Shown here: positions 1 through 64,000 of the stretch, piece after piece | Position numbering within the stretch: position 1 is the first letter of the stretch | Layout of the letters: each line of letters begins with the position of its first letter | NCBI GenBank assembly: GCA_949358305.1 | Contig: OX442315.1 | Location: 7,156,427 to 7,220,426 of the forward strand | Direction: 5' to 3' | DNA: 64,000 bases | From: Strigamia acuminata | Taxonomy: Eukaryota; Arthropoda; Chilopoda; Geophilomorpha; Linotaeniidae | The notes under the pieces: model-generated | Databases searched by the model: none | Told to the model about the DNA's origin: nothing | The model's input: the letters and a program-made list of their open reading frames with translations, nothing else | Position numbers and translations under genes: made by a program

Positions 1-1211
1 ATCGGCGAGTAAAATGCTGTTTTTAGCTTATCCTCTGGCCTCATCTCAACTTGCCAGTATCCCTTCGACAGATCCATCGTCGTAACCCAAGAAAAGGGGC
101 TAAGCTCTCTCAAAATGGATTCGATAGACGGCATCTGTATGGGATCTATCTCTGTCACCGCGTTTAATGGGCGGTAATCAATGCATAGGCGTGGGTCCGA
201 GCCCGGGCGCATCACGAGCACAACTCGCGTCGCGTATTCTCCCTGGGCCTCGGAGACAATGCCACTGTCTAGCATTTCTTGGCACATTTTTTGCACTATT
301 TCACGTTTTTGCGGGTTCATTCCCTTATACGCAACTCGTATAGGTTTATTATCCGTCAATTTAATTTCGTGAATAGCCCTATTCGTTCGGCCCGGTTTTT
401 TCGACAGGATCCCCTCATATTTAAGTAGGACCCTTCGTAGGGCTGCCGCTTCGTTTAATTCTAAAGCGGCGTCGGCGACAAGCGTTTCCACTACATTGTC
501 CCGTTGCAATTCTGTTACGAATGCTTTAAAATCGTAGTCTTGAACGAATTTCTTTAGGCCTTTCTCCCACTGTGTCTTGTCGGCCGCTTCTTTTACAAGA
601 GCTGGTGGCACGACAATTGCGGGTCTTTCCTTATCATTTCTGATATAATTCCAAGATTTCGTTATTGGATTTGGTTGTATTTCCATTGACGCCATGAGGT
701 CTAAGCCCAACAGAAAAATTCTGTCGCACGTGGGCAGGACCAGGAAAGGGTGCTGTTCTACCCCTCCGAGCCACTCCATGGTCAATAATATAACTCCTTT
801 TGGACGCGCCATTCCGTTGGCGGTTTTTAGACGTATATTTTTATTAACGCCTTTTATCTTATCGGTGAGACCCAATGATGCTACTATGTCTTCGGAAACG
901 AACGAGCGATCTGCTCCTGAGTCTAATAGTCCCATAATTTTTTCGCGTTCTATTGTCATGGGCAGCATACATAGGCGGCTGGTGTATTCGACCGCCACGT
1001 TGCACATGAAAACACGAAATTCTTCTGTCTCTTCGACTACTTGAGGTAATTCTTCAAGCAGTAGGTTCGGTTCTTCCGCCTCAGCGTTTGCGGTGATTAC
1101 CTGCAAAGCGTTGTTGGCCCTGTCTTGAATTTGGGCGTTGGCTATGTCACTACCCATTTCTTTGACTGGTGGCGGCTTATCGAACCCTTTGTTAAACCCC
1201 TTTTTCTTCAT
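1..1211 (-). CDS. pol: Pol polyprotein of Gypsy-1 copy A (protease and start of RT), cut by window edge
   Basis: The frame is open from the gag overlap to the window edge; the first ATG is at 1211. It encodes an aspartic protease with [10 protein letters not shown], then the linker, then the start of reverse transcriptase ([23 protein letters not shown]). It lies in the -1 frame relative to gag and is probably made as Gag-Pol by frameshifting. Around 121-132 this copy reads through the RT (IQMP followed by SIESIL), exactly where copy B carries one extra base. Confidence 0.9.
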   Translation of the reverse strand, partial: MKKKGFNKGFDKPPPVKEMGSDIANAQIQDRANNALQVITANAEAEEPNLLLEELPQVVEETEEFRVFMCNVAVEYTSRLCMLPMTIEREKIMGLLDSGADRSFVSEDIVASLGLTDKIKGVNKNIRLKTANGMARPKGVILLTMEWLGGVEQHPFLVLPTCDRIFLLGLDLMASMEIQPNPITKSWNYIRNDKERPAIVVPPALVKEAADKTQWEKGLKKFVQDYDFKAFVTELQRDNVVETLVADAALELNEAAALRRVLLKYEGILSKKPGRTNRAIHEIKLTDNKPIRVAYKGMNPQKREIVQKMCQEMLDSGIVSEAQGEYATRVVLVMRPGSDPRLCIDYRPLNAVTEIDPIQMPSIESILRELSPFSWVTTMDLSKGYWQVEMRPEDKLKTAFYSP

Positions 1212-1234
1212 GAATGGCGCAGACGGTCGAGAAG

Positions 1235-4200
1235 TTATTTCTTCGCCGCCTGCGCTGACTCGTTTTTTGACTCGTTTTTTGCCATGGCGAGTTTAATCTC
1301 TGCCATCTGCTTCATTATCGCGTCAAACTTTGCGTCTTCTTTCGCTGTTCTTGGGCACTCATTGGAATAGTGACCCGGTTGGTTACACTTGAAACAACGA
1401 ATATTTGATTTGTCTCTTGGGGCTTCAGTCGATTTTTTCTTTTCAGGGTCTGCTTTCGACGGTGGCGTGTAATTTTTTCGAAAATACTTCGGAATTCGGC
1501 CGGCATTTGGTTTTAACCTGGCGCGAAATTCTTCTACCGCTCTATCTCGATGGATGAGATGTACTAGCGGTCCTTCCTCATCGCAACCCGTTGATAAGGT
1601 ATCGCGATAGCTTCGTATTTCTTCGTCCGTCGAATAATCGTCTTTTTCTTCTTTTTCGTCTGATTTTCCGGCATCTTGTCCGGCTTCCTCCCCCTCCTTG
1701 ACCTCCTCCAGTGTCGCTTGCATGGCTGACGCTGTCGGTGCCTTTTTAGGGGCGGCCAAAGGGTTGGAAGGCAGCGTGGATGTCAGTTTATTTTTTATTT
1801 GTAAACCAACGCTAGCTTCCGCCAATTCCATTATACCGCTAAGATATTCAGTAGGGCGCATAATTTTATCTGTCGCCCCATATCTTTCCGCACTCAACTT
1901 GAGACGTTTAGCGGTTGCTGCTTTCTCCGCTTCTGGTAAAGCGGAATAATATCTCTTCTCGATATCTATCGTGTTCTCGAACAGGAAGGCGCTCATCTCC
2001 TCGTAGCTGCCTCCTGTCGGTGCCCTTTCTTCAAGTAACACCCGTTGCGAGTATTCCGACAAACCGCCGAGAAAGAAAAGGTTGAATCCCGTGGCATGAA
2101 ATTCCATCGGGGCCTTTTCGAACAACAATCTGGCGCGAATGTCGTAATCCATTATGGTTTCACCAGGCATCTGGCGAAGACCTCGCATCTTTCGGCTCAC
2201 CTTTTCGGGTGTCTCGCCGTAGCGCAGGTCGAATCTCATTAAAAAGTCGTCCCAATTGACGCCTTTCAATCCTTGGTACCACTCACGTGCCGAGCCTGTC
2301 ATTAGCTCGACAATACCGTGGGTGAGCATGTCTCCTACGGTGGCTTTAGTGGCAGTCTTAATTCGAATTACTTCGTCAAGGAAGCGATCTCCCGCTTTCC
2401 ATGACCCGTCGAAACGGTTCTGAATATAAAATTGCCACCTAATATTCCCGGTAACACTCATGGTGTCACGTCGGGAGACAGCGTATTTTTTCTTTACGCG
2501 GTCGCCAGTGCTACGATTACGATCGTTTCGTTTGCTCAGATCGATTCCCTCGGCTTTCAACGAGCCAAGCAGGGCTCTTCCAAGCTCTCCCATCGTATAC
2601 TGTCGACCCGTCGAATCGGTAAACGCGCTTTGTCGGGGAAGGTCCTGAAACTCCTCCCGTCGGTGGTCGCTATTTTCCGATCGACGTCGTTTCTCTCTAT
2701 CGCGCGGAGAGTTGGATCTCTTCCGGCGATTACTTGATTTATCCTTTCGTCTGTCGTCGTTAGATGAGGGGTCGGAGCTGGGGTCGGGAGACGGTGAGCG
2801 GCGTGGCGGGTTGCGCCGTGAAGAGTTTGACTCTTTCCGGCCCCTACGACGGTCGTCACGTTCCCTTTCCCTGCGTTCATCGCGTTCTCTTTCCCTTCGT
2901 CTTTCTCCGGAACCTCTCTCCGAATCGTGATGACTGGGTGCATTTGACTCCAGTCCATCTGACGACGAATCACTATTTCCGTAGTGAAAATATTTCGGTC
3001 TTTCATCGCGTTTGCCTTCTTCTCGCGAAGAGGTGCGATCATGCGATTGTCTCCTTGACGACTCGTCGTCGTTAAGGATGGGCACTGGTTGTCGCCACTC
3101 AGTCCCTTGCGGATTATCATGCTGTTGGCTTGTGAGAGCTTGCTCTTCATTTCGCCTAGCATTATTAGCGTTGATTAACCGCGTTATCGCATTATTTGTG
3201 GCTGAATCGAGAGCTTGCATGCGGGGCCGAGTTTGTTGTTCTCTGGCCGACGCATCTCTCTTGCGCGGAGTAGCTGGTGTTGCCCTCTCCGGCTGGGGTT
3301 TGGGTTTGGCCTTCGGCGTGCGCTTTGGGTCTCCCTCTAGGCTCTCGTCGGACAGCTCGGATGAACTGACCTCTGGTTTGCGAACGGATTTCGGGTCATC
3401 TCGTCGCAATCTGGCCATAAATGCTCGCTCTGCTTCTTGTTGCGAGTGGAAAGCATATCGATGTGCTCTCAGGGCTCGGTCAACTATTTCTACCTCCTCG
3501 GGAGTAGTCGGATTGGGCTGGGTTCTGCCGTACTCGAGAGCTTGCGCTTCTCTTTCCGCCAGCTTCCTCCGTCTCTCGCGAATGGCTTGTCGAGCCTCGT
3601 TCTCTGCATCCGCTTCAAATTGAGCGGAATCAACCAATTGTTGAGCGTGTGCACCTTCAACAATGGTGATTTGTGGGGATACACTGTGCGCTTTTAAAGC
3701 TGCACGTACGATTTGTAACGTTTCGTACACTGTAATCTTCCCCGTCGGAAGGGTGTACCTCACTCCTTCCGCTTGTGCCAACTGCATCGCATCAATCAAG
3801 GTGCCCGAGACGCTGTAAGGCTGGCTCGAAACACGCTTGACAGAGGACGAGTTGGACTTGTGCCCTTCAGATATTACCGAGGCTGGTCGACTGTGCGTAA
3901 TTGGCGTGTTTAGCGCTGAATTCGCTGTCGTGTCGGACGCCGTCCTTTGTATCGAAGACGTCGCTCTCGGATCGCTCACCTCGGTATCGTGCGTTAGACG
4001 AGGCGATTGGTTACGGGATAAAACCTCGTTTCCGCTCGTCTCGCCGTCACGATTGGGACGCGGCGGTTTGGGGTGGGACGGATCCTCACTCCGCTCCGTC
4101 TCGTCTAATCGCTGCCTCGTCTCGGCGTGAGACGGGTGCGATGCCTCCGAAGCGCTTCGTCGGTCTGGCTTGGCCTTGCGGCGTTTTTGCCTAGACTCGT

Positions 4201-4318
4201 GCGCTGAGGCTTTGGGCAAAGGACCTCCCGACCTCAAATGATAGTCGGTTCCTTTGCGACTACCGGCTCGTTTGTTAACGTCTGAGTCGGAGTCTGTTAC
4301 TCGAGTATTATCTGCCAT
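1235..4318 (-). CDS. gag: Gag polyprotein of Gypsy-1 copy A
   Basis: This structural protein of about 1027 residues should package the element RNA. I chose the ATG at 4318 (MADNTRV); the frame is open for nine more codons upstream but has no ATG there. The order is: low-complexity Ser/Thr-rich N terminus; Arg/Glu/Ser-rich stretch near residues 470-556; a retrotransposon capsid region near 625-760 (with WYQGLKG and a tyrosine-rich LRYGETPE block); one CCHC zinc knuckle ([14 protein letters not shown]) near residue 975; and a Lys-rich tail. Two slippery A AAA AAC heptamers sit in the last codons (plus-strand GTTTTTT at 1262-1268 and 1274-1280). It is only a few per cent different from the gag of copy B and has no internal stop. 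Confidence 0.92.
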   Translation of the reverse strand: MADNTRVTDSDSDVNKRAGSRKGTDYHLRSGGPLPKASAHESRQKRRKAKPDRRSASEASHPSHAETRQRLDETERSEDPSHPKPPRPNRDGETSGNEVLSRNQSPRLTHDTEVSDPRATSSIQRTASDTTANSALNTPITHSRPASVISEGHKSNSSSVKRVSSQPYSVSGTLIDAMQLAQAEGVRYTLPTGKITVYETLQIVRAALKAHSVSPQITIVEGAHAQQLVDSAQFEADAENEARQAIRERRRKLAEREAQALEYGRTQPNPTTPEEVEIVDRALRAHRYAFHSQQEAERAFMARLRRDDPKSVRKPEVSSSELSDESLEGDPKRTPKAKPKPQPERATPATPRKRDASAREQQTRPRMQALDSATNNAITRLINANNARRNEEQALTSQQHDNPQGTEWRQPVPILNDDESSRRQSHDRTSSREEGKRDERPKYFHYGNSDSSSDGLESNAPSHHDSERGSGERRRERERDERRERERDDRRRGRKESNSSRRNPPRRSPSPDPSSDPSSNDDRRKDKSSNRRKRSNSPRDREKRRRSENSDHRREEFQDLPRQSAFTDSTGRQYTMGELGRALLGSLKAEGIDLSKRNDRNRSTGDRVKKKYAVSRRDTMSVTGNIRWQFYIQNRFDGSWKAGDRFLDEVIRIKTATKATVGDMLTHGIVELMTGSAREWYQGLKGVNWDDFLMRFDLRYGETPEKVSRKMRGLRQMPGETIMDYDIRARLLFEKAPMEFHATGFNLFFLGGLSEYSQRVLLEERAPTGGSYEEMSAFLFENTIDIEKRYYSALPEAEKAATAKRLKLSAERYGATDKIMRPTEYLSGIMELAEASVGLQIKNKLTSTLPSNPLAAPKKAPTASAMQATLEEVKEGEEAGQDAGKSDEKEEKDDYSTDEEIRSYRDTLSTGCDEEGPLVHLIHRDRAVEEFRARLKPNAGRIPKYFRKNYTPPSKADPEKKKSTEAPRDKSNIRCFKCNQPGHYSNECPRTAKEDAKFDAIMKQMAEIKLAMAKNESKNESAQAAKK

Positions 4319-4370
4319 TTCTTGCTTTGGGTATGATGTAATCACAGGTTAGAATCAGTTATTCAACTTG

Positions 4371-4388
4371 ATCCCGGACAGGCCCCCA
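4371..4388 (-). other. primer-binding site, tRNA-Pro type (copy A)
   Basis: On the minus strand it reads TGGGGGCCTGTCCGGGAT, two bases beyond the LTR. It is the same as in copy B and resembles the tRNA-Pro primer site of murine leukaemia virus, with two differences. Confidence 0.75.
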
Positions 4389-4390
4389 CG

Positions 4391-5407
4391 TTTCGCGCTC
4401 AAGTCTAACCGTCGCTAACTCGTGGGTTGATTACTTAATTCGACTAACTCACTACCGCTTTGCTCAAGCGGTTTACCCAAAGAAATGATTACACAGATAT
4501 AAAAGGTAAAATATAATATAGATTTATTCTGCGGGGCAATGTACAGATATATCTTATATATATATATATAAAGGGTAAGTAAAAGGTAAATCGGAATGGG
4601 TGATGGGAATGGAAAAGGTAAAGGTAAGATGAAAGCTGGCTGGAATCGGCGAGGTCGTCTGTTGTCTCGTGCGTGTCCAAGATGGCGTCCTCGTTGTGGC
4701 AACGTGATGTCGTCTTGGGCCGGCGTGGCAATATGGCGTCCTCGACTCGTCTCTGGCTGGTCCTTCGGGCTCACGCTGGTCAGGCGCGAGTGAATGCTTA
4801 GTTAAAAGGCTTACTTCGGTCTGTTGTCTAGGTTTTTGTGTGGTGTCCGGCGATCACACAGCGGCGGACTCTTCTGGCTCCCGGCGGTCACACAGCGGCG
4901 GGAACGCTCGTCGTGGTTTTACTGCAGTTTAGGCGTGTGCGACCGTTTGTCTGCACAACTCGCTAAACTGGAGTGGTTTTTACTATTTCTAGCTGGTGTG
5001 CTAAAATAGTGTGGTAATCTTATCTCGCAGGTTACTCTGCGGAGTTTGACACTGACCAAACGTACTCACGGTAAATTGTCCTTTGTCCTTGGTCAATCCC
5101 AGTATATTTACTTGGGCCTGATCTTGTAGGACGACGGGTTTACGTGTGTTTCTCGTTTGATGGTTGTGTTGGTTCTGCCCGCTCAGTGCAAGGCACATTC
5201 CTTTGCACAAAGCGGGGTTGACAGGTGACCGGAATCACCCAATGGTGGGGTGGACGAGCCATCCCCACTCCCTCAGGGCAGACGCCTGTCCATTGACTAG
5301 ATGTCAATGCACTGAGGGAAGGGAGACGCGCTTGCGGCTCCCCTTACACCCGAAACGAGGTCACGAGAGAAACTCTTCGTTGACGCCGGTCCAGTCGGGT
5401 CACAACA
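4391..5407 (-). repeat. 5' LTR of Gypsy-1 copy A
   Basis: It matches the two 1014-bp LTRs of copy B over almost its whole length and begins (minus strand) with TGTTGTGACC. The last 30 or so bases at 4391-4425 are clearly different from copy B, and the expected terminal CA reads AA. A TATA-rich run lies near 4553-4570 and a CCAAGATGGCG site at 4677-4687. The primer site follows at 4371-4388. Confidence 0.88.
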
Positions 5408-5834
5408 ATTTGTATCCAGAGAACTTTAGGATTTGTTTGGTAAATTTGAAATAACTTTTATTTTACTTCAAGTTTAACAAGAAGCAATACAGTAGTTTGT
5501 TTGCCTAAAACGGTTCTATTTCTAGATCGAATTGACAAAACAACTGAATCGGAAATTGGACATTTATGTGCACCTGAATCCTAGATTCATTTTGAAATTT
5601 GATTCTGTAACTTTGCAATGTATTTCCTCAGATAAAATCAATCATTGTTCATCTTTTTATTACAATATTCATATGTGGTTCTGGAATTATAACTTTGTGT
5701 CAAATGTGGTGTTTTAATTGTGAAATGTTAGATTTTATTATAAAAATTAAATGCTCAGATCTTAACATTTTGTAATCTAACAATCTATTGTAGACTAAAG
5801 TGAATCAGTGTTTGCAGATCCAAATTGTTACTTT
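5408..5834. other. AT-rich flank, 3' region of LRR copy A
   Basis: No gene is seen. The stretch 5590-5770 is clearly related to 42490-42660, which lies downstream of LRR copy B, and in part to 45235-45300. The LRR genes were therefore duplicated together with their 3' flanks. Confidence 0.6.
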
Positions 5835-7088
5835 TCACATAACCGCTAAAGCGCCGATATTGTTACAACACCGGAACTGTAACTTATTCAGTGGATTCTG
5901 CAGGCCCAACAACTTAATTATCGAAGTTGAAGTAATAAAGTTGCATGAGAAAAATTTCAAACTTTTCAAATTTTGTAGCGCATTTGATTCAATAAGTTCC
6001 GAAAATGAATTGTCAGAAACTTCCATTCCACAATAACAAAAAGACAAGTCTTTCAATCTTGTACATGGCACCAATAACGTTTTCATTTGTTGTTCGGCAA
6101 TGAATAGACCTGCAGAACGGACCAAATGCAGTTTATGAAGGTTTTTCAACGGAGCTTTAATACTTTCATTGAAAATTGTACAACTGCTTAATGTTAATTT
6201 CTCTAACATTGGCCAAGCGCGATCAATGTGTCGAATATTGACCGGTTTAAAATCAGTCAATCGAAGACTAGTCAATCGTTGAGGCCATACTAAAATATTA
6301 AAATTCAGATTGGTTGCTCTTGTCAACCGTAAGCGTCTTAAATTCGGAAAAATGGTTCTCAGAATGGGAATATGTTCGTTATCTGCGTACGGAACTTTTT
6401 CGATGGAATTAGTGCGCGACGTTTCGTGTCTATTCGACTGTTGTGCCAACTCAATAACTAATTGGGGCCAGGAATCGTATTCAAACACTTTTAATTTGGG
6501 CAGTTGGTTGAGAACGAACAAACACCCATCGACTGAGGCACGACTTGATTTAATATTCAAATACTCCAGCTTCACGTAATCGCTTAAAACCCGGAGTCCA
6601 CTGTCGGTAAGTCTAAAGCAACACGAAAGGTTGAGATGTGTTAAGAGTGGACAATTCTTTCCGATCGCAGCAGCGACTTCATCCGTGAAGTAATACGTAA
6701 AATCGATGGTTAAACGTTGAAGTTTTGGTAAACTTTGCACCAGTTTGATTTTGGATGCAATTGACACTTTTCCATGTTCGACATCTCCCGAATCGTTTTC
6801 CACGTGTAAAGCCACAAGGATTTTGCACTCTTTCTCTATTTGATCGTATAGAGCAGGCTTGGTCACACGGAACAGATTCAAATGGTGTAGTGTCACGGCG
6901 CCGGAATAAATAAAAATGTTTGAAGGCAAACATTTATTGGTACGCTGACAGAGTCTTTCATACACATTATTAATTAGCGTGGGTGGTTGATTTACCAGTT
7001 GATCTTGTATCTGTTTCTCTTCAAAACGAGCAGTCGCCACATTCAAACACAATTCTTCCAGACTTGAAGCTGATTTCCTGCGTGGCAT
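5835..7088 (-). CDS. LRR protein with BC-box-like N terminus, copy A (C terminus frameshifted)
   Basis: It encodes 417 residues in a single exon. The N terminus (MPRRKSASSLEELCLNV) contains an SLxxxC pattern like the elongin BC-box of VHL-box proteins. Leucine-rich repeats of the cysteine-containing, FBXL/ZYG-11 type follow (LTHLNLSCCFRLTDSGL and similar). The closest relative in the window is copy B at 42676-44043. The Cul2-box-like segment after the BC box is less well preserved here than in copy B. The reading frame ends early: at 5835-5860 copy B continues to a TSACDAINGYVKS tail, while here the GYVKS-like tail is still legible but in another frame just past the stop. The upstream flank at 7090-7150 is also related to that of copy B. 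It may be a recent paralogue losing function. An F-box reading of the N terminus is possible but less convincing. Confidence 0.75.
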   Translation of the reverse strand: MPRRKSASSLEELCLNVATARFEEKQIQDQLVNQPPTLINNVYERLCQRTNKCLPSNIFIYSGAVTLHHLNLFRVTKPALYDQIEKECKILVALHVENDSGDVEHGKVSIASKIKLVQSLPKLQRLTIDFTYYFTDEVAAAIGKNCPLLTHLNLSCCFRLTDSGLRVLSDYVKLEYLNIKSSRASVDGCLFVLNQLPKLKVFEYDSWPQLVIELAQQSNRHETSRTNSIEKVPYADNEHIPILRTIFPNLRRLRLTRATNLNFNILVWPQRLTSLRLTDFKPVNIRHIDRAWPMLEKLTLSSCTIFNESIKAPLKNLHKLHLVRSAGLFIAEQQMKTLLVPCTRLKDLSFCYCGMEVSDNSFSELIESNALQNLKSLKFFSCNFITSTSIIKLLGLQNPLNKLQFRCCNNIGALAVM

Positions 7089-9369
7089 ATCGAACAGTTT
7101 CTTACAGTGGAAACGTTTACGAATGGTTGAACCGACTTAAACGTGTTGTTTATACGAAACGAGGCAAAACGTATGATGGACGTTCTTATCTTCGCCAATC
7201 ATTCATTGTAAAGTTGTTAGTTCAAAAACCTATGGGAATTTTATATGAGTGGCTCTTGTTTAAAAAAGTACCCTCATAAAATAAATTGCAAGTAGTTTAT
7301 AATATCAATATCAAATCACACCCAAAACACCATCAAGATCGCGATAATCCTGATGAGGCAAAAAAAAATGTGACTCAGTCGCCTCAGACTAAGAGTGAAG
7401 GGAAATTGGCGAACTGAGCCTGAGTCAGAGTGGAGAATATTGCAACTGAACACGGTCCAGCGCCAGGGAAAGTTAGGTCCAATCCCCGGGAGCCTCACTC
7501 CTTTCCAACCCGGATATGAAATTAGAGTAGAAATAGGATAAAAGAAGGGAACAAGAAAAATGTGGTGTGTTTCACAAAATTTGGGAAAAGGGATCCACAC
7601 ACAGCACATTGAAAAAATAAAAGGGTTTAAAAGATGTTGGGCTGGATTCACAGTCTTCGTTTGAAGCTGTTAGCCACCCAATTCGTATTTGCAAGCGTTC
7701 CACGCGCGGTTTGAAAGCAAACACCTCTAGGCTCGACACTCCAGCAGTCCCCTGCAAGAGCCGCCCTCCCTGCTGTCCGAGACCCAATTTCGACAGTAAG
7801 GCAGTGAAATTGACAAAAATGTGCCATAAGTGGCCACAAAAACACAAAAAAGCCAAAATTACGCCAAACTGCTTCCACCAGTGCCCGGGACAGGGTTGGA
7901 AACCCAGTCTCCGTGTGCTCTCCTTAAGTACATGTGCCTGTAATTCAAAAGATTAATCAAACCGCTGAAACCAGGAATGTACCTCTGGCCAGTAATGAAC
8001 AGCGCTTCCCTAAATATACTGCATTAGTTTATTGCTGTCCGGGCGAAGCACAGGGCTGAACTGGGATATACCGCACCCAGCAGCATGCCTGCCCACCACA
8101 ACAACACCACAAACACATTTCCCGCCAAAAAACACACTCGGAAAAAGCACCAAATCGCCCGACCCAGAGAGAGAAATAAAAGAACTTAATCTACCAAATG
8201 TCCAGTGTGGTGTCGACCCTCTAAGACACTCATTACGTCAGCGTAACCTCAGGAATGTCATGAGTAACACATTGTTGGCTCGTGAAAACCAACCTCTACA
8301 CACCCCACTTTCAAATTGTGTCTGAAATGATGAACCAGATCTAAGTCGACACTCCAAACCACAACATCTGAGCACTTACAAATGGTTTCTCACCTCTATA
8401 GGTTGCACACCAAGAAAAGAAAAATCATAAAATTAAAAATAAGGGGGTGTCCAACTTGTGTGCTGGTTGACCCTTGTCCCCCCAAGCTAATTATAGGAAT
8501 AAACGAGGTCAGACTCAAGCCAAGCCAAACACACAAAGAAAAACACCAAACAAACAAAATAAAATTGGAAATCAAACCAATGTGCTGACTGGACATTACC
8601 TTCATGAGATGAATCCAAAAAGACAACTCAATCCAATCCTAACCAGACCAAACACAAAAGAAAAATAAACCAAAAAAAAAATAATATAAAATTGCACAAA
8701 TTAACCTAAGACCTGAGCATTACCCAGCCCAAACAAGAGAAAAAGTGTGGCAGAAGAAAAACAAATGTTTCCCAACCCGGCACAAAAATTAAACAACAGC
8801 AAAAATGAAAATTCAAACAAGGTCACTGCAGTTCAATTAAGTACAAGGGGTGGAGAACACAAAAGAAGATACACAATGGTGTCTATTCCTGTAGCCGCCT
8901 AAGGGAAAGAGCAAGACTCCCCAAGCTAATTAGAGGAACAAAACATCAAAGTGCTTTGGTCAGTTGCAGCGCGTCTGAAAATAAATTTCAGAGCCCCAAC
9001 CACAACAGCACAGAGAAAAACATAATTCCAAGACCTTCAAATGAAAAAGTGCCCAGCCCTCACAACTAAGCCTCTCACGCGACTCAAAGTGACAAACAAA
9101 AACACCCTTCAAATTCCTCAGTCTCAAAGAAAAATATTTAACCCAAAATCCAAAAAATAAGAAAATGAAAAACAATACAATTGTCCCCCCGCCAAAAAAT
9201 AAAGCAAAAATGTACCAACACTCTGAACAATGAATAAAACAACCTGCAACAAAAATAAAATTGAAACAAGCGGCAACCACAATGTAACAAAGGGTCTGCA
9301 CATAAAGCAAAACAAAATGGCGGGCAAAAAAAAATCTTACAAGTTCAAATCCAGGACAGGGCCCTCAAT
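7089..9369. other. gene-free, A/C-rich repeat debris
   Basis: 7089-7160 resembles the promoter flank of LRR copy B. The rest is rich in A and C on the plus strand and has only short ORFs with no family resemblance. A short direct repeat (CCCCAAGCTAATTA followed by AGGAA) occurs near 8479 and 8919. No tRNA, rRNA or protein gene was recognised. Confidence 0.5.
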
Positions 9370-9962
9370 TGTGACTGCTATGGTCTCTTCCAGTGTAGTC
9401 AGGGGACTGAGAACACTTGGTAGGGACGCATACTTCACGTAAATGACGGAGACTTCCCACAATATTGGTTGGTTGGCCTTTATTGCGTTGTCTAGGGGTA
9501 TGGGGAAACCCGTCACCCGCTGCAGAGGTGCCACGAAGGCACACCGCACCGGCAACCGACCCGCCACACACTGGGTGGGAACCCAATGCGTGGCGTGGTC
9601 GGTTCGACTTAACATTCGTGTCGTACTTACCTACGACCCACGCGTCCACTCATGGAGGCTGTATAACGGTGGGAGCCGTCATACTGAGTATCATCGTGGT
9701 GAATGGTGAGGAGTACAGAGTCAAACCGGGACACTTCTTGTCCCTCCCAGATGAACACCTTCTCCTCTCGGGGAGCTGCTGCAGGCACGTCCTTCTCAGG
9801 CCGTGTCCAACACTCAACTCTCTCACAACACTCCCTCCTCACCACACTACTCCACTCCCTCCTCCCCGGGCTAGGTCAACTACCCACGTAGGGGTTGACC
9901 TTTGGGGCCGCACGGTGGTGTGTGGCAGTGCCGCAGGTCACCTAGGTGGCCTGGCGGTCACA
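9370..9962. repeat. diverged interspersed repeat, possibly a solo LTR
   Basis: The block starts TGTGACTGC and ends CGGTCACA, short inverted ends of the kind seen in LTRs. Its last 130 bases are related to 41070-41206 (shared GGTGTGTGGCAGTG, GGTGGCCTG and CGGTCACA). No target duplication is visible and the left boundary is uncertain. Confidence 0.4.
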
Positions 9963-10944
9963 GTTTCAAGAAACATTGTTTGGGCTTCACTGTAGTACAT
10001 ACTGCTCACAAGTCAATCAGCTCGATTGGGAACGGACAGATCTAGTGTTTGTTTAATGTTTCGTGTTTGTTTACATGAAAATATAATTTCAGACGAAATA
10101 AATGCAATTTTAGACGATAAATTTATTTGTAAGTTGAAGATTACACGAAGCTGCATAGGTTTACAATAACAAAAAATAATGAATTCAAAATTTAAAATAA
10201 AGTTTTAAAGTTCAAAGAAAATATTGTTACAAATGTTTTTGGCTTATTACTATTAAAAAATGAAAACTTGAATTTTCACAATAGGAGTGTAAGAAAAATG
10301 TATTGCTTGCTAAAATAATCAAAAAACAATCATTTCGCAAATATCAGGTTGATGACAAACGATAAAAAATCCGTTCACAATGGAATGCAGCAGAGTGCTG
10401 GCATTGTTTATTCAATTCCAATCCGTGAATCGAGTTGTGGGAACTCGATTGATGATCGGAGTTGTTTGGCACACGGATCTAATCCGTGAACGGAGTTTAG
10501 TGTTCACACCAATCGTGGATCTAGATCCGCAGCTTCGGATGAGATTCAAAAGCTTGGTGTGAACAGGGTATAACCATGCACCTAATGCCAATCCATAAAA
10601 ACGTGAACGATAAGTAATTTAATCAATTAATTCAAAACTTGTTGATCATGGCATACACCACTATTTCTATTTTCATGTCAGTTTTAAATGACTTAAAATA
10701 AGTGGTACATACTGATAAGTGCAATAAAGTAAATAATAACAAATAATAATAAATCAATTGGGTGTTGATTGAAATGCGACTTTATTGGAAAGAGTTCAAA
10801 ATACATAATGCACTAGCAATTAACAGCAGAATATTTTGTAGATTAATGACATAAAGTTTAGACTCATGGACCGAAAGTGGATTGTCAAGTGGTACATACG
10901 GATGAGTGCAATAAAGTACGGAGTAAATAATAAACAATTCATAT
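9963..10944. other. AT-rich region downstream of the DEG/ENaC gene
   Basis: No gene is seen. A 12-bp inverted repeat (TGTTCACACCAA at 10501-10512, its complement at 10554-10565) could form a hairpin. Two related 40-bp segments at about 10698 and 10888 (AGTGGTACATAC, AGTGCAATAAAGTA) are a local duplication. TTTATT at 10781-10786 is an AATAAA on the minus strand, a plausible poly(A) signal for the channel gene that ends at 10945. Confidence 0.45.
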
Positions 10945-12415
10945 TTAATATTTCCAAAAGTTGAATTTACGTAAGAAATTTTCCAGCATTTGAAACAGTG
11001 CTAGAGCAGATATTCCAAGAAAAAAGCCAAAAATTGACCCAATGTCGCAAATTAATTTGACCAATGGCACAGACAACTGTTGTTGAATAATTTCTCTCAA
11101 GTTATTTTCAAGTTGAATTACTGTACCTACAATACTTATTTTTTGTGGTATTTTAAAATTTTGAGTGAATGGTATGTGAATTGTATATTCACATGGTGGA
11201 TGGCAGCCACACCTGTGCACAGCATCGACATTTAGATGCACATTTAGGTATGACCGGCGTGCCTTTTTGGCTTCAATCGATGTTTTACAATCGGACAAAT
11301 GTGATGAATTGTAAAAAGGCAATCTGATATAAATAGAAAAACTTAAATGACAATGGATGTAGAATTGTGAGAATACGGCCAAACCTGCACCGAATGTTTT
11401 CTTCCATTAGTTTGTTTTGAAAGCACTTCTCTTCGCACAAATTAAATTCAATTAATGATACACATGGATTTGTCAGAGTGTTCAATTTGCAAATCTGCCA
11501 TACAAAAAAGAGCAACATTTGTTTACAGTCGAGCCTCATTACAACAAATCGCAAGGGACTCGAAAAATCGGTTCGTTATAACGTATGCTACACAAGTGAA
11601 ATGGCTCGGCCAATGGGAGAAAGGCCAATTTCATAGTGTATTAGAGTATACCATAGATGACTTTTGAATTGACTAATATTTATTTGCTTACCATCTGTCT
11701 GCTCAGTTTTATGTTTGTAATAGAACTGCCGTGTTGATTTTCAGTAACTTTAAAGTTAATTTTTTCTTGGCTTTTCATTAAGTAAATCTATCAAAATGCA
11801 ATAAGAATTCTCATTTGGTTATTGTAATTATTGTATTGTTTTGTGGACGGTATATAGTGTGCTTATGCAGGTTTTTTACTTTAAATTTGGAAGAATAAAT
11901 GGCTTAGTAATTGGTTGGATCAATTAATCGATGGTTTCCCAAAGATGGTAAGATCTTTGCACTCACATGCACCAAATGAGACAATTTTTATGGTTTTTTA
12001 CAAGAGCAATTACAAATTATAATTGTTTTTAAAGTCGAACCCTAATTTTGTGCCAAAATTATTCAACCGTATGTTTATGTTAATTACTGAATATTGGACA
12101 TGTTGGTTTTTATTTTCTACGTGAACTATGGCTGTTAATGCAGTTGCTGGATGATATTCTTTGGTATCTGAAAGTGTTATAATAAGTTTCAACATTAACT
12201 GCTTTCAAAATGATAAATACAAGACACTATTGTGAATAAAAGAAAGTCACAGCTTGTGCTTGTATGTCTTTTTTCTTTTGTCGTTGAAAGATTTTAAAGG
12301 AATTACCGGATTTCACTTTGATACCTTTTCCGAATACAGTATCTAAATAGGACATGTTCCCAAATATGGGTTTAATAATTGCTGCATTGTCTGCTAAGAG
12401 AGCTTCTGCTGCAAT
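10945..12415 (-). CDS. DEG/ENaC gene exons 8-12 (second subunit, extracellular part and TM2)
   Basis: Exons 8 (12415-12307), 9 (12167-12088), 10 (11787-11692), 11 (11494-11385) and 12 (11323-10945). Exon 11 is 110 nt, like exon 6, with matching cysteines (NPCVS, LCEEKC, IRCR). Exon 12 carries LPFYNSS, the motif [10 protein letters not shown] and TM2 with GIS. The acidic residue that usually follows the GxS filter reads Gln here (ALALFQM), while subunit 1 keeps Glu. The stop is TAA at 10947-10945. Confidence 0.83.
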
Positions 12416-15400
12416 CTGAAATTAAAAATTTAGTTATTTGGTACAATTCTACAAGTAGATTAAATATTAAAATGTTCTTATTGCAAATACTACTTAAAAA
12501 ATCCTAGTCAGTTAAAAAATTAAAAAATTTAAAATTAAAACTTACTTATACTGTGGCCTCCCCACCCCAACCTAAAGTCAATTTAGACCTCAAAACTAAC
12601 GGGAGTTATTTCTGAAATTTCATGTATTTTCATTAAATATCATGACAAATAATAAAAAAATTAAAGATTTAAAAATTCAAAAAAACAATTTCCACTAAAT
12701 TCCTTTGCTTACCAACAGCTTTTGAATTCAATCTCAATTATTTTTGTCGTCCTCATTCAACAAATGCCTAATTGGTTACATTTATTTATAAATGTTAAGT
12801 AGTCAAAGAACAGAATGGGATTTTTAAACATTTTAGGAAAATATCTTTTGGCTTTGGTCAAAAATGACCCGGTTGGGTGATTAAGGGATTTTTTTTGGTT
12901 AGTTCTGCTAGTGTTAATCTGTTTTGTGTACTTTGTGCAAGTACAATGGTACCGACCGTCGATTGTTGTTGGGATATTTGATGTGGAAAATCACCACTTG
13001 ATGTCATTGTGTAATTAGTGTAGTTTGAGTTTTTTATATCCTGTGGTGACACTCCTACCATATATGGAGTGAACATCCTTCCTGTGTTTTTTCCCCACTC
13101 ATTCACTTGATGTAGAACAGTGAGGTTGCTCTAAACTGTATTAAACTTCAACCGTTTTTACTTGATTCATAACAAATGGTAGCAGAGAGGAAGGTTGAAC
13201 AATCATCAGCCACATTGAATAGAAGAAAAACGGTATTGAGACCGAAAAACAAGAAGTTTTGAGCAGATTTGAGGCGACGGTTGAGAGCAACCACGAGGCG
13301 AAAATCGAGAGCAACGCCGCGCCATCTTGAAGTGCACGATACGAGACGACGAGAAACAACTTTAACAAAGACTGTGAGCGACAATTCAATTCGAGGTGAA
13401 TTAAACAATATTGAGATTGTGCCACAGAACCGAGACGGAGGAAAAAGTTGAACAATACGTGCAAATTGAGACGAAACCAACAAAGATGAGCGATACCGGT
13501 AATTGGAGTTTGGCTAACATTGAGCCATTAAATGATGCGAATTATTTCCTATGGGAATCAAGAGTGGAGGGAATCCTCAGAGCCAAGAAATTGTGGAAAG
13601 AAGTAATTGTAGGAGCCGAACCGCAACGTGGAGTTCAAGGAGAAGCGGATTTTGCCGCAAAAGAGAAAACTTGGGACGAATGGGACGATAAAAACGCGGC
13701 GGCCCACTTCACGATGATCAGCACAATGACGGCACCACAAGTTTTGAAGTATTCAAACACAAAAGGTGCAAAGGCACTTTGGGACCTGGTGAAAACAAAT
13801 ATGGCGGCAAAAACCCAAGAATTGCAAATGAGGAGTGCCTGCGAGTTGACACAGCTGAAGATGAACAGCAAAGAAGATGTAGACACCTACATGAACAGGG
13901 CCGAAGCAATAATCAACCGCTGTGCAAAACTTGGCAAAAATATAGACGACTACGAGTGCAAGTTTTACGTGACGAAAGGATTGCGGAGAGAATTTGACGC
14001 GAATGTGCGCGCAATTGAAGTGCAGGCGAATTTAGACATGTCAAAAATTCGTGACATATTAAAAATGGAAGAAGGTCGAATTTCAACCAGAAAAGAAGAG
14101 AAAAATGCGACAACAAATGAAACCGCACTCAAAACACATGAGAGAGGGCAGAAGCCAAAGCGCACATGCTTCAACTGTGGCCGTGGAGGACATATGGCAA
14201 GAGAATGCTACAGTGAGGCAAAATGTTACAACTGCCAGGAGTTTGGTCACTTATCGAAAGATTGTTCGAAACCAAAACGAGAATTTAAAAGTGGCGACTC
14301 AAGAGGACGTGGTCGAGGCAGAGGCAATCAGCGAGGTCGCGGCAGAGGAAAAAGTGAAATATCAATGATGGCGTACGAGGAAAAGCCCGAATTCACACTT
14401 ATGACGTACGAAATAGATGAAAACACCAATGATGAAGAAACAAACGAAGAAAGCAATTGGGTGTTGGATTCCGGAGCGACAAGCCACATGACGGCGCTGG
14501 ATGCAAAACATTTCGACACATTTGATGAGGATGAAAAGAATATCGGAATGACGAAGAAAGGCAAAAGCATGAAGTCAATTGGAATGGGCGAGATTGTGCT
14601 CGAACACGACGGGAAAAATTCCAGACTGAAGAAAGTGTTGTGTGTGCCGCAAATTGGAAGCAATTTGTTGTCAGTATCGAAAATAGTCGATAATGGACTA
14701 AAAGTCACATTCCCCAAAACGAGCGCAACAATTGACGATGAGAATGGAGAACAAGTTATGACGGTGACAATTGGCACGTGAGATTGGGACATTTAAATTA
14801 CAACACCCTGAGAGAGATGAAAAATGAAGAACTAGCATACGGCATAGAAATTAGCAGCAAAGGTGGCGCCGTGTGTGAACCATGCATCGCGGGAAAGATG
14901 AAAAAGACGTCGCACAAATCGGTAACAGACCGCCAATCGTCAAGCATCATGGAGTTGTGGCACATTGATTTAATTGGACCAATTGGACCCGAATCTCGAG
15001 GAGGTGCAAACTATATAATGACTGTAGTGGACGATTGGAGTAGGATGCTAATGGTAAAAACATTAAATGCAAAAAGCGACGCGAAGGAGAAGTTAACAGA
15101 ACTTATCATTGGGATGGAAAGACAAACTGACAAAAAGCTGAAAAAATTGAGAAGCGATAACGGCGGCGAGTTCTTATCCAAAAGCATGAAGGAATGGACA
15201 ACAAAAAGAGGCATTGAACATCAGCTGACCACAGCATTTAACCCGGCTAGCAATGGCGTCGCAGAACGCGCGAACCGGACAATACTTGAGATGTTGAGAG
15301 CAATGTTAAAAGATTGCAAACTGCCAAAGACGTTTTGGGCGGAGTGCGTATCAACAGTGGCGCACATCCGCAACCGGTGCAAATCCTCAGTTCATGGACG

Positions 15401-18400
15401 CACACCATTTGAGATATGGTTTGGGAGAAAACCAAATTTGAAATACTTGAGAAGATTTGGATGTGTAGCATATGTGCTAATTAAGGACCACAAACGAAAG
15501 AAACTGGACCCAAAGGCGGAAAAAGCAATATTTATTGGATACTCGAATACAAGGAAGGCGTACCGAATTTATCACCCGGAAAACGATTCGATAAGCGAAG
15601 AAATTGATGTAAAATTTGACGAGAGTAAAACGGGCGCAGATTTGTTGAATGGAGAAATCAAAGATGGTGAAGAGATTGAAACAGTCAAAATCGATCTGAA
15701 TTGCGAAGAAAATGAAGACGAATCAGACGATGCCGAGGAAGAAGAGCAAAGTGAGATATATGAAGAAGAAAATGAAACAGAGGATAACACGAAAGAAAAC
15801 GACACTGAGGTCGAACGTGACGAACCACCACAGAGGGGGCGACCAGCAGGGGTGACCAGGGAAATGAAGTTGGTCGCCGATAAAGTGCAAAGAGAAGAAC
15901 ACGAGAAGAGACTGGTTGACCAGGGAGCGCGAAGATCTGAGAGAATTAAGACGAAGCAAATGGCATTACTAGTAGAAGAAATCTTAACGCCGAAAAATTT
16001 CCACGAAGCGACAAACTCCCATCACGCGACAGACTGGAAGGCCGCGATGGATGACGAGATGAGCTCGATGAAACAACACGGAGTGTGGAAAATTGGAAAA
16101 TTGCCAAAAGGAAAGAAGGCGGTGAAATCCAAGTGGGTTTATAAAGTGAAGTTAAATTCCGAGGGGGAACCGGAAAGATTCCAAGCAAGACTAGTAGCCA
16201 CTGGATACTCGCAGAAATTCGGGGACGATTACGAGCTAACCTTCGCCCCGGTTATCCGAATAGAGACTCTCAGAATGCTGATTAATGTAGCAGCAAAAAT
16301 TAACCGACCATTAAAACAACATGATGTCAAAGCCGCATACCTTCACGGCAAACTGAAAGAGACGATATTTATGATGCAGCCAGAAGGATATGTTGAAGGA
16401 GGAAAAGGATGTTGGTCTACGGACCGTGTTTGTAGTCGATGTAAGACAGATTCGGCTTGTATTATCATTTTACCGGTGTATTTCTCAATTATTGCTTATT
16501 TACCGATCTTTTAAGTTGTTTATCATATTTTTGGTCATTTAGTCATTGTTTATGTATTTTAGCATGAGGCACCATGCATTTGTTAGTTTTGGAAGTTACT
16601 TTGACTATTTTCCTAATTTGCAATGTTGTATTGCGACACAAGGTGTCGCTACTCACTCTCTCTCGAATCCAAGATGGCGCTGCACACGGAGTTGCTTGCC
16701 CATCCTTTTTCCCAACCTGATTTGGACCACTATGTAAGATATTTTGTTTATATTAAATCATTTTATTATTTGTATATGCTATTTGCATCATTCCACGGCA
16801 TATAAGTGCTTGTGCACGGCCGTATCTTGCTCGAAACGTTTTCGGCGCGAGTATTCTGCGCGCGAGAATTTGCGAGCACTCTGCGAGTCGGGTTCCGACT
16901 CTGTTTTCGATTTTTCGCTCGTAATTCCGAGCTAATTTCCTCCTCCTCTGCTACAATTGGTAGCAGAGGGTGGTTGCTATCCTCTGTTAGCACGCTTTCC
17001 ACTAATTTTTGCCAAGAAATTCGCGATTTTCGCGATTCGCGGCAAATTTTTGCCTATTTTCAGATTCCGACGTCGATTTCCGCCGATTTTCGTCCTTTTC
17101 GTTTTCGTAACGTCTTCGAGACGTTCATTCGACGTTCTACCGACGTTCTCCTGTCTAACTTTGCCGAAAATTACGCGGGTTACGCGAATTTTCCGGCAAA
17201 TCTTTATATTTTCAGATTTAACGCTGATTTCGCCGAGATTCCGACTCGTCACCGCCGACGAGGCGTGTTATCATCTAGAAACGGGCAAAACCCGCTGTAT
17301 TCACCCCGGTGTGTCTACAGTATCGTCGATTTATTTATCTTTCGACGATTTTTGGATTTTTCCTCGATTTATTCGGGTCGAATGCGCTTTTCAGCCGCTT
17401 TTTCGAGAAAAGCGAGCAAACCCGTGTTTTCTACACGACGGTGTGGTGACCAGCCCACACAGAATCTCCATTTCGCCTTCTTTATTTTTCAGGGTCGTAT
17501 TATTATTATTGTTAGATTTAAGGGGGATTTTGGTGTGGGACATTTAGTATCCTCGGCGCCCTTCGCTCGAATCCGGGCAAGCGTCGTTGTATTCCCCGAT
17601 AGTGCTTGTCGTGGTACAAGTGAGGTTTCCCGCGGTTCCAGGCAACCGGTCGGACCCTCTCAGACTGGCTATCGGGGGTTTTTTGATTTCTTCAGAAGGA
17701 ATCGCCCCATTTACGGTTTCCGCTTTGAACCACGAGGGAGGTGTGTGTGTGTTGTGAAGTGCATCGTGTTCGTCAGTGCTCCGAATTTAGTGCGCCAATA
17801 CCACTCTCGTCGCTTCTGTGATTTTTCGCGTTCTGTCTCGCCTTGGCTGCTATCATGCAAAAAGTCAGTGATCCGACCAGCGGCAGAGTTCCCGTACTCG
17901 CTGTAGGGAATTACGACTCGTGGCAGAGGAGCATGCGAATGCTCCTCAAAGCAGAAGGATTGTGGCACCACGTGACGGAAACCGAGGAAGTTGAATACGT
18001 AAAAACCGCATCGGAAAAGGAGAAAGTCAAATATCAGCGCAAGAAAGACAAGGCTCTCGGCCTCATTTACTGTTTTGTCTCCGAGGCAAAGAAGTCGGCC
18101 CTTGATAATTGCGATACACCTAAACAATCTTGGGATAAGTTGGCGCAGATCTACGCTCCCAGCTCCCGCGCGCGCCAAGCCGCGATGCGCTGGGATTTCC
18201 TCGCTCTCCGACTTGGCCCGAACGAGGAAATGGCTGATTTCATCGCCCGCGTCGATTACCACGCCAGCCAACTTAAGTCGGTGGGTGAACCAGTCTCAGA
18301 TGTTCACCATTCGTATCAGTACTTACACCGCCTTCCGCCCGAGTATTCGCAAGCATCGTTTGCCATATACCATTGGCCAGATGACCAGTTCATACCGGAT

Positions 18401-21400
18401 AAAGTGTCCGAACAGCTTCTCTCCGAGTATATGCGCCTCAAATCAATCCATACGAACAATTCTCAGTCAGCATCGGCGCATACTTCCAACACTGGTCAAT
18501 CTCGACGGAATCAATCCCGACCTCCGCGTGATATTTCGACGGTTCGATGTTTTAATTGTCAAGAACTCGGACATTACGCCAACAAGTGCCCTCATCAGAA
18601 AGGCGATGGTCAGAACCGCCAGGCACCCGCTGCGCAAGTCCAACGCTCCTCTCGCAGTAAGAGCCGTCGCAGTAACAAGAACGCGTCGAAGCCGGAGGAT
18701 CCCAAGCCACGGGGCAGTTCCAGGCCACGACGAGATGCAAATTTCTTCGTCAATTGTCCCCAGATCATCGAGCGTCCTATTGCACATTTTATGCAGTCAA
18801 ATGAGTGGATCATTGACTGCGGGGCCACCGACCACATTTCTCATATTCGATCGTGGTTTTCGGACTTTGAACAAATTACGCCATTCGACATCGAACTCGG
18901 ACAGGGCAAGTCCAAAGTAACCGGACGTGGTAACGTGCGACTTCAGACCTCGATTGACAACTGTGACTGTTTTGTGACTCTACACAATGTCTTATTTGCA
19001 CCGAACTTTGAGGCGAATCTTGTCTCCGTGAGCAAAATCGACAGAAACAAATTCCACATTGATATATATGACGGGGAGGTTAATGTCTATCAATCCGACA
19101 TTCGCTCATCAGTTCTCCGGGCGAAGGAAAAGGCTGGATTATATTACGTGGATGGACTTTGTGTGACCCCCGCTATTGCGACAACGGTTTCGCCGACTCT
19201 TCAGCCTGCACCAACAACTCCAGTCAAGATGCTGGTCACTTCTGAGGTTGATTTCGAGCCAATTCCGAAACCGAAAAAGAAGTCAAAGACAAAAACTGAG
19301 CACATGACGGATTTTCGTATCGAGTTGCCATCTTTGGACGTCGTGAACGAAATTCCGACCCCAACTCCTACTAATCCGTTATCGAACCTAAGTCCTACCC
19401 AAGCTCAACTCCCTCCTTCCGTCCCATCCCATTCCGACGTCATTCAGTCAATCCCGACGTCATCCATCCCTAAAACGAGTTCTCCACCTAAAAAGGAGAC
19501 GGTTGCTGCTGCGGCATCAAGAAAAGACGCAACTGGACTGTGGCATAGTCGTCTTGGCCACCTCCACACCAAGTCAATGCGTCTTCTGGCAACCAATGAT
19601 CAGGTCTACGGGATGGAACCGGCTGAAGTGTCCAAGGAGTTGGCATGCAACGACTGTCGACTTGCAAAGTCAATCCGTAAATCACACAAGCCGGATTTAA
19701 ACCCAATTTCAACCAAAGCACTGGACCTTCTCCACATGGATGTCTGGGGACCATCAGAAACCACATCCATTGGGGGAGCTCGTTTCGTATTCACGATAAT
19801 TGACGACGCCACGCGATATTGTTGGATAACACCGATGGCACAAAAATCTCAAGTCTTCGGCATATTCAAGGATTTCGTCACCCGTATCGAATGCGTTGCA
19901 AGTACTCGTGTGAAGGCTATCCGTTCTGACCGTGGTGGAGAGTTCATGTCGAATGAATTCCTCGACTACCTTCGAGAGAAGGGCATCGAAGGTCAGCGTA
20001 CCAACCCTAATTCACCCGCTATGAATGGAACGGCCGAACGAATCAACCGGACAATGGCCGAAAACGTGAGAGCTGTGTTAAACGAGACCAAACTCCCGGA
20101 TGCGTTGTGGGCCGAATTGGCTGTGACATTCGCCTACATTAAAAACCGCTCTCCACATTCTCGTTTAAACAATCAGGTTCCTTATATCCTGTGGCGACAG
20201 CGAGCCCTTTCATTGCGGCATCTACGACGAATAGGATCAAAATGTTGGGTGCATTTTACCGCACCGGGACGCAAGAAGCTCCAAATGCGTGCCTGGGAGG
20301 GCTATGTTGTCGGATACGCAGTCGGAACGAGAGGATATCGCATTTGGAACCCATTGGATGATAAAATTACCGAATCATGTCATGTCAGGATCGACGAAAG
20401 GATATCGTATCGCCGGTCTATTCGAAATGGCAACGGGAATCACCAATCTACGTTTGAATTCCCGGTTGAAAACGTTCAAAACTTCCCACAATCGACTGTA
20501 TCGTTTGATGAAAACATCCAGTATCTTGACTGGCCAAAGGGATCGGACTCAGAGGATGAACACTCGTCGTCAGACGATGAGCCTGAGATGCCTCCGCTGG
20601 AAGAAAGTTCGAGCTCAGCCGCATCCGCTCAATTTATGACACCTGAGCGACAACTTCTTGAGGCGTGTGCTTTGAGATTGCCAAGCTCCGATAGTAATCT
20701 GGGTGATGACACGGATCGTGACGTTGATGATATAGACGAAGTTTCCCTTGTGCCTATGTCTACCTATACTTCTCCTCATGTGTCACCTCAAACTTCACCG
20801 CAAACCTCGCCCCCGTTATCCCAACCGGGCTCTCCGAGCAGATTTGTGACTACGCGAAGAACAATGGGTACTTCTGTTCTTCAACACACAATTCCAGTTT
20901 TTGGTGCAGGACCCATGTCTCCAGCTCCACTTCATGGTATCGAGGTATTACCAACCACTGCCAGACAGACAGCTTTTATGTGGAGATATATCGGAGGAGA
21001 TTCGCCGTGTGCTGGTTGGAAACGTGAAGAGCATCTCAGAAAGGATCAGAGACCCGGGAAAATTGACACCGACGTTTATTATTTCCCGGAACCGGATGTG
21101 CGACTGCGTTCCCGTAAAGACGTCGAAAAATATTGTCAGTTTAATCACATCGAGTACGATCCGGAGCTCTTCTTCTTTGGCAACATTGAATACACTTTGC
21201 CAACGATTCCTGGCCGACATGTGGCTCATCTCTGCCGAACCGAACCCGCATCTTTCGCCGAAATTCCGAAATTCGACGATGCTCCGAAATGGAGAGAAGC
21301 AATCGCAGAGGAACTCGGAACTTTTGAAGAGCGAGAGGTTTATGTTGAAGTACCGAGGCCGCCAGACACGACGATCCTCGGGTGCAAGTGGATCTTCAAG

Positions 21401-24400
21401 TTGAAATCTGACGCCGCTGGCAAGATTACTCGTTACCGCGCCCGCCTTGTTGCTCAAGGCTTCCGACAAACTCTCGGCGTCGACTACGATGAGGTTTTCA
21501 GCCCCGTAGTGAACTTTGTGCTCATTCGGATGTTCTTTTGTTTGCTCGTCGTTCTCCGAGGTTGGAAAGACGCGCACCTCGACGTGAAGTGCGCTTACCT
21601 TTACGGTGAGCTCGAGCATAAGGTGTACATGCGCATCCCGGCTGGGGCAACCTGTACAAATCCGAACAACGTCTGGCTACTCATAAAATCCCTTTACGGT
21701 CTGCACCAGTCGGGAAGACAGTGGTTTGAAAAGCTCGACGAAACGCTTCGATCTCTCGGATTCCGCAAACTTCCTGGCTGCAATTGCGTGTACATGTTTG
21801 GATCTTCGGCGCTAATGTTAGTCTACGTGGACGATATCGTTCTATTCTACGCAACTGACTCCGTTCTCGACCGTCTCATCACTCTGATTAGCACCAAGTT
21901 TCAGATTGTTAATCTGGGACCCATCACGAAACTACTCGGGGTTGAGTTCATTCGTGACGCTGGCAAAACATTCATCAGCCAGCGAACGTACATCGCAAAA
22001 ATCATAAAGAAGTTCGGCACCGTTATTAATAACCTCGTCAAGGTTCCAGTCACTCCGGGGACCATGCTCACAAAAGGACCGACAGAAAACCTAATCGATT
22101 TCCCATATCGATCCCTTATTGGATCTCTGTTATTTTTGGCCTCTCGAACTCGCCCCGACATCCTGTACTCGGTGATATTCCTTTCACAATTCAACACCTG
22201 TTATACGCAAGCTCACATCAAGGCTTTGTTTCAAGTGCTGCAGTACGTGTCTAACACAGCGGACTACTGCATTGAACTATCGGGATGTTCGACTGGACTT
22301 TTGTGGGCATACACCGACGCGTCGTGGGCATCGGACACCGCTACTTCACTCAGCTTCGGAGGATACATTTGTTATATCGGGAACACGCCAATTGGGTGGT
22401 CTTGCCGCAAGCAAACCACAGTCGCCTGTTCGACTATGGAGGCCGAATTTCTTGCCCTAGTCGACACGGTCAAGGAGCTTTATTGGCTGCATCATGTATA
22501 CTCTGAATGTTCGATACTCGACCGCGTTCCACGACCCGTCATCTACTCCGACGCACTTGCCGCTATCCAATTCACCGCGAATGACGTCGAGAACAGTAAG
22601 ACGAAGCACATTCGCGTTAAGTTCCATTGGCTGCGGGAGTGGTATTCGGCGGGACGTTTCGAGCTCAGAAAAGTGCCCGGCGATCTTAACGTCGCCGATA
22701 TATTTACAAAATGGCTCGGCTCGGAACGACTTCGATCACTCATCTCGCGAATCTTCCGACTCTAAAATTATCGACATTCCTAATTTATTTGCCCGACATC
22801 GAGGATCATCGAGCTCCAGTGGGAATATTCGGGCTTCCGTAGAGTTCTTCAATGACAGTACCCGGCTCGGTGATTCGAACTTTATTGTTTATATTTTCTC
22901 GTAACACACTGTAATTCCAGTACCCGTTCTGTATTTCCCCGAACCTATTTACATCGAAGGGGGGATTTGTTGGTCTACGGACCGTGTTTGTAGTCGATGT
23001 AAGACAGATTCGGCTTGTATTATCATTTTACCGGTGTATTTCTCAATTATTGCTTATTTACCGATCTTTTAAGTTGTTTATCATATTTTTGGTCATTTAG
23101 TCATTGTTTATGTATTTTAGCATGAGGCACCATGCATTTGTTAGTTTTGGAAGTTACTTTGACTATTTTCCTAATTTGCAATGTTGTATTGCGACACAAG
23201 GTGTCGCTACTCACTCTCTCTCGAATCCAAGATGGCGCTGCACACGGAGTTGCTTGCCCATCCTTTTTCCCAACCTGATTTGGACCACTATGTAAGATAT
23301 TTTGTTTATATTAAATCATTTTATTATTTGTATATGCTATTTGCATCATTCCACGGCATATAAGTGCTTGTGCACGGCCGTATCTTGCTCGAAACGTTTT
23401 CGGCGCGAGTATTCTGCGCGCGAGAATTTGCGAGCACTCTGCGAGTCGGGTTCCGACTCTGTTTTCGATTTTTCGCTCGTAATTCCGAGCTAATTTCCTC
23501 CTCCTCTGCTACAAAGGACATGTGTGCCAATTAATCAAAAGCATCTATGGATTAAAACAGGCAGGGAGATGTTGGTTTGAAATGTTGGATAAGACATTGA
23601 AGAAAATTGGATTTAAACCATCTCCAGAGGACCCATGCCTTTATGTGATTTTTGTTGATGGCAACTTTATGTTCCTAGGCATGTACGTAGATGACGACTT
23701 ATCTTTGGCATCCACAGACGAATTCGAGACGGAATTAATGTCAAAAATGAAGGAAGAAATTGAGTTCGTGAGCATAGGCAGACTGGAATACATCCTGGGA
23801 ATCCAAGTCGAATACAAAAATGGAAGAATCAACATCCACCAAGGCGGATACATAAAAAGATTGGTGGAGAGCGAGGGATTGGAAGAATGCAATGCGGCAA
23901 TAACCTCAGTGAACCCCAATCAAAATTTGGACGAATTTGAAGAAAGTGAGAAAGTTGACGCAACACAATACCAGGAACTGCTGGGCAAAATGATGTACCT
24001 TGCCACACACACGAGACCAGACCTGAGTTTCCCAATGAGCCTGTTATCGCAATATAACAAGGACCCACGAAAGATCCATTTTACAGCATTGCAGCGTGTA
24101 TTGAGATACCTGAAGGGGACGATGGATTACAAGCTCAGTTACGGAGGAGAAGAGAGCCACATCCACGGCTACTCGGACGCGAGTGTGGACCGGACATCGA
24201 ACGCACGGTCGTTCTCCGGATTCATCACACTTGTTGTGACCCGACTGGACCGGGGTCAACGAAGAGTTTCTCTCGTGACCTCGTTTCGGGTGTAAGGGGA
24301 GCCGCAAGCGCATCTCCCTTCCCTCAGTGCATTGACATCTAGTCAATGGACAGGCGTCTGCCCTGAGGGAGTGGGGATGGCTCGTCCACCCCACCATTGG

Positions 24401-27400
24401 GTGATTCCGGTCACCTGTCAACCCCGCTTTGTGCAAAGGAATGTGCCTTGCACTGAGCGGACAGAACCAACACAACCACCAAACGAGAAACACACGTAAA
24501 CCCGTCGTCCTACAAGATCAGGCCCAAGTAAATATACTGGGATTGACCAAGGACAAAGGACAATTTACCGTGAGTACGTTTGGTCAGTGTCAAACTCCGC
24601 AGAGTAACCTGCGAGATAAGATTACCACACTATTTTAGCACACCAGCTAGAAATAGTAAAAACCACTCCAGTTTAGCGAGTTGTGCAGACAAACGGTCGC
24701 ACAAGCCTAAACTGCAGTAAAACCACGACGAGCGTTCCCGCCGCTGTGTGACCGCCGGGAGCCAGAAGAGTCCGCCGCTGTGTGATCGCCGGACACCACA
24801 CAAAAACCTAGACAACAGACCGAAGTAAGCCTTTTAACTAAGCATTCACTCGCGCCTGACCAGCGTGAGCCCGAAGGACCAGCCAGAGACGAGTCGAGGA
24901 CGCCATATTGCCACGCCGGCCCAAGACGACATCACGTTGCCACAACGAGGACGCCATCTTGGACACGCACGAGACAACAGACGACCTCGCCGATTCCAGC
25001 CAGCTTTCATCTTACCTTTACCTTTCCATTCCCATCACCCATTCCGATTTACCTTTTACTTACCTTTCATATATATATATAAGATATATCTGTACATTGT
25101 CCCACAGAATAAATCTATATTATATTTTACCTTTTATATCTGTGTAATCATTTCTTTGGGTAAACCGCTTAAGCAAAGCGGTAGTGAGTTAGTCGAATTA
25201 AGTAATCAACCCACGAGTCAGCGAGAGCGAAGTAGGGGCGCGACACGTGGGGGCCTGTCCGGGATCAAGTTGAATAACTGATTCTAACCTGTGATTACAT
25301 CATACCCAAAGCAAGAAATGGCAGATAATACTCGAGTAACGGACTCCGACTCAGACGTTAACAAACGAGCCGGTAGTCGCAAAGGAACCGACTATCATTT
25401 GAGGTCGGGAGGTCCTTTGCCCAAAGCCTCAGCGCACGAGTCTAGGCAAAAACGCCGCAAGGCCAAGCCAGACCGACGAAGCGCTTCGGAGGCATCGCAC
25501 CCGTCTCACGCCGAGACGAGGCAGCGATTAGACGAGACGGAGCAGAGTGAGGATCCGTCCCACTCCAAACCGCCGCGTCCCAATCGTGACGGCGAGACGA
25601 GCGGAAACGAGGTTTTATCCCGTAACCAATCGCCTCGTCTAACGCACGATACCGAGGTGAACGATCCAAGGGCGACGTCTTCGATACAAAGGACGGCGTC
25701 CGACACGACAGCGAATTCAGCGCTAAACACGCCAATTACGCACAGTCGACCAGCCTCGGTAGTGTCTGAAGGGCACAAGTCCAACTCGTCCTCTGTCAAG
25801 CGTGTTTCGAGCCAGCCTTACAGCGTCTCGGGCACCTTGATTGATGCGATGCAGTTGGCACAAGCGGAGGGAGTGAGATACACCCTTCCGACGGGGAAGA
25901 TTACCTTGTACGAAACGTTACAGATCGTACGTGCAGCTTTAAAAGCGCACAGTGTATCCCCACAAATCACCATTGTTGAAGGTGCACACGCTCAACAATT
26001 GGTTGATTCCGCTCAATTTGAAGCGGATGCAGAGAACGAGGCTCGACAAGCCATTCGCGAGAGACGGAGGAAGCTGGCGGAAAGAGAAGCGCAAGCTCTC
26101 GAGTACGGCAGAACCCAGCCCAATCCGACTACTCCCGAGGAGGTAGAAATAGTTGACCGAGCCCTGAGAGCACATCGATATGCTTTCCACTCGCAACAAG
26201 AAGCAGAGCGAGCATTTATGGCCAGATTGCGACGAGATGACCCGAAATCCGTTCGCAAACCAGAGGTCAGTTCATCCGAGCTGTCCGACGAGAGCCTAGA
26301 GGGAGACCCAAAGCGCACGCCGAAGGCCAAACCCAAACCCCAGCCGGAGAGGGCAACACCAGCTACTCCGCGCAAGAGAGATGCGTCGGCCAGAGAACAA
26401 CAAACTCGGCCCCGCATGCAAGCTCTCGATTCAGCCACAAATAATGCGATAACGCGGTTAATCAACGCTAATAATGCTAGGCGAAATGAAGAGCAAGCTC
26501 TCACAAGCCAACAGCATGATAATCCGCAAGGGACTGAGTGGCAACAACCAGTGCCCATCCTTGACGACGACGAGTCGTCAAGGAGACAATCGCATGATCG
26601 CACCTCTTCGCGAGAAGAAGGCAAACGCGATGAAAGACCGAAATATTTTCACTACGGAAATAGTGATTCGTCGTCAGATGGACTGGAGTCAAATGCACCC
26701 AGTCATCACGATTCGGAGAGAGGTTCCGGAGAAAGACGAAGGGAAAGAGAACGCGATGAACGCAGGGAAAGGGAACGTGACGACCGTCGTAGGGGCCGGA
26801 AAGAGTCAAACTCTTCACGGCGCAACCCGCCACGCCGCTCACCGTCTCCCGACCCCAGCTCCGACCCCTCATCTAACGACGACAGACGAAAGGATAAATC
26901 AAGTAATCGCCGGAAGAGATCCAACTCTCCGCGCGATAGAGAGAAACGACGTCGATCGGAAAATAGCGACCACCGACGGGAGGAGTTTCAGGACCTTCCC
27001 CGACAAAGCGCGTTTACCGATTCGACGGGTCGACAGTATACGATGGGAGAGCTTGGAAGAGCCCTGCTTGGCTCGTTGAAGGCCGAGGGAATCGATCTGA
27101 GCAAACGAAACGATCGTAATCGTAGCACTGGCGACCGCGTAAAGAAAAAATACGCTGTCTCCCGACGTGACACCATGAGTGTTACCGGGAATATTAGGTG
27201 GCAATTTTATATTCAGAACCGTTTCGACGGGTCATGGAAAGCGGGAGATCGCTTCCTTGACGAAGTAATTCGAATTAAGACTGCCACTAAAGCCACCGTA
27301 GGAGACATGCTCACCCACGGTATTGTCGAGCTAATGACAGGCTCGGCACATGAGTGGTACCAAGGATTGAAAGGCATCAATTGGGACGACTTTTTAATGA

Positions 27401-30400
27401 GATTCGACCTGCGCTACGGCGAGACACCCGAAGAGGTGAGCCGAAAGATGCGAGGTCTTCGCCAGATGCCTGGTGAAACCATAATGGATTACGACATTCG
27501 CGCCAGATTGTTGTTCGAAAAGGCCCCGATGGAATTTCATGCCACGGGATTCAACCTTTTCTTTCTCGGCGGTTTGTCGGAATACTCGCAAAGGGTGCTA
27601 CTGGAAGAAAGGGCACCGACAGGAGGCAGCTACGAAGAAATGAGCGCCTTCCTGTTCGAGAACACGATAGATATCGAGAAGAGATATTATTCCGCTTTAC
27701 CAGAAGCGGAGAAAGCAGCAACCGCTAAACGTCTCAAGTTGAGTGCGGAAAGATATGGGGCGACAGATAAAATTATGCGCCCTACTGAATATCTTAGCGG
27801 TATAATGGAGCTGGCAAAAGCTAGCGTTGGTTTACAAATAAAAAATAAACTGACATCCACGCTGCCTTCCAACCCTTTGGCCGCCCCTAAAAAGGCACCG
27901 ACAGCGTCAGCCATGCAAGCGACACTGGAGGAGGTCAAGGAGGGGGAGGAAGCCGAACAAAATGTCGGAAAATCAGACGAAAAAGAAGAAAAAGACGATT
28001 ATTCGACGGACGAAGAAATACGAAGCTATCGCGATACCTTATCAACGGGTTGCGATGAGGAAGGACCGCTAGTACATCTCATCCATCGAGATAGAGCGGT
28101 AGAAGAATTTCGCGCCAGGTTAAAACCAAATGCCAGCCGAATTCCGAAGTATTTTCGGAAAAATTACACGCCACCGTCGAAAGCAGACCCTGAAAAGAAA
28201 AAATCGACTGAAGCCCCAAGAGACAAATCAAATATTCGCTGTTTCAAGTGTAACCAACCGGGCCACTACTCCAACGAGTGCCCAAGAACAGCGAAAGAAG
28301 ACGCGAAGTTTGACGCGATAATGAAGCAGATGGCAGAGATTAAACTCGCCATGGCAAAAAACGAGTCAAAAAACGAGTCAGCGCAGGCGGCGAAGAAATA
28401 ACTTCTCGACCGTCTGCGCCATTCATGAAGAAGAAGGGGTTTAACAAAGGGTTCGATAAGCCGCCACCAGTCAAAGAAATGGGTAGTGACATAGCTAACG
28501 CCCAAATTCAAGACAGGGCCAACAACGCTTTGCAGGTTATTACCGCAAACGCTGAGGTTGAAGCGGAAGAACCGAACCTACTGCTTGAAGAGTTACCTCA
28601 AGCAGTCAACGAGGACACAGAGGAATTTCGTGTTTTCATGTGCAACGTGGCGGTCGAATACACCAACCGCCTATGCATGTTGCCCATGACAATAGAACGC
28701 GAAAAAATTATGGGACTATTAGACTCGGGAGCAGATCGTTCGTTCGTTTCCGAAGACATAGTAGCATCATTGGGTCTCACCGATAAGATAAAAGGCGTTA
28801 ATAAAAATATACGTCTAAAAACCGCCAACGGAATGGCGCGTCCAAAAGGAGTTATATTATTGACCATGGAGTGGCTCGGAGGGGTAGAACAGCACCCTTT
28901 CCTGGTCCTGCCCACATGCGACAGAATTTTTCTGTTGGGCTTAGACCTCATGGCGTCAATGGAAATACAACCAAATCCAATAACGAAATCTTGGAATTAC
29001 ATCAGAAATGATAAGGAAAGACCCGCAATTGTCGTGCCACCAGCTCTTGTAAAAGAAGCGGCCGACAAGACACAGTGGGAGAAAGGCCTAAAGAAATTCG
29101 TTCAAGACTACGATTTTAAAGCATTCGTAACAGAATTGCAACGGGACAATGTAGTGGAAACGCTTGTCGCCGACGCCGCTTTAGAATTAAACGAAGCGGC
29201 AGCCCTACGAAGGGTCCTACTTAAATATGAGGGGATCCTGTCGAAAAAACCGGGCCGAACGAATAGGGCTATTCACGAAATTAAATTGACGGATAATAAA
29301 CCTATACGAGTTGCGTATAAGGGAATGAACCCGCAAAAACGTGAAATAGTGCAAAAAATGTGCCAAGAAATGCTAGACAGTGGCATTGTCTCCGAGGCCC
29401 AGGGAGAATACGCGACGCGAGTTGTGCTCGTTATGCGCCCGGGCTCGGACCCACGCCTATGCATTGATTACCGCCCATTAAACGCGGTGACAGAGATAGA
29501 TCCCATACAGATGCCGTGGTATCGAATCCATTTTGAGAGAGCTTAGCCCCTTTTCTTGGGTTACGACGATGGATCTGTCGAAGGGATACTGGCAGGTTGA
29601 GATGAGGCCAGAGGATAAGCTAAAAACAGCTTTTTACTCGCCAATTGGACGGTTGATGTTCAACGTCATGCCATTTGGTTTAGTGAACGCTCCCAGTACC
29701 TTTCAGAGACTAATCGAAAGTGTATTGGGTGATATCCTGCATCAGTTTGTATGGGCATACCTAGATGACATAGTTATTGCCTCTAAAACATTCGAAGAGC
29801 ACATTGAGCACATCGACCAAGTGCTCACCCGGCTGGCAAAAGCTGGGTTACACGTGCACCCGGGCAAGAGCAAGTTCTGTCGAAAGGAGCTTGCCTTCCT
29901 GGGTTATCGCATTGGAGTCAATGGTTTAGCTATTGGCCCCGAAAAAATCGATGCGATTAATCGTTTCCCACCACCCGAGGACGTTAAAGGTGTCCAACGG
30001 TTTATGGGAATGATAAACTTCTTCGGCAGGTTGCTACCGGGTCTAGCTGAAGTGGCAGCCCCAGTTACCGACCTCCTGAAGAATGAAAACGAATTTGTAT
30101 GGTCAAATGAGTGCAACATCGCCTTTAATGCGATAAAGAGGATGCTGACGGAAGTCGGCGTAATGCCTCTACCCGACCTAAACCGGCCGTTCATATTACA
30201 TACGGACGCCAGCAGAGTTGGGTTGGGAGCCGCGTTGCTTCAAACACACGTGCGCGACGGAGTCGAACAAGACCTGCCGTGCATGTTTATAAGTCGCAAA
30301 CTCCAAGGCGCTGAAAAAAATTACAATGCCACCGAGTTGGAGTGTTTGGCCGTAGTGTGGGCCATAAGGAAATTCAGAGATTATCTCAAATATACCAAAT

Positions 30401-33400
30401 TTGTGGTCCACACAGATCATCAAGCGTTACAATGGCTGATGAAATTAAAGGAGCCAGCCGGTCGACTAGCCAGATGGCAGTTAGAACTGATGGCCTGCGA
30501 CTTGACCATTCAATACAAGCCCGGCAAATATAACGTCGTGGCTGACGCTCTATCAAGGGCACCAGTGTCAGATCCTATCGACGCTGACGATGATGGCGAG
30601 GATGACTCCCGCATCATTTATTGTCCTACGAGTTGTCACCGTTGGGATTTAAGGAAAATGAATGAAATTCCTACCGCGTCTCCGGCAGATGTAAAATTCT
30701 GTGGATTCTGGACGCGGTTATACCAACCAGCTGCTGACAATTACCCAGATGCAAAGAGGGAATTTAAGCTAGAGCGGAGAATAAATGACCCGCTTCTAAG
30801 CGCCTTCCACGCTCGTGTCAGCAAGCAAATGCAAAGCAATCCCCCGACAAGGAAGGAAATAATCGTGCAACAAAAATTAGACAAAAAATGTCAGGACAGA
30901 GCTAGATTCGTACTGACAGGAAAATATCCGCCCAACTTAACCAGAAGGCAGAAGCGTCGTTATGCACACGAATCCATAGATTACCTATTGGATGACGGCC
31001 TTTTGGTGAAACATCACCCAAATCACCAAGATGACTTGAGTGAATCGGACACCGCAGTAAAGGTAGTAATACCTGCTTCCTTAATCGGTCGCGTGCTGTG
31101 GTTGTTACACGGGCACCCGCTTGCGAGCCATGCGGGAGTAAGCAGAACACTCTATCGTGCTACACAGCTTTTTCACTGGACAGGGATGAAAAAAGATATT
31201 GCTCTTATTGTCCACCAATGTCAGCGATGTCAAGCGTGCAAGCCGAGGAGTAAATCACCATTCGAAACTATTTTCTTAGGGCCTTACGCGCCTTTTGATT
31301 GTTTAAGTGTCGATGTGATGGGCCCAAAACCCGTTACGGGAAATAAAAATGCGTACATTATCGTAATAATGGACGTGGCGACTCGTTGGCCCGAGTTGTA
31401 CGCCGTCGCTAGACCTTCAGCAGAGAAAATCGTTGAATGTATATACGACGTGGCGTTACGTTACGGATTTCCACGTAAAATAATATCCGATAACGGACCC
31501 CAATTTATCTCGAAAATTTGGGGTAAGTTTTGTAAAAAATTCGGGATTGTGGCGTCACATACTTCGACCTACAATCCTAGAACAAATCCCGTTGAGCGAC
31601 TCAACAGGGATATCAAATATGCATTAAGTATATTCACTGACATCCACAATAGGTGGGATGAATACTTGAGGGAGATCGCGTTCAGCATACGAACAACAGT
31701 CTCGAGGACGAGAGATTTTTCTCCGGCCTACCTCAACTTCGCCCGAGAGCTACGAGTGCCTTGGGACCCACGAGTGGCAGAGTCGGTAAATGTGGTGGAC
31801 CCAGAGAAACCACATGAGTATGTGTATAAATTGGAGCAAACAATTTCAAACACATACAAGCATATGATGGCGCACATTTTTAACATGCGCGACCGCATTT
31901 TACAAGATAAAAGCGGTGGAAAATTCGTGAATTTCGAGATCAATGATTTGGTGTGGAAAGATGCACACACCCTCTCAAATGCAGCGAGAGGAATCACCGC
32001 CAGCTTGGCCGACAAGAGAGATGGTCCGTATGTGATCATCGGCAAGCATGGCGGTAACGCGTATAAATTACGTAAGCTCGAGGACAATACCGAGCATAAA
32101 TCGATACAAGTACGAGAGTTAACTCCGTACATTCCGGAATTCCCGCAAGAAATGTGGGCCAAAGGCCAAGTCAAGTCTAAAACTGACGGCCAAATCGTCG
32201 ATACGTTCGCTGGCGAGTCGGAACAAGCACCGCCAAGTGACAACGAGGAGTATTTCGACGCCCCTTCACCTCCGGTAAACGAGATAGTTGAATCCGTTCC
32301 GGATCCAATTTTGGTCGGGGGGGAAACAGGAGAAACTCCTGAAACAAACACAAAAAACACGGATAAAAAAGAAAACAATAATGAGGAGGTACAGACACAA
32401 AAAACAACAAAAAACGTCGTACCTGTCTCGACTCATCACCTGCGGCCCCGTGGAAGTAATCCGTTTATAAAAGACGGAAAGGTCGTAGGAAAAGAGTAGA
32501 AAACGTTACGAGTCGATGGCGACGCTGAAAAACAAAAAAAAATTGATCGATCGACAGCGCTAGCCATCAAAATCCGAGACTCTAAAAATTTCGCTAAGTC
32601 CAACAAAGCGGATATCGGTCGAATTCACGTCACAAGATGGCGTGGAAGCGCGGGACCCGTAGCAAAATTATCGGCACGGGTCGGATACCGCGTGCAAAAG
32701 ACCCCGTAGCAGCAATCGCGCACGGGAGTGAAAACAAAGGAGACCCGTAGCGTAACATGCGCACGGGTAAGTGCGCACTAGTCTCAAATACCCGGGTTCT
32801 GGAGTATATTACCCAGAATCCATCGCGATTACCTTGTGTTCACACGGACTTCCGCTTTTCACAGCTGATCGCTGCGTCCGTGCGTGATCCTCGTTTTTAA
32901 CATTTTTACCGAGTTTTTACCGAGTTTTTGAGATAGTTTTATCATCCTTTTTCAATCGTGATTGAGCTTTTTGTGCGCGCTCCTAGCCATGGACGAGGAA
33001 GAGAACGACGTGCTTGCCATCGAGCACGAGGACGAGGCAAACTGGGACCACGATGTAAACCAAGTCCCACCCGATCAGGTAGAAGTCGGCATCGGCACAT
33101 GAGAATTAGTTCCGTGCTGCTGAAGAAGAAATTTTGTTGACTAATACCTGACATGAGTGCTTTGCACTCGCAATAGCGTATAATTAATTATTAACCGCGA
33201 TCGCTCACACGATCGTATTTTTTTCTTGTTAATTTGTTTTCGGGATGCGATCGTAGACTTCACGTCGCCTCGCGTCTCGAAAATTCCTCATGACATGAGT
33301 CACGAGCGAGACAATGGGCTCGAGCCATAAATAATTTTATGACAAGGGGAGAATATTCTGTAAAAGAATATTTTTCTCCACAAGTAATTTGACGCATCGA

Positions 33401-36400
33401 ATTGATGCAACTTAACATTCGTACGATGAATTTTTCGGTGTGTTGGATAAATTTAATTTGACTTTAACTTTTTTAAAAATTAGACAAAGTCCGACTTCGG
33501 AATAATTCTTTATTAGATTTATTTATTTAATACAATTTCGACAAGCACATTTATTGTGCGTTTTTAGTAATAATTTACACCCGACGAATTCTTTTTACGA
33601 ATGACTGATAATTATTAATTTAATTATTAGTAATGTTCTAATTAACGTTAGAATTAATGTGAAGTAAAATCTGATGATAAAAATCCGGATTAAAGGCTCG
33701 ATTCCGTCTCGCTGTGCGTTTTGGACATGAGACAGATTTTTCACGTGATGACTTCTCTTTTTCTATCCGACGAGGGACAATTCGTCCTACGTTTGCACCG
33801 ATAGACAGGAATCGGTCTCGACGGACGGCTGCACGTATCGGCAACGTCCCTCGAAACCAACCATTTATCTACGTATTTAATATTAACTTTTTATTAATTG
33901 TTTATTTCTCCATCCTTCCAGATGGCATTACGTAAGACATGGGGACCATTAGACCCCGCTTGCATCGCTCGTGGCGGGATATTTCGAGGCGCGCTGCCCG
34001 AATTTTACCGACGATGTTTCGGCGAAGACGCCGACCCTTGGCGCCTGCGAATACTACATTCCCGATGCATCGCCCGACGTTGGGTACGAGACTGTACGCT
34101 CCTGGACACGTTCCCGGAGGGGATGCGCGAAGGCATCGCCACAGAGTTAGCTCGTGACGATGACCCGAAATCGCCAATTTTCCACCCCGGTTTGTCAAGT
34201 CAGTACACTGGCAACCCGGCGGAGGAACACGTGCTGTATGCGTGGCAAGCAGCCGAGACAGAAGAGGCCCGTGAGGCCATCTATCAGCAGTATAGGCAAC
34301 AGCTGGTGGATACCGCTACGGCAGTGGCCGAGCGCATCCTCCAAAACGAGGGGATGACCGCGGATGATATTCATCTGTGGTTTGAGAGGCTGCGATTGGG
34401 GGAGAGTGCGCCCCAGTGGAGACCTCGGATGGGAATTTTAACGTCCCAAGCCGAGATGTGGCAGCTCCACCACCTGGGAATTTTGGGGCCCAAGAGCAGC
34501 TACCCGCGGAAGCGCAAGCGCTCCAAAGGCGCCGGGAACAGCCAGTCGCGTTCCCCGGTGACAACCAAGAAGCAGCGTGTCACTCAAAACACGACTGAAG
34601 GCAACGAAGCTGGGCCATCCACTAGTACGGTGCGTGACCCTTCGCAGTATTCCCGACCGCGAATTTTCGTAAACCGTCAGATTAAAGACGGTAAGGAGTG
34701 CAAAGAGGTTTGGATGTCTGGTGACGAAGAGCGAGTCTCTCGTCCCAGCACTTCTAGACGTCCGCTGACTCATCGCGAGCAGCGGAAAAGAGATCGCAAG
34801 GAGCGATACTTCGCGAGATGCGAAGCTCGGGGCCGTCCCATCCCCGAACCCGCCTACATCTCCAAGAGAGCGGGTCGACGAAGTGGTAGCCAGTCAGGTG
34901 AGCGAAACGTCCCAGCGGCAGATACGCGGGACCTTCGCGAGATTCTGACTCAGATGAAGCGGACGAAACTGACACGTTTCGATCCAGCTATGAAACACGC
35001 CAGGAAGATGGGTGTTGTCACCGACGGAATGGTGACCCCACACGAGGTGGCAAGGTGGCTCGCAGACTACATAAATTCGCGACCACGACCCGATGGCATG
35101 CCAACCGCCATCGTGCAGCCCTCGAGCTCCGAACAACATCTCCCGGCGCCCCAAGTCGCAATGACTGGGGTGCAGACGACGGAGACGCCACCACCGCCGA
35201 CGCAGCCGCCACCACCGCTGCCGACGCCGACGCTGCCGACCAAGACGCAGCCGCCTCCGGACCTGCCGCCACCGTCGTTGTTGAATTCGAGCGATCCGCC
35301 GGATTTACCCACCGACCGCTCAGTCCCTCTCCCCGTTGGACAGAGCATTATGCAGGAATGTCGAGCCAATTTGACCGACATTTACAGGCCGAGCCGACCC
35401 CGACCCGGTTCCTCGGCCCTGTTCTTCGAGAGGCGAGACGAAGAAGCGCGACTCGCGAGAGAAGCCGCCAACCCGACTATCTCCGAGCTCTCAGCGTTTC
35501 GCTTCGTGATGGAAGACCCAAGAGTCTCCGCACCCGCCTTGCGAGGTGTGGATCAAGCCCAGCGATATTTCATCGAATGGGCAACGGCGATGATGAGTAA
35601 GCTCTCGTGTGCCTTCACTGCGGATTCAGAGCGATCGAATCCAGTGAATCGTCGCAGCCTACAGCTATCATTGACCAAGGTCATGATGCAGCTGCTAACC
35701 CCAGCACTCTTCGGAGAAGGGCGTCAGGCGATGGCCGCATGGTCTGTCGTGGACAGAGAGGGTGTACAGGTTCCCCGTGCACTCCTCGCAGAGTGGAGCT
35801 CCATTCTGCCCGACCCTGTGTTGACTCGGTACGAGCTAACCAGGGATGTGGTAAACCCCGAATTTGAGGGGTACAAGTTGCGAAGCACGGCGTTTCGTTA
35901 CACCTCCGCCACCTGGACAGCGGCGCCTACCCAACAACTGCGCGCCTTGACCATCCAGACGGAAGAATCGGCAGAGGATGTAGAAATGGTGATCTCGCCG
36001 ACGAGCGGAGTTCCGATTCCGCCACCGATGCCTGCGGAGATATCCCCGCAAGGACCCGCCCTGTTCGAAGTGGCGGGTAAACCAAAGCGCTTGCTGTGCC
36101 GAACGCCACCCGTCAGGTCCGTCGAGCAAACGAAGCCGACACCGCCCGGGACCTCACCGGCCCGAGCGGCGACAACAACGCAAGCAGTGATTCCCGCGGC
36201 CACCCAGAAGCCGAAGCCGGCACCGCCTCCACCAGACTATTATGGGCGAATCATCGACGAGTTTCCCCATCTTTCGATGACGACGGCGACCAGGAGGTTT
36301 ATCCTCGCGCAGCGGGACAAAGGCAAATCGGTCTTCATCTGGCTTCACAACCAGATCCGGAAGACTAAAGACCTCATCTTCCACCAGAGGTTGCTGAGAG

Positions 36401-39400
36401 CCCACCGTGCGCCAGTGACGCCAGCGGAAGCCAATGCCATCCGGCATACGAACACCGGCTTCTCCGCCTACATCCCGAGCGTTTGGTTACACGAGAGGAC
36501 GCGTGCCCCGCATGAGCCAGTTGACGGCCATGCATTATGCTTCATTACGGAGCATGAGGACCCCCGAGATCGGTCCTCGGCGCTAGTAGGCGATCTACCC
36601 GCGCCACCCGGCACTCAACCGCCTGTCCCTGGAGTGAGTTACGCCCAGGTGACGGACTCAGTGTCGGGTCCCCCAGGAAAGAAGTGATCGCTCAGCCCCA
36701 CGGTCTGAGCTCGGAGGGGGAAGTGTTGTGACCCGACTGGACCGGGGTCAACGAAGAGTTTCTCTCGTGACCTCGTTTCGGGTGTAAGGGGAGCCGCAAG
36801 CGCGTCTCCCTTCCCTCAGTGCATTGACATCTAGTCAATGGACAGGCGTCTGCCCTGAGGGAGTGGGGATGGCTCGTCCACCCCACCATTGGGTGATTCC
36901 GGTCACCTGTCAACCCCGCTTTGTGCAAAGGAATGTGCCTTGCACTGAGCGGGCAGAACCAACACAACCACCAAACGAGAAACACACGTAAACCCGTCGT
37001 CCTACAAGATCAGGCCCAAGTAAATATACTGGGATTGACCAAGGACAAAGGACAATTTACCGTGAGTACGTTTGGTCAGTGTCAAACTCCGCAGAGTAAC
37101 CTGCGAGATAAGATTACCACACTATTTTAGCACACCAGCTAGAAATAGTAAAAACCACTCCAGTTTAGCGAGTTGTGCAGACAAACGGTCGCACAAGCCT
37201 AAACTGCAGTAAAACCACGACGAGCGTTCCCGCCGCTGTGTGACCGCCGGGAGCCAGAAGAGTCCGCCGCTGTGTGATCGCCGGACACCACACAAAAACC
37301 TAGACAACAGACCGAAGTAAGCCTTTTAACTAAGCATTCACTCGCGCCTGACCAGCGTGAGCCCGAAGGACCAGCCAGAGACGAGTCGAGGACGCCATAT
37401 TGCCACGCCGGCCCAAGACGACATCACGTTGCCACAACGAGGACGCCATCTTGGACACGCACGAGACAACAGACGACCTCGCCGATTCCAGCCAGCTTTC
37501 ATCTTACCTTTACCTTTCCATTCCCATCACCCATTCCGATTTACCTTTTACTTACCTTTCATATATATATATAAGATATATCTGTACATTGTCCCACAGA
37601 ATAAATCTATATTATATTTTACCTTTTATATCTGTGTAATCATTTCTTTGGGTAAACCGCTTAAGCAAAGCGGTAGTGAGTTAGTCAAATTAAGTAATCA
37701 ACCCACGAGTCAGCGAGAGCGAAGTAGGGGCGCGACACACTTGACGGAAATTCGATCATTAACTGGAAATGCCAGAAACAAGCGATAGTCGCGATGTCGA
37801 GTACAGAGAGTGAGCTCTTGGCACTGACCGAAGGAGTTCGTGAATTAATTTGGTTGAAACAACTCGCGATTGGACTAAATGGAGAAATCGACGACGGAAA
37901 TACCACAACGATGCACTGTGACAGTTTAAACGCGGTGAAACTGTTGCGAGGCGGTGCGCAGAAGACGAGGACCAAGCACTTGAATCGAAAAGTGCATTTC
38001 ATCAAACAAGAGATCGAGGATGGAAACGTTATCGTGGAACATGTCCCAAGCGAGGACATGTTAGCAGACTTTTTGACGAAGCCTTTAGCCGGACCTGCAC
38101 TAAATGGAATACTAGAAGCATTAGGACTAAAGACTGTGGGGGAATAATGACTTTATTGTGTGCAGTGTTCATATTGATTGTTTTTATATAATTGTGTTTT
38201 TGAGAAGTGTTTTTGTGATGAAATCGAATTGTTGATTTTGGGGGAATTTGTTGGGATATTTGATGTGGAAAATCACCACTTGATGTCATTGTGTAATTAG
38301 TGTAGTTTGAGTTTTTTATATCCTGTGGTGACACTCCTACCATATATGGAGTGAACATCCTTACTGTGTTTTTTCCCCACTCATTCACTTGATGTAGAAC
38401 AGTGAGGTTGCTCTAAACTGTATTAAACTTCAACCGTTTTTACTTGATTCATAACAATTGTAACAAGATCGTGCTAATTGTGTCATAATAAAGTAAAAAT
38501 GCGTGCACTATAGTTGTGCAGTTATTTTGACTAGAACTCTAACAGGAAACGGAAATGGAAACCAGCGCTATCTTTTGATGGGAATTTACAATGCCACGAT
38601 GGCAAAGATTTCGCATCAAGAGATGACGCTGGAACAGCCCTTCCCTATTCAGACAAACAAACGTAGTGGAAATCAAAATAACAATAAAAATTACGAATAG
38701 TTCTACTTTGCGGCTGTTACTGCTATGCCTATTTCTAAATTATGTTAGTGTCCTACCTGCGCCATTTCAAAATTTTCCACGTCACCTGTTGCTTCCCATA
38801 ATTCAGCAGAGTCATTTGCATATTCAGATGGAAAATCAAGTAGATCTAACAAGTCAACATTTTCAGCACGATTAACATTTAGCTTTTTGTGTTGCATCAT
38901 GTTTTCTTTTTCATCTAGTATTGATTCAGGGTAGCTGCACACAACAAAATCTGGAATTTGGATAAATCTGTCTTGACGAAGTTCTATGGTTGCGTATACA
39001 GGATAATCAAAGTAAGTGGTGATTCGAAAGTACATGAAGAAGCAACATGGCAGGAGAGAACACAATATGACAAATTTTTCAATGTTTTCAGTAGTCTTAG
39101 ATTGTGACGAGACACTTTGGTAACTGCCATTGGTTGTTGCCTTCCATAAATGTTTAGTTTTCCGCATGACATGTTTTTCAAAATGACTTTTCTTCTTTCT
39201 GTAGTAATTAGCTATTTGATAACCATTTTGAATGTTCAGAGCAATGACTTCAACAATTGCAATACAAGATATTCCTATATAGAATCCCATGTAGCCACCA
39301 ATGTCACACATTAATGAAATAAAATCATAACAAAAAAATTCTGTTAATTCAAGTGTCCTGCTGGATAAGTAATAAAAACTCAAAGTAGCTGTGTACTGAT

Positions 39401-41657
39401 TAGTATAATAATAGTGAGAACTGAATATAACTTTTACGCATTCTCTCGCACAATTGCAGGTATAATGTGGATTAACTTTCCATCCTACTTCAGTAATTTG
39501 TTTGGTGTAATTGCACGATAATTGGTTTGCAACACATTCATTTTTTGGCATTTTAGGCAGAAATGGTAATCTGAAGTTAAATTATGCTCACATTAATAAG
39601 AATACGGAATCTTTTGGAGAAAATGAGAACCAGAAACAAAAGAAATTTTTTTCTCATAAGTTCTGTAAATTGATCTTTTTTTTTAATACAAATTACAAAA
39701 ATTTCTCATTAATTTTTCAAAAATTTCCTTAAAAATGCCAAGGTACTTTGTCTTGTCCCTGAAGCATTTTGAGGATGAAAATAGAAAACGACAAACATAC
39801 AACATACCGGCATGTAAAATTTTGTTGATTAATTTCTTGTAAGTAACACTCCCCGTGACATTTTTCCATAGTTGATATGTCAACACAAGGAAACAATCTT
39901 CTATTCACAAATGTGTACTAAAACAAAAGTTACGTGATGATTTTAAAATATATTTTTGATTTGCCCAATTAATTCATTCCAAAATGCATTCTAAGATATA
40001 TACTTTCTGGTCCTCTAATTGTACACTCATTTGCAATTAGAGGTTCATGCAACATTTAAAAAATTTTCTGTGTCCCCCCTCCTTTCCCCGGCTTAATTAA
40101 AGGTCTTTGTGGTATTAGAGGCCCGCCTGCAATTAAAGGATATACGGTACAGCTTCTTACTTTTTTCGCAGTAAAAGCGAATATATTCTCTTCATGGTGT
40201 TCTGCATATTGACAATCTGATGGTGGAACTATAGTGACAGTTGGATTGTATGCTTTTGAATTAATCGTTACCTATAATGGTAATGACAAAATTATGCTAT
40301 GCATAAATCAGTTAATTCGGATAACAACAGAGTTTTATTTCAAAAGAAAGATAGAAAGGTAGCATTTGGTAGAACAACTCATTTCATATACGAGTGTTAT
40401 AAGTTACCGTACACTATTTTCCATGTTTATAATATTGCAAGGATTTGTTTACTTTCCGGTAAGTGGGAGCCAACCGGAAAAACTATCATGAAAACTGAAC
40501 TTACTGCATAGAACAGAGAACCTGGATAGACTTTTCCTATTTTTTCTTTCACTTGTAATTGTGATTCAGGACCAAGTGGTAATTTTTCATCTGAGAGGGA
40601 TAATCAGTTTTACTAATAAGTATCAACACAAAAACTATTTGCAAATGAAATTTAAATAAAAAAAATTACTATTTATAAATTCAGTTGCTGTGGCATAAGC
40701 TGTGTATATCTCTCGGATTTTGAACTTATTAGAATAGTATTTTGTTCCCTGCAGAAAGAATTAGGTTTGATGATTTTTGTGATCGCACTCAATTTCTATT
40801 TTGGCTTGTTTGCTTACTCGTTTAAAAGTTATGGCTTTTATAATTTTTGTAAAATTATACATATTCATTACTGCTGTGAGTTGAGTTGAGTTGTCCACGT
40901 AAAAGTACAAGTTATGTTTGCATGCTAAAGAAGACAAGAAGAATATTAAATTTTTTTAGGTACAGTTTGATTTCGAATCATGTGTCACTTTGATATTGCT
41001 ATGCATTTAAGCCATACCGTAAACCGGCCGGCTTACCGTCTTACCTTCTATATTCTACTTACCTTGACTCTGCTCTCTCCACACCACTCTGCTGCCTCCT
41101 CCCCCAGGCTAGGTCACTTCACCCAATGAGGAGGTGACCTTGGGGCCGTTAGGCGGTGTGTGGCAGTGACGTAGGTCACCCTGGGTGGCCTGACGGTCAC
41201 AATTTTGCAAATATTTTTTTTTTCATCCATTCATAGATTTAAAATTTTTTTAGGACTTAAGCACTGTACTTAAGGTACCTAATGGTAAATTTGATCGTGA
41301 TCACATGCTTAGAATTAGGCACCTACCTTCCAAGTGCGAGTTCTCTTCATCATATGTCAAGCTGTCATCTGTTGAAGCTGATACGATCTTAATTGCAGGG
41401 TAATCACCAATTGCTTGCTCCGTGATAGCTGCATCAACTTTTATAGGCTTGTTTTTGTAGTGAATGACAACATTGGAACATTGGTAAATGCACAAAGATA
41501 ATGCAATAATGGTCATTAACACTCGGCTTATGTGATTAGACATTGTTGTTTTTGGAAACAATTGGTTGTGCAAGTTTTCTTCTGTTTTGTGCACCTGGAG
41601 GAAATCTTTGGCAATTTTTTCAACTTTACTTTTTCTCAATCTTCTTAAGTGGTGCAT
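10945..41657 (-). CDS. Tandem (two-subunit) DEG/ENaC channel, 12 exons
   Basis: It predicts a plasma-membrane sodium-channel-type protein of 786 residues. Exons on the minus strand: 41657-41327, 40873-40818, 40748-40670, 40590-40505, 40271-40161, 39917-39808, 39570-38757, 12415-12307, 12167-12088, 11787-11692, 11494-11385 and 11323-10945. All junctions are GT/AG, phases agree and the sum is 2361 nt. Topology: TM1 about 42-64, extracellular region, TM2 about 340-366 with MCDIGGYMG and GIS filter, cytoplasmic linker of about 56 residues, second TM1 about 423-445, second extracellular region, second TM2 about 751-772 ([13 protein letters not shown]), short tail. Exons 3-7 and 8-12 have the same phase series (0-1, 1-0, 0-0, 0-2), so the halves arose by duplication. 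Extracellular parts (275-300 residues) are shorter than usual and the N-terminal His-Gly motif is not seen. Intron 7 holds the nested retrotransposons, inserted antisense. Exon 2 and exon 10 are the least certain. Confidence 0.85.
12416..12966. other. left part of DEG/ENaC intron 7
   Basis: AT-rich intron sequence between exon 8 and the Copia-1 insertion. Removing the insertion leaves an intron of about 840 bp (12416-12966 plus 38462-38756). No other gene is seen. Confidence 0.6.
12967..13174 (+). repeat. 5' LTR of Copia-1
   Basis: 208 bp, TGTTGGG...CATAACA. It differs from the 3' LTR at one base near 13082 (C versus A). Confidence 0.95.
13177..13187 (+). other. Copia-1 primer-binding site (initiator Met tRNA)
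   Basis: TGGTAGCAGAG follows the LTR by two bases and is complementary to the 3' end of metazoan initiator tRNA-Met. The leader up to the gag ATG at 13486 also holds CGCCATCTTG at 13320-13329. Confidence 0.85.
13486..14781 (+). CDS. Copia-1 Gag and protease
   Basis: 431 residues from the ATG at 13486 (MSDTGNWSL). A UBN2-type Copia gag domain spans the first 200 residues. Two CCHC knuckles ([14 protein letters not shown] at about 228, [14 protein letters not shown] at about 247) and an RGRGRG stretch follow. The aspartic protease motif is [11 protein letters not shown] (Asp about 328). The frame ends at 14781, just where the integrase should begin; the integrase motif WHxRLGH is already present in the neighbouring frame at 14772. 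A small deletion between protease and integrase probably broke an originally continuous ORF. Confidence 0.88.
14772..16409 (+). CDS. Copia-1 integrase and first part of RT (interrupted by Copia-2)
   Basis: The frame starts with the GAG-pre-integrase motif ([10 protein letters not shown], then [11 protein letters not shown]), so 14772 is used although no ATG is present. The integrase core follows ([31 protein letters not shown]), then an acidic linker. RT starts with [20 protein letters not shown] and [14 protein letters not shown]. At 16409 the frame meets the Copia-2 LTR and stops soon after. The next codon of the same RT is at 23519. Confidence 0.88.
16410..16955 (+). repeat. 5' LTR of Copia-2
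   Basis: TGTTGGTC...GCTACA. It contains CCAAGATGGCG at 16669-16679 and CATATAAG near 16797 as a possible TATA box. Confidence 0.95.
16958..16973 (+). other. Copia-2 primer-binding site (initiator Met tRNA) and leader
   Basis: TGGTAGCAGAGGGTGG matches the complement of metazoan initiator tRNA-Met except for one base. The 880-bp leader that follows, up to 17854, is T-rich and has no convincing gene. Confidence 0.88.
17855..22765 (+). CDS. Copia-2 Gag-Pol polyprotein
   Basis: One intact frame of 1636 residues from the ATG at 17855 ([11 protein letters not shown]); the frame extends four codons further up without an ATG. Domains in order: UBN2-type gag (about 1-200), CCHC knuckle [14 protein letters not shown] (about 232), protease with [11 protein letters not shown] (Asp about 321; Cys in place of the usual Ser), Pro/Ser-rich linker, GAG-pre-integrase ([19 protein letters not shown]), integrase core with LLHMDVWGP, Asp 692 in RSDRGGEF and Glu 728 in [11 protein letters not shown] with YVDD at about 1324, and RNase H ([26 protein letters not shown]). 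All the enzymes needed for retrotransposition are present. Confidence 0.96.
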   Translation: MQKVSDPTSGRVPVLAVGNYDSWQRSMRMLLKAEGLWHHVTETEEVEYVKTASEKEKVKYQRKKDKALGLIYCFVSEAKKSALDNCDTPKQSWDKLAQIYAPSSRARQAAMRWDFLALRLGPNEEMADFIARVDYHASQLKSVGEPVSDVHHSYQYLHRLPPEYSQASFAIYHWPDDQFIPDKVSEQLLSEYMRLKSIHTNNSQSASAHTSNTGQSRRNQSRPPRDISTVRCFNCQELGHYANKCPHQKGDGQNRQAPAAQVQRSSRSKSRRSNKNASKPEDPKPRGSSRPRRDANFFVNCPQIIERPIAHFMQSNEWIIDCGATDHISHIRSWFSDFEQITPFDIELGQGKSKVTGRGNVRLQTSIDNCDCFVTLHNVLFAPNFEANLVSVSKIDRNKFHIDIYDGEVNVYQSDIRSSVLRAKEKAGLYYVDGLCVTPAIATTVSPTLQPAPTTPVKMLVTSEVDFEPIPKPKKKSKTKTEHMTDFRIELPSLDVVNEIPTPTPTNPLSNLSPTQAQLPPSVPSHSDVIQSIPTSSIPKTSSPPKKETVAAAASRKDATGLWHSRLGHLHTKSMRLLATNDQVYGMEPAEVSKELACNDCRLAKSIRKSHKPDLNPISTKALDLLHMDVWGPSETTSIGGARFVFTIIDDATRYCWITPMAQKSQVFGIFKDFVTRIECVASTRVKAIRSDRGGEFMSNEFLDYLREKGIEGQRTNPNSPAMNGTAERINRTMAENVRAVLNETKLPDALWAELAVTFAYIKNRSPHSRLNNQVPYILWRQRALSLRHLRRIGSKCWVHFTAPGRKKLQMRAWEGYVVGYAVGTRGYRIWNPLDDKITESCHVRIDERISYRRSIRNGNGNHQSTFEFPVENVQNFPQSTVSFDENIQYLDWPKGSDSEDEHSSSDDEPEMPPLEESSSSAASAQFMTPERQLLEACALRLPSSDSNLGDDTDRDVDDIDEVSLVPMSTYTSPHVSPQTSPQTSPPLSQPGSPSRFVTTRRTMGTSVLQHTIPVFGAGPMSPAPLHGIEVLPTTARQTAFMWRYIGGDSPCAGWKREEHLRKDQRPGKIDTDVYYFPEPDVRLRSRKDVEKYCQFNHIEYDPELFFFGNIEYTLPTIPGRHVAHLCRTEPASFAEIPKFDDAPKWREAIAEELGTFEEREVYVEVPRPPDTTILGCKWIFKLKSDAAGKITRYRARLVAQGFRQTLGVDYDEVFSPVVNFVLIRMFFCLLVVLRGWKDAHLDVKCAYLYGELEHKVYMRIPAGATCTNPNNVWLLIKSLYGLHQSGRQWFEKLDETLRSLGFRKLPGCNCVYMFGSSALMLVYVDDIVLFYATDSVLDRLITLISTKFQIVNLGPITKLLGVEFIRDAGKTFISQRTYIAKIIKKFGTVINNLVKVPVTPGTMLTKGPTENLIDFPYRSLIGSLLFLASRTRPDILYSVIFLSQFNTCYTQAHIKALFQVLQYVSNTADYCIELSGCSTGLLWAYTDASWASDTATSLSFGGYICYIGNTPIGWSCRKQTTVACSTMEAEFLALVDTVKELYWLHHVYSECSILDRVPRPVIYSDALAAIQFTANDVENSKTKHIRVKFHWLREWYSAGRFELRKVPGDLNVADIFTKWLGSERLRSLISRIFRL
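22968..23513 (+). repeat. 3' LTR of Copia-2
   Basis: Same length and, as far as compared, the same sequence as 16410-16955. The polypurine tract AAGGGGGGA (22958-22966) lies directly before it. The gap 22766-22957 between the ORF and the tract shows no gene. Confidence 0.95.
23519..24231 (+). CDS. Copia-1 RT and RNase H, middle piece
   Basis: This continues the Copia-1 RT after Copia-2 and its AAGGA duplication. It has [19 protein letters not shown] and the active-site YVDD followed by Asp instead of a hydrophobic residue, then the RNase H start ([15 protein letters not shown]). The frame is cut at 24231 by the Gypsy-1 LTR and resumes at 37742. Confidence 0.9.
24232..25245 (+). repeat. 5' LTR of Gypsy-1 copy B
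   Basis: TGTTGTGACC...GCGCGACA. It holds CGCCATATTG at 24901 and CGCCATCTTGG at 24952-24962, a TATATATATAAG box near 25071-25083 and AATAAA at 25108-25113. Confidence 0.94.
25248..25265 (+). other. Gypsy-1 primer-binding site, tRNA-Pro type
   Basis: TGGGGGCCTGTCCGGGAT, two bases after the LTR. It differs at two adjacent positions from the well-known tRNA-Pro primer site of murine leukaemia virus. Confidence 0.78.
25318..28401 (+). CDS. gag: Gag polyprotein of Gypsy-1 copy B
   Basis: 1027 residues from the ATG at 25318; the frame extends nine codons further up but starts there only with GTG. Ser/Thr-rich N terminus; an Arg/Glu then Arg/Ser-rich block at about residues 470-556, resembling the RS domains of splicing factors; a capsid-like region at about 625-760; and a CCHC knuckle ([14 protein letters not shown]) at about 975. 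The protein is much larger than most Gypsy Gags. Its last codons contain the two slippery heptamers used to reach pol. Confidence 0.92.
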   Translation: MADNTRVTDSDSDVNKRAGSRKGTDYHLRSGGPLPKASAHESRQKRRKAKPDRRSASEASHPSHAETRQRLDETEQSEDPSHSKPPRPNRDGETSGNEVLSRNQSPRLTHDTEVNDPRATSSIQRTASDTTANSALNTPITHSRPASVVSEGHKSNSSSVKRVSSQPYSVSGTLIDAMQLAQAEGVRYTLPTGKITLYETLQIVRAALKAHSVSPQITIVEGAHAQQLVDSAQFEADAENEARQAIRERRRKLAEREAQALEYGRTQPNPTTPEEVEIVDRALRAHRYAFHSQQEAERAFMARLRRDDPKSVRKPEVSSSELSDESLEGDPKRTPKAKPKPQPERATPATPRKRDASAREQQTRPRMQALDSATNNAITRLINANNARRNEEQALTSQQHDNPQGTEWQQPVPILDDDESSRRQSHDRTSSREEGKRDERPKYFHYGNSDSSSDGLESNAPSHHDSERGSGERRRERERDERRERERDDRRRGRKESNSSRRNPPRRSPSPDPSSDPSSNDDRRKDKSSNRRKRSNSPRDREKRRRSENSDHRREEFQDLPRQSAFTDSTGRQYTMGELGRALLGSLKAEGIDLSKRNDRNRSTGDRVKKKYAVSRRDTMSVTGNIRWQFYIQNRFDGSWKAGDRFLDEVIRIKTATKATVGDMLTHGIVELMTGSAHEWYQGLKGINWDDFLMRFDLRYGETPEEVSRKMRGLRQMPGETIMDYDIRARLLFEKAPMEFHATGFNLFFLGGLSEYSQRVLLEERAPTGGSYEEMSAFLFENTIDIEKRYYSALPEAEKAATAKRLKLSAERYGATDKIMRPTEYLSGIMELAKASVGLQIKNKLTSTLPSNPLAAPKKAPTASAMQATLEEVKEGEEAEQNVGKSDEKEEKDDYSTDEEIRSYRDTLSTGCDEEGPLVHLIHRDRAVEEFRARLKPNASRIPKYFRKNYTPPSKADPEKKKSTEAPRDKSNIRCFKCNQPGHYSNECPRTAKEDAKFDAIMKQMAEIKLAMAKNESKNESAQAAKK
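28356..28374 (+). promoter_or_regulatory. programmed -1 ribosomal frameshift site, two tandem slippery heptamers
   Basis: In gag frame the sequence reads gcA AAA AAC GAG TCA AAA AAC GAG: the classic heptamer A AAA AAC occurs twice, 12 bases apart, each in the right phase for a -1 shift. The -1 frame is open from 28344 straight into pol. Both heptamers are also present in copy A. Confidence 0.8.
28425..29546 (+). CDS. pol: Gypsy-1 copy B Pol, first piece (protease, RT start), frame-broken
   Basis: The frame is open from 28344; the first ATG is at 28425, but expression as Gag-Pol by frameshifting is more likely. It contains the retropepsin motif [11 protein letters not shown], a linker, and RT up to [10 protein letters not shown] and DPIQMP. 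At 29518-29519 one base of copy A is replaced by GG, a net +1, after which this frame stops at 29546. The RT goes on in the next frame. Confidence 0.9.
   Translation: MKKKGFNKGFDKPPPVKEMGSDIANAQIQDRANNALQVITANAEVEAEEPNLLLEELPQAVNEDTEEFRVFMCNVAVEYTNRLCMLPMTIEREKIMGLLDSGADRSFVSEDIVASLGLTDKIKGVNKNIRLKTANGMARPKGVILLTMEWLGGVEQHPFLVLPTCDRIFLLGLDLMASMEIQPNPITKSWNYIRNDKERPAIVVPPALVKEAADKTQWEKGLKKFVQDYDFKAFVTELQRDNVVETLVADAALELNEAAALRRVLLKYEGILSKKPGRTNRAIHEIKLTDNKPIRVAYKGMNPQKREIVQKMCQEMLDSGIVSEAQGEYATRVVLVMRPGSDPRLCIDYRPLNAVTEIDPIQMPWYRIHFERA
29533..32499 (+). CDS. pol: Gypsy-1 copy B Pol, second piece (RT, RNase H, integrase)
   Basis: 988 codons. [31 protein letters not shown] and YLDD at 29758-29769. 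RNase [17 protein letters not shown] and [13 protein letters not shown]. Integrase: a zinc finger with [10 protein letters not shown] and [10 protein letters not shown], a catalytic core with Asp in SVDVMGPKP, Asp in SDNGPQF (31489) and Glu in NPVERLNRD (31594), and a GPY/F-type module (KRDGPYVI). The extreme C terminus has [12 protein letters not shown], almost the same as in Gypsy-2 (PFIKDGKLVGKQ), which marks the two families as relatives. Confidence 0.93.
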   Translation: MRELSPFSWVTTMDLSKGYWQVEMRPEDKLKTAFYSPIGRLMFNVMPFGLVNAPSTFQRLIESVLGDILHQFVWAYLDDIVIASKTFEEHIEHIDQVLTRLAKAGLHVHPGKSKFCRKELAFLGYRIGVNGLAIGPEKIDAINRFPPPEDVKGVQRFMGMINFFGRLLPGLAEVAAPVTDLLKNENEFVWSNECNIAFNAIKRMLTEVGVMPLPDLNRPFILHTDASRVGLGAALLQTHVRDGVEQDLPCMFISRKLQGAEKNYNATELECLAVVWAIRKFRDYLKYTKFVVHTDHQALQWLMKLKEPAGRLARWQLELMACDLTIQYKPGKYNVVADALSRAPVSDPIDADDDGEDDSRIIYCPTSCHRWDLRKMNEIPTASPADVKFCGFWTRLYQPAADNYPDAKREFKLERRINDPLLSAFHARVSKQMQSNPPTRKEIIVQQKLDKKCQDRARFVLTGKYPPNLTRRQKRRYAHESIDYLLDDGLLVKHHPNHQDDLSESDTAVKVVIPASLIGRVLWLLHGHPLASHAGVSRTLYRATQLFHWTGMKKDIALIVHQCQRCQACKPRSKSPFETIFLGPYAPFDCLSVDVMGPKPVTGNKNAYIIVIMDVATRWPELYAVARPSAEKIVECIYDVALRYGFPRKIISDNGPQFISKIWGKFCKKFGIVASHTSTYNPRTNPVERLNRDIKYALSIFTDIHNRWDEYLREIAFSIRTTVSRTRDFSPAYLNFARELRVPWDPRVAESVNVVDPEKPHEYVYKLEQTISNTYKHMMAHIFNMRDRILQDKSGGKFVNFEINDLVWKDAHTLSNAARGITASLADKRDGPYVIIGKHGGNAYKLRKLEDNTEHKSIQVRELTPYIPEFPQEMWAKGQVKSKTDGQIVDTFAGESEQAPPSDNEEYFDAPSPPVNEIVESVPDPILVGGETGETPETNTKNTDKKENNNEEVQTQKTTKNVVPVSTHHLRPRGSNPFIKDGKVVGKE
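32500..32988 (+). promoter_or_regulatory. leader of ORF3 with three repeated hairpins
   Basis: Between pol and ORF3 the motif ACCCGTAGC...GCACGGG occurs three times. The inverted arms are 32654-32660/32676-32682 (GACCCGT/ACGGGTC, perfect), 32703-32707/32722-32726 and 32743-32748/32763-32768. CAAGATGGCG is at 32633-32642. The region may hold a promoter or an RNA signal for ORF3; which one is not known. Confidence 0.55.
32989..36687 (+). CDS. ORF3 of Gypsy-1: spliced third gene of unknown function
   Basis: Exon 1 (32989-33078; ATG in the good context AGCCATGG) encodes 30 mostly acidic residues and ends CAG|GTAGAA. The intron is 843 bp with acceptor TTCCAG at 33916-33921. Exon 2 (33922-36687) brings the total to 951 residues in phase. 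Blocks shared with the Gypsy-2 homologue are: TWGPLDP; the PW..RIL.SR segment; [20 protein letters not shown]; a middle block with [18 protein letters not shown]; and a C-terminal block with [17 protein letters not shown] and [14 protein letters not shown]. Between them lie a basic stretch (PRKRKRSKG) and a Pro-rich stretch. It sits where env lies in errantiviruses, but I see no signal peptide, membrane segment or furin-type site. A nucleic-acid-binding or second structural protein is possible; the function is unknown. Confidence 0.82.
33079..33921 (+). other. intron of Gypsy-1 ORF3
   Basis: GT at 33079-33080, AG at 33920-33921 after a pyrimidine-rich tract. AT-rich, no gene inside. The corresponding intron in Gypsy-2 is 271 bp and at the same protein position. 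Confidence 0.75.
36713..36723 (+). other. polypurine tract of Gypsy-1 copy B
   Basis: GGAGGGGGAAG directly before the 3' LTR, 25 bases after the ORF3 stop. Confidence 0.85.
36724..37737 (+). repeat. 3' LTR of Gypsy-1 copy B
   Basis: 1014 bp, with three differences from the 5' LTR noticed (near 36796, 36952 and 37687). It is followed by the CACT duplication and the last piece of Copia-1 RNase H. Confidence 0.95.
37742..38147 (+). CDS. Copia-1 RNase H, last piece
   Basis: It carries the rest of RNase [20 protein letters not shown], then [14 protein letters not shown] and [15 protein letters not shown], the usual Copia C-terminal motifs. The stop at 38145-38147 is followed by leader-like AT-rich sequence and a short G-rich polypurine tract (near 38239-38246) before the 3' LTR. 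Confidence 0.9.
38249..38456 (+). repeat. 3' LTR of Copia-1
   Basis: 208 bp, one difference from the 5' LTR. ATTGT at 38457-38461 is the second copy of the target duplication. From 38462 to 38756 lies the right part of DEG/ENaC intron 7. Confidence 0.95.
38757..39570 (-). CDS. DEG/ENaC gene exon 7: TM2 of subunit 1 fused to TM1 of subunit 2
   Basis: One uninterrupted 814-nt exon reads from LPFLP and the CNCARECVK cysteine motif through TM2 ([13 protein letters not shown]), a Lys-rich linker ([19 protein letters not shown]), TM1 of a second subunit ([16 protein letters not shown]) and its post-TM1 strand ([12 protein letters not shown]). No stop or splice site interrupts the linker, which is the main evidence that both subunits are in one polypeptide. 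The donor is CAG|GTAGGA at 38757/38756. Confidence 0.88.
39808..41657 (-). CDS. DEG/ENaC gene, exons 1-6 (first subunit, TM1 and extracellular part)
   Basis: Exon 1 (41657-41327) carries a basic cytoplasmic N terminus, TM1 ([18 protein letters not shown]) and the post-TM1 strand ending YPAIKIVS. The ATG at 41657 is preferred; the frame extends three codons further but only with GTG. Exons 2-6 encode the extracellular region. Exon 6 has the family's cysteine pattern (FPCVD, EKCHGEC, FTCR) and joins exon 7 to give C-R-LPFLP, the usual DEG/ENaC context. Intron 1 (41326-40874) contains repeat debris at 41040-41206. Confidence 0.83.
41070..41206. repeat. diverged repeat in DEG/ENaC intron 1
   Basis: Related to the end of the block at 9370-9962: shared CTAGGTCA, TTGGGGCCG, GGTGTGTGGCAGTG and CGGTCACA. 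Confidence 0.5.
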
Positions 41658-42675
41658 GATTGACACCCGTTTGCAACAATGTGTGTGTCTAATCTTGCTG
41701 ATCTAGGATATCTGCTGTGAATACATGCAAGATTGCACTGAATTCAACCAATTATTTGCACATACACATGTGTACACTTTTTAGTTTCTCTTACCTTATC
41801 TTGTTGTGTGGCAAAAGGTCAGCAGCAGAACGTATCGAGGCAAAATGATAACTGTGGGGATTTGGGAACGTTTGTGGTAAATATTTGCTCGTTCTGATTA
41901 TGTTTTTTCTGATTTTAATTAGATTTTATTACGTCTATATTAATTTTATATGTTTCGTAGAACTGAAAGTGTGTGTTGCTAATAACACGTCTCATGTTTA
42001 CTCTAACAAATCAGTCAATAGAAGTTTGTTTACTTATCATTCCATTACCAACTTAATTAATTTTTGCGAAATTCTTGTTTACTTAATAGATTGCTCTATT
42101 TGAAGCATATAAAAAACTCAATTCATGCAATTATATGCAGTTATTTTGAAACTTATGTCAGTGGCAGCCGTGCTTGTATTTTATACCACTTAACTAGTTC
42201 CATGTTTGCTTCAAGCATAATGGCTGACACCATGTTATAAGTCTCGATGCCTTCTGCTTCCGTCTACATCTTCTAGAAAGTCGTCGACATAGCGCATTAG
42301 ATTCAATAAGTGTCGGAATGTATTTGACAATCATTAATGCTCAATATTTCTAAACTATAGTAGGTACTAATAACGTTTTAATTCGTCCTTCAGTAATGAA
42401 TAAATTTTAACAACAAAAGATCCGAAGGTTTTTCAATGGAGCATCCATTTCAATGAAATTTGTACACTCTATTAAAGATAATAAATGCCTCTAAATTTAA
42501 TTCTGTAATTTTACAATGTATTTCTACAGATAAAATCAAACTTTGTTCATATCTGGTTTTAGAATTATAACTTTGTATCAAAAGTGGTGATTTAATTGTG
42601 AAATGTAGTTAGATTTTATTAAAAAAAAATTAAATGTTACCACCTTATAGTTTCAAAATACTTGCATTTTGTAAT
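41658..42675. other. intergenic region upstream of DEG/ENaC and downstream of LRR copy B
   Basis: No gene is seen. 42380-42475 contains scraps resembling the LRR coding sequence (AGGTTTTTCAATGGAGCATC) and 42490-42660 the conserved LRR 3' flank. The channel gene promoter should be near 41700-41850, but no clear TATA box was identified. Confidence 0.5.
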
Positions 42676-44043
42676 CTATTCTTCCAGTGTCGTCTGCACA
42701 TCCAAATTTTTACTTTTGACATAACCGTTAATTGCATCACAAGCTGAAGTATCAATATTAGGACAGCCAATGACGGTTAACTTATTCATCGGATTTTGCA
42801 GACCTAACAATTTAATTATCGAAGATGAAGTAATATAGGGACAAAGTGTAAAAATTAAAACTTTGAGATTTTGTAGCGCATCCGATTCAACAAGCTCCGA
42901 AATTAAATCGTCAGTAACTTCCATCCCACAATCAGTAAAGTATAATTTTTCTAAACCTTTACGTTGTACCAAAAACGTTTTCATTTCTTGTTCAGTAATA
43001 AGTGGAGTTCTACAGACGAAATGCAGTTTACGAAGGTTTTTCAACGGCGCATCAACAATACCATCATTTTTATCGAAAATCGTACAATCTAATAATGATA
43101 ATTTCTCTAACATTGGGAAAGCGTGATCAATAAGTTCAACATTAACCGGCCAAACTGCACATAGATGGACAGTTATCACATGTTGAGGCCATATTGTATT
43201 ACTGGAATCCAGATGACTTTCGACATTTGACAACCGTAAGCATTTTAAATTCGGAAAAATGTTTCTCAGCATGGGAATATGTTTGTTATTATTTATGTAT
43301 GGAACTTTCTCGATGGAATAAGTGCGTGTATTTGTCCGTTTTTCCAACTTAAGAAACAGTCCGAGCCAATTACTATGTGCAAACACTTTTAAATTGGGCA
43401 GTTGGTTGAGAAGGAACAAACACCCATCAACTGTGGCACAAGTTGCCCCAATATTTAAATACTCCAGTTTGACGCAAAAGCTTAAGGTCCCGAGCCCCAT
43501 GTCCGTAAGTTTGTAGCAACAAAAAAGGTTGAGATGTGTCAAGAGTGGACAATTCTTTGCGATCGCAGCGGCAACTTCATCCGTGAATTCATTCGTATAC
43601 ACAATGTCTAAACGTTGAAGCTTCGGTAAACTTTGCACCAGTTTGATTTGGGATTCAATCGCCATTTCTTGATCTTCAAAATCTCCAAAAACATCCAAAT
43701 CTTCCGCTGAATCTTCCGAATCGCTCGAATCTCCAAAAAGGTTTACTAAACTTAAAGCCACAAGGTTTTTACACATTTTTCCTATTTTATCGTAAAGAGA
43801 AGGCATGGTCGTACTAAACAGATCCAAATGGTGCAGTGATACGGCGCGGGGATGAATAAAAATGTTGGCAGGCAAACGTCGATCAGTGCGTTCAAACTTC
43901 ACACACAGTTTTTCAAATATGTCGTTGATAAGCACGGGCGGTAAGCTTACCAGTTGACCTTGCATCTGCTTCTCTTCAAAATGATTAATCACAACGTCTA
44001 AACACAATTCTTCCAGACTCGAAGCTGATTTCCGGCGTGGCAT
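42676..44043 (-). CDS. LRR protein with BC-box and Cul2-box-like motifs, copy B
   Basis: 455 residues in one exon, apparently intact. The N terminus SLEELCLDVV (residues 9-18) fits the elongin BC-box pattern (S/T)LxxxCxxx-hydrophobic. About 20 residues later LPPVLINDI fits the Cul2-box pattern hydrophobic-PxxhxxxH (h, H hydrophobic). The layout then matches VHL-box LRR proteins such as ZYG-11/ZER1: leucine-rich repeats of the LTHLNLFCCYKLTDMGL type up to the C terminus, with an acidic insertion (SSDSEDSAEDLD) near residue 105. Such proteins select substrates for CUL2-RBX1 ubiquitin ligases. The neighbouring divergent gene encodes RBX1 itself. The motif match is by eye; an F-box-LRR protein is the alternative. 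Confidence 0.78.
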   Translation of the reverse strand: MPRRKSASSLEELCLDVVINHFEEKQMQGQLVSLPPVLINDIFEKLCVKFERTDRRLPANIFIHPRAVSLHHLDLFSTTMPSLYDKIGKMCKNLVALSLVNLFGDSSDSEDSAEDLDVFGDFEDQEMAIESQIKLVQSLPKLQRLDIVYTNEFTDEVAAAIAKNCPLLTHLNLFCCYKLTDMGLGTLSFCVKLEYLNIGATCATVDGCLFLLNQLPNLKVFAHSNWLGLFLKLEKRTNTRTYSIEKVPYINNNKHIPMLRNIFPNLKCLRLSNVESHLDSSNTIWPQHVITVHLCAVWPVNVELIDHAFPMLEKLSLLDCTIFDKNDGIVDAPLKNLRKLHFVCRTPLITEQEMKTFLVQRKGLEKLYFTDCGMEVTDDLISELVESDALQNLKVLIFTLCPYITSSSIIKLLGLQNPMNKLTVIGCPNIDTSACDAINGYVKSKNLDVQTTLEE

Positions 44044-44393
44044 GTCGACAGTGTCGGTCAGATGCGAATGATAAAAGCCTTCAACAATTTCTTTTCAAGA
44101 GCGAAACGTTAACGGTTGCGAATGATTGAATCGGCTTGAACCGGTGAGATCGAACAGTGATTGGTCAATGGCGTAATACTATTTCTATTTCTATGTCAGT
44201 TTGAAATCGTACGAAATTTGCAGTCAGCACGCTAAGGGAACGTTTTCTTCTTTCGACCAATCAGTAACGTTCGCTTTGGTCTTGCTTATTACACTCTCCA
44301 GTATAATACAATTGATCGCATTCGAATTTCATTCAAACAATCTTCCGTCTTTGTGTTCGTTCTTGCATTTATTTCTTCTACAGATCGTTCTTT
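44044..44393. promoter_or_regulatory. shared divergent promoter region, LRR copy B / RBX1
   Basis: Only 350 bp separate the two start codons. It holds an ATTGG (44160-44164) and a CCAAT (44257-44261), an inverted pair typical of bidirectional promoters. TTCTTCTACAG at 44374-44384 could be the acceptor of a 5' UTR intron of RBX1. Confidence 0.55.
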
Positions 44394-45046
<653 letters not shown>

Positions 45047-46063
45047 TTGTTGTCTATGCGTGGCTAGCCGTGCATCCCCGAAGAGTAGATGTAAATTGTA
45101 ATGGATAATTTCTTGTTTTAAATCATAGTAATAATAAAATAAAAAAATGTACCGTATTAGGTAGGTTTTATTATAAAGGTTTGATGTTGTGGTTTCAATT
45201 CAATGGTTTTTATCAAACAAGTTTCAGACAAAGTGTTTTAAATGTGGTGTTTTAATTGTAAAATACAGTTAGATTTCATTCTAAAAATTAAATAAATAAA
45301 TAAATGTTTTTAAGTATGTTTTTTAAGTAATGAATGCACTGTTGCAATTAAAATGAGCAATATTTTAGATGAATGTCATTTTGATTTATTTTAATTGCAG
45401 CTAATATTAATTTATACATTAAAATTACATTTTGAGTGAATTTTAATTTTTAAAACCCTTTATATTAAACTATCTTTTATCTATTTTTGCTACTAATAAA
45501 TGCAGTGTTGCAGCTAAAATACCATTTCATAATAAATGAATGAAGGCTGCTATTTGTCAAATTTTATTAAAAATTGATCATATTTTCCACAAGTCATAAA
45601 AAAAAAAATTGTACTTGTCAAAATTCATGGGCATGTACAGTACTCTGAATATGAAAAATCTGGTTCTGGAATTATTCTAAATTAACAAATTGATGTTTAC
45701 ATTTTACTGTGTAGGAGATTTTATTTACTGCGGATTAATTTTACAGCGCGACAGATTGTTATCTACTTTTTAAGTGCAAATGCAAGTTTTGCCTCTTGAC
45801 ATAACTTTAAATTTCGTCATAAGGTGAAGTGTCCACATTTTTATAAATTCAAATCCAACGATAAGCCAGGAAGAAGTTCAACCTGCAAGTCCAAAATTTT
45901 TACTTTTAACATAAAAATTCTAAAATTTTCAGACACTCGATATAAGAAGTTCCAAAATTAAATCGTCAAAACGTATTTAATAATTTTCAATGCAAATTAA
46001 CAAGTACCGTTGGATTGTAAATGGGATTATATTTACTACAGTTTAGTTTTACATATACATTTT
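45047..46063. pseudogene. AT-rich region with decayed LRR-family 3' ends
   Basis: 45235-45300 resembles the 3' flank of LRR copies A and B. About 45775-45990 repeats, in degraded form, the minus-strand LRR C-terminal coding sequence and its 3' flank (TTTTGCCTCTTGACATAAC and TTTTACTTTTAACATAA segments). No open gene remains. Confidence 0.5.
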
Positions 46064-46481
46064 TTAATAGTTAAATAATTGCAATCGATCTGTTAAGTTT
46101 AAATCCAAGTTTTGACTTTTGACATAACTTTGAATTAAAACATAAGCTGAAGCGTCAATCTTTCTACAATGCCGTATGCATAGCTGAGTGAGTGGATTTT
46201 GCATTCCCAACACTTTCATGATGGAAGTGGGACTAATAGAGTGGCAACAGTAAAATTCTAAAGTTTTCAATCTGGAAAGTTGTGAAATCAAACTCAAAGG
46301 GAGGTCCGTTGGGAAACCAACCAAGACCAATTTTTCTAAACTTTTACGCTCTACCAATAATGTTTTCATTTCTTGTATTGTAATTAAGCCTAAATGCTCT
46401 AACCGCAGTTGACGTAGGTTTTTCAACGGAGCATTAATAATGTTATCAGTTTCATCGGAAATTGTACACCATCTTAAGCTT
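46064..46481 (-). pseudogene. LRR protein copy C, 3' fragment broken by Gypsy-2
   Basis: The last 130 or so codons of a third LRR paralogue. APLKNLRQLRL, EMKTLLVERKSLEKL and SYVKSQNLDL match copy B at its C terminus. The frame runs unbroken to the Gypsy-2 LTR at 46482; the upstream part of the gene is not in the window and presumably lies beyond the other end of Gypsy-2. Confidence 0.82.
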
Positions 46482-47110
46482 GTCGTGATTCGACTTTGTG
46501 GTTAAAGATAATAAATAATAGTACTCGGGAAATACAATATAAGATATAATACTGCTTTATTAAATACGCTTACTAATACAGTAAAGGTTAAGGTGATTCC
46601 AATGATGGTCCTCGGATTCTTCTGCGAATACGAGTCGCCGCTAAACAATGGTAGTTCCTATTGTTTAGTCCTACGCGTGGTCTGTGTTGTTGTCTAGGGT
46701 TATTTCCACGTGTTATAACGAACACGCGAGAATTCGCTTTCTCGTGCGAATTAAACGAATATCGCTTGGATATTTATTCTAGCGTAGTTTGGCTACGCTA
46801 AATAAATGTGGCTGTTGTACAGTTGAATGGTCAGCGGGCACCGGTCCTCGATCAATCCGTGAAACGGCCTGAAAGGTGAGGTAGATGGTGCTCTTGCTGA
46901 AATGTGGTAACTGTAGTGTATATCCGGTCAAGCGTTGGCGTTATATATTAGCCGGAAATGACGTCATATGCAAATCCTTCTGATTATGCAGGTTCGCAGA
47001 AACACGAGACTAGTCAGTCTAGTCGGTATTTCTAGCGCGCTCTAGTGGCGAGGATTAATAACATGATAATCGCCGCTAATTACTTCTTCAGGTGATGCCG
47101 AATCACCACA
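46482..47110 (-). repeat. 3' LTR of Gypsy-2
   Basis: 629 bp. On the plus strand it begins TGTCGTGATTCGAC and ends GAATCACCACA; short inverted ends with TG and CA. AATAAA (minus strand) at 46556-46561. The possible target duplication is AAGCT at 46477-46481; the other end is not visible. The adjoining tract CTCGGGGAGGGACG (minus strand, 47111-47124) is the polypurine primer. Confidence 0.8.
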
Positions 47111-47304
47111 CGTCCCTCCCCGAGAATAAATCATCGGGGCCCCCCTTTAAAATAAAAGGTGGAACAATATCTAATCATAAAATAATCTTTTTATTAAAGG
47201 ATGATGAATGATGAATAAAATGTTTTACATTCTCGAAATTGATACATAAATAGTTTCTTGGTTCTTTAGGGAAGACAGTCTTCTCGTCTCGAATTTGCAA
47301 TCGA

Positions 47305-50300
47305 TTATTTCTTCAAGTTATCGGCGTAACTTGGCTTATCTTCCGAACTTGGTTCGTCCAGGTTGGGAGATGTGGTCAATCTTGAAGAGTAGTCCGAGGG
47401 ATCTTCGCTCTCATTTAAGTAGAAACGCAGGTGTCCCGGCGCCTCCAGCGGATTTCCCGTTCGTTCGTGGGCCCAAATCGGTGGCAGGAAGGCCGACATA
47501 CCTTGATTGGTGTGGTGGATTCTTTGGGCTTCGGCGATGCTGGTTGGCGCGCGATGCGCTCGGAGGAGCCGTTGATGTTGGATGAAGCGATCGTCTCCGG
47601 CTCCGGCTTCAATAGCATCCTTCATCCAGACGTAAAGAGAATAGCCACGGTCTGGGGTCTGGAGTAATTTTGTTTCAGTGTCCTTCGTCAAGGACAACCC
47701 CGGGAAGTACATCCGGAGTCTGGCGGCGATCTGAGGTTCTGCCGTCTTGGAAGCCTTCATGTTCGATTTTGGGCGGAGCAACTTTCCTTTCGTTCCCTTC
47801 TTTTTGAGCGAGACTGGATCGGCCAGTGGCTCGGGAGGTCTATTTTCCTTCGGTGGAGGCGGAGGAGGAGGTGTCGGATCCCTGGGAGCCGGAGTTTCCA
47901 CGACTGGTGTGGTCACCGAAGATGACGGAAGCGGATGTTGGATGATCGCTCGAACGTTTTGGTAAGAGGCCTCTGGATCCGGGTCCTGGGCCACCATTTG
48001 GGCTCGAATTATTGCCGCGGAGGGCACTAGGCGTGTCCAGCTGTCTACGAGAGCCGGCGGGACTTGGAAACCCTCGTGGGCCACTACGATCCAGGCTGCT
48101 ACAGCGACACGCGCGTTTCGGAAGGTGGCGGCGGCCAGTAAAATCGACATCAAGTCGGTAATGGCAACCACGATCCTCGTATTCCAATTTGGATGATCCC
48201 GATTCCTGTTCTGCGTATATTCAATCGAGATCCGCTGAAGATTCGAGATGACGTTCTGGATCACGTTTTGTTGGTACGAATCCATTTCGCACAACAGTGC
48301 TCTGGCCTGCTCCACGGTTGTGACGTCCAGAAATTGTTGCAGCGTTACCTCCGACGGGTTGACTGGAGTCGAGGCTTGGATGACTGCTGGGGCTGGCAAC
48401 ATTGGATTGGGTCCCGCGGATGTCGTTGGCTGAGGCACAGATCTGACCAGACGTCTTGATTTTTCCGGTTCGGGCTTGTCCCAAACAATTGGAGTTCTCG
48501 TTGAAGTTGAAGCTTCGGGGATCGTTGGGAGAGGTTCGACTTTGGCTGGTCCAAAGCGAGCTTCTCGATGTTTGAGTTGTTCTTCAGAACTCAGTGTCGG
48601 TGCGCCGATTATTACTTTCTTGCGAAAGGCGCTTGGGAGGCTGACGCTGGATGTTACGCTTCTCGTCTGCGAGAGTTCCGGCTTGATGAAAGCGCTTGGC
48701 GCCGTCTCTAGACTCGAGGCGGTCGAGGGAGTCGGGCGGTAGACTGGTTTGGGCTGCAGTTGCTGGTATTTCATAACTACCGCGAGGAGATCCGCCTGAG
48801 TATACATCTTCTTCTGCTCGGGGACCTCGTCGATAATTACCTCGTCGTCGATCTTCATTGGTTCGGGACTGTCCCGAATTGATCGTGTGTTTTCGTAGCG
48901 TTTCCTATCTCGCTGTCGTATTTCCTCTTCACGATACGCTTTCCACGAACGTGTGCGACTCTCCGATCCTCTTCTTCTTCGTTCGTCTTGTAGACGGAGG
49001 TTCTCTCGTTCACGTCGGGCTTTCTCATCACGTTCGCGTAGGAACTCTTCTCGGTGTCTGTTCCACGCTTCTCTGTTTTCCTCCCGCCGTCTGAAGTAAT
49101 TTCTACGATAATCGTTCCAATCTTCTTGGTTCCTATCGCGTCGGCGTTGATCTTCTCGGCGGTCGGGGAGTTCGCGTACACTTTCTCTTCTACGGCTGGT
49201 TGACGGGGCGTCCCTCGATCGAAATCGCGATGTTTGTAGGGCCTCCGTTTTTTCTAGGCGAGAGAAAGCGCTTGGTTTGGCCAGGCGTTTCTTTGTCGCG
49301 GGTATCTTACTCTGCGCGCTGCTGGAAGTGCTTGGCTTGTCCAGGCATTGTTTCTTTGCTGAACAGCCTCCTTCGTCGTGCTCGTTGGAGAGACGTTTCT
49401 CAGCCTTCTGGCGTTTGCGACCAAAGAAACCTAAAAAGTGTAATTGGTGCATTGCTCGCTGCGAGGAAATAAAACCGTGTCTTGGCCTCCAATCTGGGCG
49501 GTCGGGTCGATCGTCTTGGATTTGTTGGAGCCAAATCTTAATTTCCTCGGTCGAGTAACCGTCCGGCTGCAAATAATCGAAAACTTCGTCATGCGCGGTT
49601 CGTCTCACTTCTTCGTAATACGCCATATGAATCTGGTGTTTTTCTTCATCTGTTTCGGCGTCGCGCCACTGTTCGTAAACATCCCATCCTCGCTGGTTGT
49701 CGGGGAAGGCGGCTCGGATTAGTGGATTCGGGATTGGCGCTGGTGGGTCCATGTTTCTTGAGATAACTGCCCGTAATGCTGCTTGGTATTGGCGTGGCAT
49801 GTAGTGGATCAACGTTTGCTGGCTGGACCAGTAGCGGCTGATCGCACGAGACAATAATAGGCGAATCTTCCATGGTTCAAAGTTGACCGATTCTTCGAGC
49901 GCTTGTCGGAACAGTATGGGGATGACTTCTCGCCATAAGCTGCCTGCGGAAACTCTTTTCGGGTCGATTTGTCCCCACGTAGTGCGATATCCGTCCTAAA
50001 TATAAGAATATTAATGAATATATTAGGATCGTTGATTAATTTGTCATATTTTTCTCTAGAGATTCTTTCGTCTAACACAAGATGGCGTCATGGTCGGCCA
50101 TGTGCTTTTCGACCACGTGTCTTGAAGTTACTTTTTCTTTCGGTGTTTGATTAATTTTGACGATTCGTCACTTAAAGTTAAATTATTTCTTCGTTCGTGG
50201 TCAGTCCACGAACTTATTTCGTATTTTTGATTCTCGATAATTGAATTTTTTCTATTTTTTACTTACGTCGGGTTGGACATCGGGTTCATTGGGTTCGTCC

Positions 50301-50419
50301 CAATTTCCCTCTTCGTTGTTTACGACTATTTGTAACAACTCCACTTGTTCTTCATCGTCATCCTCGGAAGCGTTGTTTACGGCCCGTTCAATTTCTTTCT
50401 TCCAATCATTTCTTTTCAT
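47305..50419 (-). CDS. ORF3 of Gypsy-2: spliced homologue of Gypsy-1 ORF3
   Basis: Exon 1 (50419-50267) encodes 51 residues (MKRNDWKKEIERAV, then an acidic stretch with GNWDEPNE) and ends GAC|GTAAGT. The intron is 271 bp with acceptor TTATATTTAG at 49996-50005. Exon 2 (49995-47305) gives 947 residues in total. No ATG explains the conserved start of exon 2 (YRTTWGQIDP), so splicing is required. Conserved with Gypsy-1: TWGxx[49 protein letters not shown] and FLPPIWAHERT. Between the N-terminal and middle blocks lies an Arg/Glu-rich region (about residues 260-370), and a Pro-rich stretch PTPPPPPPP follows. No membrane segment is visible. Function unknown. Confidence 0.82.
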
Positions 50420-50637
50420 TTTTCGGAAATTAATTTGATACTTTGATTTACGGCTGCCTCGAGGTGATCGTCGCTTAGTCGGAGATGACAGTGATAAATG
50501 TGGGTCGGGTTAGAGGTTAACTATTAGTCTCGTGTCGTCTTTGATTGGTTTGGCCAATTAAGACGCATTGTGGGACGTAACAGGTGTCCCCCCTGTGGTT
50601 GTTTTTATCGATTGTTTGAGACAATGGCTGGAGTCGC

Positions 50638-52287
50638 TTATTGTTTTCCGACGAGTTTCCCGTCTTTTATGAACGGGTTTGGCTTGTGTCGACGCATACC
50701 GTATATTTTATCAGGTTTGAGGATTCTTGTAGTCTTATTTTTGTTTGATTGCTTTCCTTTTTTAGGAGATTCTTCGACTATTTCCTCCCTCTCCGAAATC
50801 TCATCCGGGGCGTCGGCCGCTTCGTGTAACTCATCTTGAACTAAATTGGTTGGGCCAGTTTGTTCATCTAAAAACATGTCGCGAATAATTGGATTCTGCG
50901 CTGGTTTCGTCTGATATTCCGTCCAAGCCTCTTGAGGAAACTCAGGTAAGTATGGAGTTAATTCTCGGGCGTGGATCGATCTAAAATTAACGTTGTCTGC
51001 CAATCTTTTTAGCTTGAAAGCGTTTCCGCCGTGGGCTTCGAGTATGACGTACGGGCCGTCGCGTTTGTCTGCTAGGCCTGAGTGGATCCCCTTATCGGCG
51101 CTGGACTGAATATGTGTGTCTTTCCAGACGAGGTCATTGACTTTAAAATTGCAGAAGGGCCGATCCTTTCCAGCAATGCTAATACGATCTCTCATGTCGA
51201 ATATGTGAGACATCATATGTTGATAAGTGGCCGAAATAATTTGCTCCAACCTATCGACGTAAATATGAGGCTTCTCGGGATCGATTTCCAGTATTTCCTC
51301 CGGTATTCGCGGGTCCCAGGGCACTCTGAGTTCCCGAGCGAAGTTTAGAAACGCGGGAGAAAATTTGCGATTCCTCGAGATCGTCGTGCGGATGCTGAAG
51401 GCAATTTCACGAAGATATTCGTCCCAGCTGGAGTGAACATCGGTGAAAATTGCCAGCGCATATTTTATGTCGCGATTTAACCTTTCGACGGGATTGGCCC
51501 GTGGATTATAGGTTGACGTGTATGATGTCTCGATGTCGAATTTTTTACAGAAGTCTTTATACAAATTTGACGCAAATTGTGGTCCATTATCGGAAATTAA
51601 TTTCCGAGGGAATCCGAAATGAAGCGCCACTTCGTACAAACATCGAATGATTTTCTGCTTAGTTGGTCTCTCCATTGGAAAGAGCTCGGGCCATCCGGTC
51701 GCGACATCCATGATTACTAAAATATATTTGTTTTTATTGGATGACGTGGGTTTTGGGCCCATTAAATCCACGCTCCAGCAGTCGAAGGGTGCGAAGGGGC
51801 CGAGTGAGATTCTTTCGTAATTCTTGGGCGTCCTAGGTTTGCACGCTTGGCATCTGGGGCAGTGGTGAATGAAACGAACAATATCTCGGGTCATTTTGGG
51901 CCAAAAATAGAGTTGGTTCGCACGGTAGATTGTTCTGGCCACTCCAGAATGTCCGGCGAGTGGGTGTCCGTGGACCATCCACAGAAACCTTGTTAGCAGA
52001 CTCCTGGGTATAACGACTTTCATCGAAGTACCTGTCTCCGTCAGATCATCGCGGAAATTCGGGTGGTGTTTTAGTAGAAGTCCATCCTCGATTAAGTACG
52101 TGGAGGCCTCTCTTTCGAATTCTTCGCGTTGGATTTCGTCGAAATTCTTGTCGGGAAATTTTTTATTTGTGATGAAGTCTCGATAAGTTTTACAGAAGTC
52201 GTCTGTCATTTGGGCGGCTATTAATTCGTCCCTGGTGGGCGGTTTGCTGTTCGTCCCCTTGCTTACGTGGGCGACGAATGCTCGAAC
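50638..52287 (-). CDS. pol: Gypsy-2 integrase (downstream part of pol)
   Basis: The frame enters at 52287 from the insertion point and continues the RNase H-integrase connection (VRAFVAHVSKG matches [10 protein letters not shown] of Gypsy-1). Zinc finger: GHPLAGHSGVARTIYRA and [10 protein letters not shown]. Core: SVDLMGPKP, SDNGPQFASN and [16 protein letters not shown]-type module ([19 protein letters not shown]) and the end PFIKDGKLVGKQ follow. The enzyme inserts element DNA. It was originally one frame with 61932-64000. Confidence 0.92.
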   Translation of the reverse strand, partial: VRAFVAHVSKGTNSKPPTRDELIAAQMTDDFCKTYRDFITNKKFPDKNFDEIQREEFEREASTYLIEDGLLLKHHPNFRDDLTETGTSMKVVIPRSLLTRFLWMVHGHPLAGHSGVARTIYRANQLYFWPKMTRDIVRFIHHCPRCQACKPRTPKNYERISLGPFAPFDCWSVDLMGPKPTSSNKNKYILVIMDVATGWPELFPMERPTKQKIIRCLYEVALHFGFPRKLISDNGPQFASNLYKDFCKKFDIETSYTSTYNPRANPVERLNRDIKYALAIFTDVHSSWDEYLREIAFSIRTTISRNRKFSPAFLNFARELRVPWDPRIPEEILEIDPEKPHIYVDRLEQIISATYQHMMSHIFDMRDRISIAGKDRPFCNFKVNDLVWKDTHIQSSADKGIHSGLADKRDGPYVILEAHGGNAFKLKRLADNVNFRSIHARELTPYLPEFPQEAWTEYQTKPAQNPIIRDMFLDEQTGPTNLVQDELHEAADAPDEISEREEIVEESPKKGKQSNKNKTTRILKPDKIYGMRRHKPNPFIKDGKLVGKQ

Positions 52288-52289
52288 TG

Positions 52290-54193
52290 TGTGACGGTTT
52301 ACAATGGCTATAAATGCCTATTTTCTTAGAAAGAAGCGCTGTTGCGCCATTATCATGATATCTCGAAGATATTCTGTGTAAAACTGATAAATGTCTGGAA
52401 TAAAGTTATTTATGATGTTTCAAATACAAAGATGTTCGTTTATTAAGAATAAACACTCATTCCTACTTGATATCAAAGGATTCCGGCCGAATCACGAAGA
52501 GTCGTCTGCTAAAACCGCATTTGTCAATGCGCAATGTTGCCACAAGATGGCGCGATTACGATTTAGCGGCAAATTCAAGATATGAATATAAAACATGTAA
52601 ATAAATATAAAACTATATTTACTAGAATGAAACGAAGCTTTGTGAACATTAATATAAAGATATATTAATGTCTTGTGATGTTAAATACAATGTAACTTCC
52701 ATTTTCTGCGGGACAGGACATTTGGTGATCAATCGATCAACCAATAGATCTGATTGGTGGATCCATTTCCGGTCCTGGGTATCCAGTTCCGGTTGTGGTG
52801 AGAATTAGCACATTGTTCCTCCGTATCCACTTCCGGTGATACGGGATTGGAGGGATTCGTGGAACCCATGTTCCAATTGGATAACTGGATTAATCCTTAA
52901 TCCAGTCAGGTTATATAAACCCAAACAACCGGCCATTCTGCAGCTCTGTTTGATTATTTTCTGTTTGGTATTGTTACTTAAGAAATATGATTCGTTGTTC
53001 ACGTAAAAAAACCTTTTGGTTCTTTGTTGATTTATTCGCAAAGAACCGTTGCATGATTCTACAGAATCATGCCACCGCCGGCAATTGAAGTCGAAGTGCT
53101 GGGATCATTATGTTGCATAAATGTTACAGTTTACGGTTGCGACGCCGAAGGAGAACCCGCCGTTGTGCAATTCAGTATCCTCCGGACAGGACCATGTGGT
53201 CTTTCTCGGTATGAACGTATTCCGTTACCGCAAGTAGCATCGTTGCTGTTGAGAATTAGTTCCTTCACCGGATGGTGCCAAAGCAGTCTGTTTTACAGTA
53301 ACCACGAGTAGCACCAAGTGTTTGGCAAGCTGATTCTCATGGTATTCGATGCCAAAGTAGTCGGTCTATTATTAGTACCGCGAGAGATAAAACTGCTGTG
53401 CGGAGCCGCGAGCTATCGACCCCTGTGTACGTGGTACCGTCAACCACTCGATGGACGACCGTGCTGCGACGCCGGGGACGCTTGATACCGTTCTGCATGG
53501 CAAGGCGTATATTCTAATCGATGGCAATTGTGTGTTGCGACGGGAAGCTTAATCTTCATTTTATTTATAACAGCAAAACTTAAACTCGACAACCAGTTGG
53601 ACCAAAATCAAGTCAGAAGACTTAATCTCATATTGAACTCAATATAACCGATAAGTTGACGACAACTTATTCCCGAAAATATCTAAATAAGAATTCACAA
53701 CGATATGAATTAAATATAATTCATAAGTGGAATATTGATAAGTAAATGAATACATTTACTTACACCAATATCCTCCCAAAGTTGTGGCGGTGCAGACAAA
53801 GTCAACCGCAATGCTCAGATCATTCGATTTATCGACGTGCGATAGTTTACACAGCGAACCAAGGAAACCAGCGAAGCCGTATCGGACTCCAGGACACAGC
53901 CATCCGGCTTAAGATGACATCTATAATCAGGTCGAGCGATGGGGAAACCGCTCCCATATTCCAGACCCGTAGTGATATTATTCTAGGGCCAGTTGGCCAA
54001 TTCTTTGTATAGTTTAATAGCTGATTTAACTTGCCAAATGTCGGCATTAGTCCTATGTATAATTTAGCCTTGATATTATTGTTTACCAACAATAAACTGT
54101 CTTGTATTTATCTCGTATTGTATTCACTGTTTATTTATTGCGATCTCTTCCCGGTACCATTGTTAAATGGGAGTTGTGGTCGTCACCGTCACA
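52290..54193 (+). repeat. 5' LTR of the LARD-like element
   Basis: 1904 bp. CAAGATGGCG at 52543-52552; a TATA box (TTATATAAAC) near 52910-52919 after GGATTAATCC repeats. The short ORFs inside are not convincing genes. Confidence 0.92.
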
Positions 54194-54900
54194 CGTGGAG
54201 GTCCCACCGAGATTAGGTTGCAATTAAATTCGATTGAATTGCAACAGTGAATATTGGAGATAAATATTTAACTAAAAGATTTAAGTTAAAAATAGACAGA
54301 TTAAATTTTCAGTTTATATTTCCATGTGAAGAAGTTAAACTGATGAAATAGAAATACGTAGTAGATTTTCCTTCATTATTTTCGTTTGAAGATTTTAGGG
54401 ATTTCAAAGACTACCACCTAATCTCACACGTGGAGGTCCCACCGAGATTAGGTTGCAATTAAATTCGATTGAATTGCAACAGTGAATATTGGAGATAAAT
54501 ATTTAACTAAAAGATTTAAGTTAAAAATAGACAGATTAAATTCTCAGTTTATATTTCCATGTGAAGAAGTTAAACTGATGAAATAGAAATACGTAGTAGA
54601 TTTTCCTTCATTATTTTCGTTTGAAGATTTTAGGGATTTCAAAGACTACCACCTAATCTCACACGTGGAGGTCCCACCGAGATTAGGTTGCAATTAAATT
54701 CGATAGAATTGTAAAAGTGAATTTTGAGATAAATATTTAACTAAAAGATTTAGTTAAAAAACAGACAAGTTTCAAACCATGTTTATTTTCTTGAGAAACA
54801 CCAAAACAGTCCTTTAACTAGGAATTTCGGAAGTTATAGACCTATCACACGATCACTGAAATAGGTTGCAAATTAATTCGATCGAATTGCAAAAGCGAAT
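54194..54900 (+). repeat. triplicated primer-binding region, 235-bp tandem repeats
   Basis: The primer site TGGAGGTCCCACCGAGATT (complement of tRNA-Gln 3' end, about one mismatch) is at 54196, 54431 and 54666, exactly 235 bp apart. Units 1 and 2 are nearly identical, unit 3 is diverged, and a remnant of a fourth lies near 54840-54990. Each primer site is followed by the near-palindrome TTGCAATT...AATTGCAA. In units 2 and 3 the site sits between CCTAATCTC and GAGATTAGG, which can pair. Confidence 0.85.
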
Positions 54901-57900
54901 CTTGAATCCGATATTAACTAAAAAATTTTAGTTAAAACAGACAAATAGATTTTCAGTTTATATTTTCATGTGAAAAGTTAAACTGACGAAATGGAAACGT
55001 TTAGTGAACTCTCTTTACTATTTTCGTTCGACAATTTAAGGAATACGAAGTATTTTAAATAAGAAATCAAAAAAGTTTCGAGTGAAATAAGAATACAGAT
55101 ATTTTTTTCGAAGTTTGTTTTATTTCGAAAAGCTAAAAACATACAAGTTTAGAAGGCGGACTTCTTACGAATTTATCTTTCCACCTGAAAAAGTTAAAAC
55201 GAAGAAAACACCGCAACTATTTGGAAATATTTACAAGAAATTAAGTTTCTTGTAACTGTACGTCGACACCGATAGCCAGCGACCACGCGCCATAGCAATA
55301 CGCGTCGATCTCCGTATCAAACGCAGCAGGGAAGCTACTCAAACCTTCAACGCAAGGTGCGAACGAATGCTTGGAAATTATGGCGGACAACAGATAAAAG
55401 ACAGCGGAGAAATGTTACAGAAGGTTCGTAGAGATTTATTTAAGTGTCGCGAACTAATTTTTCCACTGCCATCGGTACCAAAGATAATTTAGTTGTTGGA
55501 GAAAAACAACACACTCCATTTCGCAGAAAAGATTTGCAAATCGAAATGAATATTACCTTTATTTGAAGGAATTAACTATTTTCACAAAAAGTACATTTTT
55601 TCCTTCGGGACAATGGAAATTAAGAAAATATAAAATGGCGGCGAATGAAGTTGCCGACCACGTAGAATAGTATTTTTTACATTGAAAGTTACGAATCACG
55701 ATAAACGCTTTCCCTCGGAAAAGTAAAAGGATTTCATTCAATCTTTCCTTTCGGAAATTTAACAGTGTTTTAAGTTTCCAACGATATTTGGGTCTCCCAA
55801 ATTTTGAGAATTTCTAAATGAAATTTAGCTGTTTGAAAAACAACGAATATTTTTAGTAATCTAATCGGACATTTTCCCACATGATTTCTTAAAACCGGAA
55901 TAACAAATCCATTTGTGGCTATGAACTTTGCCACATGAAATATTTACGGAGCGAATATTTTTTAATTGGATTGAAGCTTTAAAATCAGATAGCTGATTTA
56001 AACGAAGAAAATAAGTTTCAAAGTAATTATTTTTCTTTCGGAAAAATCAAATAAATCACCGCTGATGAAAAGTTGTATTTTTCCATTCGAAAAAACTAAG
56101 AATTGCACAAGATTTATCTTCTATTTTGAACATAGATTTTATTCGGAAAAGGAAAGATTCTAGATACATTATTTTTCTCTAAAAATTAAGAATTTAGTCA
56201 ATTTTCCTAAAGGTTAATGGAATGTCATCATATATTTCGTTCGTAATTTACGTGTTAAAGTTTAATCAGAAAAACGATTGAATATGTTTTATTTGCGATA
56301 AGTAAAAGAAAGGTTCTTTAAAAATGGAATTTCGATGCAAATCCCACAGTAAAGGGAATGTTATGTGTGAGCAATTAACGAAAAGTTGGAATAACTTCAT
56401 TTTATTTCATTCAAAAGTAGTTGTGAAAAATCAATTTCAAATATTTTTCAAAGAAAAATTATTTTTATCGGAAAAAAGTAATTTACATGTCCTCGCGCGG
56501 ACCGAGTAGTAAACTGCTTAATTGTGACATCGATACTGTTATTGTGTCACGTGTTATACGGAATTCCAAACCAGTGAATTACGAATTTTGGCGCGATAGG
56601 AATAGAAGTTTGACAGTGAAAGTTCTCCAGATTTGCCTTTTCATTTGAAAAGTTCAAATTGAGGAAATGCTGCAGCAGATGAAGGTATTTACGACAATTG
56701 AGATTTAAATATTCTTTCATTCAAAAGATAAAAGATCTCTGCAAAAACATCTCGTTATTAGAGATAAGGGGGACGAAAATTATTAAAACGAATAATCAAA
56801 GACACGTCCTTCGTAAATATCGCAAAGGAATAACTAATTGTGAAAACAATTGTCCGCTCAGGAAAAGTGGAATTTAGCTAGATATTTTCTTTCGAAAAAT
56901 CAAAGCAATTGTCATCAAAAAAGAAAGATTTGATGAATAATTTTTACCCAAAAGTCTAAAGGATTGTCGAATAGTTTTCTCCCGAAAAACAAGTACACAT
57001 TTGTACCAATAACTTTATCGTTTAAAGTAAAATTTCGAATATTTTCTTTTGGAAGATTAGAGAATTAGATAATTTTTCTCGCAAAACAAATTTAAAGAAT
57101 TTTAACGAATTTTTATTTGTTAAAAAAATTTGTTAAAAAAGGGGGAGATGGATGGTGAAAATTTATTTTTTCACACTCGAAAAATGGAATTTAAACCCGA
57201 AAAAGTAAAGACTTGGTCAAATTATTCTTCCTATTGGAAATGAATACACAATGTTGGGAATCGAAAATAGATTTCAATTACAAAGGAATGATTATTTGAA
57301 CGATAATTGAATAAGAATAAGAAAAATTGAGAGTTTGAGAAAACTTTATTAAAACTGTGGTTGTAATGATATTACACACTAAACGGAATAATCAAAGAAA
57401 AATATTTTTTGAAGAAAAGTTATTTAATTATTTGGATTGGTAAAAATCCCAAAGTTCAAGAAGATTGAAGTAAGTTTATTTTATTTTCATTTGAAAAATA
57501 CAATATTTTACGAATGTCTTCCCGAAGGAATTTTATTTTATCGGTAAAATTGAATCTCGAAGGGAACGGACTTAGTAGAGAACTACTAAATAGATGTAAC
57601 GTCCTTTATACCATTGGCCGACACTAACATCCGCCAATCAGAAGTTGGGAGATCTAGGGATCCCCAGCCCCCTGCTATTAAAGGAGGACCAGATCAGATA
57701 CTGATCATTCGCATCCAGACCAGACCAGAAGACGTGTTCCAGAGTCATCTTGACCACGCCGTCCCGATTTCAGTCACGATTCGAATTTTGTGTGCCGTGT
57801 AACCTGCAAAAGCTAACACGTGTCAAACAAACGCGAAGTTTAATTTTATTTTGTCAAAAGTAAAGTTTAGAAGTGTTTCTTGTTGAAAAGTGTATTATAT

Positions 57901-57952
57901 TCGTCTTCTTTATAAATTAAAGAATTAAAATCGTCAGATTTTGAATTTTTTT
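54901..57952 (+). other. AT-rich leader of the LARD-like element
   Basis: Three kilobases without a gene. It is full of degenerate short palindromes of the type TTTTC(n)TTCG(G/A)AAAA, for example near 55018, 56030, 56080, 56885, 56975 and 57170. AAAATGGCGGC at 55632-55642. Purine tracts AAGGGGGA near 56766 and 57140 resemble the real polypurine tract. Confidence 0.55.
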
Positions 57953-59434
57953 ATGGCTCAAAAACCATTGAATATGATCGATCCAAAAGGAAATAATAAG
58001 CAGACAAACTTAAATTTAAGTTCTGTACCACTTGGCGATCAAACAGAAAAGATTCCCGATCATTTTACTCTGTATTGTAATCGTCATGGACTGGATAAAA
58101 CCAAGTTTAAAAATATAATCGAAGCTTCAGACTATGTAAAAGCTAGGAACTGGCGAGATCGTACCCAATCTCAATCTTCACATCAAGATCCAGTACGGAA
58201 TCCACAAACATACAGCCGAAACTTAGTGAATCAAGATTCTCATACTATGTTTCAAACATCCAGTAGGGGATCTAAGTTAGAAAAGTTTAAACCACCTAAT
58301 TCGGTAGATAAGGGGGAAGAGAATTATAAACCTAATAATTCTCGTCCAGAGAGTTCGTTAACTAACCAGTCGGTTGTTCAGAACAAATTAAAACTCGTTT
58401 ACAATCGAGATCAGCTAATTTCAGTTCGATATGCTAATCCAGCTGAAGCACAACGATATGTGGCTAGCCTTAATCTGTCGATTAACCTACCGCTATCAAA
58501 AGAATTGGGAACCGTAAACAAAAGTTTTGGGCCACCAATATCAACGCAAAGGAAAGATATTCGGACTCCAAACAAACATTTGCAGTCCAATAACGTACAA
58601 CAACGTGCCCGATCGCCGATCACAAACTCATGTTTGCGGACGTATGATTTGTCTACCAAGAAGAGTCCCCAGCCAAGACAATTCTACCTAACGCCCATTT
58701 CAAATCGAAAAAAGGTCAAGCAAACTTTTCCCTTGAAAAAGTATTACCAACACGATAATGAGAATGATTTTAAACCTAAAAAAGAAAGTTTTTTGACTAA
58801 CCCACGGGAGATCCGGTATCAATTCGAACAGTATTGTAAACAATACCAGTTAAATTCAGCTGAATTTAAAAATATAAACGAAGCGCAACAATTCGTATTT
58901 CGAAATCAATACCGTAACCAACGACTAAAACCCGTCCCAGTCGTCAATCTGACGGAGATACAACAATTTGCGTCTGGAAAGCAACCCTGCAATATCCAGA
59001 ATAATTCATCTCAACGAGAGGAATTAAGAACTTCAAAAAAGCGTTTTCGGTCACCAAGTCCAGCTGGTGATGAAGAAACTTCAAGTACAAACCAACATGT
59101 TCAAAAACTGACTGAAAACCCAGGTTTCCAATCATCAGTTCCACGACTTAGAGTCAAATATAGATCCCCTCGTTTGTTGCGGGATTTCACAATTCCAAAT
59201 ATGGGTCCTTTCCACGTATGGTTTTCCAATGAGGGTCCCATTCATGTATGGTTTTCCAGAGATGACCTAAAACAAAAAGTTGGGTCGTCACGGTCATTTA
59301 CACTGCCAAGTGAGTACACTGTGTGTAACTGCCCAAAGAAAAAACGTCGAAAGAAATCAGTACAGCAGGCTGAGAGATCTCGGAAATTTGCAAATATGCG
59401 AGCTCAATATTTAGCAAAGAATCATGTTGATTAA
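57953..59434 (+). CDS. ORF of the LARD-like element, unknown repeat protein
   Basis: 493 residues from the ATG at 57953 (MAQKPLNMID); the frame starts four codons earlier only with TTG. I do not recognise the family. It is basic, Asn/Gln/Ser-rich and probably mostly disordered. Internal repeats of about 35 residues are visible: YCNRHGLDKTKFKNIIEA (about 41-58), YCKQYQLNSAEFKNINEA (about 290-307) and a weaker one with LISVRYANPAEAQRYV (about 150-170). A short tandem GPFHVWFSNE/GPIHVWFSRD lies near 420, and a basic CPKKKRRKK near the C terminus looks like a nuclear localisation or RNA-binding patch. As the only protein of the element it may be Gag-like, but no zinc knuckle is seen. Confidence 0.65.
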   Translation: MAQKPLNMIDPKGNNKQTNLNLSSVPLGDQTEKIPDHFTLYCNRHGLDKTKFKNIIEASDYVKARNWRDRTQSQSSHQDPVRNPQTYSRNLVNQDSHTMFQTSSRGSKLEKFKPPNSVDKGEENYKPNNSRPESSLTNQSVVQNKLKLVYNRDQLISVRYANPAEAQRYVASLNLSINLPLSKELGTVNKSFGPPISTQRKDIRTPNKHLQSNNVQQRARSPITNSCLRTYDLSTKKSPQPRQFYLTPISNRKKVKQTFPLKKYYQHDNENDFKPKKESFLTNPREIRYQFEQYCKQYQLNSAEFKNINEAQQFVFRNQYRNQRLKPVPVVNLTEIQQFASGKQPCNIQNNSSQREELRTSKKRFRSPSPAGDEETSSTNQHVQKLTENPGFQSSVPRLRVKYRSPRLLRDFTIPNMGPFHVWFSNEGPIHVWFSRDDLKQKVGSSRSFTLPSEYTVCNCPKKKRRKKSVQQAERSRKFANMRAQYLAKNHVD

Positions 59435-60027
59435 CATGATATGATACACAAAGATTCCCCGATTATAGTGTAAACAGAAAATCCTCTTCTAAAAATCATG
59501 ACCTCTCTTCTAAAGAAAAGGGGGACAAAATATAAAAGTTAGAATTAACAAAATTTTGAAAAGTAATGCTACATTATTAAGACAACTAGTTTAATTAAAT
59601 TAGTCAATTGTACAAAGAATACCAAGTGACTCCGGTCATGACAATTAAGGGGGACATTTTGATTCTTAAATTGTCAACTCTTATCATCTAAAAGCTATTT
59701 ATTGTATATTTATAGCGATACATCTGACTAGGCATATGAAATAAATATTTTGTGATAACACAAATGATGATTTTATGTATGACGAAAGTTTCTTCAAAAA
59801 GAAGACTTGGAAATAAATTCTGGACTTGAATTTAGGCTATTAGAAAAGATTATTTCGGCAGAAAATCAGAACTTAGATAATTCAAGTTAGTTTATGTAAA
59901 CTCAAATTCGAAATTGGAAGTCACGGTATCTCCAAGATACATCAAGTCCGAAAATAGCATTTATGCTAATTAGGAGAATAACGAAAACTCTATAAAATTT
60001 TATATAATTGTGTTATTAAGGGGGATG
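59435..60027 (+). other. 3' internal region and polypurine tract of the LARD-like element
   Basis: No gene. AAGGGGGA at 60018-60025 before the 3' LTR is the polypurine tract. Near-identical tracts followed by CA occur near 59517 (AAGGGGGACAAAAT) and 59648 (AAGGGGGACATTTT). Confidence 0.7.
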
Positions 60028-61931
60028 TGTGACGGTTTACAATGGCTATAAATGCCTATTTTCTTAGAAAGAAGCGCTGTTGCGCCATTATCATGATATC
60101 TCGAAGATATTCTGTGTAAAACTGATAAATGTCTGGAATAAAGTTATTTATGATGTTTCAAATACAAAGATGTTCGTTTATTAAGAATAAACACTCATTC
60201 CTACTTGATATCAAAGGATTCCGGCCGAATCACGAAGAGTCGTCTGCTAAAACCGCATTTGTCAATGCGCAATGTTGCCACAAGATGGCGCGATTACGAT
60301 TTAGCGGCAAATTCAAGATATGAATATAAAACATGTAAATAAATATAAAACTATATTTACTAGAATGAAACGAAGCTTTGTGAACATTAATATAAAGATA
60401 TATTAATGTCTTGTGATGTTAAATACAATGTAACTTCCATTTTCTGCGGGACAGGACATTTGGTGATCAATCGATCAACCAATAGATCTGATTGGTGGAT
60501 CCATTTCCGGTCCTGGGTATCCAGTTCCGGTTGTGGTGAGAATTAGCACATTGTTCCTCCGTATCCACTTCCGGTGATACGGGATTGGAGGGATTCGTGG
60601 AACCCATGTTCCAATTGGATAACTGGATTAATCCTTAATCCAGTCAGGTTATATAAACCCAAACAACCGGCCATTCTGCAGCTCTGTTTGATTATTTTCT
60701 GTTTGGTATTGTTACTTAAGAAATATGATTCGTTGTTCACGTAAAAAAACCTTTTGGTTCTTTGTTGATTTATTCGCAAAGAACCGTTGCATGATTCTAC
60801 AGAATCATGCCACCGCCGGCAATTGAAGTCGAAGTGCTGGGATCATTATGTTGCATAAATGTTACAGTTTACGGTTGCGACGCCGAAGGAGAACCCGCCG
60901 TTGTGCAATTCAGTATCCTCCGGACAGGACCATGTGGTCTTTCTCGGTATGAACGTATTCCGTTACCGCAAGTAGCATCGTTGCTGTTGAGAATTAGTTC
61001 CTTCACCGGATGGTGCCAAAGCAGTCTGTTTTACAGTAACCACGAGTAGCACCAAGTGTTTGGCAAGCTGATTCTCATGGTATTCGATGCCAAAGTAGTC
61101 GGTCTATTATTAGTACCGCGAGAGATAAAACTGCTGTGCGGAGCCGCGAGCTATCGACCCCTGTGTACGTGGTACCGTCAACCACTCGATGGACGACCGT
61201 GCTGCGACGCCGGGGACGCTTGATACCGTTCTGCATGGCAAGGCGTATATTCTAATCGATGGCAATTGTGTGTTGCGACGGGAAGCTTAATCTTCATTTT
61301 ATTTATAACAGCAAAACTTAAACTCGACAACCAGTTGGACCAAAATCAAGTCAGAAGACTTAATCTCATATTGAACTCAATATAACCGATAAGTTGACGA
61401 CAACTTATTCCCGAAAATATCTAAATAAGAATTCACAACGATATGAATTAAATATAATTCATAAGTGGAATATTGATAAGTAAATGAATACATTTACTTA
61501 CACCAATATCCTCCCAAAGTTGTGGCGGTGCAGACAAAGTCAACCGCAATGCTCAGATCATTCGATTTATCGACGTGCGATAGTTTACACAGCGAACCAA
61601 GGAAACCAGCGAAGCCGTATCGGACTCCAGGACACAGCCATCCGGCTTAAGATGACATCTATAATCAGGTCGAGCGATGGGGAAACCGCTCCCATATTCC
61701 AGACCCGTAGTGATATTATTCTAGGGCCAGTTGGCCAATTCTTTGTATAGTTTAATAGCTGATTTAACTTGCCAAATGTCGGCATTAGTCCTATGTATAA
61801 TTTAGCCTTGATATTATTGTTTACCAACAATAAACTGTCTTGTATTTATCTCGTATTGTATTCACTGTTTATTTATTGCGATCTCTTCCCGGTACCATTG
61901 TTAAATGGGAGTTGTGGTCGTCACCGTCACA
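60028..61931 (+). repeat. 3' LTR of the LARD-like element
   Basis: 1904 bp, same sequence as 52290-54193 wherever compared. CAAGATGGCG at 60281-60290. The Gypsy-2 pol frame resumes right of it. Confidence 0.93.
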
Positions 61932-64000
61932 ACGTACTTGTCGGAGATTCGAGGTTCTATCGTTAGCTCGTAATTTGGGTGAGCGTCCTTGACAGACTGG
62001 TACGCTCGGAGCCAATAATTGTAATAATTTTGGTCTCCTGACTCGAGTTTCTCCTTGGGTAATTCGTTTAGCTTCTTAAATTCCCATTTTCGAACGGGGT
62101 TCGGACAGTAGAAGAGGCGTGAGTCGTCCTCTCCGCAGTCGGTCTCGTCTTCGGGGTCTGAAGCTGGGGCTCGTGAGAGGGCGTCTGCCACGACGTTGAA
62201 TTTTCCGGGTCGGTATTCAATGATTAAGTCACAAGCCATTAATTCTAGCTGCCAGCGAGCCATTCTTCCGGACGGTTCCTTCAACGCCATTAACCATTTT
62301 AGGGCTTCGTGGTCGGTTTGTACGTTGAACTTGGTAAATTCCAGGTATGGTCTGAATTTTCGGATTGCCCAGACGACGGCTAGACATTCTAACTCTGTCG
62401 CATTATAATTCTTTTCGGCTGCTTGTAATTTCCGGCTGATGAACATCGTCGGGACCTCTAACATTACTCCGTCGACGTCATGCTTTTGAAGCAACGCAGC
62501 ACCTAGGCCAATTCGACTGGCGTCGGTGTGAAGAGTGAATTCTCGATTAAGATCTGGCAGGGGAATCCGTTTTACATCGATCAGCATTTGTTTTATTTTG
62601 TTAAACGATGTTTCGCAGTGGTCAGTCCATTCGAACTCTTTATCGTTGCGTAACAGATCTGTGATGGGCGCCGCGACGTCTGCCAAATTTGGGAGTAATC
62701 GATTGAAGAAATTCACCATGCCCATGAAACGTTGGACTCCTTTTACATCTTCCGGGGCGGGGAACTGGCTAATGGCCTGGGTCTTTTTCGGGTCGATGGA
62801 TAGGCCACCCGTTCCGACTGTGTAACCCAGGAATGCCAATTCTTTGCGGCAAAATTTACTTTTCCCTGGATGGATGTTTAGTCCGGCCTTTGTGAGTCGC
62901 TCCATGACGTCATTCACATGCATCAAGTGGTCTGTAAAGGTCTGAGAGACTATTACTATGTCGTCAAGATAAGCCCATGCGTATTTGTGTAAGGCGTCGC
63001 CGAGAACTTTTTCTATTAATTTTTGAAAGGTGGCGGGTGCGTTTACTAACCCGAAGGGCATTACATTAAACATCAGTCGACCCTGCGGTGCCCAAAAAGC
63101 TGTTTTCTCCTTATCCTCTTCCCGCAATTCAACCTGCCAGTAACCCTTGGACAAGTCCATGGTCGTGACCCAGTTAAATGGGGCGAGTTCTCGTAAAATT
63201 GCTTCTATTGATGGCATTTGGATGGGGTCAATGACGGTTATGGCGTTTAAAGGTCTATAATCGATGCAGAGGCGCGGTTCGGAGCCTGGTCGCATGACGA
63301 GGACAATCCTCATTCCATACTCTCCGATGGCGTGCGACACGATCCCTTTTTCGAGCAACTCGTTGCACATTGTTCTTACGATGTGTCTCTTCTGGGGATT
63401 CATAGTCTTAAAAGGCACTCGTACCGGTTTGCCCGTAACCAATTCGATCTCGTGCATTACGTAACTTGTCTTCCCTGGATCTTTATTTAAGTTCTTCGAG
63501 TGCTTCTTGAGCATTTCCTCGAGGAGTTTCGTTTGTTCTTCGCCAAGGTTGGCGTCTGCAGCCAGATTATGTATTAAATTCTCCTCCTGGAGGATAGTAT
63601 TAAATGATTTAAAATTATAGTCTTGGATGAACTTTTTAATTTCGCCTCCTCCCCATTCCTCGTCGTCCTTAGCTTTGTCTAGGAGTTCCGGAGGTATTAT
63701 GGGTAGTCGTGGGTCCTCGTGGTTGTCGATGTAATTCCACGAACGTGTGACTGGGTTGGGCTGGATGTTCATCCGTTCCATCAAATCCATTCCTATCAGC
63801 AGGATTGTGTCTCGGGTTGGTAACACGATGAAGAAATGCTTAATCGTGCCTCCTTCCCATACGAAATCGGTTGATAACGTCCCCACTGCTCTAACTTCTC
63901 CCGCTGCCGTAAGAACTCGAATATTCTCGTTCATCCCCCGTAATTTTCTCTGTATTTTTTCGTCGAGTGATTCGAATAAGTCGGTAGAGATAAACGACTG
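61932..64000 (-). CDS. pol: Gypsy-2 protease end, RT and RNase H (upstream part of pol), open at both cuts
   Basis: The frame is open from the right window edge to the insertion at 61932; the stop some 30 bases further lies in the foreign LTR. It has the C-terminal half of the protease (FIVLPTRDTILLIGMDLM), RT with [44 protein letters not shown] and YLDD, and RNase H with [16 protein letters not shown] and [13 protein letters not shown]. The protease active site is beyond the edge. No frameshift is seen. Confidence 0.92.

Follow-up and report, generated by a model that had tools for sequence, protein, structure and literature searches.

ORF3, a gene that lies 3' of integrase in two Gypsy elements of the window (the whole 64,000-nucleotide stretch of Strigamia acuminata DNA that was analyzed), is a genuine accessory gene that is conserved in several of the genome's Ty3/Gypsy lineages. 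It matches no known family in the searches run and may belong to a system like that of the nematode CERV protein, here in arthropod elements.

Structure of the gene and its carriers

The sequence-only reading had placed an ORF3 with a single intron downstream of integrase in both Gypsy-1 and Gypsy-2, and this predicted layout is borne out. The predicted sizes of 951 (Gypsy-1) and 947 residues (Gypsy-2) and the intron lengths of 843 and 271 nt were reproduced, both introns being in phase 0, as was the short acidic exon followed in both elements by a large exon with TWGxxDP near its start. In both elements the T-W pair falls at exon 2 residues 6-7, placing TWG five residues in. The span 32989..50419 is bounded by the first exons of Gypsy-1 and Gypsy-2 and includes unrelated sequence between the two elements.

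32989..33078, plus strand: Gypsy-1 ORF3 exon 1, 30 codons, net charge -12
33079..33921, plus strand: Gypsy-1 ORF3 intron, phase 0, 843 nt, GT donor at 33079, AG acceptor ending at 33921
33922..36687, plus strand: Gypsy-1 ORF3 exon 2, 921 aa and stop
50267..50419, minus strand: Gypsy-2 ORF3 exon 1, 51 codons, net charge -12
49996..50266, minus strand: Gypsy-2 ORF3 intron, phase 0, 271 nt
47305..49995, minus strand: Gypsy-2 ORF3 exon 2, 896 aa and stop

Among 39 further Gypsy-1 copies, exon 1 keeps both its initial M and its reading frame in 38, the GT donor is present in all 39, and the AG acceptor in 38. The conserved splice sites, together with the contrast in indels between exon and intron, support the predicted splicing of ORF3 only indirectly. 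Exon 2 starts without an ATG in Gypsy-2 and Gypsy-4, so the N-terminal block there depends on the splice. Stop-to-stop frames, mostly of 1091-1095 aa, were considered as longer ORF3 proteins and rejected, as they extend back into the intron in the two copies read, L061 and L063.

The carriers are Ty3/Gypsy LTR retrotransposons, with LTRs, a gag with a CCHC knuckle, and the order protease, reverse transcriptase (RT), RNase H, and integrase. For Gypsy-2, LTRs are present, the integrase was found with Pfam and the protease and RT with tblastn, and a gag was found in locus L009 by similarity to the Gypsy-1 gag and by weak, sub-threshold zinc-knuckle matches. The Gypsy-2 3' LTR matches L009:3304-3933 at 100% over 630 of 631 bases, the latter presumably being the other LTR of the element. 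An insert interrupts the Gypsy-2 pol.

24232..25246, plus strand: Gypsy-1 5' LTR, ends approximate, 99.7% identity to 36724-37738
25288..28398, plus strand: Gypsy-1 gag frame (Pfam Retrotrans_gag, CCHC knuckle)
28344..29543, plus strand: Gypsy-1 protease frame (Pfam gag-asp_proteas / Asp_protease_2)
29500..32496, plus strand: Gypsy-1 RT, RNase H, and integrase frame (Pfam RVT_1, RT_RNaseH, Integrase_H2C2, rve)
36721..37738, plus strand: Gypsy-1 3' LTR, ends approximate, from the LTR pair comparison
50641..52317, minus strand: Gypsy-2 integrase part of pol (Pfam Integrase_H2C2, rve)
46481..47111, minus strand: Gypsy-2 3' LTR, approximate

Conservation, selection, and probable exchange

The exon 2 similarity between Gypsy-1 and Gypsy-2 is far beyond chance, with about 250 N-terminal residues matching at 124 bits (E 4e-33, 29% identity) and 122 C-terminal residues at 99 bits (44%). 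For exon 1, the similarity is weak between Gypsy-1 and Gypsy-2 (score reached by 28 of 2000 shuffles) and clear between Gypsy-1 and Gypsy-3 (0 of 2000). ORF3 is distributed more widely than first noted, being found in at least four lineages with the addition of Gypsy-3 and Gypsy-4, all in the same genome and all with two predicted exons and a phase-0 intron. The overall size is about 900-985 aa, the exon plan is preserved down to 27% protein identity, and 135 positions are identical across eight copies. Hundreds of ORF3 copies are present in this single arthropod genome; the frame is free of stops in 36 of 39 Gypsy-1 copies and in 49 of the 51 top-scoring Gypsy-2 copies. TTAGG arrays at the beginning of contig C1 and the presence of an ASC-channel gene likewise point to an arthropod.

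The proposal that selection has kept the conserved blocks agrees with the omega values, each computed across a whole gene or long block, which indicate strong purifying selection, at 0.09-0.18 between diverged copies. Omega is 0.09-0.14 among five Gypsy-2 copies, 0.11 between Gypsy-2 and the Gypsy-2 subfamily copy L067, 0.11-0.15 among three Gypsy-4 copies, and 0.10-0.18 within the Gypsy-1/Gypsy-3 set; among Gypsy-1 copies it is 0.23 (ratio of means), and between Gypsy-1 and the recombinant L020 it is 0.26.

In the pairs compared, ORF3 divergence is 1.3 to 12 times that of pol, and ORF3 has therefore probably been exchanged between elements by recombination. No published description of ORF3 was found among the titles and abstract openings covered, in a literature collection with few subscription journals. 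The pattern suggests that an undescribed accessory gene can be swapped among retrotransposon lineages that, where compared, have near-identical pol. Divergence faster than that of pol would also fit an arms race or changing partners if ORF3 were another kind of nuclear factor, one that counters silencing, regulates transcription, or guides integration. We regard this as a possible, if somewhat unlikely, alternative, since these whole-gene or long-block ratios indicate purifying selection in every comparison with no sign of positive selection, and Pfam gave no DNA-binding domain at its cutoff, only sub-threshold matches.

Searches for related proteins

ORF3 has no Pfam family at the cutoff, the matches being sub-threshold (GDSL, E 0.12 and 13.4 bits against a cutoff of 32.9), no PDB match, and no relative among viral contigs. 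In a set of 5.8 billion proteins, Gypsy-1 exon 2 had no match at E 0.001 and a five-sequence ORF3 alignment none at E 0.1 (among the best 7993 and 7992 candidates by shared words, respectively), and the Gypsy-2 C-terminal block had none at E 1. Absence from this set is weak evidence because the search had no positive control and eukaryote coverage is uncertain. The libraries searched (Pfam, PDB, and the large protein set) thus gave no match to an env, host, or other protein family, so that this possible objection to the sequence-only reading did not materialize.

The idea that ORF3 was captured from the host and has some unrelated activity has a precedent in bdelloid rotifers, whose LTR elements have captured enzymes as ORF3; according to PMC5408684, non-envelope ORF3 types are common to different retroelements there. 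The rotifer ORF3 is a GDSL esterase, a DEDDy exonuclease, or env-like, whereas the Gypsy ORF3 described here has no Pfam family. The lack of a database match and of a recognized catalytic domain counts against a captured gene, which we consider very unlikely, although these negatives are sequence based and the two AlphaFold models are both of low confidence (mean pLDDT 39.8 and 51.9).

The env of errantiviruses such as gypsy and ZAM is a third gene after pol that is expressed through splicing, as predicted for ORF3 too, and ORF3 could accordingly be an entry or cell-to-cell transfer factor, either a very diverged env or a protein like sORF2/FAST. Unlike errantivirus env, ORF3 has no conserved membrane segment and, in Gypsy-1, -2, and -4, no hydrophobic N-terminus, as judged from hydropathy. 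One stretch reaches a mean hydropathy of 1.84 in Gypsy-2 and L067, but in the six other copies the maxima lie at just 1.07-1.49, and the best 11-residue mean near the start is at most 0.77 in Gypsy-1, -2, and -4 and 1.29 in Gypsy-3. Also counted against env are the single RRRR site in Gypsy-2, the absence of RX[KR]R from Gypsy-1, and the low numbers of N-glycosylation motifs, 3 and 2 in the two elements.

The accessory sORF1 and sORF2 of the Drosophila MDG1 group resemble ORF3 in being conserved ORFs of env-less insect Gypsy elements, sORF1 being nuclear (PMC11952523). By the description in that source, they differ in size (about 110 and 70 aa), lie upstream of gag, and have full-length transcripts with no evidence of splicing. 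The definition used for sORF2/FAST-like proteins specifies 63-107 aa, one membrane helix, and a myristoylation motif; ORF3 is far larger, at about 900-985 aa, with no conserved membrane helix. A transfer function is therefore highly improbable.

The idea of a second capsid protein finds no support in the form of a gag copy recognizable by sequence, which was rejected on BLASTP against the elements' own gag (E 0.73 and 5.1), and ORF3 has no zinc knuckle. A component of the particle in a wider sense, such as a matrix-like or additional capsid protein or an internal partner for Pol, would fit the env position that ORF3 occupies and a derivative that lacks exon 1, the intron, and the N-terminal half of ORF3. 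The derivative is found in 19 places with exact junctions and in 15 of 150 scored rows; in the one copy read, the Pol frame runs on from its end into the C-terminal half of ORF3, giving a single frame of 1838 aa. However, a fusion is in frame by chance one time in three, the derivative may propagate in trans, and a particle role leaves the basic cluster described below and the intron unexplained. We consider it quite unlikely.

Protein blocks and motifs

33922..34506, plus strand: N-terminal block of Gypsy-1 exon 2, starting with TWGxxDP, predicted to be mostly helical (low-confidence model, mean pLDDT 52)
34507..34575, plus strand: basic NLS-like cluster of Gypsy-1, a motif reading only
35455..35886, plus strand: middle conserved block, Gypsy-1
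36232..36591, plus strand: C-terminal conserved block, Gypsy-1

All eight compared copies have a basic cluster after the N-terminal block. A leucine-rich NES-like stretch occupies the same alignment position in 8/8, and in four of them one key position is a tyrosine; both the NLS and the NES are motif readings, for which false-positive rates are high. Exon 1 has a net charge of -11 or -12 in each of the eight, and the combination of such an acidic exon with a basic cluster further on would also suit a nuclear factor acting on silencing, transcription, or integration.

Intron retention and conserved intron elements

Among genomic copies, no spliced junction was found against 180 unspliced junctions for Gypsy-1 and 90 for Gypsy-2, giving 270 unspliced sites and no precisely spliced copy. 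This suggests that the RNA copied back retains the intron, and an intron-retaining RNA would create a need of the kind that CERV meets in Cer1. The absence of intron-less copies is also expected if the intron is never spliced.

33079..33147, plus strand: predicted stem including the 5' splice site, Gypsy-1 (RNAalifold on four sequences and single-sequence folds)
33155..33169, plus strand: predicted intron hairpin, Gypsy-1 (RNAalifold alignment columns 77-91)
50193..50213, minus strand: predicted intron hairpin TTCGTGG/CCACGAA, Gypsy-2, common to Gypsy-4, one pair broken in 3/9 copies
50078..50108, minus strand: conserved intron element of Gypsy-2 and Gypsy-4, CATGG/CCATG inverted repeat and CGCCATCTTG
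32633..32642, minus strand: CGCCATCTTG motif upstream of Gypsy-1 exon 1

The 31-nt intron element has two differences between Gypsy-2 and Gypsy-4, though their ORF3 proteins are only about 50% identical. Some of the conserved intron elements are perhaps hairpins. Two inner pairs of the stem are broken in Gypsy-1, and in the 33155..33169 hairpin both bases of two pairs differ between Gypsy-1 and Gypsy-3. Covariation is slight: both partners have changed in 2/57 and 1/14 predicted pairs, some of the remaining pairs cannot form in at least one sequence, and the energy contributions from covariation (+0.31 and +0.09) lend the folds no support. Fold z scores were -4.05 for the L068 intron, -3.79 for the first 200 nt of the L061 intron, -1.88 for the first 200 nt of the Gypsy-1 intron, and -0.91 for the Gypsy-2 intron alone. 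In our own window scan (60 shuffles), nearly the same L068 stretch scored only -2.2; the scan's baseline is itself below zero (mean of -1.98 over Gypsy-1 exon 2), and its scores differ in size from those of the fold tool and are comparable within the scan only. Exon 2 windows fold as low as the intron or lower, so the folding is not intron specific. Rfam gave two matches on 32400-34000, far below the gathering scores.

The motif CGCCATCTTG, which we take to be YY1/Pho-like, is found in LTRs and the Gypsy-2 intron as well as ahead of Gypsy-1 exon 1. This distribution suggests that some of the conserved intron may act at the DNA level, which would count against an export role; control of this kind would suit ORF3 as a nuclear factor of the transcriptional or silencing-related sort.

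A possible role in RNA export

We tentatively favor the reading that ORF3 is a Rev-like nuclear regulator, comparable to CERV, that exports unspliced genomic RNA. One intron would probably be removed from the ORF3 mRNA between the short acidic exon and the large exon, and full-length genomic RNA would retain it. Protein made from the first spliced mRNA would act in the nucleus on the element's own RNA, binding unspliced genomic RNA, perhaps via the intron absent from the spliced mRNA, and the bound RNA would then be exported with its intron, to be translated and packaged, as with CERV in Cer1 and Rev in HIV. Rev is far smaller than ORF3. What has been observed is an open frame that is homologous between families and under selection, with conserved splice sites, introns retained in genomic copies, a basic cluster, and conserved intron elements; splicing, nuclear location, RNA binding, and export are inferred.

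The likeness to HIV Rev/RRE, a viral protein exporting unspliced RNA (PMC10309623), would be one of logic. According to the same source, CERV is likewise an extra, non-env protein of a Gypsy-type LTR element, Cer1 of Caenorhabditis elegans, with a candidate NLS and NES; it is made from a spliced mRNA and Cer1 genomic RNA keeps the intron, while for ORF3 splicing is predicted and the introns are retained in genomic copies. The two are likened by description only: CERV has 517 aa and five exons, exons 1-3 in the gag frame, whereas ORF3 has about 900-985 aa in two predicted exons after pol (PMC10309623). A cysteine-rich loop is required for concentration of CERV on nuclear genomic RNA (PMC10309623), and no such loop is apparent in Gypsy-2 ORF3, which has three cysteines in the 896 aa of exon 2 and none in exon 1. 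This counts against an export role, as does the lack of an RNA-binding or other domain recognized by Pfam. The apparent exchange of ORF3 speaks against an RNA-specific partner, unless the target travels along or is shared. The amplified derivative also counts against export, though protein from other copies could serve it.

A more specific arrangement is rather unlikely: a Rev-like system of arthropod Ty3/Gypsy elements that uses the intron of the regulator gene itself as the response element, with the switch moving between elements by recombination. If true, splicing would both yield the exporter and remove its target, so that unspliced genomic RNA alone would be exported. The nuclear exit of intron-bearing RNA in non-retroviral LTR elements has been detailed in few cases, CERV of Cer1 being the one found here, and this large, strongly selected, and apparently spliced third gene may offer a second, testable export system.

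ORF3 and its host elements

ORF3 lies between pol and the 3' LTR in both Gypsy-1 and Gypsy-2, with the coordinates and predicted sizes (951 and 947 residues) assigned in the sequence-only reading, and it is very probably a real protein-coding gene with the predicted intron.

24232-37738, plus strand, Gypsy-1, LTRs 99.7% identical to each other
32989-33078 and 33922-36687, plus strand, exons 1 and 2 of Gypsy-1 ORF3
50419-50267 and 49995-47305, minus strand, exons 1 and 2 of Gypsy-2 ORF3

The predicted introns share their position, as had been claimed, both being phase 0 and placed five residues before the TWG of exon 2. The two proteins encoded by exon 2 are homologous, aligning with 124 bits in the N-terminal part and 99 bits in the C-terminal part. 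Gypsy-1 exon 2 has an ATG directly behind the acceptor, from which translation could begin without splicing, whereas exon 2 of Gypsy-2 and of a further lineage, Gypsy-4, has no such ATG and its N-terminal block depends on the splice.

LTR elements are abundant in the 237.5-Mb genome searched. Gypsy-1 carries gag with a CCHC knuckle, protease, RT-RNase H and integrase. The pol of Gypsy-2, on the minus strand, is split at 52288-61931 by another LTR-type insert; gag and the presumed 5' LTR of this element are found outside the window, in locus L009. The insert is flanked by two identical 1906-bp direct repeats, and its 501-aa frame (57929-59431) reached no Pfam family at the cut-off. Nested copia-type elements occupy 13405-24292, one with identical 547-bp direct repeats (16410-16956 and 22968-23514). 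Leucine-rich-repeat-like frames at 5838-7136 and 42679-44094, with similar frames on the minus strand of L009, share 71% DNA identity and give weak, sub-threshold LRR matches, perhaps representing a lineage-specific gene family. An ASC-type channel gene is present, and contig C1 has TTAGG arrays at its start.

ORF3 in further lineages

ORF3 is common to Gypsy-1 and Gypsy-2, as proposed, but is not limited to these two families, since a survey of related Gypsy elements found it, with a predicted phase-0 intron, in Gypsy-3, Gypsy-4 and a Gypsy-2 subfamily. The searches of the genome used short C-terminal pieces as queries and scored 150 candidates each, so that all counts are lower bounds. The recombinant copy L020 provided the route to Gypsy-3, whose C-terminal part has 90-100% identity in 110 of the 150 matches listed; the other 40 have 59-61%, several being already-known Gypsy-1 places. 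The Gypsy-2 piece found subfamilies at 71-80% and reached Gypsy-4 at 54-56% in 40 of the 150 matches listed.

All seven representatives (L061, L062 and L063 for Gypsy-3; L064, L065 and L068 for Gypsy-4; L067 for the Gypsy-2 subfamily; the partial copy L066 being excluded from counts) have an acidic exon 1 and a predicted phase-0 intron bounded by a GT donor and an AG acceptor, with T-W at residues 6-7 of exon 2. Across eight ORF3 sequences, L063 being omitted as a near-duplicate of L061, 135 alignment positions are invariant and the exon 1 net charge is always -11 or -12. Exon-2 identity is 27-29% when the Gypsy-1/3 group is set against the Gypsy-2/4 group and rises to 49-50% for Gypsy-2 against Gypsy-4. 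Exon 1 alone is clearly similar between Gypsy-1 and Gypsy-3 (0 of 2000 shuffles reach the score) and weakly similar between the groups (14 to 118 of 2000).

Selection on the ORF3 protein

The claim that selection keeps the protein is borne out by dN/dS, with omega at 0.09-0.26 in the copy and family comparisons made: 0.09-0.14 among five Gypsy-2 copies (dS 0.16-0.32, dN 0.016-0.037), 0.11-0.15 for Gypsy-4, 0.11 for Gypsy-2 against L067, 0.17-0.18 for Gypsy-1 against Gypsy-3 (dS 1.43-1.49) and 0.26 for Gypsy-1 against L020.

The Gypsy-1 set consists of 39 copies besides that of the window, the best DNA matches, which were aligned. Gypsy-1 and Gypsy-2 copies were top-scoring, which biases the following counts to intact copies and affects omega less: the exon-2 frame is uninterrupted in 36 of 39 Gypsy-1 copies (broken in L035, L038 and L049), the donor GT is present in 39, the acceptor AG in 38 (exception L019) and an in-frame exon 1 starting with M in 38 (exception L021), while 49 of 51 scored Gypsy-2 copies have no stop. 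Exon-2 lengths shift from the window copy in multiples of three, save in the broken L038 and L049. Copy-level indels are not multiples of three in 67 of 74 intron cases and in none of three in exon 1; for exon 2 this holds for 6 of 12 aligner pieces, yet the sums per copy are multiples of three.

Variants were counted in 36 Gypsy-1 sequences (the window's and 35 others, leaving out L020, L021, L038 and L049). Pairwise over 36 Gypsy-1 sequences, mean dS is 0.039 and mean dN 0.009 (ratio 0.23). In exon 2, 45 synonymous and 29 non-synonymous variants recur in at least four copies, none of them a stop (pN/pS 0.21); 31 and 26, respectively, are found in two or three copies (0.28), and 70 and 77 are singletons, one of them a stop (0.37). 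For exon 1 the totals are 10 and 10, too few to subdivide.

Intron retention and conserved intron elements

Spliced ORF3 junctions, searched genome-wide with up to 3 mismatches, number 0 for Gypsy-1 and 0 for Gypsy-2, against 180 and 90 unspliced exon-intron junctions, indicating that the reverse-transcribed RNA retains the intron. Such a pattern would be expected if a spliced mRNA is subgenomic and never copied back, but also if splicing does not occur at all.

The intron is not inert. A 31-nt element near its 3' end differs at two positions between Gypsy-2 and Gypsy-4 in nine of nine aligned sequences. Such conserved elements might act as RNA structure: in Gypsy-2 and Gypsy-4, a hairpin close to the 5' end includes one pair in which both bases differ between the two lineages and one pair that is broken in three of nine sequences; in Gypsy-1/3, the first 200 nt of the intron contain a predicted hairpin in which two pairs have both bases replaced, and a predicted stem enclosing the splice donor, some of its pairs being broken in one sequence. 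However, doubly changed pairs amount to three in total, the covariation terms are unfavourable, and exon 2 has windows of equal or greater stability. Alternatively, the conserved sequence might have a DNA-level role, in line with the 10-nt motif CGCCATCTTG, which has 10 copies in the window where 0.10 are expected, one of them in the Gypsy-2 intron.

4678, 13320, 16670, 23228, 24952, 32633, 37444, 50078, 52543 and 60281, copies of CGCCATCTTG

Seven of the ten copies belong to LTRs, or to direct repeats resembling LTRs, of elements unrelated to one another (three in Gypsy-1 LTRs, four in two other direct-repeat pairs); one is upstream of Gypsy-1 exon 1 on the opposite strand and one immediately before a copia gag frame. 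Being copies of repeats, they are non-independent and represent about six separate settings. The motif, which resembles a YY1/Pho site, may be a shared promoter motif.

Probable exchange of ORF3 between elements

Between Gypsy-1 and L061, dS is 0.127 in the pol C-terminus and 1.47 in ORF3 exon 2. Among five Gypsy-2 copies, dS is higher in ORF3 than in integrase in 10 of 10 pairs; the ratio is 1.3- to 1.8-fold for six of them and 4.8- to 8.4-fold for the remaining four, and is largest for L053/L054, with 0.019 in integrase (read as L057/L058) against 0.160 in ORF3. L067 and Gypsy-2 are 99.6% identical in an integrase stretch and 88.7% in ORF3, and L020 follows Gypsy-1 up to about 34.6-34.7 kb, beyond which it is 25-43% diverged and Gypsy-3 matches. 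The simplest reading of these sequence contrasts would be recombination.

Separately, Gypsy-2 50640-50010 (intergenic stretch, exon 1 and intron) shows only about 1-5% divergence among the five copies, whose synonymous divergence goes up to 19% for integrase and 32% for exon 2; either constraint or recombination could explain this.

A Pol-ORF3 fusion derivative

The ORF3 C-terminal block lies inside an 1838-aa frame in 15 of the 150 matches listed. The one fusion copy read, L050 (G000:C1:31454800-31462800), is a Gypsy-1 derivative with about 2.8 kb deleted from the pol end to mid exon 2, so that Pol continues in frame into ORF3 residues 447-921. The deletion junction is found without mismatch at 19 places (L050 and 18 more), pointing to a single deletion that was then amplified. 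A derivative that has lost exon 1, the intron and the N-terminal half of its own ORF3 can thus spread, possibly aided by intact copies.

Potential function of ORF3

ORF3 matches neither env nor any other protein in Pfam, the PDB, a large protein set and viral contigs, and has no conserved membrane helix, in agreement with the earlier view that it is not an envelope gene. A hydrophobic N-terminus is absent from Gypsy-1, Gypsy-2 and Gypsy-4 ORF3; the one hydrophobic stretch (1.84), in Gypsy-2 and L067, has no counterpart in the other lineages, whose maxima are 1.07-1.49. At the level of sequence, ORF3 is not recognisable as a gag copy.

Among the functional analogues found, CERV comes closest: this accessory protein of the C. 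elegans Gypsy-type element Cer1 is made from spliced mRNA and is required for unspliced genomic RNA to reach the cytoplasm (PMC10309623). ORF3 resembles it as an apparently spliced third gene with a retained intron, a basic NLS-like cluster and an NES-like stretch, whereas the cysteine loop of CERV is not apparent; the likeness is one of situation and does not place ORF3 in a named accessory-protein family. By this analogy our leading, though tentative, suggestion is that ORF3 made from spliced mRNA would promote nuclear export of the unspliced genomic RNA, as CERV does in Cer1.
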